64,000 nucleotides of DNA. Source: Aristolochia californica (Eukaryota > Streptophyta > Magnoliopsida > Piperales > Aristolochiaceae). The stretch covers positions 18,819,981 through 18,883,980 of the forward strand of contig JARWKL010000008.1 of assembly GCA_029961685.1 (NCBI GenBank), in the 5' to 3' direction. Shown here piece by piece: positions 1 through 64,000 of the stretch (position 1 is its first letter; the number at the start of each line of letters is the position of its first letter). The notes under the pieces were generated by a model, which saw only the letters and a program-made list of their open reading frames with translations, was not told where the DNA came from and did not search any database. The position numbers and the translations under genes were made by a program.

Positions 1-2061
1 CTATATTTTTTTAAGGAATGACTTATGGATTGGGAGTCTACACTCAATTAAAAATCCCCCGCCACCCCTTTTCCCGATGATTGCAAAACCTGATATATAA
101 AAAGTAAAAAGAGACACCTTTTGGAATACACTCTCTATACATTTGTGCATTGTGCATTTCCATTTTAGATGTATACTTTTTTCTTAAATCAAAACATGAG
201 TTTTCATTTTCCCTTCATCTCGTAAACAAAGAAAGAGATAAAAGGCAAAATGGATCACAACAAAATGAAAATTTTAGAGTTTATGTATATAAAAAATTTA
301 AAGCATTAACAAATGTAAGTAAAGAAAATTTATTCACACACCACAAATGAACACAAAAGTTTTATTATCCAAGTTTGGGAAATTCCACTAGTTCAACCCT
401 AATAGCTCAGAATTTTATGAGAAAGAGATTTTTCTACACATGTTTTAAAAACTGGATATGCATGCTCGAAACATGTTAAAGATGCAAATGACCTATGGAT
501 CCAAAACTTTTAAAGAGAATACCATTAAAGTCTTAAGTCAAAGTGCGGTGGGATATTTACCCGAGTCAAAGAAGCCATTATTTTGCCCATTTAAAAAAAG
601 CTGGCCTAACGATCGTAGATGATTGTAAAGTGATTTATCATACATAACATGCTATAGTTTTGTAAGAAATGACTTTTGGATTGGGAGTCTACACTCAGTT
701 AAAAATCCCTTGCCTAGCTCTTTTCCTAACGATTGCAAAACCTGATATATAAAAACTAAAAAGAGTTTACAATCCCTAAAAATTACAAACACTTTTTGGA
801 ATTATCTCTATCTACATTTGTGCATTGTGCATTTCCATTTTAAATGTATACTTTTTCTTAAATCAAAACTTGAGTTTTCACTTTCCCTTCATCTCGTAAA
901 CGTAAAAAGAGTTAAAAGGCAAATAAAACACAACAAAATGAAAATTTTAGAGTTTATGTATGGAAAAAATTTAAAGCAATAACAAATGTAAGTAAAGAAA
1001 ATTTATTCACACACTACAATTGAACACAAAAATTTTGTTATCCTAGTTTGGGAAATTCAACTAGTTCAACCTTCATAGCTCGGAATATTATAAGAAAGAG
1101 ATTTTTCTACACATATTTTAAAAAAATGGATATGCATGCCTGAAACATGCTACAGATGCAAATGACATATGGATCCAAACCTTCTAAAGTGAATAACATT
1201 AAATTCTCAAGTGCACGTGCGGTGGGATATTTACCCGAGTCAAACAAGCCATTATTTTGCCAATTTACAAAAAGCTGACCTAACGATCATTGATATTAAA
1301 ATGATTGATCATGCATAATAGGCTATATTTTCTTAAGGAATGACTTATGGATTGGGAGTCTACACTCAGTTAAAAATCCCTAGCCTCCCCATTTTCCCGA
1401 CATTTGCAAAACCTGATATATAAAAACTAAAAAGCGTTTACAATCCCTACAAATTACAGACACTTTTTGAAATTATCTCTCTCTACATTTGGGCATAGTG
1501 CATTCCCATTTTGGATGTAGACTTTTTTCATAAATAAAAAATTGGGTTTTCACTTTCTCTTCATCTTGTAAACAAAAAAAGGGATAAAAGGCAAATAGAT
1601 CACAACAAAATGATAATTTTAGAGTTTATGTATGGAAAGAATTTAAAGCAATAACGAATGTAAATAAAAAAATTTATTCACACACCACAAATGAAGACAA
1701 AAGTGTTGTTATCCAAGTTTGGGAAATTCCTCTAGTTCAACACTAATAGCTCAAAATTTTATAAGAAAGAGATTTTTCTACACATGTTTTATAAAAGGGA
1801 TAAGCATACTTGAAACATGTTAAAGATACAAATAACCTATGGATCCAAACCTTTTAAAGAGAATAACATTAAATTCTCAAGTGAACGTACGGTGGGATAT
1901 TTACCCGAGTCAAACAAGCTATTATTTTGCCCATTTACAAAAAGCTGACCTATCGATCATAGATGATTGTAAAATGATTTACATGTGTGACAGGCTAAAT
2001 TTTTGTAAGGAATGACTTATGGATTGGGAGTCAACACTTAGTTAAAAATCCCCCGCCTCCC
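1..2061 (+). repeat. Tandem satellite, unit about 665 bp (3.1 copies)
   Basis: A long-unit tandem repeat. The block around TGACTTATGGATTGGGAGTC recurs with unit starts near 1, 652, 1323 and 1995, so units are about 651, 671 and 672 bp. Each unit holds, in order, that block, a C-rich patch, a patch around TTGTGCATTGTGCATTTCC (single-base changes in the third unit), and GGTGGGATATTTACCCGAGT. The fourth copy stops after about 67 bp, where a family A element begins. The left edge of the window cuts the array, so its true length is unknown. Short reading frames inside it change between units and look like chance. I do not recognise the family. It shares no obvious sequence with the 180-bp satellite further right. 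Confidence 0.9.
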
Positions 2062-3429
2062 AAGTGACATTTTCTGATATATCAACTCAAAAAGTGGCAC
2101 AAAATAATTGGCTTAAATTCGGATTATCAATGTAACAGAATACCAGCATAACCTTTGATTCTTCCAATGGGAATATTTCTTTAAATATAGATCAAATTAA
2201 CATGAAATTTTCTCAGTATAAAAGTAGACTTAAATACCTATCATCAAAGTGTAACTTCACTTCATAAAATATAATTATCAAAAGATAAATAATGTGATAG
2301 ATTTTGGTCTCTGTCATCTGGCCGAACAAAGTAATGTTTCTCCTTTTTTTCAGAATGACCATCGACTCTTCCAAGTATAATATCTCCTTATAAAAAAATC
2401 ATACCAAGAATTGGTTGAATAGGTAAGAAAATAGACTTACGTATATTTATTTTTATATATAATTCTCCTTATAAAGTCTCTTTCTTGATAGCATAAAATA
2501 CCTTGGAAATTGAGGCTTTCTGCTACAGCTCTAACCTCTTTTTAATTCTGATCTTTGCTGCCTCAAATATCGATTTCTCTTTGTAGATAACTCAGATAAA
2601 AAAATTGGTTGAATAGGTAAAAGAAAAGAATTACAGATATTTACTTTGACATATATTTCTCCATATAAATTCTAGTTCTTGATAGCAAAAAATACCTCAA
2701 AATCTAAAGATTGCTACTGTTGCTCGAACCTTTTTTCAATCTGACCTTCGCTCATTCAAATGTTGACATCTTTCTGTAGCTAACTCCAATTGGAACAAAT
2801 GATTTTTATTTGGAAATTAGACTAAATTATCTTTCCTTCAGTATATATATTTCAGTATTAAAAACTCCGTATCAAGTTAAAAAATACAAAGAAAACTATA
2901 GGTATAGGGACTAAAAAAAATAACTACGAACCTAGACTTAGGGTTTAGGATTTATAGAAAAGGATCACATTACCTCCGTGAGTTGACCAAGTCAACTCAC
3001 AGAACCTGCTCTGATACCGTGTTGAATTTATGGAAAAGTGAAATACTTCATTGTCATCAATAATATGTTGTAATTAGAGTACATGAACCTCTATTTATAA
3101 TAGAGGAAGGTAGTAGAGTCCAATTACAATAAAACTACCCTTGTCCCAATTACACCCAAACTCTAACACTTAAAGCTAAGTCCTAACATAATTAATAACT
3201 CAATATAGATAAAAGACAAAAATAACTCAAACTAAAACTCTTCTTTGACGTGACCATAAGATAAGATACTTTTGTGAGTCCTTCTTGATCTTCCAACTGA
3301 CGTGATAAGGATGCCAGCTCATGGTAATCATTTGGGTCCTACTTCTTATGGGGTTGGGCCAATCTTGTGGGCCTTCTTTGGTAGTGTGGGCCTTCCTTGG
3401 TCGTGTGGGCTTGAGCTTATCTTCCAACA
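2062..3429 (-). mobile_element. Family A non-autonomous LTR element, truncated (A-a)
   Basis: Minus-strand remnant of the commonest element in the window. It keeps one LTR (3020-3429) and about 960 bp of the adjoining leader. The primer site lies at about 3008-3019 as the reverse complement of TGGTATCAGAGC (one base changed). The rest of the internal region and the second LTR are missing; the left end abuts the 665-bp satellite. The leader matches those of the complete copies at 26.5-27.5 kb and 35.1-36.1 kb. No gag or pol is visible in any copy. The right end is joined directly to copia B1 coding sequence, so it probably inserted into B1 and later lost its distal half. Confidence 0.8.
3020..3429 (-). 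repeat. Family A LTR (A-a)
   Basis: Reads TGTTGAATTTATGG at the left and CTTCCAACA at the right, i.e. on its own strand it begins TGTTGGAAG and ends ATTCAACA. It is about 30 bp shorter than the 440-bp LTRs elsewhere, through internal loss. The family motifs GAGCTGGCATCC and TATAAATAGAGG are present in reverse. Confidence 0.85.
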
Positions 3430-4872
3430 AGTAAGTGATACAAAAGTGGAGCAATCTACCACAACAACTGTAAAGAATACACTTACTGATGAAAACTATG
3501 AACTATTCTAGAAAATGAAGACCAAGATGGGGTCCTCCCTAAGTACTTCTTCACCAACCGCTACCACCACCGCTTCAAGTATGTTTTCTGCCTCTTGTTC
3601 TTCCTGGATAATTGACTCAGGAGCCTCGGGGCATCTTACATGTAACAGACATCTACTATACTCAGTTTATCCTTGTCTTTAACATAAATTTGTTACCATT
3701 TCTAGTGGTTCATAGATTAATGTTAAAGGGCAAGGATCCACTTCTGTTACATCATCACTTCTGCTCACTGATATCCTTTTTGTTCCCACTTTCCCTTTGA
3801 ATATTTTATCAATTAGTCAGCTCACCAAACATTTTAATTGCTCTATCACTTTCTCACCCACTTCATGTGTATTTCAGGATCTTACATCGAAGTGGGTGAT
3901 TGGTGGATTTTGTGAACAAGGGGGGGAGTGGGGGTTCATCTACCTGGATGTGCCACAAATAAATACTACATCCACCTGTGACACTAAAACCAAGTTATGG
4001 CACAACCGGTTGGGACATCCGTCAACCCAATCTCTTCATCATAGTTTTCCTAAAGCAAGGTCAGACCTTCATTGTGAAGCATGTAAAATGAGTAAAACTT
4101 AGAGGTCTACATACTCACCTTGTCCAGAAATTAAAGTGTCTCTCCTTTTTCATTAATTCATACTATATGGGGACCCTTGAGTGTCTCCAACATTTCACAA
4201 GTTAAATATTTTATTGCATATATTGATGACCTCACTCGTACCACTTGGTTATTTTTTTTAAAGAGCACTCTAAAATACCATTGATATTTAAAACTTTTCA
4301 TGAAATGGTACTCACTCAGTTTGGGCAGAAAATTAAAGTCCTTCGGTTGGATAATGCCAAAGAATACACATCCAAAGATCTTCACTTGTTTTGTCTTGAA
4401 AATGGCATTATTCACTAAACATCATGTGCCTACACCCCTCAAAAAAATGGTGTAGCCGAACAGAAGGACCTTCATATTCATGAGGTAGCTCATGGATTAA
4501 TATATGCCATGAAAGTTCCATACTTTTATTGGCCACATGCAGTCTTTACCACATGTTTTCTTATAAACCGGTTACCATCTTCCGTTCTTGGAAAAAAAAA
4601 TTCCCTACTCTCACTTATTAGCTAATGATGATCCTTTTTTACTGCCCTTGAGAGTCTTCGGCTTTCAATGTTTTGTCCATATTTCCTCCCCAAGACACGG
4701 TAAACTTGATCCAAAATCTATGAAGGATACTCTCATACACAAAAGGGTTATGTTTTCTATAATCTTACTCTTCAGCATTTACTTGTGTCTAGGGATGTCA
4801 AATTCTTTGATGACTCTCCATATTATTCTAATAATGCTCCTCCAGGTTTATCTTCCATACCAGGTTCTCCTC
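3430..4872 (+). pseudogene. Copia B1 gag tail, protease, GAG-pre-integrase and integrase (broken)
   Basis: Protease: the motif DSGAS is encoded from about 3614, within SWIIDSGASGHLTCN. GAG-pre-integrase: 3797-4102 contains LWHNRLGHPS and CEACKMSK, the zinc-binding H/C pattern of copia pre-integrase domains. Integrase: 4140-4590 has many stops and shifts but keeps pieces such as YTPQKNGVAEQ; 4588-4902 has FGFQCFVHISSP and the frame then shifts to RDVKFFDD. The sequence runs into the gypsy LTR at 4873, so the apparent frames ending near 4902 and 4991 are chimeric. Stops and shifts make this inactive. The sequence resumes at 10213. Confidence 0.85.
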
Positions 4873-5359
4873 TGTTATGGTCTCCTACCATGGATCGAGT
4901 GATTCGACGATGGGAGAGGTCTTCTTGTAAATCGAGGGTAGAACCAGGATCACGAGACCTTTCTGGTCTACCTATGGTTACAGGTTTGTGAGGAACATGA
5001 AATGGAATGGCTATCGTGAGAAAAGAGGAGAGAGGGATTGGCGAGAATGAGGATAACCTGGTTCATCAAAGGGAGTCTGCACCTTGGGTTCCAGGGGAAT
5101 GCCAACCCTGGTTCGTTGAAGGAGAATGCGGATCCCTTGTAAATTTTTTCTTGCCTTTCCTTTCTTCTCGATGACCTTTTAAGGCAAAGGCTTGAGCATA
5201 GTGTTTAAGATTATTACAATACTGCCCTCATGCACTCCCTACTTGACATTCATGAATTTAAAAGAACATAGACTACCTAAGGTACTTCAGTACTCCACTG
5301 AGTCACTCACTTGTCAGCCTCGTATCTGGATTACTCGTTCTGCTACCGAGTCCACAATA
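4873..5359 (-). repeat. Gypsy 3' LTR
   Basis: Left copy, 487 bp, starting TGTTATGGTCTCC and ending GAGTCCACAATA on the plus strand. The last CA of the family has become TA here. Pairs over its whole length with 9721-10207. Confidence 0.93.
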
Positions 5360-7067
5360 TCACTCCCCTCCTGGAAAATGAGGTAGTCTGCAAGCTTGAA
5401 TGTGTGGTTGACCTGTTGGAATACTGCGGGGTGCGTCTGTGGGAGACCATTGAACTAACACCTCTCGTCTGTGTGGATTCTGGCGAGCCTACAGAATTTT
5501 GAATGGCAAGCAAGATATTTGGCCATCCTCAATGGGTGGGAGAGCAGGAGTGTGGGTGAGGCGCTGCCTGTGAAGGGCTTTAGGAGGAACACATGGAATA
5601 GATCATGGATCTTGGCTTCTTGAGGCAATTGGAGCCTATATGTGACTTCCTCGACCCTCTAAGTAATTTTGAATGGCCCAAAATATTTGGGTGAGAGCTT
5701 GTGCCTGCATCCAGCTACGGAAGCCTATTTGTAATGTTGGAGTTTGACCCAAACAAAGTCACCTGTGTTGTACTGAATGTCGCGGTGACCCTGGTCATTG
5801 TAGTCTTTCATACAAGCTTGGGCTTGGCTGAGGCACTGGCGAATAATGGCCAACAACTGATCTCGATCAATGTGGGCTTTGTCCACTGCATCGACTCTGG
5901 TGGAGCCATGATCATATGAAAGGAGACTGGGAGGGTCTCTGCCATACACTATACGAAATGGGGTGTCTTGTAAAGCCATGTGGAAAGAGGTGTTGTACGA
6001 ATATTCTGCCCACAGAATGCAGTCCACCATCTTTTGGGTCTGTCACCAACCAAGCACCGAAAATACATGGCAATGGTATGGTTAAGTACTTCGGTCTGGC
6101 CATCAGTTTGCGGGTGATATGCTAAGGAAAAATTGAGTTTGGTGCCGCAGAATTTGAAGAGATCCCGCCAGAATTGACTAGTAAAAAAAACATCCCAATC
6201 ACTGACAATGGACTCTAGAATGTCCTGTTGGCGCACAATGTGTGTATGGGTGTTCCAATGGAATGAAATGACCGTATTTGGATAATCTGTCTACGACCAC
6301 CAAAATAATAGACGTCCCGAAAGACCTCGGGAGTCCCTCAATAAAATCCATGGATAAGTCTGCCCATACCTGAGTGGTAAGCTGGATCGGTTGTAGTACC
6401 CCTGCTGGTGATAAATTATCCGCCTTATTCCTCTGACACACCTGACAAGCAGCTACATAGGAGGTAATGGAGATCTTCATACCAGCCCAATAAAAATCAT
6501 GGCGAAGCCGCATGAGTGTCTTCTGAATGCCTTCATGGTAGCTTTTACGATAAGAAGATACCACTGTAGCAATGAGAGGAGAAGAATGGTGCAAATAGTT
6601 GTGGCTCTTATAGAGAAAGAGGGTGTCAAGAAGGGTCAAATCGGATGGCATGTTGCCAGCTGTAATTTGCTGACTGAGGTCTTATAGTTCTGATGAGCTC
6701 CTATGGGCCTCCTTGATGGTGTCCAAAAGTACTGGCATGGGATGACTGATGGCAGATAATTGTGGTGAGTCTTCTGATCTGCGTGACAGAGCATCCGCTG
6801 CTGTAATCAATTTACCTTGTGTTCCACCATAAAGTCAAAGATCAACAATTTACTGATCCACTGCTGCTGAGGTGATGTAGAAATAAGTTGATCTACCAAA
6901 TATTTCAAACTGTAGTGGTCTATACAGATAAGAAAATATTGAACCCATAAATAGGGACGCCAATGGTGGACTGCCTTTGCTAAGCCAATCAGTTCACGCT
7001 CATATGCTGGTAACTTGTGTTGATGTGGTGACAGTTGTTGGCTGAAATAGGCAGTGGGATGGTTGGA
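5360..7067 (-). pseudogene. Gypsy RNase H and integrase (frameshifted)
   Basis: Directly downstream of the reverse transcriptase on the minus strand. RNase H (about 7067-6660) follows a stop at 7068 and has further in-frame stops. The integrase zinc finger lies in 6199-6651: HEGIQKTLMRLRH followed by CQVCQRNK, then the first acidic stretch DFIEGLP and VVVDRLSKYGHF. A frameshift near 6230 moves the rest to 5949-6236, which has SDWD and AYHPQTDGQTEVLN, the second Asp and the Glu region of the DDE core. 5725-6030 carries the integrase C-terminal part (NTGDFVWVKL). Beyond 5725 stops break a tail with REVLVQWSPTD. Not functional. Confidence 0.87.
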
Positions 7068-8099
7068 TTATTGCAGCACTGCCACGATACCACCTTCTGA
7101 TGCATCACATTCAACCACGAAAGGCTCTTTAAAATTAGGCAATTGTAAGACCGGTGTTGTGGCAAGGGCTGTTTTTAACATTTGGAAGGTTGTGCTGGCC
7201 TCCTCATGCCAAACAAATGCATTGCAACGTAGCAGGTTGGACAAGGGTGCTGCTATGCTCACATAGTTGGCAATGAACTTTCTATAATTTATAGCCAAGC
7301 CCAAAAAACCCCGTAAAGCTGAGACATTGGTTGGTGGAGGCCACTGTGTAAAAGCTGTAATTTTTTTGGGGTCCACTGTCACCCTTGACGTTGTAATAAT
7401 ATGCCCCAAATAAACTACTTGTTTTCTCCCAAATGTACACTTGGTCTTCTTTAAATACAGCCGGTGGGATCGAATCAATTGAAAAACCAGTTGTAAATGC
7501 TCTAAGTGTTGAGGCCAAGACTTACTGAAAATTAGTATGTCATCAAAGAATACTAACACAAATTTGCGGAGATAATTGGTAAATACCTCGTTCATTAAAG
7601 CCTGAAATGTTGATGGAGCATTGGAGAGACCAAAGGGCATGACCAAAAATTCAAAGTGGCCATGATGTGTCTGAAATGCTGTCTTGTGAATATCTGGAGA
7701 ATACATACGGATCTGATGGTAGCTTGAGCGCAAATCGAGGTTGGTGAAAATTTGTGCTCCATGAAATTCATCCAATAACTCATCCACAACTGGAATAGGG
7801 AGCTTGTCTTTGATAGTCTTGGAGTTCAATTCCCTATAATTCATGCAAAATCTCCAAGTGTTGTTTTGTTTCTTGACTAACAAGACCGACGAAGAAAAAG
7901 GGGATGTACTTCTTTGGATGAGGCCTTGCTCAAGCATCAATTTGCATTGTTTTTCTATTTCATCTTTTTGGAGATGGGGATATCGATAGGGGTGCACCAC
8001 AACCACATCAGAACTATCCTTCAATGAAATTATATGGTCACACTGTCTCAGAGGTGGGAGACCCTTTGGTTGCTGAAAGACCTTGTCATAATCCTCCAA
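7068..8099 (-). CDS. Gypsy reverse transcriptase, open over 343 codons
   Basis: The best-preserved reading frame of the element. In order: FSSSVLLVKKQNNTWRFCMN (fingers), PIPVVDELLDEFHGA, FTNLDLRSSYHQIRM (first catalytic Asp), PFGLSNAPSTFQ, and FFDDILIFS, the YxDD-type active site. It continues into the RNase H connection (FVVECDASEGG) and stops at an in-frame stop at 7068. The catalytic Asp residues are present, so this domain alone could be intact, but it is part of a broken polyprotein with no working start of its own. It is a segment of pol, not a separate gene. Confidence 0.85.
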   Translation of the reverse strand: MEDYDKVFQQPKGLPPLRQCDHIISLKDSSDVVVVHPYRYPHLQKDEIEKQCKLMLEQGLIQRSTSPFSSSVLLVKKQNNTWRFCMNYRELNSKTIKDKLPIPVVDELLDEFHGAQIFTNLDLRSSYHQIRMYSPDIHKTAFQTHHGHFEFLVMPFGLSNAPSTFQALMNEVFTNYLRKFVLVFFDDILIFSKSWPQHLEHLQLVFQLIRSHRLYLKKTKCTFGRKQVVYLGHIITTSRVTVDPKKITAFTQWPPPTNVSALRGFLGLAINYRKFIANYVSIAAPLSNLLRCNAFVWHEEASTTFQMLKTALATTPVLQLPNFKEPFVVECDASEGGIVAVLQ

Positions 8100-8134
8100 A
8101 AAAATTTTAACTTCGTGGCCGAGGGCTGCTGCTG

Positions 8135-8747
8135 CTAGAGTACTTGTAAGTGTGGAGGAATTTCAGTCTTACTACCCTGGAAAGTGTACTTCTGGCCTGC
8201 CATCTCAAAGCTCATGGTCAAGGCTGAGAAATCCCACAAAATGGGCCCCAAAGCTTGCAGCCATTTAATTCCGAGAACCATATCAAATCGTGCTAGTGGT
8301 ATGATCAGAAATTTTGCCTCAAATGGATGACCTTCAATGGAAAACAACACTGCCTTACTGATCCCATAACTTGGGAAGTTTTTCTCCATTAGCCACTGAA
8401 ATTGAAGCTGTTGGATGAGGCTACGCTGGAAATTGCAATTGCTAAGCCGCTTTGAAGCTTATAAAATTATGAGTACTGCCAGGGCCAACCAAACTGAGGA
8501 GTGGTTTTTCATTGACGAGGGCACATAGTTGCATTGTTTTGGTGGATTGGAGGCCGGTAATGGTGTGGAGAGAAATTTCAGGTTCGTTTTCTTCCTCTAC
8601 TGGGTCGGTGTTGTCAAGGGCTTCCTCCTCATCATCCTCTACTTTTAACCAAAACAATTTCTGGCATTGATGTCCAAAGGTATATTTTTCATCACAATTA
8701 TAACATAAGCCTCGGGACCTTCTGTCTTCCTTCTCTACCCTGTTCAA
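8135..8747 (-). pseudogene. Gypsy gag zinc knuckle and protease (active site lost)
   Basis: 8442-8747 carries the zinc knuckle CYNCDEKYTFGHQC, followed by an acidic linker and the protease start. The expected catalytic motif DSGSTHNF reads GPGSTHNF (codons near 8472-8495), so the catalytic Asp is missing. 8135-8389 has the protease end RFDMVLGIKWLQALGPILWD. A stop or shift separates the two parts near 8442. With no catalytic Asp this protease could not process its polyprotein. Confidence 0.82.
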
Positions 8748-9693
8748 TTTTCTGATGAATGCCAGTTGAGATGGACTTGTCTTGGAAGCTTGAGGAGAAC
8801 TGGAAGGTACTGAGTTGCACCATGGGGTTGTTGTGTGTGGGGTGCTTGTAGACTATCTTCCTCCCGGCCATGGAGGTTTGCTTGCCTTGAATTTTTGTTT
8901 GGCTTCAAGTGCTCTCGCCAAATTCATTGGTCAAGCCAAATCCGTAGGAGCAAGGAGCTCCACTTCTAGATGAAGGGCCTCTGTCAAGCCGGTTGTAAAC
9001 AAACTGATTTGCTGGTCCACCCTGACTACCTTGCTAGCCCTAGCCAATTTCTTCTGGAAGGCTTTTTGGTACAGTTCCACCGTGTCGATTTGATGTAGCA
9101 ACACCAAGTCCCCCAGGGGATTATTTTGAGTTGGACGCCCAAACCAGATGGAGCATAAATCTTTGAATTCGTGCCAATTTAATTCGAGATACGCCAATTC
9201 TATTTGATGACCCCATAGCTGTGCTTTGTTGAGCATGTGGAAGGCAGCCAATCCCACTTTGTCACTGTTAGCAGTTCGTTGGTGAGAAAAAAATTTCTCA
9301 CACATGTTGAGCCATATCAGTGGGTCCTCTGATCCCTTAAAATTGGGAATTCCAATTTGGTGTATCTCGGGATGGTCCCCCCTCTGGGACTCAAATTCCC
9401 CCTTGACACTAGTGGCTCTGTGCGTCCAACATACTGATACCCCTTCCTGGCCACAGGGCTCCTTTCCCCCTCCTGTGGGTTGGAACTATTTCCCCCAATT
9501 ATATCAAATAGTCTATTAGATAAATTGTCAATTTGTAATTGTACCTATTGGGCGACCCTATTGTCCAATAATGTGACCAAACGCTCTTCGGATTCCTCTT
9601 GTCTTGTTGTTGCTCTGGCATCATTCTGTTCTCTCTCAACATGCATCATTTCTCTGATGTTTGCTATCAACTCGGCGTTGTTGGATTATTCTC
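8748..9693 (-). pseudogene. Gypsy gag, capsid part (broken)
   Basis: Probable start at 9693 on the minus strand, a short way inside the primer site, but the frame meets a stop after three codons and others follow. 8931-9305 is open for 124 codons and has the look of a retrotransposon gag capsid core (helical, with WFGRPTQNNPLGDL and the FTTGL segment typical of plant gypsy gag). The stretch 8748-8930 links it to the zinc knuckle and is basic and Ser-rich in broken frames. Confidence 0.75.
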
Positions 9694-9705
9694 CCATATT
9701 GACCT

Positions 9706-9717
9706 GCTCTGATACCA
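9706..9717 (-). promoter_or_regulatory. Gypsy primer binding site (initiator Met tRNA)
   Basis: Minus-strand TGGTATCAGAGC, a perfect 12-base match to the usual complement of plant initiator tRNA-Met 3' ends, three bases inside the 5' LTR. It fixes the orientation of the element. Confidence 0.9.
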
Positions 9718-9720
9718 AGA

Positions 9721-10207
9721 TGTTATGGTCTCTGACCATGGATTGAGTGATTCGACGATGGGAGAGGTCTTCTTGTAAATCAAGGGTAGAACTAGGATGC
9801 CGAGACCTTTTTGGTCTACCTATGGTGATGGGTTTGTGAGGAACACGGAATGGAATGGCTAACGTGAGAGAAGAGGATAGATGGATGATATAGAATGAGG
9901 ATAACCAGGCTCGTCAAAGCGAGTCTGCACCTTGGTTTCCAAGGGAATGCTGACCCTGGTTTGTTGAAGGAGAACGTAGATCCCTTGTAACTTTCTTTTT
10001 CCCTTTCCTGTCTTCTCGATGACCTCTTAAGGCAAAGGCTCGAGCATATTGTTTAAGATTATTACAATACTGCCCTCGTGGGCTCCCTACTTGACATTCA
10101 TGAATTTAAAAGAACATAAACGGGTTAAGGTACTTCACTACTCCACTGAGTCACTGACTCATCCATGTCATCTCTGGATTAATCATTCTGCTATTGAGTC
10201 CACAACA
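9721..10207 (-). repeat. Gypsy 5' LTR
   Basis: Right copy, 487 bp, from TGTTATGGTC to GTCCACAACA on the plus strand; on its own strand TG...CA. Followed by the target duplication TCCTC at 10208-10212. Confidence 0.93.
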
Positions 10208-10212
10208 TCCTC

Positions 10213-10411
10213 AACCGGTTGGGCCCCGTGCTATAGAAACAACTTAGCCCCCAGAAACACTGGCTGACTCCACACCTACTGAGTTTTTGGATCCAACTAA
10301 GGTTAGTCCATCTTCTCCAGTTATTTTTGTCCCACAATATGTTACTCGTCCTATTGAAATTTGGAAAGAGCCCAGATCGTGCACCATGCCCTCTACTTCT
10401 CATCCCATAAC
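10213..10411 (+). pseudogene. Copia B1 integrase-RT linker segment
   Basis: Continuation of B1 after the gypsy insertion. It encodes pieces such as FLDPTKVSPSS and RPIEIWKE, matching the reverse-strand sequence at about 32280-32500 in copia B2 (ELLDPTEVSPFSS, RPIAVRKE). It ends at the duplication ATAAC (10407-10411), where the family A element entered. Confidence 0.8.
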
Positions 10412-10834
10412 TGTTGGAAGATAGGCCCAATCCCACACGACCAAGGAAGACTCACATATCTAAGAGTATTATAAGATGGACCACACAAGAAAGGAAGGCC
10501 CACAAGATAGGCCCAAGCACATAAGAAGTAGGACTCACCATGATTACCTCGAGCTGGCATCCTTATCACATAAGTTGGAAGATCAAGAAGGACTCACAAA
10601 AACATCTTTAGAGAAGAGTTCTAGTTTGAGTTATGTTTGTCTTTTTTCTATACTGAGTTATTTAATTATGCTTGGACTTATCTTTAAGTGTTAGTGTTTG
10701 GGTGTAATTGGGACAGTGGAAGTTTTATTGTAATTGGACTCTACTACCTTCCTCTATTATAAATAGAGGTTCATGTACTTTTATTATAATATGTTAATGA
10801 AATCTATGAAGTATTTCTCTTTTCTATAAATTCC
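10412..10834 (+). repeat. Family A left LTR (A-b), 3' end deleted
   Basis: Begins TGTTGGAAGATAGG. The terminal AACA and the primer site are missing. A TATAAATAGAGG core-promoter-like box is present near 10759-10770, as in other family A LTRs. Confidence 0.85.
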
Positions 10835-11238
10835 ATAAGTCTAGGTTCGAGCAGCAGTAGCAAGCTTCCACTTCCTACGTATTTTATGCTATCAAGAACT
10901 AGATTTTAAATGGAGAAATATATATCCAAAGAAATATCTGTAAGTCTATTCTTTTACCTATTCAACCAATTTTTTATCCTAGTTATCTACAAAGAGATAT
11001 TAATATTTGAAGCAGCAAAGGTCAGATTGAAAAAGAGGTTCTAGCACCAGCAGAAAGCTTCAACCTCCAAGGTATTTTATGCTATAAAGAAAGAGACTTT
11101 ATATGGAGAACTATATATATAAAGAAATATATGTAAGTATATTTTCTTACCTATTTAACCAATTCTCTGTATGATGTTTGTATAAGGAGATATTGATCTT
11201 GGAAGAGTCAATAGTCATTCTGGAAAAAAAGGAGAAAC

Positions 11239-11588
11239 AGTTAAATTGGGTCCAAGGCATTATCCTAAAAAGACTAGCCACTTAGAAAACCTTTGTTCCC
11301 ATATAATAAATACAAGATCTTTATACTCACTAATGTATGTGGGACTATCCTTTTAACATTCCCCCTCACGTGTAGGCACGTGGATAATTTGGGTAGAGGC
11401 CCTCACATGGTGGCACATGGATAATTTGGGCGGATGCCCACATATGAGAACCTTGCTCTGATACCATGTTAAATTGGGTCCAAGGCCTTATCCTAAAATG
11501 ATTAGCCACTTAGGAAACCTTTTTTCCCATCTAATAAATACAAAATCTTTATACTCACTAATGTATGTGGGACTATCCTTTTAACAGA
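11239..11588 (-). mobile_element. TRIM 1 (miniature LTR retrotransposon), complete
   Basis: 350 bp with 120- and 122-bp LTRs (11239-11358 and 11467-11588), reading AGTTAAATTGGGTCC or TGTTAAATTGGGTCC to CCTTTTAACA. The target duplication GAAAC is exact at 11234-11238 and 11589-11593. The primer site, reverse complement of TGGTATCAGAGC, is at 11455-11466 and abuts the right LTR, so the element reads on the minus strand. The polypurine tract (CCCCCTCACG on plus) abuts the left LTR. The internal 108 bp cannot code for anything. This is a textbook TRIM layout. A related single LTR lies at 60664-60781. Confidence 0.93.
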
Positions 11589-12790
11589 AACAATGCTTAG
11601 TTCGGCCAGATGAAAGAGACCAAAATCTATTAGATTATTTATCTTCTGATAATTATATTTTATGAAGAGAAGTTATACTTGGATGAAAGTTATTTAATTA
11701 TAGTTTCATAAGGAGAAAATTTTATGTCATTATGATCTATTTTAAAGGATATATTCACATTGGACGAGTCAAAGGTCATGCAAGTATGTTGTTGCATCGA
11801 AAAATTTGAATTTATGCCCATTGTTTTGCAACACTTTTTGAGTTGATATATCATAAAAATTTATTACTTCTCCCTGGTATGAGGGATTATTTATACATCT
11901 CTGTTATTTGGGCTTATTTCTACATCTATGATATTTGGTTCAAGCTGGGATCACTGCCATTACATCCCAGCTTGCAGGGGAGAAGCAGAAAAAGTACAAG
12001 AAAGAGGTAATTTATTCCATATGTTGTGGATGAGTTTAGTGACAAAAATATTGAAGAAAGGGGGAGCACAAAAGATGAAGCTTATGCAACTAAGAAAAAA
12101 TACTTATATCGAATTATGATTATTTCATAGGTCCTTCTATAAGGTTTATTATTTTGTTTCGTGTTATATGTGTTGGAAGATGGTCGTGTAACATTACAGC
12201 TGCTGCTATTATGTCTCTTTGGATGAGAGATTATCATTGAAGAATAGGTGGCCTCAGTACATTTTCTCATACCATAATTTATTTGACTCTAAAAAATATT
12301 ATGATTGGGACACCATGAGAGTTGGTGCCCGGATTGGGACACCATGAAAAATTTAACTCTAAAAAATATCACGATTGGGATACCATGAGAGTCTATGTCC
12401 GGATTGGGAGACCATTATAAATAAACCCACTACCCCCTGTAATGGATTTTATTACTCCTACCACTTGAGTGTCGTTGTCTTGTTGAGGGACACGGTGGTG
12501 GACACTTTAGAGCAATGTCGAGAGACACACTACCTATAGAAGATGGAGTGTGCCCTACATCCAGCATTAGGATTGGAGTATGGAGCAATGTCTTACCGAC
12601 TAGGAGTGATTTTTATTCTCACTTATATTATGCTATCAGGGCCTCATGGAATGGCACAACATCGTGAGGGGGAGTGTTGGAAAACGAAGGCATATTGGAA
12701 GAAGTGTCATTTTATACAAAAAGATTCTATACATCATTTGTAGTAAGTTAGGAGATCATGTTGTTCTCTCACCCTCAGCTTGAGGGGGAG

Positions 12791-13232
12791 TGTTGGAAGA
12801 TAGGCCCAAGCCCACATGACCAAGGGAGGCCCACATATCCTAGAGTATTATAAGATGGATCACACAACCAAGGAAGGCCCACAAGATGGGCCTAAGAACA
12901 TAGGAAGTAGGACCCACCATGATTACCACAAGCTGGTATCCTAATCACATAAGTTGGAAGATCAAGAAGGACTCACAAAGACATCTTTATCTTATGGTCA
13001 CGTCTTAGAAGAGTTCTAGTTTGAGTTATGTTTTTCTTTTATCTATATTGATTTATTTAATTATGCTAGGACTTATTTTCAAGTGTTAGTGTTTGGGTGT
13101 AATTGGTACAAAGGAAGTTTTATTGTAATTGGACTCTACTACCGTCCTTTATTATATATAGAGGTTCATGTACTCTAATTATAATAAGTTAATGAAGTCT
13201 ATGAAGTATTTATCTTTTCCATAAATTCAACA
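12791..13232 (+). repeat. Family A right LTR (A-b)
   Basis: 442 bp, TGTTGGAAGATAGG to ATAAATTCAACA. Directly preceded by the polypurine tract and followed by the duplication ATAAC, after which copia B1 resumes. Confidence 0.9.
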
Positions 13233-13237
13233 ATAAC

Positions 13238-14837
13238 AAACTTTGTGTTTCATCATCGTCTATCCCCTGTTTGTTGTCAAGTTTTGTCTGCTATTTCCTC
13301 CATACCTGTTCCACAATTCTATCAGGAGGCTCTCAAACATCCAAGGTGGAAGGCAGCTATGGATGAAGAAATGAAACCCTTTTATGAAAATCAGACATGG
13401 ACTATAGTCCCACTTCCATTAGATAAGAAACCTTTCAATTGCAAATGGGTGTTTACTGTGAAACACAATCTGGATGGGTTCATAGCTCAGTTGAAAGCTC
13501 GTCTTATTGCTAAAGGCTATATACAATGTTATGACATTAATTATGAAGAAACCTTCTCTCCAGTGGCCAAATTGAATTCGGTACATATGTTATTATCTCT
13601 GGCAGCTAACTCTTCCTGGTAGTATCAACTTGATGTAAAAAATGCTTTTCTTAATGGGGATATCATGGAGGAAATTTATATGCAGAAACCACCTGAGTAT
13701 GTGGTTGAGGGGGAGTCCGTATGTCGATTACAAAAAATATCTTTATGGTCTGAAATAGTCGCCTTGTGCATGGTTTGAAAATTTTAACCAAGCACTCATA
13801 TGGACCGGATTTCACTGATGCTCTCAAGAACACTCTGTATTTATTAAAGACACACCAAAGGGCAAGGTGTTTCTAGTTGTATATGTTGATGACATTATTA
13901 TAACCGGCAGTGATCCCGAGGGCATCCAGAAGACAAAAGAATGGATATGTGCTGAATTCAAGACAAAGGATCTCGGACTGCTCAAATATTTTTTGGGCAT
14001 TGAAGTACTACAATCCAGACATGGAATCATATTATATCAAAGGAAGTATGTCCTTGACCTACTGGAGGAGACCAGAATGCTGGGATGCAAACCAACAGAA
14101 ACTCCCATGGACTCGAACACAAAATTAGGTGTAGGTACCGGAGAAGAGGTAGATGTCGGCAAATCTCAAAGATTGGTGGGAAGAGTCATTTACCTCTACG
14201 TAATGAGGTCAAATATTTCATATGCAATCAGTGTGGTAAGTCAATATATGCACAATCCACAACTCAACCATTGGCAAGCAGTAGAACGGATATTACGATA
14301 TCTCAAAGGAGCACTAGGAAGAGGGCTTCTCTACAAAAATCATGGACACTTCAACATCGTAGGTTTTTCAGATGTAGACTAGGCTGGATCGCCGGATGAT
14401 AGGAAATCTACTTCAGGATATTGTACGATGGTTGGAGGAAACTTGGTTAGATGGAGGAGCAAGAAACATAATGTAGTTGCATGATCTAGTGCAGAAGTAG
14501 AGTACATAGCCATGGCACACACAGTCAATGGACTCCTATGAATCAAATTTCTTCTTACTGAACTGGGATTTTACAAAGAAGCTCCTATGACCCTATATTG
14601 AGATAATCAGGCTGCAATACACATAACATCTAATCCAGTCTTCCATGAGAGAATAAATCATATAGAAATAGACTACCACTTCATACGAGAAAAATTCACT
14701 GCAGGCATCTTATCTCTTAAGCATGTATCTTCACAGAATTAGGTTTCAAACATTCTCACCAAACCAGTCACTCATAAAAATTTGTCCACCCTATACAACA
14801 AGTTAGGCATCTATGATGTTTTGTCACCCCCAGCTTG
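13238..14837 (+). pseudogene. Copia B1 reverse transcriptase and RNase H (broken)
   Basis: 13245-13622 holds the N-terminal RT region (HPRWKAAMDEEM, WVFTVKHNLDGF, EETFSPVAKL), ends at a stop, then YQLDVKNAFLNGD continues in the same frame. After a shift near 13730 the frame 13867-14382 carries FLVVYVDDIIITGSD, the YVDD catalytic centre. RNase H runs to about 14837 with several stops; visible pieces are STSGYCTM, SSAEVEY, the DNQAA motif and [11 protein letters not shown]. Stops inside each domain make it inactive. The polypurine tract AGCTTGAGGGGG follows at 14832-14843. Confidence 0.88.
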
Positions 14838-14843
14838 AGGGGG

Positions 14844-15779
14844 TGTTACAATGTGGGACCCACCATAGCTACACTAGCTGGTGCGATCCACCATGAGATC
14901 AAGAGATGTCAACAAGGGCCCTCATACAAGTTGGCTATTATGGTCCTGGGGTTAAGTACCTATGCCTTTCACTCCCAACGGGTCGCTCTTTTGGGTAGTA
15001 TTGGATAGGTGCTTAACATTTAGTATCAGAGCAAGGGCTACATCCCGCGTTCGAGTCCCCACATGCGCAGGGTGACCGCACTCATCTGGCGTTGGGCAAT
15101 AAGCGATTATGGGATCCTGACCCGGCTCTCGTTGCTGTGTTATTGCCGCCGTGGTCATCAGCTCAGGCGGGCGGGTTGTACTATTATTGTCCTAGGGTTA
15201 AGTACCTATGTTTTCGCTCCTAACAGGCCGATCTTTTGGGTAGTTTTGGCTAGGTGCTTAACATTGGCTCGAGCTAAGAGTAAGGAACATGAGCTGGAAT
15301 TAAATGGAAGATTTGAGGATCAAGTGGGACCCCAAAGATACCACGAGCTGGTATCTCCATCAACATGAGCTGGATGATCATGTGGGACCCACAAAGATAA
15401 GACCACAAGCTGGCTATCTATCTTGTTTCGCATGCTTAAAGAAGAGTTAGAAGTTGAGTTAAATTAGTCTCTTAAATAGATAACGTAATATTATCATGAT
15501 AGGCTTAACATAGAGAGTTCTTGTTGGAATGTAATTAGGAGTCCTAAGATTACTTGTACATGGACTTTATCACCTCCTCAACTATAAAAAGAGGTGATTG
15601 TAACTCAGAAATCAAGCAAGCAAGTCTCTTAGTTCTCTTCTCTCATGTGAAGCTCTCTCTCCAAACCTCTTCTATTTTTGCCTTCTTCTCTCTCAACCCA
15701 AGAATCTTTCTTGTTTTTCTCTTATTTCTTTCTCTCTCCCCTTGCTTAAGGTATTATTCATGGTGATGTAAATTAAACA
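14844..15779 (+). repeat. Copia B1 3' LTR (family C LTR) with a TRIM inside
   Basis: Begins TGTTACAATGTGGGACCC and ends near ATTAAACA at 15779, where the satellite starts. Without the 327-bp TRIM and its duplication it is about 600 bp, the same as the B2 LTR at 37951-38553. It shares with the family A LTR the words GAGCTGG, GGACTCACAAAG or GGGACCCACAAAG, and a downstream AAGAGGTGATTGTAACT block. Its right part is C/T-rich (15640-15740). Confidence 0.85.
14937..15263 (+). mobile_element. TRIM 2 (miniature LTR retrotransposon)
   Basis: About 327 bp with terminal direct repeats of about 82 bp (14937-15018 and 15183-15263) around GGTTAAGTACCTATG and ending AGGTGCTTAACA. The duplication TTGGCT is present at 14931-14936 and 15264-15269, and the uninterrupted site is seen in the B2 LTR. 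A primer-site variant, TAGTATCAGAGC, lies three bases inside the left LTR (15022-15033), and a purine/G-rich tract precedes the right LTR. The internal 164 bp is clearly GC-richer than its surroundings, which suggests a different origin from the other elements. No coding capacity. The exact first base is uncertain because the LTR does not open with a clear TG. Confidence 0.8.
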
Positions 15780-16608
15780 AATATTTCCTGAAAAAATGTG
15801 CTAACATGGCCTTCTGGTTTTAGAAAGTAATTTGTTTTAGCATTAATTGCCTTACCTCAAAATTTTCCTAGTAACAATTTTTCAGCTTAAAAAGTGTTTC
15901 CTAGAAACATAAGGCAATAATAGTACCTGGAGACATATTCTTACTAGAAATACTTTTCAATGTCTCCTAAATAAAGGAACTAACAAGACCTTAGATTTAT
16001 AGAAAGTAATTTGTTTCAGCAAAAACTATCTTACAACAAAATTTTCTAGGTAAGAATTTTTAGCTTGAATAGTGTTTCCAAGAAACATGAGACATTAATG
16101 GACCCTGGACACATATTTTTACTAGAAATACATTCCCGAAGTTTCCTAAAAAAGGCAGTAACAAGGCCTTAATGATGTAAAAAGTTATTTGTTTTAGAAA
16201 AAAATTTCCTTACACCAAAATTTTCTTGATAAGAATTATCAACAATAAAAGTGATTTCTAGAAAAAATGAGGCACTAATGGTCCACAGACATGTATTTTT
16301 ACTAGAAATACCTTTCCAAAATTTCCTTAAAAAATGGCATTAACAAGGCTTTATAGTAGTAAAATGTCATTTTTTCTGGACAAAAAGCCTTATCACAAAA
16401 TTTTCCTAGTAAGAATTTTCAGCATGAAATGTGTTTCATGGAAGTTTCATGGAAATATGAGGCACTGACAGTCCAAGGAGACTTATTTTTATTAGAAATA
16501 ATTTTCCAATGTTTCCTAAAAAATACACTAACAAGGTCTTATAGTTGCATAAAGCAATTTTTTTGGCAAAAATTGCTTTACCAAAAAAGATTGTTGGTAA
16601 GAATTTTC
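15780..16608 (+). repeat. 180-bp satellite, block 1 (monomer types up to m9)
   Basis: Nearly five head-to-tail monomers. A typical monomer is 163-183 bp and runs GGCACTAATGGTCCCTGG, TTTTTACTAGAAATACTTTT, CCAACGTTTCC, a poly-A patch, CACTAACAAGGCCTTATAG, AGTAATTTGTTT, TTGCCTTACCACAAAATTTT, CTGGTAAGAATTTTCAGC and GTGTTTCCAGGAAACATGA. The types here are in the order m6-like, m7 (AATGATGTAAAAAG at 16171), m8 (TAGTAGTAAAATG) and m9 (TTTTTTGGCAAAAATTG). The block stops inside m9 where element E inserted; m1 follows on the far side of E. Confidence 0.93.
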
Positions 16609-17243
16609 TGTTAGTGTATCAATGCCCACCTCTCTCAAGTTACCATTAATGTAATGTATTCACTAGCCCCCAAGTATGAGGAGTGCCAATGTCGATAGTG
16701 AGTAATTAGTTAACGGTTCCAGCTTAGATGCTGATGAGGTCAAATTGTGATCGCAATGGTTACTTGTGAAGAACTGTAAAACGGATAGTAGGGTTCAGGG
16801 CGTCAGCCCCGACGGGGGTCTAAGAGGGCTGACCCCACGGTATGCACGTGTCACGATTGCATCACCAAGTACCAACGTGGAGGGCAGCTAGATGGCTTGC
16901 TCTACAAGCTTCCTAGATGGTGTGCTCTACAAGCTTCCTAGATGGCTTGCTCTACAAGCTTCCTAGATGGCTTGCTCTACAAGCTTCCTTCATGAAAAAC
17001 ACTTATAAATAGAGGTGTTCTTCAGCAGCATTGGAATCCAGAAAATGAGAGCTATTCCTTCTTCATTACTCTGTTTTATTGTTTAGTTTCCTCTTGTAAT
17101 TTCTGTTCAGTCCAGAAACCATTGAAGCTCTTCTAGAGCGTGTGGTGGGACGAAGTTTCTTATCGTATTTGTAATAGATCAGTGTTGGCTTTCTTCTTGA
17201 TTGCTATTTAGATGTTCCTGGGCTGAGCTTACTTTGTTTTACA
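16609..17243 (+). repeat. Element E left LTR, with four 25-bp tandem units
   Basis: Starts TGTTAG and ends GTTTTACA. At 16892-16990 a 25-bp unit containing GATGGCTTGCTCTACAAGC occurs four times. A 9-bp stretch (TGTATCAAT) follows the first six bases and is absent in the other LTR. TATAAATA at 17004-17011 is the likely core promoter, with the leader starting a little downstream. Confidence 0.92.
17004..17011 (+). promoter_or_regulatory. TATA box of element E left LTR
   Basis: TATAAATA followed by GAGGTG, conserved at 21724-21731 in the right LTR. Placed right after the 25-bp tandem units, which is where LTR enhancer repeats usually sit relative to the promoter. The start site itself is not visible. 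Confidence 0.6.
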
Positions 17244-17301
17244 TGGTATCAGAGATCTAGGGGACTCTTAACAACAATCATCTGTCGTAAAGCACAACAT
17301 C

Positions 17302-18290
17302 ATGACTGATCTTAAGCCTAGTAGCTCTACTGCTAGTTCTAGTTCTGTACTAGCAATAGGTATTCGTCCCCCAGCTTTCACAGAAGGCAAACTTGATGGC
17401 ACAAGCTATCTCCTGTGGAAGTTCAAAATCACTACGATTTTGGACTCCTATGAACTTCTTGATATAGTTCTGGGAGTTGATGCTAAACCTGTTGTTGTCA
17501 CCAATGGTGAAAAGATCACTCCTGCTAATCCTTAGCTCATCAAAGATTGGAGAAGGAAGAATGCTGATGCACTTTGTGCAATTGTCACAAGTATTCAAGA
17601 TTCTGTCCTCACCCTGATTCAACATACTTCGAAGGCGAATGAAACATGGAACATACTGAAAAATCAGTATGAAACAAGGAACCAGACTCATATCCAAAAT
17701 CTGGAAAATCAACTTGCTGCTGAAAGATTAAGTGAAGATGAGGCCGCAGAGTCTTTTATTACTAGGATGAAAAACCTACGTGATAAAATGGCTTCTGTTG
17801 GTATAGCCAAGTCAACAGAGGAACTTGCTTGAAGATGTATTCGAGTATTGCCGCAAAAATTTGACGGCCTCGTGACAGCACTCAATACACAAGTTCGTGA
17901 TCCTCCGTTGACCTTTGAAGATTTCTCTGCCTTATTGATGGAGGAGGAGATGAGGCTAAAAGGCAGAGACAATCAGTCTGACTCTACCTTCACAGCAAAA
18001 GCAAAGGTTAGCAATGAAACAAAGAAGAAACCAAATAGTAAGAAGTTCTTTGGATCGTGTTATTACTATAACAAGAAGGGCCATGCTGTCAAAGATTGTA
18101 GAACACGAATCCACGATGAGAAGAACGACACGATGAAACAAAACTGGAAGAACAGAGAATCTGCAAATTCTGCAGAAATTGAGCTTCCTCTGTTCACTGT
18201 CACAGAGGAATCATGCTCTAGTGCTCATGTACAACAAAAGAGTACATGGGTGTTAGATTTTGGAGCTTCCTGACACATGACCAGCAAGAA
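17302..18290 (+). pseudogene. Element E gag and protease start (stops at three points)
   Basis: ATG at 17302 opens MTDLKPSSSTASSSSVLA, then the copia gag core (FTEGKLDGTSYLLWKFKIT). A TAG at about 17533 and a TGA at about 17830 interrupt it; each is one transition from a CAG and CGA codon. The zinc knuckle near 18058 reads CYYYNKKGHAVKDC: the second Cys of the CCHC pattern is Tyr (TGT to TAT). Protease reads VLDFGAS then TGA at 18271, with Ser of DSG changed to Phe. All the damage is of the C-to-T or G-to-A kind. Confidence 0.88.
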
Positions 18291-19680
18291 AGAATTATAC
18301 AATTCTTTAAATCCTCTACAACAACCAATGAACGTGGTGGTCGGAAATAATGCGAGATGTCCTGTAGAAGGGATAGGCACCATATCCATTAAGTCTGATG
18401 ATGGAGAAAGTAAGAAGATAGCAGATGTTCTACTTGTTCCCCAAATCTCAAGAAACCTGTTGTCCGTAGCTGCAATTACAAACAAAGATTTGGAGGTACG
18501 GTTCAAGAAAAATGAATCTCTTATTCTTGATAAAAATGAGAACATAGTTGCAACAGGTATCCGCAGGGATAACCTTTATGAAATCAACTCACTTTCTGCT
18601 ATTGTTGATGCCAAAAATAGTCAACTTTGGCATGAAAGATTCGGACACATTTCCTTTCATATGTTGAAGGAAATGCAGAAGAAAAATATGGTGACAGATT
18701 TGCCTTCAATTGATGTAATTGAAGAACCTTGTGAAGCTTGTATGCTGGGCAAGCAACAAAGAAAGTCATTCCCAAAGAGAGTCAAAACAAATCAAAGGCT
18801 CCTTAGAGTTGGTACATGCTGATCTCTGTGGGAAAATGACTACGATGGCGTTAGGAGGATCTTTCTACTTTATGCTGTTAGTCGACGATTACAATAGAAA
18901 GATGTGGGTGTACTTCCTTCGGGACAAGGCTGATGCTCTTGCAAAATTCAAGGTGTGGCATAAGCAAGTGACAAATGAGAACGCAGCAACTGTGAAGAAG
19001 TTTTGTACAGATCGTGGGGGGGAATTCTGTTCTGCTGAATTCTCTAGCTACTGTAATTCAGTTGGCATCAAACGCCAACTTACTGCTCCACATACACCAG
19101 AACAAAATGGTGTAGTTGAACGTCGAAATCGAACGGTGGTGGAAATGGCTCGGTGCATGATAACAGGTGTTGGGCTACCAGATATGTTCTGGGGAGAAGC
19201 AATAAATACAGCAGTATATGTCCTAAATCGATGCTCCACAAAAGCATTGAATGAAAAGACTCTAAATGAGGCTTACTCAGGTATGAAACCTTCTGTGTCT
19301 CATTTAAGAAAATTTGGGTGTGAGTGTTTTGTACATATTCCCAAAGAAAAAAGAAATAAATTAGATGACAAGAGCAAGAAATGTATCTTCTTGGGTTATA
19401 GTGAAGAGTCTAAAGCATATAGACTTTATGATGTAGAGGCCAAGAAGTTAGTCATAAGCCGAGACGTTGTGTTTAATGAGCGACCACTCTCAATGGAGGA
19501 TAATGATCCTGCCATTTTGTCACCAACCGATGAAGTAACTCACCAAGTGCCTACTGAACAGCCAGTAAGTGATGAAGAAGATGTTTCTGTTAAAAAAGAA
19601 CAACAAGCCAACCAAGTGCACCCCCATGGAAGCCACAACCAAAGTGGGTGCACCAGCTCTTTGATGACAGAACTCCAGAA
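18277..19680 (+). pseudogene. Element E GAG-pre-integrase and integrase (one internal frameshift)
   Basis: 18277-18822 has the protease remainder and the pre-integrase domain (LWHERFGHIS, CEACMLGKQQ). A frameshift near 18805 moves the frame to 18719-19732, which has a nearly intact integrase: first Asp in MLLVDDYNRKMWVYF, second in CTDRGGEFCS, Glu in NGVVERRNRT. The C-terminal part has CFVHIPKEKRNKLDDKSKK and VISRDVVF. A second shift near 19650-19670 leads into the RT frame. The DDE residues are all visible. Confidence 0.9.
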
Positions 19681-21327
19681 GTTGAAGATAAAAGCCCTTG
19701 TCCTGATGGGCTTAGACGATCAAAGAGAATAGAGGAGCAGAACAAAGCAGGACAACAACTTTTGAACATGGCTTTGATGACTCAAATCATCGAGAAGGTA
19801 AAAGAACCAGTAAGTGTGGAGGAAGTCATGTCAGATCCAAAATGGAGAGCTGCAATGCAAACAGAGTATTATAGTATCATAAAGAATGATACTTGGGAGA
19901 TTGTTGACAAACCTCCTAACCGAAAGATCGTTGGCAGCAAATGGATTTGGAAAACAAAGTACAAGGCTGACGGTACTCTTGAAAAATACAAAGCACGCCT
20001 TGTTGCTCAGGGATTCTCACAAATTGAAGGTTTTGATGTTGATGAGACCTTCGCTCCAACAGCAAAGATGACAACAATTCGGGAAGTTCTTGCATCTTCT
20101 GCTCATTACGGGTGGACGGTACATGAAATGGATGTAAAGTTTGCCTTTCTAAATGGGAAACTTGAGGAAGAAGTCTACGTGCCACAACCACAAGGCTTTG
20201 AACTACCAAATGCAGAGGAGAAGGTATGTAAATTAAAAAAGGCCTTGTATGGTGTAAAGCAGGCACCACGAGCCTGGTACAAACGTATCGACTCTTTCTT
20301 TTTGGAGGGCAGGTTCTGTAGAAGCAAATCTGAAGCAAACTTATATGTTCTTTGTGAACATGAGAAAAGAGTCATTGTAGTACTCTATGTAGATGACCTG
20401 GTAATCACTGGTGACCATGAAGACAACATTGTGAAGACTCGGGAATGGTTGAGCCAAGAGTTCGACATGACAGACTTGGGCTTTCTTCATTACTGTTTGG
20501 GAATTGAGGTATGACAAAAATCTTATCATATCTTTATTTCTCAGGAACGTTATGCTCGAGAACTATTATCTACTTTTGGCATGACCGAAAGTAATCCAGT
20601 AGTCACCCCAATGGAAGTGAATACCAAGCTGTCAATCAATGACTCCTCTGAAAAGGTTGACAACAAGCTCTATAGAAAATTAGTTGGAAGTTTAATCTTC
20701 CTTTGTAACACAAGACCTCACATTAGCTATGGTGTGGGAGTGCTCAATCATTTTTCTAACAATCCAAGAAAAACGCACTGGCAAGCTGAAATGCGAATCC
20801 TCAAATATCTCAAAGGTACTTTAACTTTTGGAGTATCTTACACAAGAGGAGATATTTTATTTGGATATTGTGACTCAGATTGGGCTAGAGATCTTGACAA
20901 GAGGAAATCCGTTACTGGCTACGGATTCTTGTTTGGAAGTGGTATCATCTCATGGGTTAGTAAGAAGCAACAAATAGTTGCACTGTCATCAATCGAAGTA
21001 GAGTATAAAGCTACTTGTGTAGCAGCCTGTGAAGTTGTGTGGCTACGACGCATCTTGACTGATATAGGTATTCCTTTGACTGAGTCAACTACCTTAAATT
21101 GTGACAGTCGAAGTTGCATAGCTATGGCGAAGAACCCAGTGTTCCATGCTAGAACTAAACACATAGAAATTCAGTATCACTATGTAAGAGAACTGATTGA
21201 AGAGGAGACCATATACATGGAGTACTGCCCTATAGAAGACAACCATGTAGACATTTTTACCAAAGCACTAGGGAGTGCTCAGATGAACAAGCATCTTCGT
21301 GGCTTGGGCGTTGGCCCAAGAACATAG
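19648..21327 (+). pseudogene. Element E reverse transcriptase and RNase H (one stop)
   Basis: 19648-20514 carries the RT: DPKWRAAMQTEY, WIWKTKYKADGTLEKYKARL, FAPTAKMTTIREVL, HEMDVKFAFLNGKLEEEVY and the catalytic YVDDLVITG. A TGA at about 20513 replaces one codon after CLGIEV; the frame then continues to 21327. RNase H has GYCDSDWARDLDKRKS, LSSIEVEYKAT, the Asp in NCDSRSCIA and DIFTKALG. Removing a single stop would make the whole RT-RNase H readable, which agrees with the low LTR divergence. Confidence 0.92.
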
Positions 21328-21362
21328 TCCAACAGAGGTGAACATTGAGGGGGGGTGGGGGG

Positions 21363-21963
21363 TGTTAGCCCACCTCTCTCAAGTTACCGTTAATGTAATG
21401 TATTCACTGGCCCCCAAGTATGAGGAGCGCCAATGTCGATAGTGAGTAATTAGTTAACGGTTCCAACTTAGATGCTGATGAGGTCAAATTGTGACCGCAA
21501 TTGTTACTTGTGAAGAAACTGTAAAACAGATAGTAGGGTTCGGGGCGTGAGCCCCGATGGGGGTCTGAGGGGGATGACCCCACTGTATGCACGTGTCACG
21601 ATTGCATCACCAAGTGCCAACGTGGAGGACAGCTAGATGGCTTGTTCTACAAGCTTCCTAGATGCCTTGCTCTACAAGCTTCCTAGATGGTGTGCTCTAC
21701 AAGTTTCCAACATGAAAAACACTTATAAATAGAGGTGTTCTTCAGCAGCATTGGAATCCAAAAAATGAAAGCTATTCCTTCTTCATTACTCTGTTTTATT
21801 GTTTAGTTTCTTCTTGTAATTTATGTTCAGTCCAGAAACCATTGAAGCTCTTCTAGAGCATATGGTGGGACGAAGTTTCTTATCGTATTTGTAATAGATT
21901 AGTGTTGGCTTTCTTCTTGATTGTTGTTTAGATGTTCCTGGGCTGAGCTTACTCTGTTTTACA
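21363..21963 (+). repeat. Element E right LTR, with three 25-bp tandem units
   Basis: Starts TGTTAGCCC and ends GTTTTACA, then duplication TTTTC. The 25-bp unit is present three times (21634-21710), one fewer than in the left LTR, which with the 9-bp difference accounts for the 34-bp length gap. TATAAATA at 21724-21731. Confidence 0.92.
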
Positions 21964-24900
21964 TTTTCTGGTAGAAAAGTGTTTCCAGAAAACATGAGGC
22001 ACTAATGGTCCTTGGAGATGTATTTTTACTAGAAATACTTTTCCAAAATTTCTTGAAAAAAAAAATCTCTAACAAAACCTTATAGTTGTAGAAAATAATT
22101 TGTTTCAGGAAAGTTATCCAAGTAACAATTTTCTGCCTCAAAAGTGTTTTCTAGGAAACATGACACACTAATGGCTCATGGAGATGTATTTTTACCAGAA
22201 ATACTTTTCCAACATTTCTTGAAAAAGAAATATCTAACAAAACCTTATAATTGTAGAAAATAATTTGTTTCAGGAAAGTTATCCAAGTAAGAATTTTCTG
22301 CCTCACAAGTTTTTTCTAGGAAACATGACACACTAATGGCTCATGGAGATGTATCTTTACAAGAAATACTTTCCCAATGTTTCATGAAAAAATGCACTAA
22401 CAAGGTCATATAGTTGTAGAAAGTATTTTGTTTCAGCAAAATTTTTCTAGTAAGAATTTTCTGCTTGAAAAGTGTTTCCAGGAAACATGAGGCACTAATG
22501 GCCCCTGCAGATATATTTTTACTACAAATACATTTCTAGTGTTTCCAAAAAAAATCCACTAACAAGGCCTTATAGTTGTAGTAAGTAATTTGTTTCATAA
22601 AAAAAATATCTTTACCACAAAATTTGTCAGGTAAGAATTTTCAACTTGAAAAATATTTCTAGGAAACATGAGGCAATAATGGTCCCAAGGGTCATATTTT
22701 TCCAATCTTCCTAAGAAAATGCACTAACAAGGCCTTATAGTTGTAAAAAGTAATTTGTTTTAGCAAAAATTGTTTTCCCACAACAGTTTCTTGGTAAGAA
22801 TTTTTAGCTAAAAACTTTTTGCCAAGAAACATGAGGCACTAATGGTCCCTCGAGACGTATTTTTACTAAAAATACTTTTTGAATATTTTCTGAAAAATTG
22901 CACTAACTAGGCATTGTGGTTGTAGAAAGTAATTTGTTTTCGCAAAAAAAGCCTTACATCAAAATTTTCCTTGTATGAATTTTCAGCTAGAAAAGTGATT
23001 CTAGGAAATATGAGGCACTAATGGTCCCTAGACATGAAATTTTACAAGAAATTCTTTTCCATCGTTTCCTGAAAAAAATGTACTAACAAGGCCTTGTAGT
23101 TGTTAAAAGTAATTTGTTTAAGCAAAAAATTCCTTAAAACAAAAATTTTCGACAAGAAAAGTTATTCATGAAAACTTGAGGCTTTAATGGTCTTGGACAT
23201 GATTTTTTTTTTCTAGAAATAATTTTCCAGCTTTTTCTTAAAAATTCATTAAGAAGCCTTTATAGCAGTAAAAATTAATTTTTTTCAACAAAATTTGCCT
23301 TTTACAACATTTTCCTAGTAAGAATTTTCAGCTTGAAATGTGATGAAAATATGAGGCACTGATGGTCCATGGAGATGATTTTTTAGTAGAAATACTTTTC
23401 CAGCGTTTGCTAAAAAAATACACTAACAAGGTCTTATAATTGCAAAAAGCAATTTTTTTGGCAAAAATTGCTTTACCAAAAAAAGAATTTTGGTAAGAAT
23501 TTTTGGTAGAAAATTTTTTCTAGAAAACATGAGGCACTAGTGGTCCTTGTAGACGTATTTTTACTAGAAATACTTTTCCAACATTTCCTACAAACAAATC
23601 ACTAACAAAGCCTTATAGATATAGAACATAATTTGTTTCAGCAAAGTTTTCCAAGTGAGAATTTTCTGCCTGAAATGTGTTTTCCAGAAAATAAGATGCA
23701 CTAATGGTCCATGTATACGTATTTTTACTAAAAATATTTTCCCAATGTTTCTAGAGAAAATGCACTAACATGGTCATATAGTTGTTGAAAAAAATTAGTT
23801 TCAACCAAAATTTTCTTGTTTGAATTTTCAGCTTGAAAAGTGCTTCCAGGAAACATGAGTCACTAATGGTCCCTGGGAATGTATTTTCACTATAAATAAA
23901 TTTCTTAGGTTTCCAAAAAATGCACAAACAAGGCCTTATAGTTTAAGAAAGTAATTTATTACATAAAAAAAATCCTTACCACCAGAAATTCCATGGTAAG
24001 AATTTTCAACATGAAAAATGTTTCTTGGAAACATGAGGCAGCAATGGTCCCAAGGGTCATATTTTCACTAGTAATATTTTTCCAACATTCCTAAAAAAAT
24101 CCAGTAACAAGGCCTTATAATTGTAGAAAGTAATTAGTTTCTAAAAAAACTACTTTACCATAATAATTTCCTGGTATTAATTTTTAGCTAAAAAAGTTTT
24201 TCAAGGAAACATGAAGCACTAATGGTCCCTTGAGACATATTTTTACTAAAAATACTTTTCAAAAATTTTCTAAAAAAATGAACTAACAAGGCATTGTGGT
24301 TGTAGAAAGTAATTTGTTTTCGAAAAAATCCTTTCAAAAATTCCCTGGTAAGAATTTTAAGCTAAAAAGGTGTTTTTAGGAATGTGGCACTAATGCTCCC
24401 TAGAAATTTAATTTTACAAGAAATAATTTTCCAATGTTTCCTAAAAAATATGAACTAACAAAGCCTTGTAGTTGTTAAAAGTTATTTATTTCTACAAAAA
24501 TTGCCTTACAACAAAATTTTCATAATAAGAATTTTCAGCTTGAATAGAGTTTCTAGGCAACATGAGGCACTAATGGATTCTGGAGAAGTATTTTCACTAG
24601 AAATACATTTCCAAAGTTTCCTCAAAAAGGCAGTAACAAGGCCTTAATGATGTAAAAAGTAATTTCTTTTATAAAACATTTTGATACACCAAAATTTTCC
24701 AGGTAAGAATTTTAAACAAGAAATGTGATTCCTGGAAACATGAGGCACTAATGGTCCCTGGACACATATTCTAATTAGAAATACTTTTCCAATGTTTCTA
24801 GAAAAAAGGCATTAACAAGGCTTAAAAGTAGTAAAATATAAATTTTCCAGGAAAAATTGCCTTATTACAAAATTTCCCTCATAAATTTTTTCAATTTGAA

Positions 24901-26050
24901 AGGTTTTTCATGGAAATATGAGGCACTAACGGTCCATTGAGATGTATTTTCAGTAGAAATACTTTTCCAAAGTTTCCTAAAAAATACATAACAAGGCCTC
25001 AAAGTTGCAGAAAGAAATTTGTTCCAACAAAAAATGTATTACCAAAAAAGATTCTTGGTAAGAATTTTCAATTAGAAAAGTGTTTTCAGAAAACATGAAG
25101 CATTAATGGTCCTTGGAGATTTACTTTTACTGGAAATACTTTTCCAACGTTTCCTAAAAAAATCACTTTCAAAACCTCCTAGTTATAGAAAGAATTTGTT
25201 TCAACAATGTTTTCCAAGTAAGAATTTTCTACATGAAAAGTGTTTTCCATGAAACATGAGGTACTAATAGTTCATGGAGACGTACTTTTACAAGAAATAC
25301 TTTCCCAACATTTCTTGAAAAAATGCACTAACAAGGTCATATAGTTGTAGAAAGTAATTTTGTTTAAGAAAAAAATTTCTAGTAAGAATTTTCATCTTGA
25401 AAAGTGTTTCCAGGAAATATGAGGCACTAATAGTCCCTGTAGACATATTTTTCCAAGAAATACATTTCCAGCATTTCCAAAACAAATGCACTTACAAGGC
25501 CTTATAGTTGTAGAAGGTAATTTGTTTCATAAAAAAATATCCTTACCACAAAATTTCCCTAATATTAATTTGCAACTTGAAAAATGTTTCTAGGAAACAT
25601 GAGGCTGTAATGGTCTCAAGGGTCATATTTTTACTAGAAATATTTTTTCAACATTCCTAAAAAAATGCAATAACAAGGCCTTATAGTTGTAGGAAGTAAA
25701 TTGTTTTAGAAAAAAAATGTTTTACCAAAATAGTTTCCTGGTAAGAATTATCAGCTAGAAAAGTTTTTCCAAAAAACATGGGGCACTAATGGTCCCTCTA
25801 GACAAATTTTTACTAAAAATAATTTTTGAACATTTTCTTAAAAAATACAAAAAAGAGGGCTTGTTGTTGTAGAAACTATTTTTTTTTCGCAAAAATTGCC
25901 TTACCTCGAATTTTCTTGGCAAGAATTTTCAGCTAGGAAAGTTTTTCTAGGGAATATGAGGCACTAATAGTCCCTAGGGAAGTAATTTTACTAGAAATAC
26001 TAACACGGCCTTATAGTTGTTAAAAGTAATTTATTTCAGCAAAAGTTGCT
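21964..26050 (+). repeat. 180-bp satellite, block 2 (about 23.5 monomers, nine-monomer order)
   Basis: The longest uninterrupted block. By diagnostic words the monomers run m1 (duplicated), m2, m3, m4, m5, m6, m8, m9; m1 to m9; m1 to m6. m1 has CAAAGTTTTCCAAG; m2 GGTCATATAGTTG; m3 CATAAAAAAATATCC; m4 GTCCCAAGGGTCAT (22681, 24046, 25612); m5 a cttGTGGTTG or GTTGTTG form with TTTTCGC; m6 TAGTTGTTAAAAG; m7 AATGATGTAAAAAG (24646); m8 TAGTAGTAAAAT; m9 the ATTCTTGG or TTTTGGCAAAAATTG form. In the first round m7 is absent and m1 doubled, so the length stays the same. The block ends inside m6, where A-c inserted. Confidence 0.93.
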
Positions 26051-26505
26051 TGTTGGAAGATAGGGCTCAAGATCACATGACCAAGGAAGGCCAACATATC
26101 TAAGAGTATTATAAGATGCGCCAAATGACCAAAGAAGGCCCACAAGATGGGCCCAAGCCCATAAGAAGTAAGACCCACAATGATTACCATGAGCTGGCAT
26201 CCTTATCGCATCAATTGGAAGATGGCATCCTTATCACATCAATTGGAAGATCAAGGACTCAAAAAAGTATCTTTATCTAATGGTCACGTCCTACAAGAGT
26301 TTAGTTTGAGTTAGGTTTGTCTTTTATCTATATTGAGTTATTTAATTATGCTAGGACTTATCTTTAAGTGTTAGAGTTTGGGTGTAATTGAGACAATTAG
26401 TATTATTGTAATTGGACTCTACCACCTTTCTCTATTATAAATAGAGGTTCATGTACTTTGATTATAATAATTCCATGAATTTTTTTCTTTTCCATAAATT
26501 CAAAA
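26051..26505 (+). repeat. Family A left LTR (A-c)
   Basis: TGTTGGAAGATAGGG to ATAAATTCAAAA (terminal CA mutated to AA). Contains a local duplication of CATCCTTATCACATC at about 26200-26245. TATAAATA at 26436-26443. Confidence 0.9.
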
Positions 26506-26517
26506 TGGTATCAGAGC
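26506..26517 (+). promoter_or_regulatory. Primer binding site of A-c
   Basis: TGGTATCAGAGC immediately after the left LTR, the complement of initiator tRNA-Met. The same site, altered, is seen in A-a, A-d (TCGTTCAGAGC), A-e and A-f. Confidence 0.9.
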
Positions 26518-27855
26518 AGGTACTATGAGTTGACTTGGTCAAGCCACTGAGATAATGAGATCCTTTTCTCTAAAACCTAAACCCTAAGTCTAGGTTCGTA
26601 GTTATTTTTTTGAGTCCCTACGTGCATAGTTTGCTTTGGGTTTTTTAAATTTATACGGAGTTTTGAATATTGGAAATTATATATTGACTGAAATATATTT
26701 GAGTCTACTTTCCAAAGAAAAATAATTTGTTCCAATTGAAGTTATCTACAGACAGATATATATATTTGAATGAGCGAAAGTCAGATTGCAAAAAGTTTCG
26801 AGGAGTAGCAGCAATCTTCAAATTTCGAGGTATTTTTTGCTATCAAGAACTAGACTTTATAAAGAAAAATATATATAAAAAAATATCTGTAAGTCTATTC
26901 ATTTACGTATTCAACCAATTTTTTTATCTGAGCTACAAAGAGAAATCGATATTTGAAGCAGCAAAAGTCAGATTGAAAAAGAGCTTCGAGCGGCAATAGA
27001 AAGCCTCAACTTCCAAGGTATTTTATGCTATCAAGAAAGAGACTTTATATAGATAATTATATATGGAACGTAAGTATATTTTCTTACCTATTCAACCAAT
27101 TCTCGGTATGATTTTTGTATAAGGAGATATTTATCTTGGAAGAGATAGTGGTCATTCTAGAAAAGCAAGAGAAACGGTACTTTGTTCGGCCAGTTGACAG
27201 AGACTGAAATATATCAGATTATTTATCTTCTGATAATTATATTTTATGAATTCATTGTACTTGGATGAAAGGTATATAAGTCTACTTTTAGAAGGAGAAA
27301 ATTTCATGTCAATCTGATCTATATTTAAAGAAATATTCGCATTGGAAGAATCAAAGGTCATGTTGGTATTCTGTTGTAATGAAAAATCCAAATCTATGCC
27401 AATTGTTTTGTGACACTTTTTGAGTTGATATATTAGAAAAATATCTCACTTTTGCCTGGTTTGAGGGCTTATTTATATATCTCTGTTATTTGGGCTTATT
27501 GCTACATCTATGATATTTGGTTCAAGCTGGAATCACTGCCATTACCTCCTAGCTTGAGGGGGAGAAGTACAAGAAGTACAAGAAAGAGGTATTTTATTCC
27601 ATATATTGTGGATGACATTATGTGATCAATATATTCAAGAAAATGGGAGCACAAAAGATGAAGCTTCTGCATCTAAGAAAAAATATTTATATCGGATTAT
27701 GATTATTTCATGGGTCCTTCTACAAGGTTTATTATTTTGGTTCATGTTGTATGTGTTGGAAGATGGTCGTGTTATATTCACTTGCAACTATTATATCTCT
27801 TTGGGGACATTATTATTGAAGAAGAGGTGGCCTCATATCATCATTATTTTACCCC

Positions 27856-28135
27856 GTAAAAAATATCAAAATTATTTGTGGTTTGGAGTCCATGATAGAG
27901 GAACTTCATTTCCGTCAAAAAGATCAAAATTATTTGTCGTTGGGAGTCCATGATGTAGGAAAGTCATCCTTGTCAAAAATATCAAAATTATTTGTGGTTG
28001 GGAGTCCATGACGGAGGAACTTCATCTCCATCAAAAATATCAAAATTATTTGTGGTTGGAAGTCCATGATGGAGGAACTTCATCCTGTCAAAAATATCAA
28101 AATTATTTGTGGTTGGAAGTCAATGACGGAGGAAC
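27856..28135 (+). repeat. 57-bp tandem array inside A-c
   Basis: Five units of about 57-58 bp, each with ATCAAAATTATTTGTGGTTG, AGTCCATGA and GGAGGAACTTCATC; the unit start recurs near 27864, 27922, 27981, 28038 and 28095. A-d carries about four units at 36455-36680 and A-b a diverged form near 12300-12420. In one frame the units read like HDGGTSSxxKYQNYLWLEV, but the frame is not kept between units. Confidence 0.9.
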
Positions 28136-28335
28136 TTATTATTGCATCTATGTTATCCCCCCCCCCCCCCCCCTTTCTCTCGAATTGGCTAGTTGTGTCT
28201 CAAGGAAGAGAGCACCAGCGTGAGCGGAAGTATTGGAAGATTGGAAGACTGCCATTTTATACAAAAAGATCGTATCCATCATTTGCAACAAGCTGGGAGT
28301 TCTTGATGTTCTCTCACCCTCAACTTGAATGGGAG

Positions 28336-28768
28336 TGTTGGAAGATAGGGCACAAGACCACACGACCAAGAAAGGCCCACGTATCTAAGAGTATTATAAG
28401 ATGGGTCAAACGACCAAAGAAGGCCAACAAGATGGGCCCAAGCCCATAAGAAGTAGGAACCACAATGATTACCATGAGCTGGCATCCTTTTCACATTAGT
28501 TGGAAGATTAAGAAGGATTCAAGAAAGTCTCTTTATCTAATTGCCACGCCCTACAAGAGTTTTGGTTTGAGTTAGGTTTGCTTTTAACTATATTGAGTTA
28601 TTTAATTATGCTAGAACTTGTCTTTAAGTGTTAGAGTTTGGGTATAATTGGGAGAAAGGTAGTTTTATTGTAATTAGACTCTACTACCTTCCTCTATTAT
28701 AAATAGAGGTTCATGTACTTTGATTATAATAAGTCAATGAAGTTTTTATCTTTTCCATAAATTCAACA
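28336..28768 (+). repeat. Family A right LTR (A-c)
   Basis: TGTTGGAAGATAGGGC to ATAAATTCAACA, 433 bp, preceded by GAATGGGAG as the polypurine tract. Confidence 0.9.
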
Positions 28769-31680
28769 TTGCCTTACAACAAAATTTTCCTAGTAAGATT
28801 TTTCAGCTTGACAAGTGTTTCCAGAAAACATGAGGCAATAATGCCCCCTGGAGATGCATTTTTACTAGAAATACGTTTTCAAAGTTTCCTAAAAAGGCAC
28901 AAGGCCTTAATGATGTAAAAAGTTATTTTTTTATGAAAAAATTGCCTTACACCAAAATTTTGCAGGTAAGAATTTTCAAAAGTGATTCCTGGAAACATGA
29001 GGCACTAATGGTCCCTGGACACGTATTTTTACTAGAAATAATTTTCCAATGTTTATTGAAAAAAGGCATTAACATGGCCTTATAGTAGTAAAATGTAATT
29101 TTTTTCAGCAAAAAATGCCTTATCACAAAATTTTCATGGTAAGAATTATTTAGCTTGAAAAGTGTTTCATGGAAATATGAGGCACTCACGGTCCATGGAG
29201 ATGTATTTTTAGAAAAAATACATTTTGATCATTTATTTAAAAAATGCACTAAAAATTCCTTATAGTTGCATAAATTAATTTGTTTCAGCAAAAAATGCTT
29301 AACCAAATATGATCCCTGGAGAGAATTTTCAGGTTGAAAAGTGTTTCCAAAAAATATCAGGTACTAATGGTCCTTGCAAACATATTTTTACTAAAAATAC
29401 TTTTCCAACATTTCCTGAGAAAAAAAATCACTAACAAAACCATATAGTTATAGAAAGTAATTTATTTTAGCAAAGTTTTCCTAGAAAGAATTTTCTTCCA
29501 GAAAAGTATTTTTTTGGAAACATGAGTAACTTATGGTCCATGGAGACGTATTTTTACTAAAAATAGTTTGCCAGTGTTTCCAGAAAAAAATGCACTAATA
29601 GGTCATTTAGTTTTAGAAAATAATTTGTTTCAACAAAGTTTTTCTTGTAAGAATTTTCGGCTTGAAAAGTGTTTCCAGGAAACATGAGGCACTAATGGTG
29701 TTTGGAGACGTATTTTTACTAAAAATATATTTCCAGCATGTCCAAAAAAATTCCCTAATAAGGCCTTATAGTTGTATAAAGTAATTTGTTTTATAAAAAA
29801 ATATCCTTACCACAAAATTTCCCTGGTAATAATTTTCAACAAGAAAATTTTTTCTAGGAAACATGAGGCAGTAATGGTCCCAACAATCGTATTTTTACTT
29901 GACATACCTTTCCAACGTTTCCTTAAAAATGCATTAACATGGCCTTATAATTGTAGAAAGTAAATTGTTTTAGCAAAAATTGCTTTACCACAATAGTTTA
30001 CTGGTAAGAATTTTTAGCAAGAAAATTTTTTTCCAGGAAACATGATCACAACATATTTATACTAAAAATAATTTTCAAATATTTCTTTTAAAAAATTCAC
30101 TAATAAGGCCATATCGTTGTAGAAAGTAATTTGTTTTATCAAAAATTGACTTTCCTCAAAATTTTCTTGATAACAATTTTCCATTTCAAAAGTGTTTCTT
30201 GGAAACATAAGGCACTAATTGTGCTTGGAGACGTATTTTTACTAGAAATACTTTTCTAATGTCTCCTCAATAAAGGCACAAAAAGGACCTTATAGTTGTA
30301 GAAAGTAATTTGTTTCATCAAAAATTGCCTTACAACAAAATTTTCCAGGTAAGAATTTTACTCTTGAATAGCTTTTCCCAGAAACATGAGGCACTAATGG
30401 ACCATGGAGCCATATTTTTACAAGAAATAAATTTCCAAAGTTTCCTAGAAAAAGGCAATAACAAGGCCTTAATGATGTAAAAAGTTATTTGTTTCTGATA
30501 AAATTTCCTTACACCAAAATTTGGTTGTAATAATTTTCAAAGTGAAAAGTGATTCTTGGAATCATGAGGCACTAATGGTCCCTGGATATGTATTTTTACT
30601 AGAAATACGTTTTCAATTTTACTGAAAAAAGGCATTAACAAGGCTTTATAGTAGTAAAACGTAATTTTTTCTGCAAAAATTGCCTTTTTACAAAATTTTC
30701 TTGGTAAGAATTTTCAACTTGAAAAGTGTTCCATAGAAATGTGAGGCACTGAAGGTTCATGGAGACATATTTTTTTTAGAAATACTTTCCAACGGCTCCT
30801 AAACAAATACACTAACGAGGCCATATTGTTGCGAGAAGCAATTTTTTTGACAAAAAATGATTTACCAAAAAGGATTCTTGGAAAGAATTTTCAGGTAGAA
30901 AAGTGTTTCCAGAAAACATGAAGCATTGTGGACCTTGGAGACATATTTTTTCTAGAAATACTTTTCCAACGTTTCTTTAAAAAAAACTAACAAATCCTTA
31001 TAGTTATAGAAAATAATTTGTTTTAGCAAAGTTTTCCAAGTAGGAATTTTTCTGCCTAAAATTTTTTTTCCCGAAAACAAGAGGCACTATTGGTAGATGG
31101 AGATGTATTCTTACAAGAAATACTTTCACAAAGTTTCCTGAAAAAATGTACTAACAAGGTCATATAGTTGTAGAAAGTAATTTGTTTCAGCAAAAATTTT
31201 CTAGTAAAAATTTTCAACTTGAAAAACTGTTTCCAGGAGATATGAGGCATGAATGGCTCCTAGAGATGTATTTTTACTTGAACAACATTTCCAGCTTTTC
31301 CAAAAAAATGCACTACCAAGGCCTTATAGTTGTAGAAAGTAATTTGTTTCATAAAAAATATCCTTACCAAAAAAATTCCCAGGTAAGAATTTTCAACTTG
31401 AAAAACGTTTCTAGGAAACATGATGCATTAATGGTCCCAAAGGTCATATTTTTATTCAATTTAATTTTCCAACGTTCCTAAATAAATGCACTAACAAGGC
31501 GATATAGTTGTAGAAAGTAATTTGTTTCAACAAAAAAAATTTTACCACAATAGTTTTCTGGTAAGAATTTTCAGCTAGAAATTTTTTTGAAGGAAACATG
31601 AGGTCCCTCGAGAGGTATTTTTACTAAAAATACTTTTCGAAAAATTTCTGAAAAAATGCACTAACAAGTCCTTGTTGTTG
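28769..31680 (+). repeat. 180-bp satellite, block 3 (about 16.5 monomers)
   Basis: Continues the nine-monomer order from where block 2 stopped: remainder of m6, m7 (28909), m8 (29085), m9, m1, m2, m3, m4 (29876), m5, an m6-like monomer, m7 (30471), m8 (30651), m9, m1, m2, m3, m4 (31433), and the first half of m5. It stops at TCCTTGTTGTTG, where copia B2 entered. The m7-to-m7 and m8-to-m8 distances here are 1562 and 1566 bp. Confidence 0.93.
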
Positions 31681-31684
31681 AGGG

Positions 31685-31894
31685 GGATATAGGATGACAT
31701 TTATATGCATCAACCACCTCGGTAAGTGGTTAAGGGGGAGTCCGTACGTCGACTACAAAAATCTCTTTATGGTCTCAAACCATGCACGAGGTGACCGTTT
31801 GGGACCATAACGATATTTTTGTAGTCAACATACGGACTCCCCATCAACCACATACCCAGGTGGTTGCTGCATATATATGTCCTCCTTTATATCC
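31685..31894. repeat. Inverted repeat (foldback) at the broken end of copia B2
   Basis: Arms 31685-31780 and 31797-31894 (96 and 98 bp) with a 16-base spacer. Both arms are the RT segment that in B1 lies at about 13650-13760. Reading the right arm outward on the minus strand, the RT sequence goes on through TGCATGGTTTGA and then turns back, copying its own complement (GAGACCATAAAG). The turning point has a TTTGA-type microhomology. By eye the arms differ at about 10-15% of positions. Confidence 0.85.
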
Positions 31895-34653
31895 CATTCA
31901 GACCATTTTTTTGCATTAAGTTGATAGACTTGCCAGGAAGAGTTAGCCGCGAGAGATAAAAACAAACATACCTAGTATAATTTAGCCACTGGAGACAAGG
32001 TTTCTTCATAATCAATGCCATTACATCATGTATAGCCTTTAGCAACAAGGCAATCTTTTAACCGAGCCAAAAACCCATCCGGATTGTGTTTCACAGTAAA
32101 TACCTATTTGCAACCGACGAGTTTCTTATATGAAGGAAGGGGGACTAAAGCCCATGTCTGATTTTCATAAAGGGCCTACATTTCTTCATCCATAGCCGCC
32201 TTCCACCGTGGATGTTAGAGAGCCTCATGATAGGACTGTGGTACAAGTACGGAGGAAATAACCAATAGAAATTGACAACAAATAGGGGATAAATGATGAT
32301 GAGACACAAAATTTGTTATTGGATGAGAAGTAGGCATGGTGCAGCTCTTTCCTAACTGCAATAGGACGAGTATCATATTTTGGGCCAAAATTAATCGAAG
32401 AAAATGGACTTACCTCGGTAGGATCTAACAACTCAGCAGGTGTGGTGTCAGCCAGTGTTTCTGGGGGCTAAGTAGTTTCTGCAACATGGGGCACAACCAA
32501 TCGAGGAGAACCTGGTACTAAAGATAAACCTGGAGGAGCATTATCAGAATAATATAGAGATTCTTCAAAAACAATGACATCCCTAGACACAAGTAAACGC
32601 TGAAGAGAGGTATTATAGCAAATATAACACTTTTGTGTGTGAGAGTATCCTAAGAAGATACACTTCACAAATTTGGCATCAATTTTACTATGTTTATCAG
32701 AGAAAATATGGACAAAACATTGATAGCCGAAGACTCTGAAGGGCAGTGAAAAAGGATCATCATCAGGTAATAATAGAGAGTAAGGAGATTTTTTACCAAG
32801 AATGGAAGAGGGTAACCGGTTTATAAGAAAACATGCGGTAAGAACTGCATGAGGCCAATAAAAGTATGGAACTTGCATAACATATAGTAAACTATGAGCT
32901 ACCTCAAGAATATGACGGCTCTTCCGTTCGGCTACACCATTTTGTTGAGGGGTGTAGGCCATTTTCTTGATAAAACGAGTCAAGATCTTTGGATGTGTCT
33001 TCTTTGGCATTATCTGACCGAAGGACTTTAATTTTCTGCCCAAACTGAGTGAGTACCATTGCATCAAAAGATTAAAATATCAATGGTATTTCAGAATGTT
33101 CTTTAAACAAAAATAACAAAGTGGTATGAGTGAAGTCATCAATGAATGTAATAAAATATTTCATTTGAGAAATGTTGGAGACACTCAAGGGTCCCCATAC
33201 ATCAGTATGAATTAACGAAAAGGAGAGACACTTTTAATTTTTGGACAAGGTGAGTATGTAGACCTTTGATGTTTACTCATTTGACATGCTTCACAATGAA
33301 GGTCAAACCACGCTTTAGGAAAAATATGATGAAGAGATTGGGCGGACGGATGTCCCAACCGGTTTTGCCATAACCTGGTCTCAGTGTCACGGGTGGATGC
33401 AGTATTTATTTGTGGCACATCAAGTTAGTAGAGCCCCACTTGTTCACAGCCTCCACCAATCACCTGCTTCATTGTAAGATCCTAAAACACACATGAAGTG
33501 GGTGAGAAAGTGATAGAGCAATTAAAATGTTTGGTGAGCCGACTAACTAATAAAAGATTCAAAGGGAAAGTAGGAACGAAAAGGATATCAGTGAGAGAAA
33601 GTGATGGTGTAACAGAAATGGATCCGTTCCTTTGAACTTTATTTTGTGAACCTTCAGCAATGGTAACAAACTTATGTGAAAGACATGGAGAAAGGGAGTA
33701 TAGTAGATGTTTGTTACCTATAAGATTCTTGGAGGCTCCTGAGTCAATTATCAAGGATGAAGAGGAGGCAAAAAAACATACCTGAAGCGGTGGTGGCAGT
33801 GGTTGGAGAAGAAGTACTTGGGATGGACCCCATCATGGTTTTAATTTTCTAGAACAGTTCATAGTCTTCATAAGTAAGTGTATTCTTTGCAGTTGTTGTG
33901 GTAGACTGCTCTACTTTTGTATCACTCACTAATTCTTGGTTAACCTTATTCTCATTAGCTTTATAACATCTTTCATGAGAGTGGCCCAATCTACCACATA
34001 TAGAGCATTCCTTCAGGTGAAAGCATGTTTCTCTAGTGTGGTCATATCCCTTACAATGGGTGCATTCCTTCCCATCTATTTGGTCAAAACTCGTTCGTCT
34101 ACCTCTACATCTTCCACCTCTATAAAATTTACCTCTGCATTGGCCTTGGCCTTGGCCTTGGTCAAATGGTGTTCCCCTATGTCCAGAGTACATAGCGGAT
34201 GGTATTTTAGTAGTAGAGGGAGAAGCATCTGGAATACGAAAAAATGTAGCACATACATCATCAAAAGGAACTGCGGAAGAGCTAAGGTGAGTCTTAACAA
34301 CTTCAAGATGCGGTTTAATGTTAGCAAGGCATATGGAAGTTATCAAGGCCTCTTCTATTTATCTTGGATAGAGATTGGTTGGGCAAGTTTCTATTCTTAA
34401 AGAAATCCTCTAAATCGAGCCAAATATTCATGTATAGTGTCCCCTTGTTTGGTGGTAAGCATCTGTTATAAAATATCTTATGGCCTTTGTAAGTTGTCGG
34501 CACTTGAATACAACTTGGCACATGTATCCCAAATTTTTTTATCCGTCTGTAGGTGAATGACATTATTGGAGATATGTTCTTCCATACTGTTGATATGCCA
34601 ACTAATAACCAATGTATCCTTCTTTAACCATTTGGTATAGAATATAATATCTT
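31895..34653 (-). pseudogene. Copia B2 gag (C-terminal), protease, integrase and RT start (broken)
   Basis: Minus-strand order: 33849-34346 gag with two intact CCHC knuckles (CTHCKGYDHTRETC and CSICGRLGHSHERC); 33482-33754 protease (IIDSGASKNLI); 33212-33418 pre-integrase (LWQNRLGHPS, CEACQMSK); 32468-33067 integrase C-terminal half (YTPQQNGVAERKSRH, YWPHAVLTACFLINRLPSS, CIFLGYS, LVSRDVIVFEES); about 32225-32460 linker; 31895-32225 RT N-terminus with ETLSPVAKL-like and LSLAANSSW pieces. Frames change several times and the catalytic YVDD part of RT is absent. The knuckles and protease motif are better preserved than in B1. Confidence 0.87.
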
Positions 34654-35096
34654 TGTTGGAAGACAAGGCTTAAGCCCACACGACCAAGGAAGGCCCACAT
34701 ATCTAAGAGTATTATAATATGGGCCAAATGACCAAAGAAGGCCCGTAAGATGGGCCCAAGCCCATAAGAAGTAGGACCCTCAATCATTACCATGAGCTGG
34801 CATCCTTATCACATCAGTTGGAAGATCAAGAGGGACTCAAGAAAGTATCTTTATCTAATGGTCACGTCCTAGAAGAGTTTTAGTTTGAGTTAGGTTTGTC
34901 TTTGATCTATATTGAGTTATTTAATTATGCTAGGACTTATCTTTAAGTGTTAGAGTTTGGGTGTAATTGGGACAAGGGTAGTTCTATTGTACTTGGACTC
35001 TACTACCTTTCTCTATTATAAATAGAGGTTTATGTACTCTGATTACAACAAGTTAATGAAGTCAATGAAGTATTTCTCTTTTTCATAAATTCAACA
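34654..35096 (+). repeat. Family A left LTR (A-d)
   Basis: TGTTGGAAGACAAGG to ATAAATTCAACA, 443 bp, same length as its partner. Confidence 0.9.
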
Positions 35097-36856
35097 TCGT
35101 TCAGAGCAGGTTCTGTGAGTTCACGTTGTCAACCCACTGAGGTAATGTGATCCTTTTCTCTAAACCCTAAACCGTAAGTCTAGGTTCATAGTTATATTTT
35201 TTTCAGTCCCTACACCCAAAATTTTTTTTGCATTTTCCACCTCTTTACTGAGATTTACATATGCAAAATATATATTGGCGAAAAGATATTTGAGTCTTCT
35301 TTTGAAATAAAACTATTCTTTCAAATCAGAGTTATTTACAGAGAGATATCAATATTTGAATGACCGAAGATCAGATTGAAAAAAGGTTTGAGCAACAACA
35401 GCAAGCTTCTGCTTCCGTGGTATTTTATGCTATCAAGAACTAGATTTGGATAAATATATAAAAAAAAAAATATTTAAGTCTATTATTTTACCTATTCAAC
35501 CAATTTTTTTATCTGAGTTATCTACAAAGATAAATTGATATTTGAAGTAGCAAAGGTTTGATTGCAAAAGAGGTTCGAGCAGTAGCAGAAAGCTTCAATT
35601 TCTAAGGTATTTTTTTATATCAAGAAAGAGACTTTATTGGAGAATTATATATCAAAAGAAAGATACGTAAGTCTATTTTCTTAAATATTCAACCAATTCT
35701 CGCCATGTGTTTGTTTTAAGGAGATATTGATCTTGGAAGAGTCAATGCTTATTCTGTAAAAAAAGGAGAAACAATACTTAGTTCGGTAAGATGATAGAGA
35801 CAGAAATCTATCAAATTATTTATCTGCTGATAATTATATTTTATGAAGAGAAGTTATACTTGGATTAAAGATATTTAATTATATTTTCATAAGAAGAAAA
35901 TTTCATGTCAATCTGATCTATATTTAAATAAACATTCTCATTGGAAGAATCAAAGGCTATGTTGGTATTCTGTTGTATTGAAAAATCCAAATTTATGCCC
36001 ATTTTTTGCGTCACTTTTTAATTTGATTTATTAAGAAAATATCTCACTTCTCCCTGGTTTGAGGGCTTATTTATACATCTCTATTTTTTTGGCTTATTGC
36101 TACATCTATGATATTTGGTTCAAGTTGGGATCACTGCCATTACCTCTCAGCTTGAGGGGGAGAAGTACAAGAAGTACAAGAAAAAGGTATTTTATTCCTT
36201 ATGTTGTGGATGAGTTTATGTGACCAAAATATTCAAGAAAAGGGGAGCACAAAAGATGAAGCTTTTGCATCTAAGAAAAAATATTTATATCGGATTATGA
36301 TTATTTCATGGGTCCTTCTACAAGGTTTATTATTTTGGCTCATGTTATATGTGTTGCAAGATGGTCGTGTTATATTCAGTTGTAGCTACTATGTCTCTTT
36401 GGGGACATTATTATTGAAGAAGAGGTGACCTCATATTATCATTTATTTCATCCCCGTCAAAAAGATCAAAATTATTTTTGGTTAGGGTTCCATGACGAAG
36501 GAACTTCATCCCCATCAAAAATATCAAAATTGTTTGTGGTTGGGAGTCTATTACGGAGGAACTTCATCCTAGTCAAAAAATCAAAATTATTTGTGGTTGG
36601 AAGTCCATGATGGAGGAACTTCATCCCCGTGACAATATCAAAATTATTTGTGGTAGGAAGTCCATGATGGAGGAACTTATTATGGCATCTATGTTATACC
36701 CCCCTGAATTGGCTAGTTGGGTCTCAAGGAAGAGAGCACTAGCATGAGGGAGTGTTGGAAGATTGTAGGATAGCCATTTTATACAAAATGATCATATACA
36801 TCATTTTGTCGGAAGCTAGGAGTTCTTGATGTTCTCTCACCCCCATCTTGAGGGAG

Positions 36857-37299
36857 TGTTGGAAGATAGGGCTCAAGCTCACATGACCAAGGAAGACCCA
36901 CATATCTAAGAGTATTATAAGATGGGCCAAACGACCAAAAAAGGCTCACAAGATGGGCCCAAGCCCATAAGAAGTCGGACCCATAATGATTACCATGAGC
37001 TGGCATACTTATTACATCTGTTGAAAGATCAAGAAGGACTCAAGAAAGTATCTTTATCTAATGGTCACGTCCTAGAAGAGTTTTAGTTTGAGTTAGGTTT
37101 GTCTTTGATCTTTATTGAGTTATTTAATTATGCTTCGACTTATCTTTAAGTGTTAGAGTTTGGGTGTAATTGGGACAAGGGTAGTTTTATTTTAATTGGA
37201 CTCTACCACTGTCCTCTATTATAAATAGAATTTCATGTATTCTAATTACAAAAATTTAATGAAGTCAATGAAGTATTTCTCTTTTCAATAAGTTCAACA
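36857..37299 (+). repeat. Family A right LTR (A-d)
   Basis: TGTTGGAAGATAGGG to ATAAGTTCAACA, 443 bp, followed by duplication ATCTT and then copia B2 gag. Confidence 0.9.
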
Positions 37300-37466
37300 A
37301 TCTTCATCAATATGTGATCCACTGTTGGTGAGATGACCAAGTAGGTCCTTTTGGTGATAAGAAACCGACGAACAGATTTGGACCAGTTCATAAAATTTGA
37401 TACCCCCCATAAGGGTACAGTGGTGACTATGAGGTCATTCTTGTGACTCATATTATCTTCAGCCAT
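37300..37466 (-). pseudogene. Copia B2 gag N-terminus
   Basis: Starts MAEDNMSHKNDLIVT at 37466 on the minus strand, continues GVSNFMNWSKSVRRFLITK, the usual opening of a plant copia gag, and runs into the A-d LTR. Its continuation lies left of A-d (34478-34653, KDTLVISWHINSMEEHIS). 37467-37950 is the leader between LTR and gag; I see no other feature in it. Confidence 0.8.
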
Positions 37467-37950
37467 AGTAGTAAAATCAAGTACAATAGTTTTCCAATCA
37501 AGTAATCAAAATATGACCAAGTGGAAGGCTATAACCAACTTCATTAATGGCGATGCTTAGAAAAATGCTAATTAATTAATTTGAATGGATAATTACTCAT
37601 AAAATGCTCAACATAATCCTTCTTATCTAGGAATCTTGTTCCCAAAGATTTATTAAAAAATCCAATATGAACTGGTCTCGGTCAAAGTATTATGCAAACT
37701 GATAATCTCTTCTAATCGAAGATAATCCAAGATGCATATTTTCTCGTAATTTCATAAGATGAAAACATGCATAAGGACATCTCTAAATCACTTCTTAATA
37801 CTGAAAAATATTAGCATAAAATTAATAATATAAAAAATAAATACTTATCTCATGAGCTTCAATCTTGCTTCATAAGGAGCCTTCTATGAGCAGCTTTTAA
37901 TCATATCTTCATAGAGCATAATGGGGATCCTAAATTTGTAGCTGATACCA

Positions 37951-38061
37951 TGTTGAATTTAGGACCCCATGAATAATACCTCGAGCAAGGGGAGAGAGAA
38001 ATAAAAATGAAAAAAGAGAAAAGCTCTCGGGTAGAGAGAGAAGAGAAGGAAAATAAGGGAG

Positions 38062-38097
<36 letters not shown>

Positions 38098-38553
38098 TTC
38101 ACACGAGAGAGGAGAAAAAAAAAGAAACTTGCTTGATATTTCCGAGTTACAATCACCCCTATTTATAGTTGAGGAGGTGATAGAGTCCATGTACAACTAA
38201 CCTTAGGACTCCTAATTACATTCCAACTAGAACTCTCTAAGATAAGCCTATTATTATAAGATTACATTAATTTATTAAAAATACTAACTCCTTATTTAAG
38301 CACGTGAATCAAGTTAGAGAGCCAGCTCCTGGTCTTATCTTGTGAATCTCATATGATCTTCCAGCTCATGAAGATAGAGGTACCAGCACGTGGTATCTTT
38401 GTGGGTCCCACTTCTAATCTTATACTCTATTTCAGCACATGTTCCTTATCTCTTAGCTCGAGCCAATTTGTATGAAGACTCTTGTTGACATCTCTCGAGC
38501 TCGTGGTGGGTCCCACCTACTTGTGTGCCCATGGTGAGTCACACATTATAACA
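37951..38553 (-). repeat. Copia B2 5' LTR (family C LTR)
   Basis: 603 bp, TGTTGAATTTAGGACCC at the left to CACATTATAACA at the right; on its own strand TG...CA. A primer site, reverse of TGGTATCAG, abuts it on the left. It holds a GA/CT microsatellite (38065-38094). This copy, free of insertions, shows the empty site for TRIM 2. Confidence 0.9.
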
Positions 38554-39987
38554 ATTTGTTTTCGCAAAAATTGCCTTACCTCAAAATTTTCCTAGAAAGA
38601 ATTTTTAGTAAGAAATGTGTATCTAGGAAACATGAAGCATTAATAGTCACTAGAGATGTAATTTTATTAGAAATAATTTTCCAAAATTTCTTGAAAAAAA
38701 TGTACTAATAAGGCCTTGTAGTTGTTAAAAGTAACCTTTTTTCATAAAAAAATGCTTTACATCAAAATTTTCCTGGTAAGAATTTTCAACTGGAATAGTG
38801 TTTCAAGGAAACATGAGGCACTAATGGACCCTAGAGACGTATTTTTACTATAAATATATTTTCAAAGTTTCTGAAAAAAGGTATTACCAAGGCCTTAATA
38901 ATGTAAAAAGTTATTTGTTTCAGAAAAGATTTCCTTTCACCAAAACTTTCTATGTAGAAATGTTCAACAATAAAAGTGATTCATAGAAACACGAGGTATT
39001 AATGGTCCCCTGAAATGTATTTTTACTAGAAATAATTTTTTAGTTTTCCTGAAAAGAGGCATTAACAAGGGTCTATAGTAGTAAAATATGATTTTTTTTA
39101 GCAAAAAAATGCCTTGTTACAAAATTTTCCTTGTAAGAATTTTCAGCTTGAAAAGTGTTTCATGGAAATATGAGGCATGGACAGTCATTGAATTTGTATT
39201 TTTAGTAGAAATATTTTTCCAACGTTTCTTAAAAAAAATACATTAACAAGACCTTATATTTGTAGAAAACAATTTTTTTGGCAAAAATTGCTATTCCAAA
39301 AAAGATTTTTGGTAAGAATTTTTAGGTAGAAAACTGTTTCCAGAAAACATGAGGCACTAATGGTCCTTGGAGACATATTTCTACTATAAATACTTTTCCA
39401 ATGTTTCCTCAAAAAACAATTCATAAAAAAAAACCTTATGGTTATAGAAAGTAATTTGTTTTAGCAAAGTTTTCCAAGTAAGAATTTTCTGCTTGAAAAG
39501 TGTTTTTACTATAAATACTTTGACAACGTTTCCTGAAAAAATGCACTAACAAGGTCATATAGTTGTAGAAAGTAATTTGTTCCAACAAAATTTTTCATGT
39601 AAGAATTTTTAACTTGAAAAGTGTTTCCAAGAAACATGATATACTACTGATCCCTAGAGACACATTTTTACTAGAAATACATTTACAATGTTTCCAACAA
39701 AATGTACTAACAAGCCCATATAGTTTTAGAAACTAATTTGTTTCATCAAAAATATCTTTCTCACAAAATTTTCATGGTCAGAATTTTCAAAAAGAAAAAA
39801 TGTTTCTTGGAAACATGCGGCAGTAATGGTCCCAGGGTCGTATTTTGACTAAATATTTTTTTCCAACGCTCTTGAAAAAATGCACTAACAAGGCCTTATA
39901 GTTGTAGAAAGTAATTTGTTTCAGCAAAAATTATTTTACCACATTAGTTTCCTAGTAAGAATTTTCAGCTAGAAAAGTTTTTTTCCT
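38554..39987 (+). repeat. 180-bp satellite, block 4
   Basis: About eight monomers: rest of m5, m6, m7 (AATAATGTAAAAAG, 38897), m8 (39078), m9, m1, a shortened m2, m3, m4 (39828) and the start of the next. The junction m1 to m2 has lost the unit boundary (about 80 bp). Ends where A-e begins. It is the last block that clearly follows the nine-monomer order. Confidence 0.9.
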
Positions 39988-40852
39988 GGATAACTCCGAT
40001 TTAAAATTGAATGAATATTTAAGATAATATACTTACAGATATTTCTTTTAATATATATATCTCCAAATAAAGTTTTGTTATTGATAGCATAAAATATCTT
40101 TGAAATTGAAACTTTTTGCTGCAGCTCGAACCTCTTTCGTAATCTGATCTACGATCATTAAAATATAAATTTCTCTTTGTAGATAACTCCGATCGAAAAA
40201 AATAATTTTTCCTTAGAAAGTAGACTCAGATATATTTCCATCAATTTATAATTTTCAATATGAAAATCTCAGTATAGAAGTGAAAAAATCAAAGAAAACT
40301 ATAGGTGTAGGGATTTAAAAAAAACCACAAACCTAGACTTAGGGTTTAGGGTTTAGAGAAATGGATCTCATTATCTTTCTGGGTTGACCAAGTCAACTCA
40401 TAGAACCTGTTCTGATACCATGTTGAATTTATGGAAAAGATAAAATACTTCATTAACTTCATTGACATATTATAATTAGAGTACATGAACATCTATTTAT
40501 AATAGAGGAAGGTAGTAGAGTCCAATTACAATAAAACTATCTTGTCCCAATTACACCCAAACTCTAACACTTAAAGATAAGTCCTAGCATAATTAAATAA
40601 CTCAATATAGATAAAAGACAAACATAACTCAAAACTAGAACTCTTCTAGGATGTGACCATAAGATAAAGATGTCTTTGTGAGTCCTTCTTGATCTTCCAA
40701 CTTATATGATAAACATGCCAGCATGTGGTAATCATGGTCTTATATGCTTGGTCTCATCTTGTGGGCCTTCCTTGGTTGTGTGGCCCATCTTATAATACTC
40801 ATAGATATGTTTTCCTTCATTGATCGTGTGGGCTTGGGCCTATCATCCAAAA
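39988..40852 (-). mobile_element. Family A fragment (A-e): leader plus 5' LTR
   Basis: Leader 39988-40420 and LTR 40421-about 40852, minus strand. The reversed primer site (TTCTGATACCA) abuts the LTR. The distal end of the LTR is eroded (CATCCAAAAA for CTTCCAACA). The other half of the element is missing. Confidence 0.82.
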
Positions 40853-40892
40853 AATACCACAAAATTTCCCTGGTAAGTATTTTCTACAAGAA
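40853..40892 (+). repeat. 40-bp satellite fragment
   Basis: TACCACAAAATTTCCCTGG and following bases match the last third of the 180-bp monomer, trapped between A-e and an LTR. It shows that both elements landed in satellite. Confidence 0.75.
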
Positions 40893-41251
40893 AAATGTGG
40901 GACCCACCATGGTTGCACGAGCTGGTGGAACCCACCTTGAGGACGTGAGAAGCCAAGAGAAGTCAGCACACAATTTGAATGAGTTGGAAGATTTTAAGAT
41001 CTAGTGGAACTCACAAAGATACCATGAGATGGTATCCTTATCACATGAGCTGGAAAATCAAGTGGGACCCACAAAGATATAGCATAGTTGGCATCTTCAG
41101 CCTAGGGTCACGTCCTTATAGAAGGGTTAGAGTTAAATGTTAGACTTCTAAATTAGGTGAGTTATCTTTGGAATGTGATCTTGGACTCTATCACTCCTCT
41201 ACTATGAATAGAGGAGCTTGTACTTGGAATAAAATCATCAAAGGAAGGAGT

Positions 41252-41325
<74 letters not shown>

Positions 41326-41466
41326 TGTAGAGTTCTCTTCTTGCATATACTCTTTCTTCTTTTTTCTTCTTCTCTCTTCTCTACCCGAGAGCTTTCTCTC
41401 TCCTTCTTTTTCTTTTTCCCTCTCTCACCTTGCTCGAGATATCAGTAGTGGGGTTCTAAATTCAAC
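40893..41466 (+). repeat. Family C LTR (copia B type), 5' end missing, with CT microsatellite
   Basis: Starts inside the LTR at TGTGGGACCCACCATGG and ends GGGGTTCTAAATTCAACA. Matches 14844-15779 and the reverse of 37951-38553. A pure CT run of about 66 bp lies at 41256-41321. No internal region or second LTR nearby; probably a degraded solo LTR. The Ser-Leu repeat frame seen across it is an artefact of the CT run. Confidence 0.85.
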
Positions 41467-41698
41467 ATATTGATATAGGTTTGCCTCAAGGTGAGACTAC
41501 GTCCTGTCTTCCGTCGTTGTAGTAATCTACTATAAAGATGAAATAGTTTACAAGAAAAATCGCACATGCTTATAGGTGGTTTTTCTCTAACCTCTTCTCG
41601 GTCGCCAATTGAGGATCTTATTCCGAGTGATAAAACCATAGCAACAGCGCCTAACTCAACATAGGGCATATTGATTATGCTCCAAAATTTAACATAAT
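41467..41698 (+). repeat. LTR fragment, same family as 54817-55039
   Basis: 232 bp from TATTGATATAGG to TTTAACA. Shares AAGATGAAATAGTTTACA and TTTTTCTCTAACCTC with 54817-55039. No coding. Satellite resumes at its right. Confidence 0.7.
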
Positions 41699-42948
41699 GG
41701 TTACTGGAGACTTATTTTTACAAGTAATACTTTTCCAACGCTTTCTGAAAATTTGCATTAACAAGGCTTTATAGTTGTTGAAAATAATTTGTTTCAGCAA
41801 AATTTCTTGGTATGAATTGTTGGATTGAAAAGTGTTTCTAGAAAACATGAGGCACTAATGGTCTCTCGAGAAATATTTTGACAAAAAAATTTCAACGTTT
41901 CCTGAAAAAATACACAAACCAGGCCTTATAATTGTAAAATGTAATTTCCTTCAAAAAAAATTGTCTACCTCAAAATTTTCATGCTAAAAATTTTAATTTG
42001 GAAAAACGTTTCTAGAAAACATGGGGTACTAATAGTCCCAGACATATTTTTACTAAAATTCTTTTCCAACGTTTCCTGAAAAAAGGCACTAAAGAGACCT
42101 TATAGTTGTAGAATATAATTTGTTTCGACAAAATTTCCGTAGTAAGAATTTTCAGCTAGAAAAGTGTTTCCAGGAAACATGAGGCAATAATGGTTCCTAG
42201 AGACGTATTTTTACTAATAATATTTTTCCAACATTTCCTTAAAAATTCCCTAACAAGGACTTATAGTTGTAGAAAGTAATTTATTTCAGCAAAATTTTAC
42301 TCGTAAGAATTTTCACCTTTAATAAAATTTCCAAGAAACATTAGGCACTAATGATCTCAGAAGAGGTATTTTTAAAAGAAATATTTTTCCAACGTTTCCT
42401 GAAAAATGATACTAAAAGGCCTTATAATTTTACAAAGTAATTTGTTTATGCAAAAATTGTGTCACAAGAAATTTTTCCTAGTAAGATTTTTTTGCTACGA
42501 AAGTATTTCCAAGAAACATGAGGCACTAATGGTCCCTGGAGAAATTTTTACTAGAAATACTTTTCCAACGTTTCTTGATAAAAATGCACTAACAAGGACT
42601 TATAGTTGTTTCATAAAAAAATGCCTGACAAAAAAATTTCCTGGTATAAATTTTTTTCTACAAGAGTGATTGAGAGAAACAAGAGGTACTAATGGTCTCT
42701 GGTGACGTATTTTTACTAGACATATTTTTCCAACATTTCCTAAAAAAAAGGCACTAACAAGGCCTTATAGATGTAGAAATAATTTTGTTCAGCAAAAATT
42801 CCTATCCAAAAACTTTTCAAGGTAAGAATTTTCATCTAAAAAACCGTTTACAGGAAACATGAGGCAGTAATGGTCCCTGGAGACATAATTTTACTAGAAA
42901 TACTTTTCCAACGTTTCCTAAAAAAACACTAATGTTGCCTTCTAGTTA
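41699..42948 (+). repeat. 180-bp satellite, block 5
   Basis: About seven monomers in the same orientation, more diverged from the consensus, with several internal deletions (e.g. near 42605). The nine-type diagnostic words of blocks 1-4 are not clearly present. Confidence 0.88.
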
Positions 42949-44871
42949 TGTTGGAAGATAAGCTCGAGCCCACATGACCAAGGAAGGCCCACATATCTAA
43001 GATTATTATACGATGAGCCACACGACCAAGGAAGGCCCACGAGATGGGCCCAAACCCATAAGAAGTAGGACCCACAGTGATTACCATGAGCTGGCATCCT
43101 TATCACATCAGTTGGAAGATCAAGAAGGACTCGCATAAGTATCTTATCTTACGGTCACGTCAAAGAAGAGTTTTAGTTTGAGTTATGTTTGATAATAAGT
43201 TCCTCCATCATGGTTTCCTAATTGTGATATAGAACACGAAAGAGAACCGATAAAATAGTGTCCCCAAAGAGACATAATAGCAGTAACTGTATATAACACA
43301 GCCATCTTCCAACACATATAACACAAACCAAATATCATAGATGTAGCAATAAGTGATTCCAGCTTGAACCAAGTATCATAAGTGATCGCAACTTGAACCA
43401 AATATCATAGATGTAGCAATAAGCCAAAATAAGTGAGATGTATAAATAAGCCCTCAAACCAGGGAGAAGTGAGATATTTTTCTGATATATCAACTCAAAT
43501 AGTGACACAAAACAATTGGCTTAAATTAGGATTTTCAATGTAACAGAATACCAACATGACCTTTGATTCTTCCAATTCGAATATATCTTTCAATATAGAT
43601 CAGATTGACATGAAATGTTTTCCTTCTAAAAGTAGACTTAAATACATTTCATCCAATTATAACTTAGCTTCATAAAATATAATTTTCAGAAGATAAATAA
43701 TCTGATATATTTCGGTCTCTGTCATCTAGCCAAACTAAATACTATTTCTCCAGTTTTTTCCATAATGATCATTGACTCTTCAAAGATCAATATCTCCTTA
43801 TAAAAAGATCATACTAAGGATTGGTTGAATAGGTAAGAAAATAAACTTACGTATATTTCTTTTGATATATAATTCTCCATATAAAGTCTCTTTCTTGATA
43901 GCATAAATTACCTCAGAATTTGAAGTTTTTTGTTGCCGATCGAACCTCTTTTTCAATCTGACCTTTGCTGTTTCAAATATCGATTTATCTTTGTAGATAA
44001 CTCAGATAAAAAAATTGGTTGAATAGTTAAAAGAATAGACTGACAGATATTTCTTTTGATATATATATTTCACCATATAAAGTCTGGTTCTTGATAGCAA
44101 AAAATACCTCGCAATATGAAGATTGTTGTTGTTGCTCGAACCTTTTTGCAATCTGATCTTCGCTCATTCAAATATTGACATCTTTCTGTAGATAACTCCG
44201 ATTGGAACAAATCATTTTTATTTGGAAAGTAGACCAAAATATATTTCTGTAAATATATAATTTTTAATATGAAAAACTCCGTATAGAGGTAAAAATCGTA
44301 AGGAAATCTACAGTATAGGGATTGAAAAAAATAACTACTAACTAGACTTAGGGTTTAGGGTTTAGAGAAAAGGATCACATTACCTCCGTAAGTTGACCAA
44401 GTCAACTCACAGAACCTGCTCTGATACCACGTTGAAGTCATGGAAAAGTTAAATACTTCATCGACATCAATAACTTTTTGTATTCAGAGTACATGAACCT
44501 CTATTTATAATAGAGGAAGGTAGTAGAGTCCAATTACAATAAAACTACCCTTGTCCCAATTACACCCAAACTCTAACACTTAAATATAGTTCCTAACATA
44601 ATTAAATAACTCAATATAGATAAAAGACAAACATAACTCAAAATAAAATTCTTATTTGACGTGACCATAAGATAAGATACTTTTGTGAAACCTTCTTGAT
44701 TTTCCTACTGATGTGATAAGGATGCCAGCTCATGGTAACCATTGTGGGTCCTACTTCTTATGGGTTTGGGCCCATCTTGTGGATCTTCTTTGGTCATGTG
44801 GCCTATCTTATAATACTCTTTTATATGTGGGCCTTCCTTGGTCGTGTGGGCTTGGGCCCTATCTTCCAACA
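42949..44871 (-). mobile_element. Family A element with inverted LTR ends (A-f)
   Basis: Right side: normal minus-strand arrangement of leader (43192-44429), reversed primer site (GCTCTGATACCA) and full LTR 44430-44871 (442 bp). Left side: instead of a 3' LTR in the same direction, 42949-43191 is the first 243 bp of an LTR on the plus strand. The element therefore has inverted, not direct, terminal repeats of about 240 bp. No target duplication (AGTTA against CTAGG) and about 50 bp of satellite are skipped. No coding. Confidence 0.85.
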
Positions 44872-47800
44872 CTAGGTAAGATTTTTTTGCTTGAAAAGTG
44901 TTTCTAGAAAACTTGAGGTAAGAATTTTTTGCTTGAAAGTGTTACCTCAAAAAATGCACAAACAATGCCTTATAGTTGTACAAAGTATTGTGGTTTCACC
45001 AATAATTACATACCACAAAATTTTCAACTAGAAATGTGTTGCCAGAACACATGAGGCACTAATGGTCCATGGAGACATATTTTTACTAGAAATATTTTTC
45101 AAATGTTTTATGAAAAATACAAGAAAAAAGATATATGGTTGGAGAAACTAAATTGCTTCACCAAAAAATGACTTACCACAATTTTCCTAGTAAGAATTTT
45201 CTGCTAGAAAACGTTTCCTGGAAACATGCACTAGTGGTCCCTAGAGACGTGTTTTTACTAAAAGTATTTCTCCAATATTTACTACAAAAAAGGCATTAAC
45301 CAGGTCTTATAGTGGTAGAAAGTAATTTGTTTCAGAAAAATTGCCTCACCACAAAATTTTTCTGGTAAACACTCTTAGCTAGAAATGTTTTTCCAACAAA
45401 CATGAGGCACTTATGTTGCTAGGAGACATATTTTTACTTGAAATAATTCTCCAATGTTTCTTGAAAAAATGCACTGACATGACCTTATAGTTGCAGGAAG
45501 TAATTTTTTTAAGCAAAAATTGGCTTACCAAAGAATTTTCCACATAAGAATTTTTAACAAGAAAAGTGTTTTCAAGAAAGATGATGTAGTTATGGTCCCT
45601 AGAGACATTTTCACAAGAAATACTGTGCAAATGTTTCCTAAAAAAAGGTACAACCATGGCTTTGTAGTTGTAGAAAGTAATTTGTTTCAAAAAAAATTGT
45701 GTTACCACAAAATTTTCCAGGTAAGAATTCTTTGCTAGAAATGTGTTTCCATAAATTATGCACTTATGGTCCTTGGAGACGTATTTTTAAAAGAATTATT
45801 TTTCCAACGTTTCATGAATAAGGGAACTAACAAGGCCATAAAGTTGTAGAAAGTAATTAGTTTCAGTAAAAATTGCTATACCTCAAAATTTTCTAGATAA
45901 GAATTTTCAACTAGAAAAGTGAAAATATTTTTCCAATGTTCCTTCAAAAAAAAAAGGTACTAACAAGGCCATACAGTTATAGAAGGTCATTTGTTTCAGC
46001 AAAAATTGTCTTACCACAGAATTTTCCTTGTAAGCATTTTAGGCTAGAAAAGTGTTTCAAGGAAATATAAGGCACTAATGGTCCCTAGACACATATTTTT
46101 ACTACAAATATTTTACCAACTTTTCTTGAAAAAAGGCTCCAACAAAGCCTTAAAGTTGTAAAATGTAATTTATTTCAGTAAAAATTGCCTTACCACCTAT
46201 TTTTCTAGGTCTCAATTTTCAACGTTTCCAAAAACAAAATGCACTAACAAGGCCTTTAGTTGTTCAAAGTAATTTGATTCAGAAACATTTGCCTAATAAA
46301 AACTTTTCCAAGTAAGAATTTTTAGCTAGAAAAGTGTTTCTAGGAAACATGTGTCACTAATGGTCCTTATAGACGTATTTTTACTAGAAATACTTTTCCA
46401 ATGTTTCTTGAAAAAATACACTAACAAGGCCTTGTAGTTGTAGAAAGTAATTTGTTTCAACAAAATTTTACTGGTAAGAATTTTCAGCTCGAAAAGTGCT
46501 TCGTGTAAACATGATGCACTAATGATCCTTGGACACATATTTTTACTAGAAATATTTTTCCAACGTTTCTTGAAAAAATACATCAACAAGGCCTTATAGA
46601 TGTAGAGAGTAATTTGTTTTAGCAAAAAATGTTTTACCTCAAAAAATTTCCTGGTAAAATGTTTTGCTAGAAAAGTATTTCCAAGAAACATGAGGCATTA
46701 ATGGTCCCTGAAGACATATTATTACAAGAAATAATTTTCCAACATTTCCTAAAAAAGGCACTAATAAGGCCTTATAGGGTTAAAATGTAATTTTCTCCAC
46801 CAAAAATTTTCATACCACAATATTTTCCTGGTCAAATTTTTCAATGTTTCCAAAAAAAATGCACTTACAAGGCCTTATAGTTGTTAAAAGTAATTTGATT
46901 CAAAAAAAAGTTGGCTTACCAAAAAATTTACCTAGTAAGAATTTTTCGCTAGAAAAGTGTTTTCAGGAAACATGAGGCACTAATGGTCCCTATAGATATA
47001 TTTTTAAAAGAAATATTTTTCCAATGTTTCAAGAAAAAATACAATAACAAAGCCTTGTAGTTGTAGAAAGTAATTTGTTTCAGTAAAATTTTTTGAGTAG
47101 AAAATTTTCAGCTTGAAAAGTGTTTGGAGGAAAACAGGAGGCACTAATGGTCCATGGACACATATTTTGACTACAAATACTTTTCCAAGGTTTACTAAAA
47201 AAGTACACGAACAAGGCCATAAAGTTGCAGAAAGTTATTTGTTTTAGTAAAAATTGTTTTAGCACAAAATTTTCCTTTTAATAATTTTCCGCTAGAAAAG
47301 TGTTTCCTGGAAACATGAGGCACTAATGGTCCCTGGAGAAATTTTTTTTCTAGAAATACTTTTCCAACATTTCTTGAAAAAAAAAGCACTAAGAAGGCCT
47401 TATAGTTGTAAAATGTAATTTGATTCAGAAAAAACGCCTTGAGCAAAAACATTTCCAAGATAGAATTTTCAGCTAGAAACGTTTTTCTTGCATACGTGTT
47501 TTTACTAGAAATACTTTTCCAACATTTCCTAAAAAATACATTAACAAGCCTTGTAGTTGTACAAAGTAATTAGTTTTAGTAAAATTTTCCTTGTAAGAAT
47601 TTTTTGCTTGAATTTTTTTTCAAGGAAACATGAGGCACTAAAGGTTTCTGGATAGGTATTTTTACTATAAATACTTTTACAATGTTTCCTAAATAATGTA
47701 CTAACAAGGTCTTTTAGTAGTAGAAAGTAATTTTTTTTAGCAAAATTTTGTTGCAAAGAATTTTCCTACAAAATTGTCCCTAGAGACGTATTTTTAATTG

Positions 47801-48815
47801 AAATACTTTGCCAATGTTTCCTGAAAAAATGGCACTAAAAAGGCCTAATAGTTGTAGAAAGTAATTTGTTTTAGCAAAAATTTCCTTACCACAAATTTTT
47901 CCTAGTAATTGTTTTCGACTACAAAAGTGTTTCCAAGAAACATGTGGCACTAATGGTCTGTGGAGACATATTATTACTAGAAGTACTTTTCTAATTTTTC
48001 CAAAAAAAGGCACTAACATGGGGTTAAAGTTTTAGAAAGTAATTTATTTCAGCAAAAATTGACTTACCAAAACAAATTTTAGTAAGATTTTTTTGCTAGA
48101 ACAGTGTTTCCAGGAAACAAGAGATAGTCCTTGGAGATGTATTTATACTAGAAATCTTTTCTAACATTTCCTGAAAAAAATGCACTAACAAGGCGTTATA
48201 GTTGTAAAACATAATTTGTTTCAGCAAAAATTGTCTTACCACAAAATTGTCATGTAAGAATTTTATGCTAGAAAAGTGTTTCCAACAAAGATGAGTCACT
48301 AATGGACCCTGGAGATGTATTTTTTCTAAATTTATGTTTTCCAATTTTTCCTTAAAAAAGGCTCTATCAAGCTCTTATAAATTTTGAAAGTAATTTGTTT
48401 TAATAAAAATTGCCTTACCACAAAATTTTCCTGGTAAGAATTTTTAGCTAGAAAAATGTTTCCAGGAAACAAGAGGTTCTAAATATCTCTGAAGATGTAT
48501 TTTTACTCGAAATACATTTCCAATGTTTCCTTAAAAAATGCACAAACAATGCCTTATATTTTTAGAAAGTACGGTGGTTTCACCAAAAATTGTCTTACCA
48601 CAAAATTGTTTTAGTAAGAATTTTCAACTAGAAATGTTTTGCCAGGGCTCATCAGGAACTAATGGTCCCTAGAGACATACTTTTACTAGAAATAGATTTC
48701 TAACATTTCATGAAAAAATACCCGAAAAAGGCCTTATAGTTAGAGAAAGTAATTTGTTGTAGCCAAAATTGATTTACCACAAAATTTACCTAGTAAGAAT
48801 ATACTGCTAGAAAAG
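44872..48815 (+). repeat. 180-bp satellite, block 6
   Basis: About 22 monomers, plus orientation. The composition differs from blocks 1-4: CAGCTAGAAAAG replaces CAGCTTGAAAAG in most, and types include one with TAATTTGATTCAG (about 46261, 46889, 47418), preceded by a shortened monomer, and followed by one with CTTGTAGTTGTAGAAAG lacking the TTGCCTTACCACAA segment. The dyad GTTTCC-GGAAAC persists. Several monomers are truncated. Confidence 0.9.
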
Positions 48816-49162
48816 TATTGAATTTAAGGAAAATAGAAATACTTCATTGACTTCATTAACTTATTATAATCAGAGTACATGAACCTCTATTTATAATAGA
48901 GGAAGGTAGTAGTGTCCAATTATAATAAAACTACCTTTGTCCCAATTACACCCAATCTCTAACACTTAAAGATAATTCCTAGAATAATTAAATAACTCAA
49001 TATAGATAAAACACAAACATAACTTAAATTAGAACTCTTCTAGGACGTGATGGTAAGATAATGATGCCTTTGTGAGTTACAAGGGGGTAGTGGTCTCTCT
49101 TATAATACTCTTAGATATGTGGGCCTTCCCTGGTCATGTGAGCTGGTGCCCATCTTCAAACA
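48816..49162 (-). mobile_element. Family A solo LTR (A-g)
   Basis: 347 bp, TATTGAATTTAAGG to CATCTTCAAACA on plus, with a target duplication AAAAG exact at 48811-48815 and 49163-49167. About 95 bp shorter than a full LTR through an internal deletion. A solo LTR with matching flanks is the product of recombination between two LTRs. Confidence 0.9.
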
Positions 49163-51380
49163 AAAAGTGTTTCCAGGAAACATGCACTTATGGTCCCTGG
49201 AGACGTATTTTTACTAAAAATAGTTTCCCAAAATTTCTTTTAAATGTCACTAACAAGGCCTTATAATTGTAGAAAGTAATTTGTTTTAGCAAAAATTACC
49301 TCACCACAAAATTTTCCTAGTAAAAATTCTCAGCTAGAAAAGTATTTCTAGTAAACATGAAGTACTTATCATGAGAAATATTTTTATTAGAAATACTTTT
49401 CCAATGTTTCAAATAAAAATTCAGTAAGAAGGCCATATAGTTGTATAAAGTAATTTGTTTCTGTAAAAATTGTTTTATGAATTATAATTTTTTACTAGAA
49501 AAATGTTTCCAAGAAACATGAGGCACTAATGATCCCTGGAGATGTATCCTAACTTGAAATATTTTTTGAATGTTTCCAGAAAAAAATGCACTAACAGGAC
49601 CTTCTAGTTGTAGGAAGTAATTTGTTTCAGCGAAAATTGCTTTATAAAAAATAATTTTGGTAAGATTTCTCTGCTAGAAAAGTGTTTCCAATAAACATGA
49701 GGCACTTATGGTCCCTAGAGACGTATTTTTACAAGAAATACTTTACCAACATTTCAAGAAAAAAGGCACTAATAAGGCCTAAAAGTAGTAGAAAGTAATT
49801 AGTTTCAGAAAAAAAATTTAGACGAAAGAATTTTTAGTTACAAAATTTTTTCAAGGAAACATGAGGCACTAATGGTCCAAGGAGACGTATTTTTACTAGA
49901 AAATATTTTTCCAATGTTTCCTGGAAAAAAGGCACTACCAAGGCCATACTGTTATAGAAAGTAATTTATTTCGGCAAAAAATTCTTACCACAACAAGGTC
50001 TTATAGTATTTGAAAGTTATTTTATTTAAAAAAAATGGCTTACCAAAAAAATTTTCTAGTAAGAATTTTTGGCTAGAAAAGTGTTTCCAGAAAACATGAA
50101 GCACTAATGGTCCATGCAGATGAATTTTGACTAGAAATACTTATCCAACTTTTCCTAAAAAAAATGCACTTACAAGGTCTTGTAGTTGTAGAAATTAATT
50201 TGTTTCAGCAAAATTTTCTTGGTAAGAATTTTCATATTGAAAAGTGTTTCGAGGAAATATGAGGAACTATTGGTCTCTAGAGATGTATTTTTACTAGAAA
50301 TACTTTTCCAATGTTTCCTTAAAAATACACTAACAACACCTTATAGTTGTAGAAAATAATTTTTTATAGCAAAACATTTCTTAGCACAAAATTTTCTTGT
50401 TAAGAATTCTCGACTAGAAAGGAGTTTCTAGGAAACTTGAGGCACTTATGGTTCCTGGAGACGTATTTTAACAAGAACTATTTTTCCAACATTTAATGAA
50501 CAAAGGAACTAACAAGACCTTGTAGTTGTAGAAAGTAATTAGTTTCATAAAAAAATGCCTTACCTAAAAATTTTCAAGGTAAGAAATTTTAACTAGAAAA
50601 GTGTTTCAGGGAAACTTGAAGCACTAATGATCCAAGGAGTTACTAAAAAATATTTTTCCAATGTTTTTTGAAAAACAAAAAGCACTAAGACGGCCATAAT
50701 GTTATAGAATGTAATTTGTTTAAGTAAAAATAGCTTTACCACAAAATTTTCTTAGAAATAATTTTTAGCTAGAAAAGTGTTTCCTGGAAACATAAGGCAT
50801 TAATGGTCCCTAGAGATGTATATTTACTACAAAATAATATTCCAACATTTCTTTAAAAAAAAGGCTCTAACAAGGCCTGAAATTTGTAAAATGAAATTTG
50901 TTTCAGCAAAAAATTGCCTTACTACATATTTTTCTGGTAAGGATTTTCAACGTTTGCTAAAAAATGCACTAACAAGGCCTTATAGTGAAAGTAATTTGAT
51001 TACGAAAAAATTGTCTTACCAACAAATTTTCTTGTAAGAATTTTCTGCTGGAAAAGTGTTTCTTGGAAACATGAGGCACTAATGGTCCCCATAAACATAT
51101 TTTTACTAAAAATATTTTCCAACGTTCCCTGAAAAAATGAACTACCAAGGCCTTGTACTTTTAGAAAGTAATTTGTTTCAAGAAAATTTTCCTGGTAAGA
51201 ATTTTCATCTTGAAAAGTGTTTCGAGGAAACATGAGGCACTAATCGTCCTTGGAGACATATTTTTATTAGAAATATTTTCCATTGTTTTCTAAAAATACT
51301 CTGGAAAAAGGCCATATAGTGGGACAAAGTAATTTGTTTCAAAAAAAAAATATTTACCTCAAAATTTTCCTAGAAAAAAT
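49163..51380 (+). repeat. 180-bp satellite, block 7
   Basis: About 12 monomers of the block 6 kind, including pairs of the TAATTTGAT-type (50985) followed by the CTTGTAG-type (50185, 51155) and monomers with AGTAATTAGTTTCA (49798, 50530). A local multi-monomer period of roughly 0.7-1.0 kb is suggested but irregular. Confidence 0.88.
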
Positions 51381-51504
51381 TGTTAGGGATTAGACACCCT
51401 AATTCAAAACTAACGAGTGCAACAACAACAATCGTAGAAGAAAGGAAAATCAGCAAACAAAAACACACAAGATTTGTACAGGTTCACCACTCTTCGCCAG
51501 TCTA

Positions 51505-53128
51505 CTCACCCTTCTCGACCCTGATAGGTATGGTTTCTCCTCCCATGTATCTCTTGCAACTACTTTATCTTCTATTTCTATGCTCTCTTGCTACAAAGAT
51601 GCAATGTCACATGAGTGTTGGCAAAAGGCAATGCAAACAGAACTACAAGCTCTAGAGGAGAATCACACTTGGGATATTGTTACCGCACCCCCCACCCCCC
51701 TCCACATTCTGCTATTTGGCCTCTTGGGAGTAAATGAGTTTTTTATATCAAGCTGCTTTCAGATGGACCTTTGGATCTATACAGAGCCAGCCTTGTAGCG
51801 CTGGGGAACAAGCAGAAATATAGGATTGATTATGAGGATACATTTGCTCCAGTTTCCAAGATGACCACATTTCGAACCATATTAGCCATTACAGCCTCAC
51901 AGTCTTGGCCACTGCATCAGATGGGTGTAAAGAATGCCTTTCTCCAAGGTGATCTACAAGAGGATATCTACATGAAGCTTCCCTCTGGTATGACTACTTC
52001 TTCCCTTAATGTTGTCTGCAATCTATGCCATCCTCTATATGGGCTTAAGCAAGCTCCTGAGATTGGTTTGACAAGTTTCACGGTACACTTATTCTCCACA
52101 AGTTTACATAGAGTTAGTACGATTCCTCTATCTTCTATCACAAATCTATCGCGGGCATGGTCATTCTCTTGGTTTATGTGGATGACATTATCATTACTGG
52201 CACTGACTCTAGCCTAATTACTAAGCTTCAGCAGGTGTTGCATGCAACTTTTCTTATGAAGGATCTTGGCCAGCTCACGTACTTCTTAGGGATGGAAGTA
52301 CGTCATCGACCCAACGGTATTTTCTTAAACCATCATAAGTATATTCAAGATATTATTACTCTATCTAGTTTGGAGGACACTTCATTGATCGCTACTCCTA
52401 TGGATGTCAATGTCAAATACAGGAAAGATGAAGGGCTCTTCTTGATGATCCTACTATCTATCGACGCCTAGTTGGGAGTTTCATATACTTGACCACAACT
52501 CATCCCGACATCTCCTGTGTCGTTCATCAGGTTCGTCAATTTATGTCTTCTCCTCAGCATCTTCATCTTGTGGTAGTTTAGCACATCATCCACTATTTGC
52601 GAGGTTCTCCTACCCGTGGATTATTCTTTTCTATAGGCTACATGCTTCGACTTGATACCTACAATGATGCTGATTGGGCTGGGTGCCCCGATACCCATCG
52701 CTCTACTATAGGTTGGTGTGTGTTTTTAGGGGATGCATTGATTTCTTGAAAATGTAAGAAACAAGACCGGGTGTCCAAGTCCTCTATAGAGGTCGTGTAT
52801 CATGTCATGTCTACTGTGTGTTCCAAAATTATATGGCTACGCAGTCTTCTTGTTGAGCTCTATTCTTCAGACTATCCCTATACTTCTCCATGCGGATAAT
52901 AGGAGTGCTATTCTGATTGTTGCCAACAGTGTTTTTCATGAGCGCACCAATCACATTGAGGTTGATTGTCACTCTATCCATGACACTTTGGAGCGCCGGG
53001 TAATATCTCTTCCATACATCTCTTTGGATCTTCAAATGGTTGATGTCTTCACCAAAGCATTGTCTCAACCCCAACATAATTTTCATATTGGCAAATTGTT
53101 GCTAGTTGACTTCCCAACATCAATTTGA
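51505..53128 (+). pseudogene. Copia D reverse transcriptase and RNase H (broken)
   Basis: Begins with ECWQKAMQTELQALEENHTW; the frame shifts near 51710 and continues YRIDYEDTFAPVSKMTTF, GVKNAFLQGDLQEDIYM, LYGLKQAPE; shifts again; then ILLVYVDDIIITGTD (YVDD centre) and FLGMEVRHRPNGIF. RNase H: DADWAGCPDTHRSTIGW, stop, SSIEVVYH, LHADNRSAI (Asp-Asn), FHERTNHIEVDCH, VDVFTKALSQP. Different family from E, B and F by these words. Gag, protease and integrase are absent. Confidence 0.87.
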
Positions 53129-53135
53129 GGGGGGA

Positions 53136-53590
53136 TGTTACCATATGTTGGAATGTATATAAGATAAGTTTTATGTTAATATTTTTTGTATAAATTATGA
53201 CATGTACATAGGTTAATTAGAAAGGGATTAGTTGGGTTGGGTTGCATTGTATTTAGCCCATGGGCTGTATTGTAATTTACCTAACCCTAAGTTTAAATAT
53301 TAAAGAAGAAGAAGGGAGCCGCAATCCCATTTTTCCAGCCTCCTTGGTGTCTTTTTGCTCACAATAAACTCAAAGCTTAATGCTCTTCTCCTTGGCTATT
53401 CTGTCAGCCTCTTGTGGTGGTGTTTCTGTCCACCAAACTCAGAGCTTGGAACTGTTGCTCTTGGTTGTGTCGTCAGTCTCATTTGGTGATGGTTCTGTCC
53501 ATGCAAACTCAGAGTTGGGAGCTCTTATCCTAGATGTTCTGTCAGCCTTCAGTGGTGGACGTTGGGTGTTCTCATCAGGCTTCAATCGTC
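53136..53590 (+). repeat. Copia D 3' LTR with a 70-bp triplication
   Basis: Follows the polypurine tract TTTGAGGGGGGA; starts TGTTACCATATGTTGG. An AT-rich upstream part is followed, at about 53368-53580, by three tandem units of about 70 bp, each with CTCAGAGCTTGG-like and GTTCTGTCAGCCT-like words. The right end is lost where copia F begins, so the exact length is unknown. Confidence 0.72.
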
Positions 53591-53599
53591 TAGAAATCT

Positions 53600-54806
53600 T
53601 TGCTAGCACCCAAATCCTTAATTGCAAACTTCTTGGACAACTCTCTTTTCACCTTATCTATTTCCTATTTACAAGCACCTACTATCAATGTGTCATCAAT
53701 ATATAGTAGTAGAATGGTGTAGGAGTCATCAAGCTTCTTTAGATAACAACAATGATCCATCTAGCACCTCAAGAAATCAATACTACTCATGAAGATGTCA
53801 AAATTCTTATACCACTATCTTGAAGCCAATTTAAGACCATACAAGATATTTTGAAGTTTGCACACCATTTTCTCCTTTCCTTGTGCTTTGAAACCCTATG
53901 TCTGCATCATGTAAATTTCTTCCTCCAAATCACCATGAAGAAATGTTGTCTTTACATCCAACTTCTCTAAGTGTAAGTCTTCATTTGCCACTAATTGAAA
54001 CATTGTTCTAATAGTAGTCAATTTCACTACTGGAGAGAAAATCTTAGTGTAGTCAATGCCTTTTTTTTGTTGAATGCCCTTTACATGCAGTCTTGCTTTG
54101 TACCACTTGTTGCCATCATCTTCATCTTTTATTCGGTACACCCATTTATTCTTCAAGTCCTTCCCTTCTGGTAACTCAGTCAATTGCCATGTCTGATTGT
54201 ATAACAATTAATCCATCTCATCCTTCATGGCCAACTCCCACTTGGTTGATTCATCAACTTGCACGGCTTCCTCATAACTCTCTGGTTCACCTTTATCAGT
54301 CAACAAAATATAATTCAACGTAAGGGAGTATCTCTGTGGTGGTCTGCTAGATCTGAAAGATCTCCTACATTCAGTCACAAGAATGTCCTGATTTACTTAT
54401 GGTGGTATATTTTTCAAGTCTTCCTAAGAAATATTCTCCATCTCAATGACTGGAAGATCTCTCAACTGAATCACATCAGACTTCTTAGCTTCATTACTTG
54501 TACTCTCAGAATCTATTCTCAACCTATCTTTATAAAAGGCACCTTAATTGAAGATCACATTCTTGCTCTTGATAACCTTACAACTTTGGTCATCCCAAAA
54601 ATGATAATCAAACTCAGTACGACCATAGCCAATAAAAAAATATATATCTTAGATTTAGCATCAAGTTTACTCCTAATAGTAGAATCAATATGAATATAAG
54701 AAACACAACCAAAAACTTTCAAGAAAGAAAGGTTTACCTCTTTGCCGATCCAAAACTCTTCTGTTACTTTACAATCCATGGTGTTGAAGGACCTCTGTTG
54801 ATCAAA
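53600..54806 (-). pseudogene. Copia F integrase tail and reverse transcriptase (broken)
   Basis: Minus strand. 54555-54806 starts within LINRGPSTP and goes on GKEVNLSFLKVFGCVSYIHID (read in pieces across a shift), the end of a copia integrase. 53896-54207 is open: YNQTWQLTELPEGK, WVYRIKDEDDGNKWYKARL, FSPVVKLTTIRTMF, EKLDVKTTFLHGDLEEEIYM. It then runs, with stops, through LYGLK to LLYIDDTLIVGA (YxDD) and ends near 53600 at KDLGAS. Distinct copia family. Nothing of gag, protease or RNase H. Confidence 0.85.
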
Positions 54807-54816
54807 TAGGGGGAGG

Positions 54817-55039
54817 TGTTAATAGCCTTAGAACCAAAACATCTTTGGCAATCTCCTATCTTCCATTGCTGGAATAATTCACTATGAAGATGAAATAGTT
54901 TACATGAGATATCGCACACACTCACATGTGTTTTTCTCTAACCTCTCTCGGGATGCAACTCAAAATCCTTCTTCGTGATGATGATGAAACCCTAATAGCG
55001 GTTCAGCATAATGTTTTGATTAGGCTCCACTACTTAACA
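54817..55039 (+). repeat. LTR fragment with polypurine tract
   Basis: TGTTAATAGCC to CTACTTAACA, preceded by TAGGGGGAGG (54807-54816). Shares its central part with 41467-41698. Probably the 3' LTR of a lost plus-strand element. Confidence 0.65.
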
Positions 55040-56678
55040 AGAATTTTCAACGTTTCCTAAAAAAATGCACTAATAAGGCCTTATGGTTGTAGAAAGTAAT
55101 TTGATTCAGAAAAATTGCCTTACCAAAAAAATTTCCTAGTAAGAATTTTCAGCTAGAAAATTGTTTCTAGGAAACCCGAGGCACTAATAGTCCTTGCATA
55201 TGTATTTTTACTAGAAATAGTTTTCCAATATTTCCTAAAAACAGCAATAACAAGGCCTTGTAGTTGTACAAAGTACTTTGTTTCAACAAAATTTTCCTAG
55301 TAAGAATTTTCAGCTTTAAAAGTGTTTCAAAGAAACATGTGGCATTAATGGTCCATTGGAAATGTCTTTTTACTAGAAATACTTTTCCAATGATTCCTGA
55401 AAAAATACACGAACAAAGCCTTAGAGTTGTAGAAAGTAATTTGTTCCAACAAAAATTACCTTACCCCAAAATTTTCTTGGTAAGAATTTTCAGCTATAAA
55501 AGTGTTTCCCGGACAAAAGAGGCACTAATTGGCCCTGGAGACATATGTTTACTAGATCATTTTTCCAATATTTCCTACAAAATATACTAACAAGGCCTTA
55601 TAGTTGTAGAAATTTATTTGTTTCAGCAAATTTTTCCTGGTAAGAATTTTCATCTAGAAAACTTTTACAACCTACACAAGGCACTAATGGTCCTCAAAGA
55701 CGTATTTTTACTAAAATACTTTGCCAACGTTTCCTAAAAAAAAAAAGCCACTAACAAGGCCTAATAGTGTAGAAAAGTGTTTCCAGGAAACAAGATGCAC
55801 TAATGGTCTGTGGAGACGTATTATTACTAGAAACAATTTTGCAATGTTTCCTAAAAAAAAGGCATTAACAAGGCCTTATAGTTGTAGATAGTAATTTGTT
55901 TTAGCAAAAATTGCCTTACCACAAAATATTTTTGGTAAAACATTTTAGCTACAAAAGTGTTTCCAGGAAACATGAGGCACTAATAGTTCTTGGAGCCGTA
56001 TTTTTACACAAAATACTTTTCGAAAACTTCCACAAAAAAAGCACTAATAAGGCATTGTAGTTGTAAAATGTAATTTTATTTTGCAAAGATTGCCTTACCA
56101 CAAAATTTTCCTGGTAAGAATTGTCAACTAGAAAAGTGTTTCTAGCAAATATAACTCACTAATGGACCTTGCAAATATATTTTTACTAGATATACTTTTC
56201 CAATGTTTCTTTAAAACGCACTAACAAGGCCTTAAGGTTGTAGAAAATAATTTATTTCACCAAAAATTGCCTTACCACAATATTTCTGATAAGAATTTTC
56301 ATTTCCAGCTAGAAAAGTGTTTCTAGGAAACATGAGGCACCAAATGTCTCCAGAGACGTATTTTTACTCGAAATAATTTTTCAACATTTCCTGAAAAACT
56401 ACACTAACAATGCCTTATAGTTATAGAAAGTAATTTGTATCACCAAAAATTGTCTTACCACAAAATTTTCCTAGTAAGAATTTTCAGATAGAAATGTGTT
56501 TCCAGAACACATGAGGCACTAATAGTCCCTATAGATGTATTTTTACTAAAAATACTTTCCCAATGTTTCAAGAAAAAATACACAAAATAGCCATATAGTT
56601 GGAGAAGGTAATTTTTTAAGCAAAAATTGAATTACCACAAAATATTTTGCTAAAAAATTGTTTCCAAGAAAAAAAAAT
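55040..56678 (+). repeat. 180-bp satellite, block 8 (right end of the array)
   Basis: About nine monomers of the block 6/7 kind, starting within a TAATTTGATTCAG monomer. The last monomer is cut at TTGTTTCCAAG followed by a run of A. To the right no further 180-bp satellite is seen in the window. Confidence 0.9.
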
Positions 56679-57334
56679 TAAATCCATTGAGACTTTTTAT
56701 TGGTACCTTTGTGTTTTTTACCCTTTTCTTGTGAATGACAAGCATTACCCATTACACAGTTTAGTGATTATTTTCACTATTTTTGTTTGAAATCCTTTGA
56801 TGTTGGTTTCGACTTATGTTTTATCATCCATTTTTTGAGAGTGCTTCCAGATTCATACTTATCCTTGGGACATTATGATGGAGAAAATTATTACTAAATC
56901 TATGTTATTTATTTCAAGTTGAGATCACCGCCATTACCTCCCAATTTGAGGGGGAGAAGTAGAAGGAGAAGTACAAGAAAGAGATATTTTATTCTATAAA
57001 ATTACACCAACATGTGGAATAAAATATCTCTTTCTTGTACTTCTTCTTCTACTTCTTCCCCTCAAGTTGGGAGGTAATGGCAATGATCTCAGCTTGAAAA
57101 AAATAATATAGATGTAGTAATAATCTCATCCATCATGGTGTCCCAAGGATAAGTACAAAACTAGACATGGACTCTCAAAAGGTAAAAAGGGGTGATAAAA
57201 CATAAGTCAAAACCAACTTCAAAGGATTTTGAACAAAAATAGTGACAATAATCACTGAAGTGGGTAATGTTTATCATTCACAAGAAAATGATAAAAAACC
57301 CAAGGGTACCAATAAAAAGTCTGAATGGATTTAA
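56679..57334. repeat. Large imperfect hairpin (arms about 317 bp)
   Basis: Left arm 56679-56994, right arm 57017-57334, spacer 22 bp (56995-57016). The inner 38 bases of each arm pair with only one mismatch; overall pairing is roughly 85-90% by eye with small indels. Both arms are the region next to the polypurine tract of element H (compare 57720-57990). The turning point is just past GAGGGGGAGAAGTA. A transcript from either side would form a long double-stranded stem. Confidence 0.9.
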
Positions 57335-57435
57335 AAATATCCATATATATAAAAAGGTAAATCAACCGAAGTGACACACAAGAGTTTGGGCCAAAGGGGT
57401 ATGTGAGAGTCAAAAAAAGGATGGTATGAGAAAGG
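57335..57435 (-). mobile_element. Element H internal fragment left of element H
   Basis: Continues the right arm and matches 57990-58095 inside element H (AAATA(T/C)CCATAT, GTGAGAGTCAAA, AAAGGATGGTA). It shows that an earlier H copy lay here before the complete one inserted at 57436. Confidence 0.75.
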
Positions 57436-57717
57436 TGTTCATTTTCAAGATTCCATAGATGGTAATCTAGGGAAAAGAGATAAGGAAGAAGGAAGAAGAG
57501 AGAAGAGAAAGAGAGGATAGAAATATGGTACACGTCCAAAGTGAGGAGGAAATTAGGGTCTTGGACTTCATCCAAACCCTTCCCATACGGTATATTTATA
57601 GGTATCAAAACTACCAATATTATAAGTATACCCTTCACCCAAACAAGAGTGAAGAAGAGACAAGAAATTTAAACTAATTACATTAGTGCCACCCTAATTA
57701 AATCATATCTTCGAACT
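57436..57717 (-). repeat. Element H 3' LTR
   Basis: 282 bp, TGTTCATTTTCAAG to ATCTTCGAACT on plus; includes a GA-rich stretch (57477-57520). Open frames on the minus strand across it are chance frames, since they recur shifted in the partner LTR. Confidence 0.85.
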
Positions 57718-59122
57718 CTCCCCCTCAAGCTGGGAGGTAATGGCAATGATCTCAAATTGAACCAAATAACATATATGTAGTAATAAGCTTCTCCATCACG
57801 ATGTCCCAAGGATAAGTATGACCCCAAGCACAAACTCTCAAAGGGTAGAAATGGGTGATAAAACATAAGTCAAAACCAAACTCAAAGGATTTCGAACAAA
57901 TATAGTGAAAATAATCACTAAAGTGGATAATGCCTGTCATTCACAAGACGACGATAAAGACCCACGGGTACCAATAAAATGTTTCAATGGACTAAAAATA
58001 CCCATATGAATAAAAGGGACCAGTCAAAGAAATGCTTCAAAAGGGTTGACCAATAAGGGTAAGTGAGAGTCAAATAAAGGATGGTAGGAGAAAGACTGGC
58101 AAAGGTTAATGGGTAAAGAGGAAAATAAGATGTTGAGGCCACCATATGCTTTATTTTTTTAAGAAATTCAAATTCCACATTAGACAAAACAATGCCGACA
58201 AAAGTCAGCAAATAATGAACCCAAGGCAATCAACCGAGGAGTTCTTCTTCAGAAAAAAATGTCTCAATCAAAGAGACACAATAGCAGTAGCGAAAATGGG
58301 CCAATGCCCAAATAACATGCACCACATGTGCAGTTGTATAGTAGTGGATAACCGGTAAATAATAGAAGTCCTTAAGATTAATAATGACATATGAGATAAT
58401 TTGCAGCGAGTCCATCAGGAAGTGGTGCCCCAAGTAATAAGTTTGATCTGAGTAATAAGCTACCTATACTTCAAAATAATAATCTAGGCGGAGATAGAAA
58501 ACCGAGTTGAACCAAGTGCAATAGTAGACTAATATAACTGAGTCATAGAAGAAATATGTATAGAACTTGGGACTTGAACAAGTATAAACGAGGCAAAAAA
58601 TAAGTGGGCCGAGTCAGGTTGACCTGGACCCGAGTTGACCACTGAGTTGACTTGGTCCGAGTTGGCCCGAGTTAACTCGATAGACTAGTGCAGAAACAGT
58701 AAGCTTTCACTTGGTGAACTTTGGCAGGTCCGATTCGAGATTCAGATAGAACCAGTACTAGTTTAATTTTTCCTAACTTAGGAAAACTTAAATCAGCAGT
58801 CATCTTCTTCCTTGACATCGAACGGAGCAAGAGAGCAGCTTATAGAAATGGCAACCACAGTAGGAAACTTTCAAAGAGAACCTCGACAGAACGGAATGGT
58901 AGAGGATCAAGATCAAGATTCAAGAAAATCAGTAGTAAGATCAAGATCAAGTTTTCGGAACAAAGTTTCTTCCTCAATGGTGCTTCGAAATAGAGTGATG
59001 AATCTCTCTTCTCCATGGAAGAAATAATCCAGCAAGATACTCAGCAACTTCTGTCAATGATGAATAAGAAACTCCTAGAAATAGAATAGCGAAGCAGTAG
59101 TAAACAAACAGAGAAGAGGATC

Positions 59123-59555
59123 TGTTGGAAGATAAGCTCAAGCTCACACGACCAAGGAAGGCCCACATCTAAGATTATTATAAGATGGGCCACACGACCA
59201 AGGAAGGCCCACAAGATGGGTCCAAGCCCATAAGAACCCACAATGATTACCATGAGCTGGCATCCTTATCACATTAGTTAGAAGATCAAGAAGGACTCAC
59301 AAAAGTATCTTATCTTATGGTTATGTCAAAGAAGAGTTTTAGTTTGAGTTATGTTTGTCTTTTAACTATATTGAGTTATTTAATTATGTTAGGACTTATC
59401 TTTAAGTGTTAGAGTTTGGGTGTAATTGGGACAAGGGTAGTTTTATTGTAATTGGACTCTACTACCTTCCTCTATTATAAATAGAGGTTCATGTACTCTG
59501 ATTACAACAAGTTATTGAAGTCAATGAAGTATTTCTCTTTTCCATAAATTCATTA
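59123..59555 (+). mobile_element. Family A solo LTR (A-h) inside element H
   Basis: 433 bp, TGTTGGAAGATAAGC to ATAAATTCATTA, target duplication GGATC exact at 59118-59122 and 59556-59560. Final CAACA is eroded to CATTA. Its presence makes it younger than element H. Confidence 0.9.
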
Positions 59556-59643
59556 GGATCCTTCTAAGACTTCGTCAGATTTCATCAAAATAACAACGTC
59601 TTCAGGATAATTTGGATCCTGAAAATCACAGCTCTGATACCAT

Positions 59644-59925
59644 GTTGATTTTCAGTATTCCATAGATGATCATTTAGGGAAAACAAATAAAGAAGAAGGA
59701 AGAAGAGAGAAGAGAAAGAGAGGATAGAAATATGGTACATGTCCAAAGAGAGGAGGAAATTAGGGTCTTGGACTTCATCCAAACCCTTCCCCATATGGTT
59801 TATTTATCGGTATCAAAACTACCAAGATTACAAGTATACCCTTCACCCTAATAAGAGTGAAGAAGAGACAAGAAATTTAAACTAATTACATTAGTGCCAC
59901 CCTAATTACATCATATCTTTCAACA
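59644..59925 (-). repeat. Element H 5' LTR
   Basis: 282 bp, TGTTGATTTTCAG to ATCTTTCAACA. Contains the same GA-rich stretch and the words TTAGGGTCTTGGACTTC and GTGAAGAAGAGACAAG as the partner. Confidence 0.88.
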
Positions 59926-60663
59926 AAATGTAACTGACAAAAAGGGGTAAGTGAGATATTTTTCTGATATTGTTGATCAATAATAGCAACTCAAAAAGTG
60001 ATGCAAAAAATTCTGTTTAAATTCAGATTTTTGAATGCAACAAGATACCGGCATGACCTTTGATTCTTCCAACATATATACTTAAATATATATCAGATTG
60101 ACGAAAATTTTTTTTTATGAAACTAGGATTAAATACCTTTCATCCAAGTATTACTTCTCTTCATAAAATATACTTCTTGTGAGATAAATAATTTGATAGA
60201 TTTCGGTCTCTCTAATCTAGCCAAATTAAGTACTCTTTTTCCTTTTTCCAGCATGACCATTGACTCCTCCAAGATCAATATCTCCATATAAAGAACTCAG
60301 ATTGAGAATTGGTTGAATAGGTAAGCACTTTTGTTCCTTGAACCTCTCTGTTGTTGCTCGAACCTCTCTTGCAATCTGACACTTGTTGCTTCCAATATTT
60401 ATTTCTATTTTTAGAAAACTCAAATTGTAAAAAATCATTTTTTGTTGGAAAGTAGACTCAAATATCTTTTTTGTCAATATATAAAATGCAATATGAAAAG
60501 CTAAGTATAGAGGTGAGAACACAAAGCAAACAACAAGCATAGGGACAAAAAAAAAAAAAAAAGATAATTATGAACCTAAACTATTAGAGATAATAGATCA
60601 GAAAATGATCACATTATCTTTGTGGGTTGACCGAATCAACTCACAGAACCTGCTCTAATACCA
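59926..60663 (-). mobile_element. Family A leader fragment (A-i)
   Basis: Minus-strand leader of the family A type (TTTTTCTGATAT, ATGACCTTTGATTCTTCC, TCAACTCACAGAACCTGC) up to a primer-site remnant (GCTCTAATACCA, 60652-60663). Where the family A LTR should begin, a different LTR follows. Confidence 0.8.
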
Positions 60664-60781
60664 TTTGAAGTTGGGTCCAAGGCCCATCCCATATTGACTA
60701 GCCCATATAGAAAGCCTCTTTCCCAACTAATAAACTCATGATCTTTGTACTCAATAATCCATGTAGGACTATTCCTTAACA
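60664..60781 (-). repeat. TRIM-1-type LTR joined to a family A leader
   Basis: 118 bp, TTTGAAGTTGGGTCCAAGG to ACTATTCCTTAACA, clearly related to the TRIM 1 LTRs (AAATTGGGTCCAAGGC, GGACTATCCTTTTAACA). It sits exactly at the primer-site boundary of a family A leader, i.e. in the place of the 5' LTR. No matching second LTR or duplication is visible. Confidence 0.78.
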
Positions 60782-61200
60782 TATTTGAAGAGACTTTTGT
60801 TTATGATTTTGTAGGTACTTTGGGGAACTTCCGAGGTTTCATGTTGCAAACGGTTGGGAATTGGAATCTAGTGTTTTTTACATTCTATGGAAAAGGATAA
60901 CAAAGAGAATTTTCATTTATGGTTTCTGAATTATATTTGGGCTAAGGCGCTTTGCACTTTTGTATTACCAAAATTTGAAACAATCATTAAAGTATTTGTA
61001 ATCAAGTTGAAATTTAGAAAATGTTGCACAAAAGATTATTTATTTTTTCAATGTTTTTTTATGTGATTCAATATGTTTCACATATGGTAATATACGCATA
61101 AAAAAATGTGGATGTAAGAAAATGGACAAAATGAACCTCAATGTTTATTACAATTTGTTATATAGTTTTAAGTTAAAGAAAATTTTTTTATGGTTGGTTG
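60782..61200. other. Low-copy AT-rich sequence, no gene recognised
   Basis: Not matched to any other part of the window. No frame, tandem structure or retroelement signal that I can support. Confidence 0.5.
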
Positions 61201-62341
61201 CCTGGAGTAATCAAATTAAAGGTAATTAAAATAAATTGAATTATTTTATTAATTAATATATAAAATTAAATTTTCTTACAATAATTTGAAGGAAAAGAAT
61301 GTGTATCAATAAATAATATTTTTAGAAATAAAATTGAGTTTTTTTAATATTTTTAAGGTTTGACAATATATTAAATTGATAATGAAAGGTTAGAAATTGA
61401 TTAGAATATAATTTTTAATGTTAATATATATTTTTAAATTTTAAAAAAATAGAAAGTAATAAAAAACATATTGACAAATAATATTTAAAAAAATTAACTT
61501 TTTTAAAATTTTAAAATATCTTTTTCAATATATAATGATGTGATTTTTATTAGTTAATATTTAAATTTAATATTTTATTAAAATAAATAGAAGATAACTG
61601 ACAAATCAGATTGTTAAAAACTAAAATAAATTTTAAAATACCTTAAATCGATAATCATAGTTGTCAATCATATTTGAATATTTTTAAAAACAATAAATAT
61701 TAAAATTTATATATTTTTTAAAAAAATAAATTTATTGAAATGTGTTCTGAAAAAAAATATTTATGAAAACCATTAAAAAATTACTAATTATTTTTAAAAT
61801 TATGAAATGTCTAAAATCAATAATAAAAGGTATTAAATAGGTCATATTTTTTAATTACTTAACTTATTTTTTTTAATCATTATAAATATAAGGTAATAAA
61901 TATTTTAGTAATAAATTTTATTTCTAAACTCGATAATAATTTTTCGTATATGTTTCAATTAAGAAATATTTTAAATCTATAATAAAAGTGTTAAATAGGT
62001 AAGAGTAAGATTTTTTAATTAATTAATATTAAAATTTTATATTTTATTATTATAAATATAAGGTAATAAAAATTTTACAAATAAATTATATTTTTAAACA
62101 CTAAAATAATTTTTTAATATTTTTTCATTTAATAAATATTTTAAATTGATAATAAAAGGTGTTAAATAGCGAGGATTAAGATTTCTTATTTAAAAATATA
62201 CCTTTTTAATAACTTATTATTATAAATATATTGTTACAAAAAGTGTACCAATAAATTTTATTTTAAACTCTAAAATTTTTGTTTCAAATACTTTTTCAAT
62301 TAATAGATATTTTAAATTGGTATAAAAGGTATTAAATAGGC
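61201..62341 (+). repeat. AT-rich tandem repeat, unit about 165 bp
   Basis: The block AATAAAAGGTRTTAAATAGG recurs near 61821, 61981, 62151 and 62321, giving units of about 160, 170 and 170 bp. Each unit also has ATTATAAATATAAGGTA-like, AATAAATTTTATTT-like and AATATTTTAAATYGATA-like words. 61201-61820 holds more degenerate relatives. The last copy ends exactly at the candidate ATG of the exon at 62342. Composition is extremely AT-rich and without coding potential. Confidence 0.82.
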
Positions 62342-62498
62342 ATGATGGCCCTTTTTGCTTCTTCTAGTTCGTCTTCTTCTCCTTCTCCTTTAAAGCCATC
62401 TCTTTCATCTCATTTGACCATAATGTCGCTCAAAGATAAGATCGTCAAGAAGATTTTAGAGAATCGTGTCACATTGATTGTTGGAGATTCGGGTTGTG
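62342..62498 (+). CDS. Candidate first exon of a DExH-box RNA helicase (P-loop)
   Basis: ATG ATG at 62342; the product opens MMALFASSSSSSSPSPLK, then a second Met region MSLKDKIVKKILENR and VTLIVGDSGCGK, a Walker A (GxxGxGK) start. A Ser-rich leader followed directly by this type of motif I is what I know from the plant CCCH-zinc-finger DExH helicase group (Arabidopsis At2g47680 type). The frame stops at 62510 if read through, but GTAAGT at 62499-62504 is an ideal splice donor after phase-1 position 157, inside the last Gly codon of the P-loop. The next exon would have to restore GK(S/T); I do not find it in the remaining 1.5 kb, so the intron is longer than the window or this is a captured, truncated exon. 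No TATA box can be told apart in the AT-rich repeat upstream. Confidence 0.55.
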
Positions 62499-64000
62499 GT
62501 AAGTTGGTTTGATATACCTAATCGATTTCTTAGCGTTCTTTACAGTTGAAGAAGTTTCAAGAAGACATTGTCTTCATCTTTCTTGGATAACGCAGTCACT
62601 GGTTATCATGCAAGTTGAACTACTCTAGTTCTGCCTTCTTTTATTTGCTTCTTTGTTTTGATTTTGGTGTTTCATGGTTTCTCCTTGTTGTCCTGGTGCA
62701 TCTGGTGTTATATTGGTCCTTTTGCAATTGCTCTATTGCTTCATTCGCAGAGCACCGTGACTTTGAAATAAGAATGGGGCTTCTTCTATTCGAGGGGAAT
62801 TTATTTGGTTAGCTATGTTAAATCGATGTTGCATGAAGCGAGGTTGTTTCGGGGGAAAGCACAAATAGTATAGGTTGCGAATCCGGTTCACAAGAGAACA
62901 TCACCTGAATTTTTTACGTGACTACCATGCAGTTTTCTTTTTAAATAAATTGATGGCACGATCGGGCTCAGTTTCTCAAGCAAATTTCGTCCATATTGGC
63001 TTTCCTAGTGTAATGGTGTTATACCTTGCTAGTAAAATGTGGACTCGTAATTAATTTTTTTTTGAAAGTCTAAAACAAGAAGCGGAAAAATGTCACACAT
63101 TTTGTTGTTAGTGACGTAGGCCTTGATCCTCTGTCAATTCCTCATCATTTTGTTCCTCTTGCTCTACTCTTCGAAGTTATATGATAATTGAGGAACCTTT
63201 TTAGTTACTCATATATTATCATCTTCCAAGTCACTTCACTTTTCCTTTTTTCACAATAAAAAACTTTGTTACTAAAGCATTGTTTGGATCATTTCTATCT
63301 TATTGGTTGTTATTCCTTGTTTCTATTTCAGTACATTCATTGATTTTTGCCTATTTTCCCTTATAGGATTTACATACACACGTATCACTTGATGGAAATA
63401 GAGATAAAGACAACTAGTGATTGAATTAGAGACATACTCAAATTGTAGACTTCTAATCATTTACTGTCTCTATTGTAACTCTATAAGTAGTGTACACTTA
63501 ATCAGTAATAATCACGGTAATATTATTCTTCATTCCTATACTCTACATAGTATCAGAGTTTGATCGATTAATCAGAACCAGTTTGTCGTCGCTGGAAATA
63601 CTTATAGAAAGCAGCATTCATTGCTGCAATTTGAGTCTGTCTCTAATTCAATCACCAGTTGTCTTTATCTCTATCTTTATCTCTATCTCTATCATCATTG
63701 TCTAGAGTTAATTCTTTATTTTTTTTTGGAGAAAAGTATTTGTAGAGATTTTGTATCACTTTATGTATGAAACTGATATTTTTCTGCTTTTCACTTATAT
63801 TTCTTTCTTTTTAAAAAAAATTCACCCTTCTTGTTACGAAAGTTAAGAATCAGTCATCAATCTGGTTGCAAGGCTATTGTAAATGTGATAAGAAACTATG
63901 TTGGAAATTTACATCCTAATTCTTTAATCGAGTTGAATTGTTTATCTATCTGATACTTTACTGGGCATTTTGATTGGGTTAAATAGATGAAATTGAGTTT
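62499..64000 (+). other. Probable intron or downstream sequence of the helicase exon
   Basis: Starts with the donor GTAAGT. T-rich and low-copy as expected of a plant intron. An in-frame check after each AG in 62530-62600 gave no continuation of motif I (the piece after TTTACAG at 62545 reads nothing helicase-like). The short frame at 62615-62812 is hydrophobic and T-rich, without a family likeness. A foldback lies at 63391-63697. Confidence 0.4.
63391..63697. repeat. Foldback with 55-bp arms and a primer-site-like word
   Basis: Left arm 63391-63446 (GATGGAAATAGAGATAAAGACAAC to CTCAAATTG), right arm 63627-about 63697, its reverse complement with few mismatches and extra TCTATCTT units. The spacer of about 180 bp contains CTCTACATAGTATCAGAG (63541 region), like an LTR end followed by a Met-tRNA primer site. 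It may be a rearranged LTR fragment or a foldback transposon. No clear target duplication seen. Confidence 0.7.

Follow-up and report, generated by a model that had tools for sequence, protein, structure and literature searches.

A divergent nine-monomer higher-order repeat in a plant satellite, probably the relic of an older array

Higher-order repeats (HORs) of satellite monomers are already known as a kind. In published models, HORs are formed by unequal exchange or break-induced replication (PMC8997354). Human divergent HORs are reported to show more than 10% divergence within an array, and L1 insertions are described as often present in dead human arrays and very rarely in live ones (PMC9549924). 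The switchgrass centromere HOR is described as six 175-bp monomers and a truncated one, 1,131 bp in length (PMC4053949). Plant HOR satellites are also reported away from centromeres (PMC12046899). For the satellite analyzed here, no description was found in the literature searched. It was not described among the matches listed for the literature on Aristolochia centromeres, satellites and genomes, and three satellite words (19-20 letters) and their reverse complements were absent from the searched papers, mostly without subscription journals. The satellite had no Rfam match at gathering thresholds. Among prokaryote contigs, one 20-base satellite word matched four bacterial MAG contigs once each, which we take as chance; viral contigs gave no match to it.

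The window, that is, the whole 64-kb stretch of DNA, was searched with a satellite profile. From 140 matches, 26 weak minus-strand matches were dropped. The 114 plus-strand matches are distributed across 15779-56671, and 18385 of the 40893 bases in this block are satellite. In the left domain (15779-39982), 56 matches became 54 monomers when two insertion-split monomers were merged. These monomers follow one cyclic order of nine types (m1-m9) for about six rounds. The repeat block is about 1.55 kb and consists of nine related 160-180-bp monomers. Their fixed order had been claimed in an earlier note on this DNA, which had also reported that the register is kept across three insertions. The loss of m7 and the doubling of m1, which that note had placed at a single short step, were both seen in the monomer typing, once each. 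The type labels were set by hand from the clusters and the cyclic position, allowing for one loss and one doubling. No labels enter the lag and chain tests described below, and the tree and the 17-bp gap marker use the labels for counting only. The features are listed in Table 1.

Table 1. Coordinates of satellite rounds, right-hand repeats and interrupting DNA in the window
Feature	Coordinates	Strand	Description
Round 0	15779..16613	+	Partial: m5 (truncated) m6 m7 m8 m9
E	16609..21963	+	Copia-type LTR element; Pol_BBD, gag_pre-integrs, rve, RVT_2; target duplication TTTTC on both sides
Round 1	21964..23519	+	m1 m1 m2 m3 m4 m5 m6 m8 m9; m1 doubled, m7 missing
Round 2	23522..25085	+	Complete m1-m9
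Round 3	25088..29347	+	Complete m1-m9; m6 split by A-c
A-c	26051..28768	+	LTR element; target duplication 4/5 (TTGCT/TTGCC)
Round 4	29352..30909	+	Complete m1-m9; m6 (m5 less firmly) groups with round 0
Round 5	30911..39340	+	Complete m1-m9; m5 split by B2
B2	31681..38552	-	Rearranged copia-type fragment, ends approximate
A element nested in B2	34654-37299		Target duplication ATCTT on both sides
Round 6	39342..39982	+	Partial: m1 m2 m3 m4
DNA between the domains	39983..41694	.	Truncated A-family element (39989-40854) and other DNA with 43-bp satellite scrap (40855-40897)
Satellite, 8 monomers	41695..42948	+	Outside nine-mer register, not placed in long-period repeat
Long-period repeat copy 1	44938..48819	+	About 23 monomers
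Long-period repeat copy 2	48464..56671	+	Overlaps end of copy 1
Interruption of copy 2	about 48820-49162		A LTR fragment and adjoining DNA
Interruption of copy 2	about 51387-55023		DNA with copia RVT_2 pieces

For the lag test, 8 of the 114 plus-strand matches, which span fewer than 110 profile columns, were dropped and 106 were used. With the 53 left-domain monomers and 1000 order shuffles, blind to the types, the mean identity was 0.796 both at lag 9 (z 9.0) and at lag 18 (z 8.0). Lags 8, 17, 26 and 27 were also raised (z 4.4-5.0), as predicted from one missing and one doubled monomer. The remaining 24 lags up to 30 gave mean identities of 0.740-0.754. In the chain test, 42 monomer pairs at lags 8-9 were joined from 16081 to 39982 with a score of 2.29; the highest score among 300 shuffles was 0.91. 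When the insertions were removed, 14-base words matched more often than in any of 100 shuffles of the monomer order at 1520-1579, 2920-2939, 3080-3119 and 4640-4679 bp. The first of these intervals contains the periodicity near 1.55 kb that had been expected.

In the monomer tree, eight of the nine types formed single clades, each on one side of a branch, and five of these were starred. The earlier note had anticipated nine clades; the exception is m6, which splits into two (rounds 0 and 4 against rounds 1, 2, 3 and 5). Furthermore, m5 of rounds 0 and 4 paired weakly (95/72). Thus, the amplification would not have been one clean burst: HOR variants may have existed, or exchange may have continued for a while. 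A 17-bp gap was present in all 13 m1/m2 monomers and in none of the 41 other left monomers. Since 12 of 52 right-hand monomers carry the same gap, m1/m2 are not its only bearers satellite-wide. The identity was 0.822 between monomers of the same type (136 pairs) and 0.746 between those of other types (1295 pairs), and a second aligner gave 0.830 and 0.765. The best partner was of the same type for 53 of 54 monomers (shuffle maximum 16 in 10000), a count that is not blind since the labels were set by hand. With another pairwise aligner, the count was 49 of 54. The type consensuses are 80-90% identical to one another. Thus, the nine types already differed when they were amplified. The two copies of the doubled m1 are 91.8% identical, and this doubling is probably a later local event.

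The steps between successive monomers, insertions excluded, were 1366, 1565, 1542, 1557 and 1532 bp for m4, 3108, 1547, 1557 and 1562 bp for m7, and 1543, 1564, 1535, 1568 and 1563 bp for m8, all within about 10 bp of the values given previously. The m7 word AATGATGTAAAAAG was detected with up to two mismatches on the plus strand at 16171, 24646, 28909, 30471 and 38897, and all five positions agree with those reported. In the case of m4, GTCCCAAGGGTCAT was detected under the same settings only at 22682, 24047, 25613 and 31434. At 29876 and 39828, where m4 had also been reported to start, the word was not found even with three mismatches; however, m4 monomers occupy both sites (m037 at 29856 and m056 at 39809). 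Chimeric monomers were considered as a trace of unequal exchange, and the signal was weak. At the m7 deletion, m012 gains 9.5 log units for a switch from m6 to m7, which ranks seventh of 108 neighbour comparisons; 2.5% of the 648 control comparisons gave a gain at least as large.

The register of the nine-mer continues across the sites of E, A-c and B2, and 5-bp target duplications are present at two of them (E and A-c), with a mismatch in that of A-c. The insertion sites differ and each is present in one round only: E at column 167 of m9, A-c at about column 130 of m6 and B2 at about column 100 of m5. At B2, the profile match breaks off at column 100 and is taken up again at column 109. The lengths of E (5355+5 bp) and A-c (2718+5 bp) agree with the earlier ones. 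The description of the insertions as LTR elements is correct for E, given its copia-type domains, LTR pair and target duplication, and for A-c, given its LTR pair and imperfect duplication, though no Pfam match was detected in four open A-c stretches of at least 90 aa. B2 is a rearranged copia-type fragment with a nested A element, and neither a target duplication nor an LTR pair of its own was seen for it. The E polymerase shows 40-68% identity to its best 120 protein matches, and none among the matches listed is named Aristolochia. Separately, one retrotransposon piece shows 94% identity over 258 aa, which makes Aristolochia or a near relative the probable host.

The K2P distance between rounds was 0.205 (135 pairs), whereas those of the LTR pairs were 0.067 for E (0.068 with ends defined by the target duplication), 0.105 for A-c and 0.099 for the A element in B2. 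With exact ends, the LTR values were the same within 0.001. If an equal clock is assumed, these sequence distances suggest that E, A-c and the A element in B2 postdate the array. The transition/transversion ratio is 0.81 in the satellite and 1.11-2.25 in the LTRs, with relatively more transversions in the satellite, so that the equal clock is not assured.

Same-type identities at distances of one to five rounds were 0.819, 0.821, 0.814, 0.836 and 0.827 (44, 36, 27, 18 and 10 pairs). No gradient of identity with distance was detected across the rounds (r = +0.09; 85% of 2000 relabellings of the rounds gave this value or a lower one). Thus, the nine-mer copies are about 82% alike, and adjacent copies are no closer than distant ones, which departs from the homogenised arrays of active plant centromere satellites. 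The divergence within the array, about 18%, exceeds the 10% above which HOR arrays are classed as divergent (relic). This decay was not mentioned in the earlier note. The decay from the type majority was 0.085 in the satellite and 0.062 in ten family A LTR copies; the spectra are broadly similar, the satellite being richer in transversions. A hypermutable phase has been proposed for the human arrays, and no such phase was seen in the tests of the nine-mer. No homogeneous younger array was found within the window. The decay argues against a live, homogenised array, and we consider that the left array is probably a relic, divergent HOR array of a plant satellite.

The density of short dyads in the satellite was 14.5 and 15.5 per kb against 7.6 and 7.7 in shuffled sequences, about twice as high, in copies that are not independent. 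Transposon DNA gave 8.1 against 6.2 per kb. The fold of the satellite consensus was unremarkable (z -1.47). In a poor covariation test, three dyads, two of which are the same 3-bp hairpin, were analyzed, and none was paired above expectation. Therefore, we make no claim of dyad symmetry.

The satellite continues to 56671, a part omitted from the earlier note, and the junction between its two domains is hidden by the DNA at 39983-41694. In the lag test, the nine-mer was undetected at 41695-56671 (lag 9, z 1.7 and 1.2). The phase and chain tests of the right-hand domain used 56 of its 58 monomers, two scraps being excluded. Membership of four right-hand arrays in the nine-mer register was rejected: the best-phase p values were 0.17, 0.92, 0.99 and 0.32 (scores 0.002-0.009), and at the expected phase three left-domain controls, centred slightly differently and without separate shuffles, gave scores of 0.035-0.068. 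A right-against-left chain was also within the shuffles (0.099 against a 95% point of 0.170). The right-hand domain contains duplications at several lags (4, 22, 24 and 27), and 44938-48819 is colinear with 48464-56671 over 23 monomers, giving two copies of a period of about 4 kb. The chances are about even that this is one large tandem duplication in the satellite rather than a multi-copy HOR. Only two copies were seen, the lags drift from 21 to 27, and a third copy was not seen in 41695-42948 (score 0.068, where the 95% point of the shuffles was 0.109). Along the chain, the gap marker agrees weakly (2 pairs both short, 3 discordant and 16 both long among the 21 of 23 usable; Fisher p 0.08). 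Nothing decisive speaks against a single duplication, and two copies cannot separate both readings.

The right-hand duplications could also suggest that the nine-mer is no true HOR, but unrelated local segmental duplications that are periodic by chance. This is highly improbable, and for the left domain it is effectively refuted by the chain score, the single clades of eight types and the 17-bp gap. The left array might instead be a live centromeric satellite array with CENH3 on top, which tolerates high divergence. Tandem repeats with HORs and LTR retrotransposons are reported as usual for plant centromeres (PMC12371157), and HORs as widespread in plants and animals (PMC4053949). However, the divergence of the copies with nothing to indicate that local homogenisation is under way, the satellite share of the block and the reported position of Arabidopsis CENH3 on the most homogeneous arrays (PMC12321929) make this reading unlikely. 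A non-centromeric heterochromatic block, knob-like or interstitial, could have undergone similar ageing. For three of the four Salicaceae species studied, the satellite arrays of highest prevalence are reported off-centromere, with HORs and no CENH3 peak (PMC12046899), and the window contains nothing that fixes its chromosome position. Nothing direct speaks against such a block, whereas decayed human HORs are reported to flank centromeres (PMC9549924). We regard it as possible, although doubtful.

For the relic array that we prefer, we infer the following order of events on the assumption of an equal clock. An array of monomers about 177 bp long, among them a 160-bp subtype lacking 17 bp, would have drifted until neighbours were 10-20% different. 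Out-of-register exchange or break-induced replication would then have multiplied a nine-monomer segment into at least six tandem rounds, and a segment of about 23 monomers may have been duplicated separately in the neighbouring part of the array. Once homogenisation stopped, parallel decay would have brought all rounds down to about 82% identity. LTR elements would have integrated later, two of them with ordinary target duplications; thus, the register carries on across them. The earlier note regarded a satellite of this structure as typical of centromeric or pericentromeric ones; it may be located at a centromere or may formerly have had a centromeric role. More tentatively, the two amplification generations, the nine-mer and the 23-mer without a common register, might be side-by-side decayed layers of a magnoliid, probably Aristolochia, centromere, and the inserted LTR pairs might date the end of homogenisation in each layer. 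If so, they would parallel, in a plant, the relic layers of human alpha-satellite, and could be read at divergences disregarded by the usual HOR callers.

The papers cited here describe plant HORs in young, homogeneous arrays. The nine-mer, whose order is kept at 18% divergence, suggests that the units of an old amplification can still be read long after homogenisation ends, with inserted LTR elements as a suggested rough clock for that end. A genome-wide search for fossils of this kind could reveal whether the layered expansion of human centromeres also takes place in those of plants. The Salicaceae satellites Palv156 (centromeric) and Palv148 (not centromeric) also carry HORs; however, the similarity of Palv156 is reported to be negatively related to distance, and that of the nine-mer is not (PMC12046899). 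The Salicaceae arrays were called with TRASH at maxdiv 5 (PMC12046899), which would probably miss an array such as the nine-mer. Arabidopsis CEN178/CEN180 resembles the present satellite in its monomer of about 178 bp and its HORs, and centromeric ATHILA retrotransposons are described there (PMC11410651); in contrast, Arabidopsis HORs are mostly of 2 or 3 monomers, with CENH3 on the most homogeneous arrays (PMC12321929). The switchgrass HOR, of which five and a half copies were reported in one read, has a similar monomer length and a multi-monomer unit including a shortened monomer, whereas long, homogeneous arrays are described for it (PMC4053949). Human alpha-satellite differs in sequence and kingdom, and its dead arrays are located in the flanks of centromeres. 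Nevertheless, the dead human HOR arrays are described with the same features as the left array: fixed-order multimers, copy divergence above 10%, small arrays and transposon insertions (PMC9549924).

The left part of the satellite (15779-39982) is a nine-monomer higher-order repeat (HOR), as the earlier note had observed. When its 53 monomers were compared by their distance counted in monomers (lag), mean identity was 0.796 at both lag 9 and lag 18, with z values of 9.0 and 8.0 against 1000 shuffles of the order. Lags 8, 17, 26, and 27 were also elevated (z 4.4-5.0), as predicted by one missing and one doubled monomer, and the remaining 24 lags up to 30 gave mean identities of 0.740-0.754. Self-alignment of the left array at the monomer level gave a chain of 42 pairs that spans 16081-39982 at lags 8-9, and its score was 2.29 versus a maximum of 0.91 in 300 shuffles. 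A self-identity peak near 1.55 kb was present after removal of the insertions: 14-base words matched more often at 1520-1579 bp, and around multiples of this spacing, than in any of the 100 shuffles.

The monomer tree had been expected to show nine cyclic clades. Eight of the nine types (m1-m9) formed single clades, five of them with starred support, but m6 was split into two. A 17-bp gap, a marker independent of the identity scores, was found in all seven m1 and all six m2 monomers and in none of the other 41 left-part monomers. This distribution agrees with the typing from the identity tests and the tree. The step lengths reported previously were correct within about 10 bp, and the nine-mer register is continuous across all three insertions (E, A-c, and B2), as claimed. 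The steps between m4 monomers also hold, although the m4 word is too altered to be detected at 29876 and 39828.

Monomer order in the rounds (passes through m1-m9) and positions of other features in the window
Feature	Position	Description
Round 0	15779-16613	m5-m9
Round 1		m1 m1 m2 m3 m4 m5 m6 m8 m9
Rounds 2-5	round 4, 29352-30909	m1-m9 in each
Round 6		m1-m4
Insertion E	16609-21963	copia-type domains, LTR pair, perfect 5-bp target duplication
25-bp tandem repeat shared by the two E LTRs	16888-16989; 21633-21708	about four copies vs three
Insertion A-c	26051-28768	LTR pair, 4/5 target duplication
Insertion B2		minus strand; rearranged copia-type fragment, A element nested inside
B2 start, palindrome-like	31684-31895	212 bp, 83% match to its own reverse complement; monomer columns are missing next to it
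Family A copies	2070-3429; 10412-13232; 26051-28768; 34654-37299; 39989-40854; 42949-44871; 48818-49077; 59123-59552	LTR element
Ty3/gypsy element	4873-10209	coding on minus strand, LTR identity 86.7%, nested in another element
Ty3/gypsy polymerase piece	7071-8162	minus strand, stop-free, left of array
Local duplication, right-hand domain	46060-47306	additional, four monomers
Foldback-like element	56678-57334	657 bp matching own reverse complement at 82%, just past satellite right end
Tandem unit of ~670 bp	1-2061	about three copies, about 86% alike, outside satellite

A profile built from monomers excised from the window was used to search its whole length. It gave 140 matches, of which 26 weak minus-strand ones were excluded; the 114 plus-strand matches lie in nine stretches, one a 43-bp scrap, and at E 0.01 none was found in the window outside 15779-56671. 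The consensus is 176 bp long. Since the DNA adjoining the left border (15263-15779) matches that near the right end of B2 (37951-38467) at 77%, the array probably stops here at a further insertion rather than at its natural limit.

The right-hand satellite from 41695 is not in the nine-mer register, as judged from a phase test and a lag 9 z of only 1.7. Its strongest lag was 22 (z 5.1 on identity), followed by lag 4 (z 3.7). At lags 21-24, 23 monomers of the segment 44938-48819 pair in the same order with monomers of 48464-56671, which gives a period of roughly 4 kb in two copies. The chain score was 0.561 versus a maximum of 0.386 in 300 shuffles, and the chain exceeded the maximum of 100 shuffles under all 12 parameter settings. 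The ends were unchanged in 10 of the 12, two of which also drew on lags 26-27; of the other two settings, one produced a longer chain and the other recovered just a block of six monomers at lag 27. The 17-bp gap occurs in 12 of the 52 right-hand monomers and agrees weakly along the pairing (Fisher p 0.08). Because there are two copies only and the gap marker gives weak support, the period may represent either a two-copy HOR or one large duplication. Insertion DNA (39983-41694) obscures the junction between the domains.

At the B2 site, the profile match ends at column 100 and restarts at column 109. No target duplication was seen there for B2 itself; that of the nested A element is perfect. 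The palindrome-like start of B2 may record breakage of the insertion site and its subsequent repair. Eight or more copies of family A, complete or fragmentary, lie in the 64 kb, and some of them sit within the satellite itself. No Pfam matches were detected in the open stretches scanned, including the four of 90 aa or more in A-c. Family A is possibly a non-autonomous element with a preference for this DNA. The copy at 42949-44871 is not a normal LTR pair, because its first 243 bp reappear inverted at the opposite end (88.5%). Over 258 aa, the Ty3/gypsy polymerase piece shares 94% identity with an Aristolochia californica protein, and the second-best among the matches listed reached 65%. This single protein suggests that the host is Aristolochia or a close relative; the search with the polymerase of E gave no comparable indication.

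Across 136 same-type pairs, monomer identity was 82%, against 75% across the 1295 pairs of different types; a second aligner gave 83% and 76.5%. Same-type identity was flat with distance, at 0.819 for copies one round apart and 0.827 for those five rounds apart (r = +0.09), and therefore there is no sign of homogenisation between neighbours. The type consensuses are mutually 80-90% identical; thus, the nine types were already distinct when the unit was amplified. A single amplification burst is argued against by the tree, in which m6 of rounds 0 and 4 forms a separate clade and m5 from the same rounds pairs weakly. This hints at two HOR haplotypes four rounds apart.

If an equal clock is assumed, the nine-mer would have been amplified before the LTR-pair-bearing elements arrived, because K2P divergence between rounds (0.205) exceeds that of the LTR pairs, which is 0.067 in E, 0.105 in A-c, and 0.099 in the A element nested in B2 (0.068, 0.105, and 0.099 with exact ends). 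B2 itself, having no LTR pair, is undated and excluded from this order. BLAST identities with gaps counted were 90.5, 85.0, and 90.7%, respectively, and two LTR pairs of the left flank gave K2P of 0.148 (gypsy) and 0.102 (another A). The satellite and ten LTR copies of family A have broadly similar change spectra, but the satellite carries more transversions, a pattern compatible with a special mutation process as well as with ordinary mutation.

The array is most likely a relic HOR, and a centromeric reading of the nine-mer satellite is plausible. Models of HOR origin are presented in PMC8997354. HOR arrays in homogeneous form are described from several plants (PMC4053949, PMC12046899, and PMC12321929). 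As a probable relic, the nine-mer array would belong to a type described from the flanks of human centromeres (PMC9549924).
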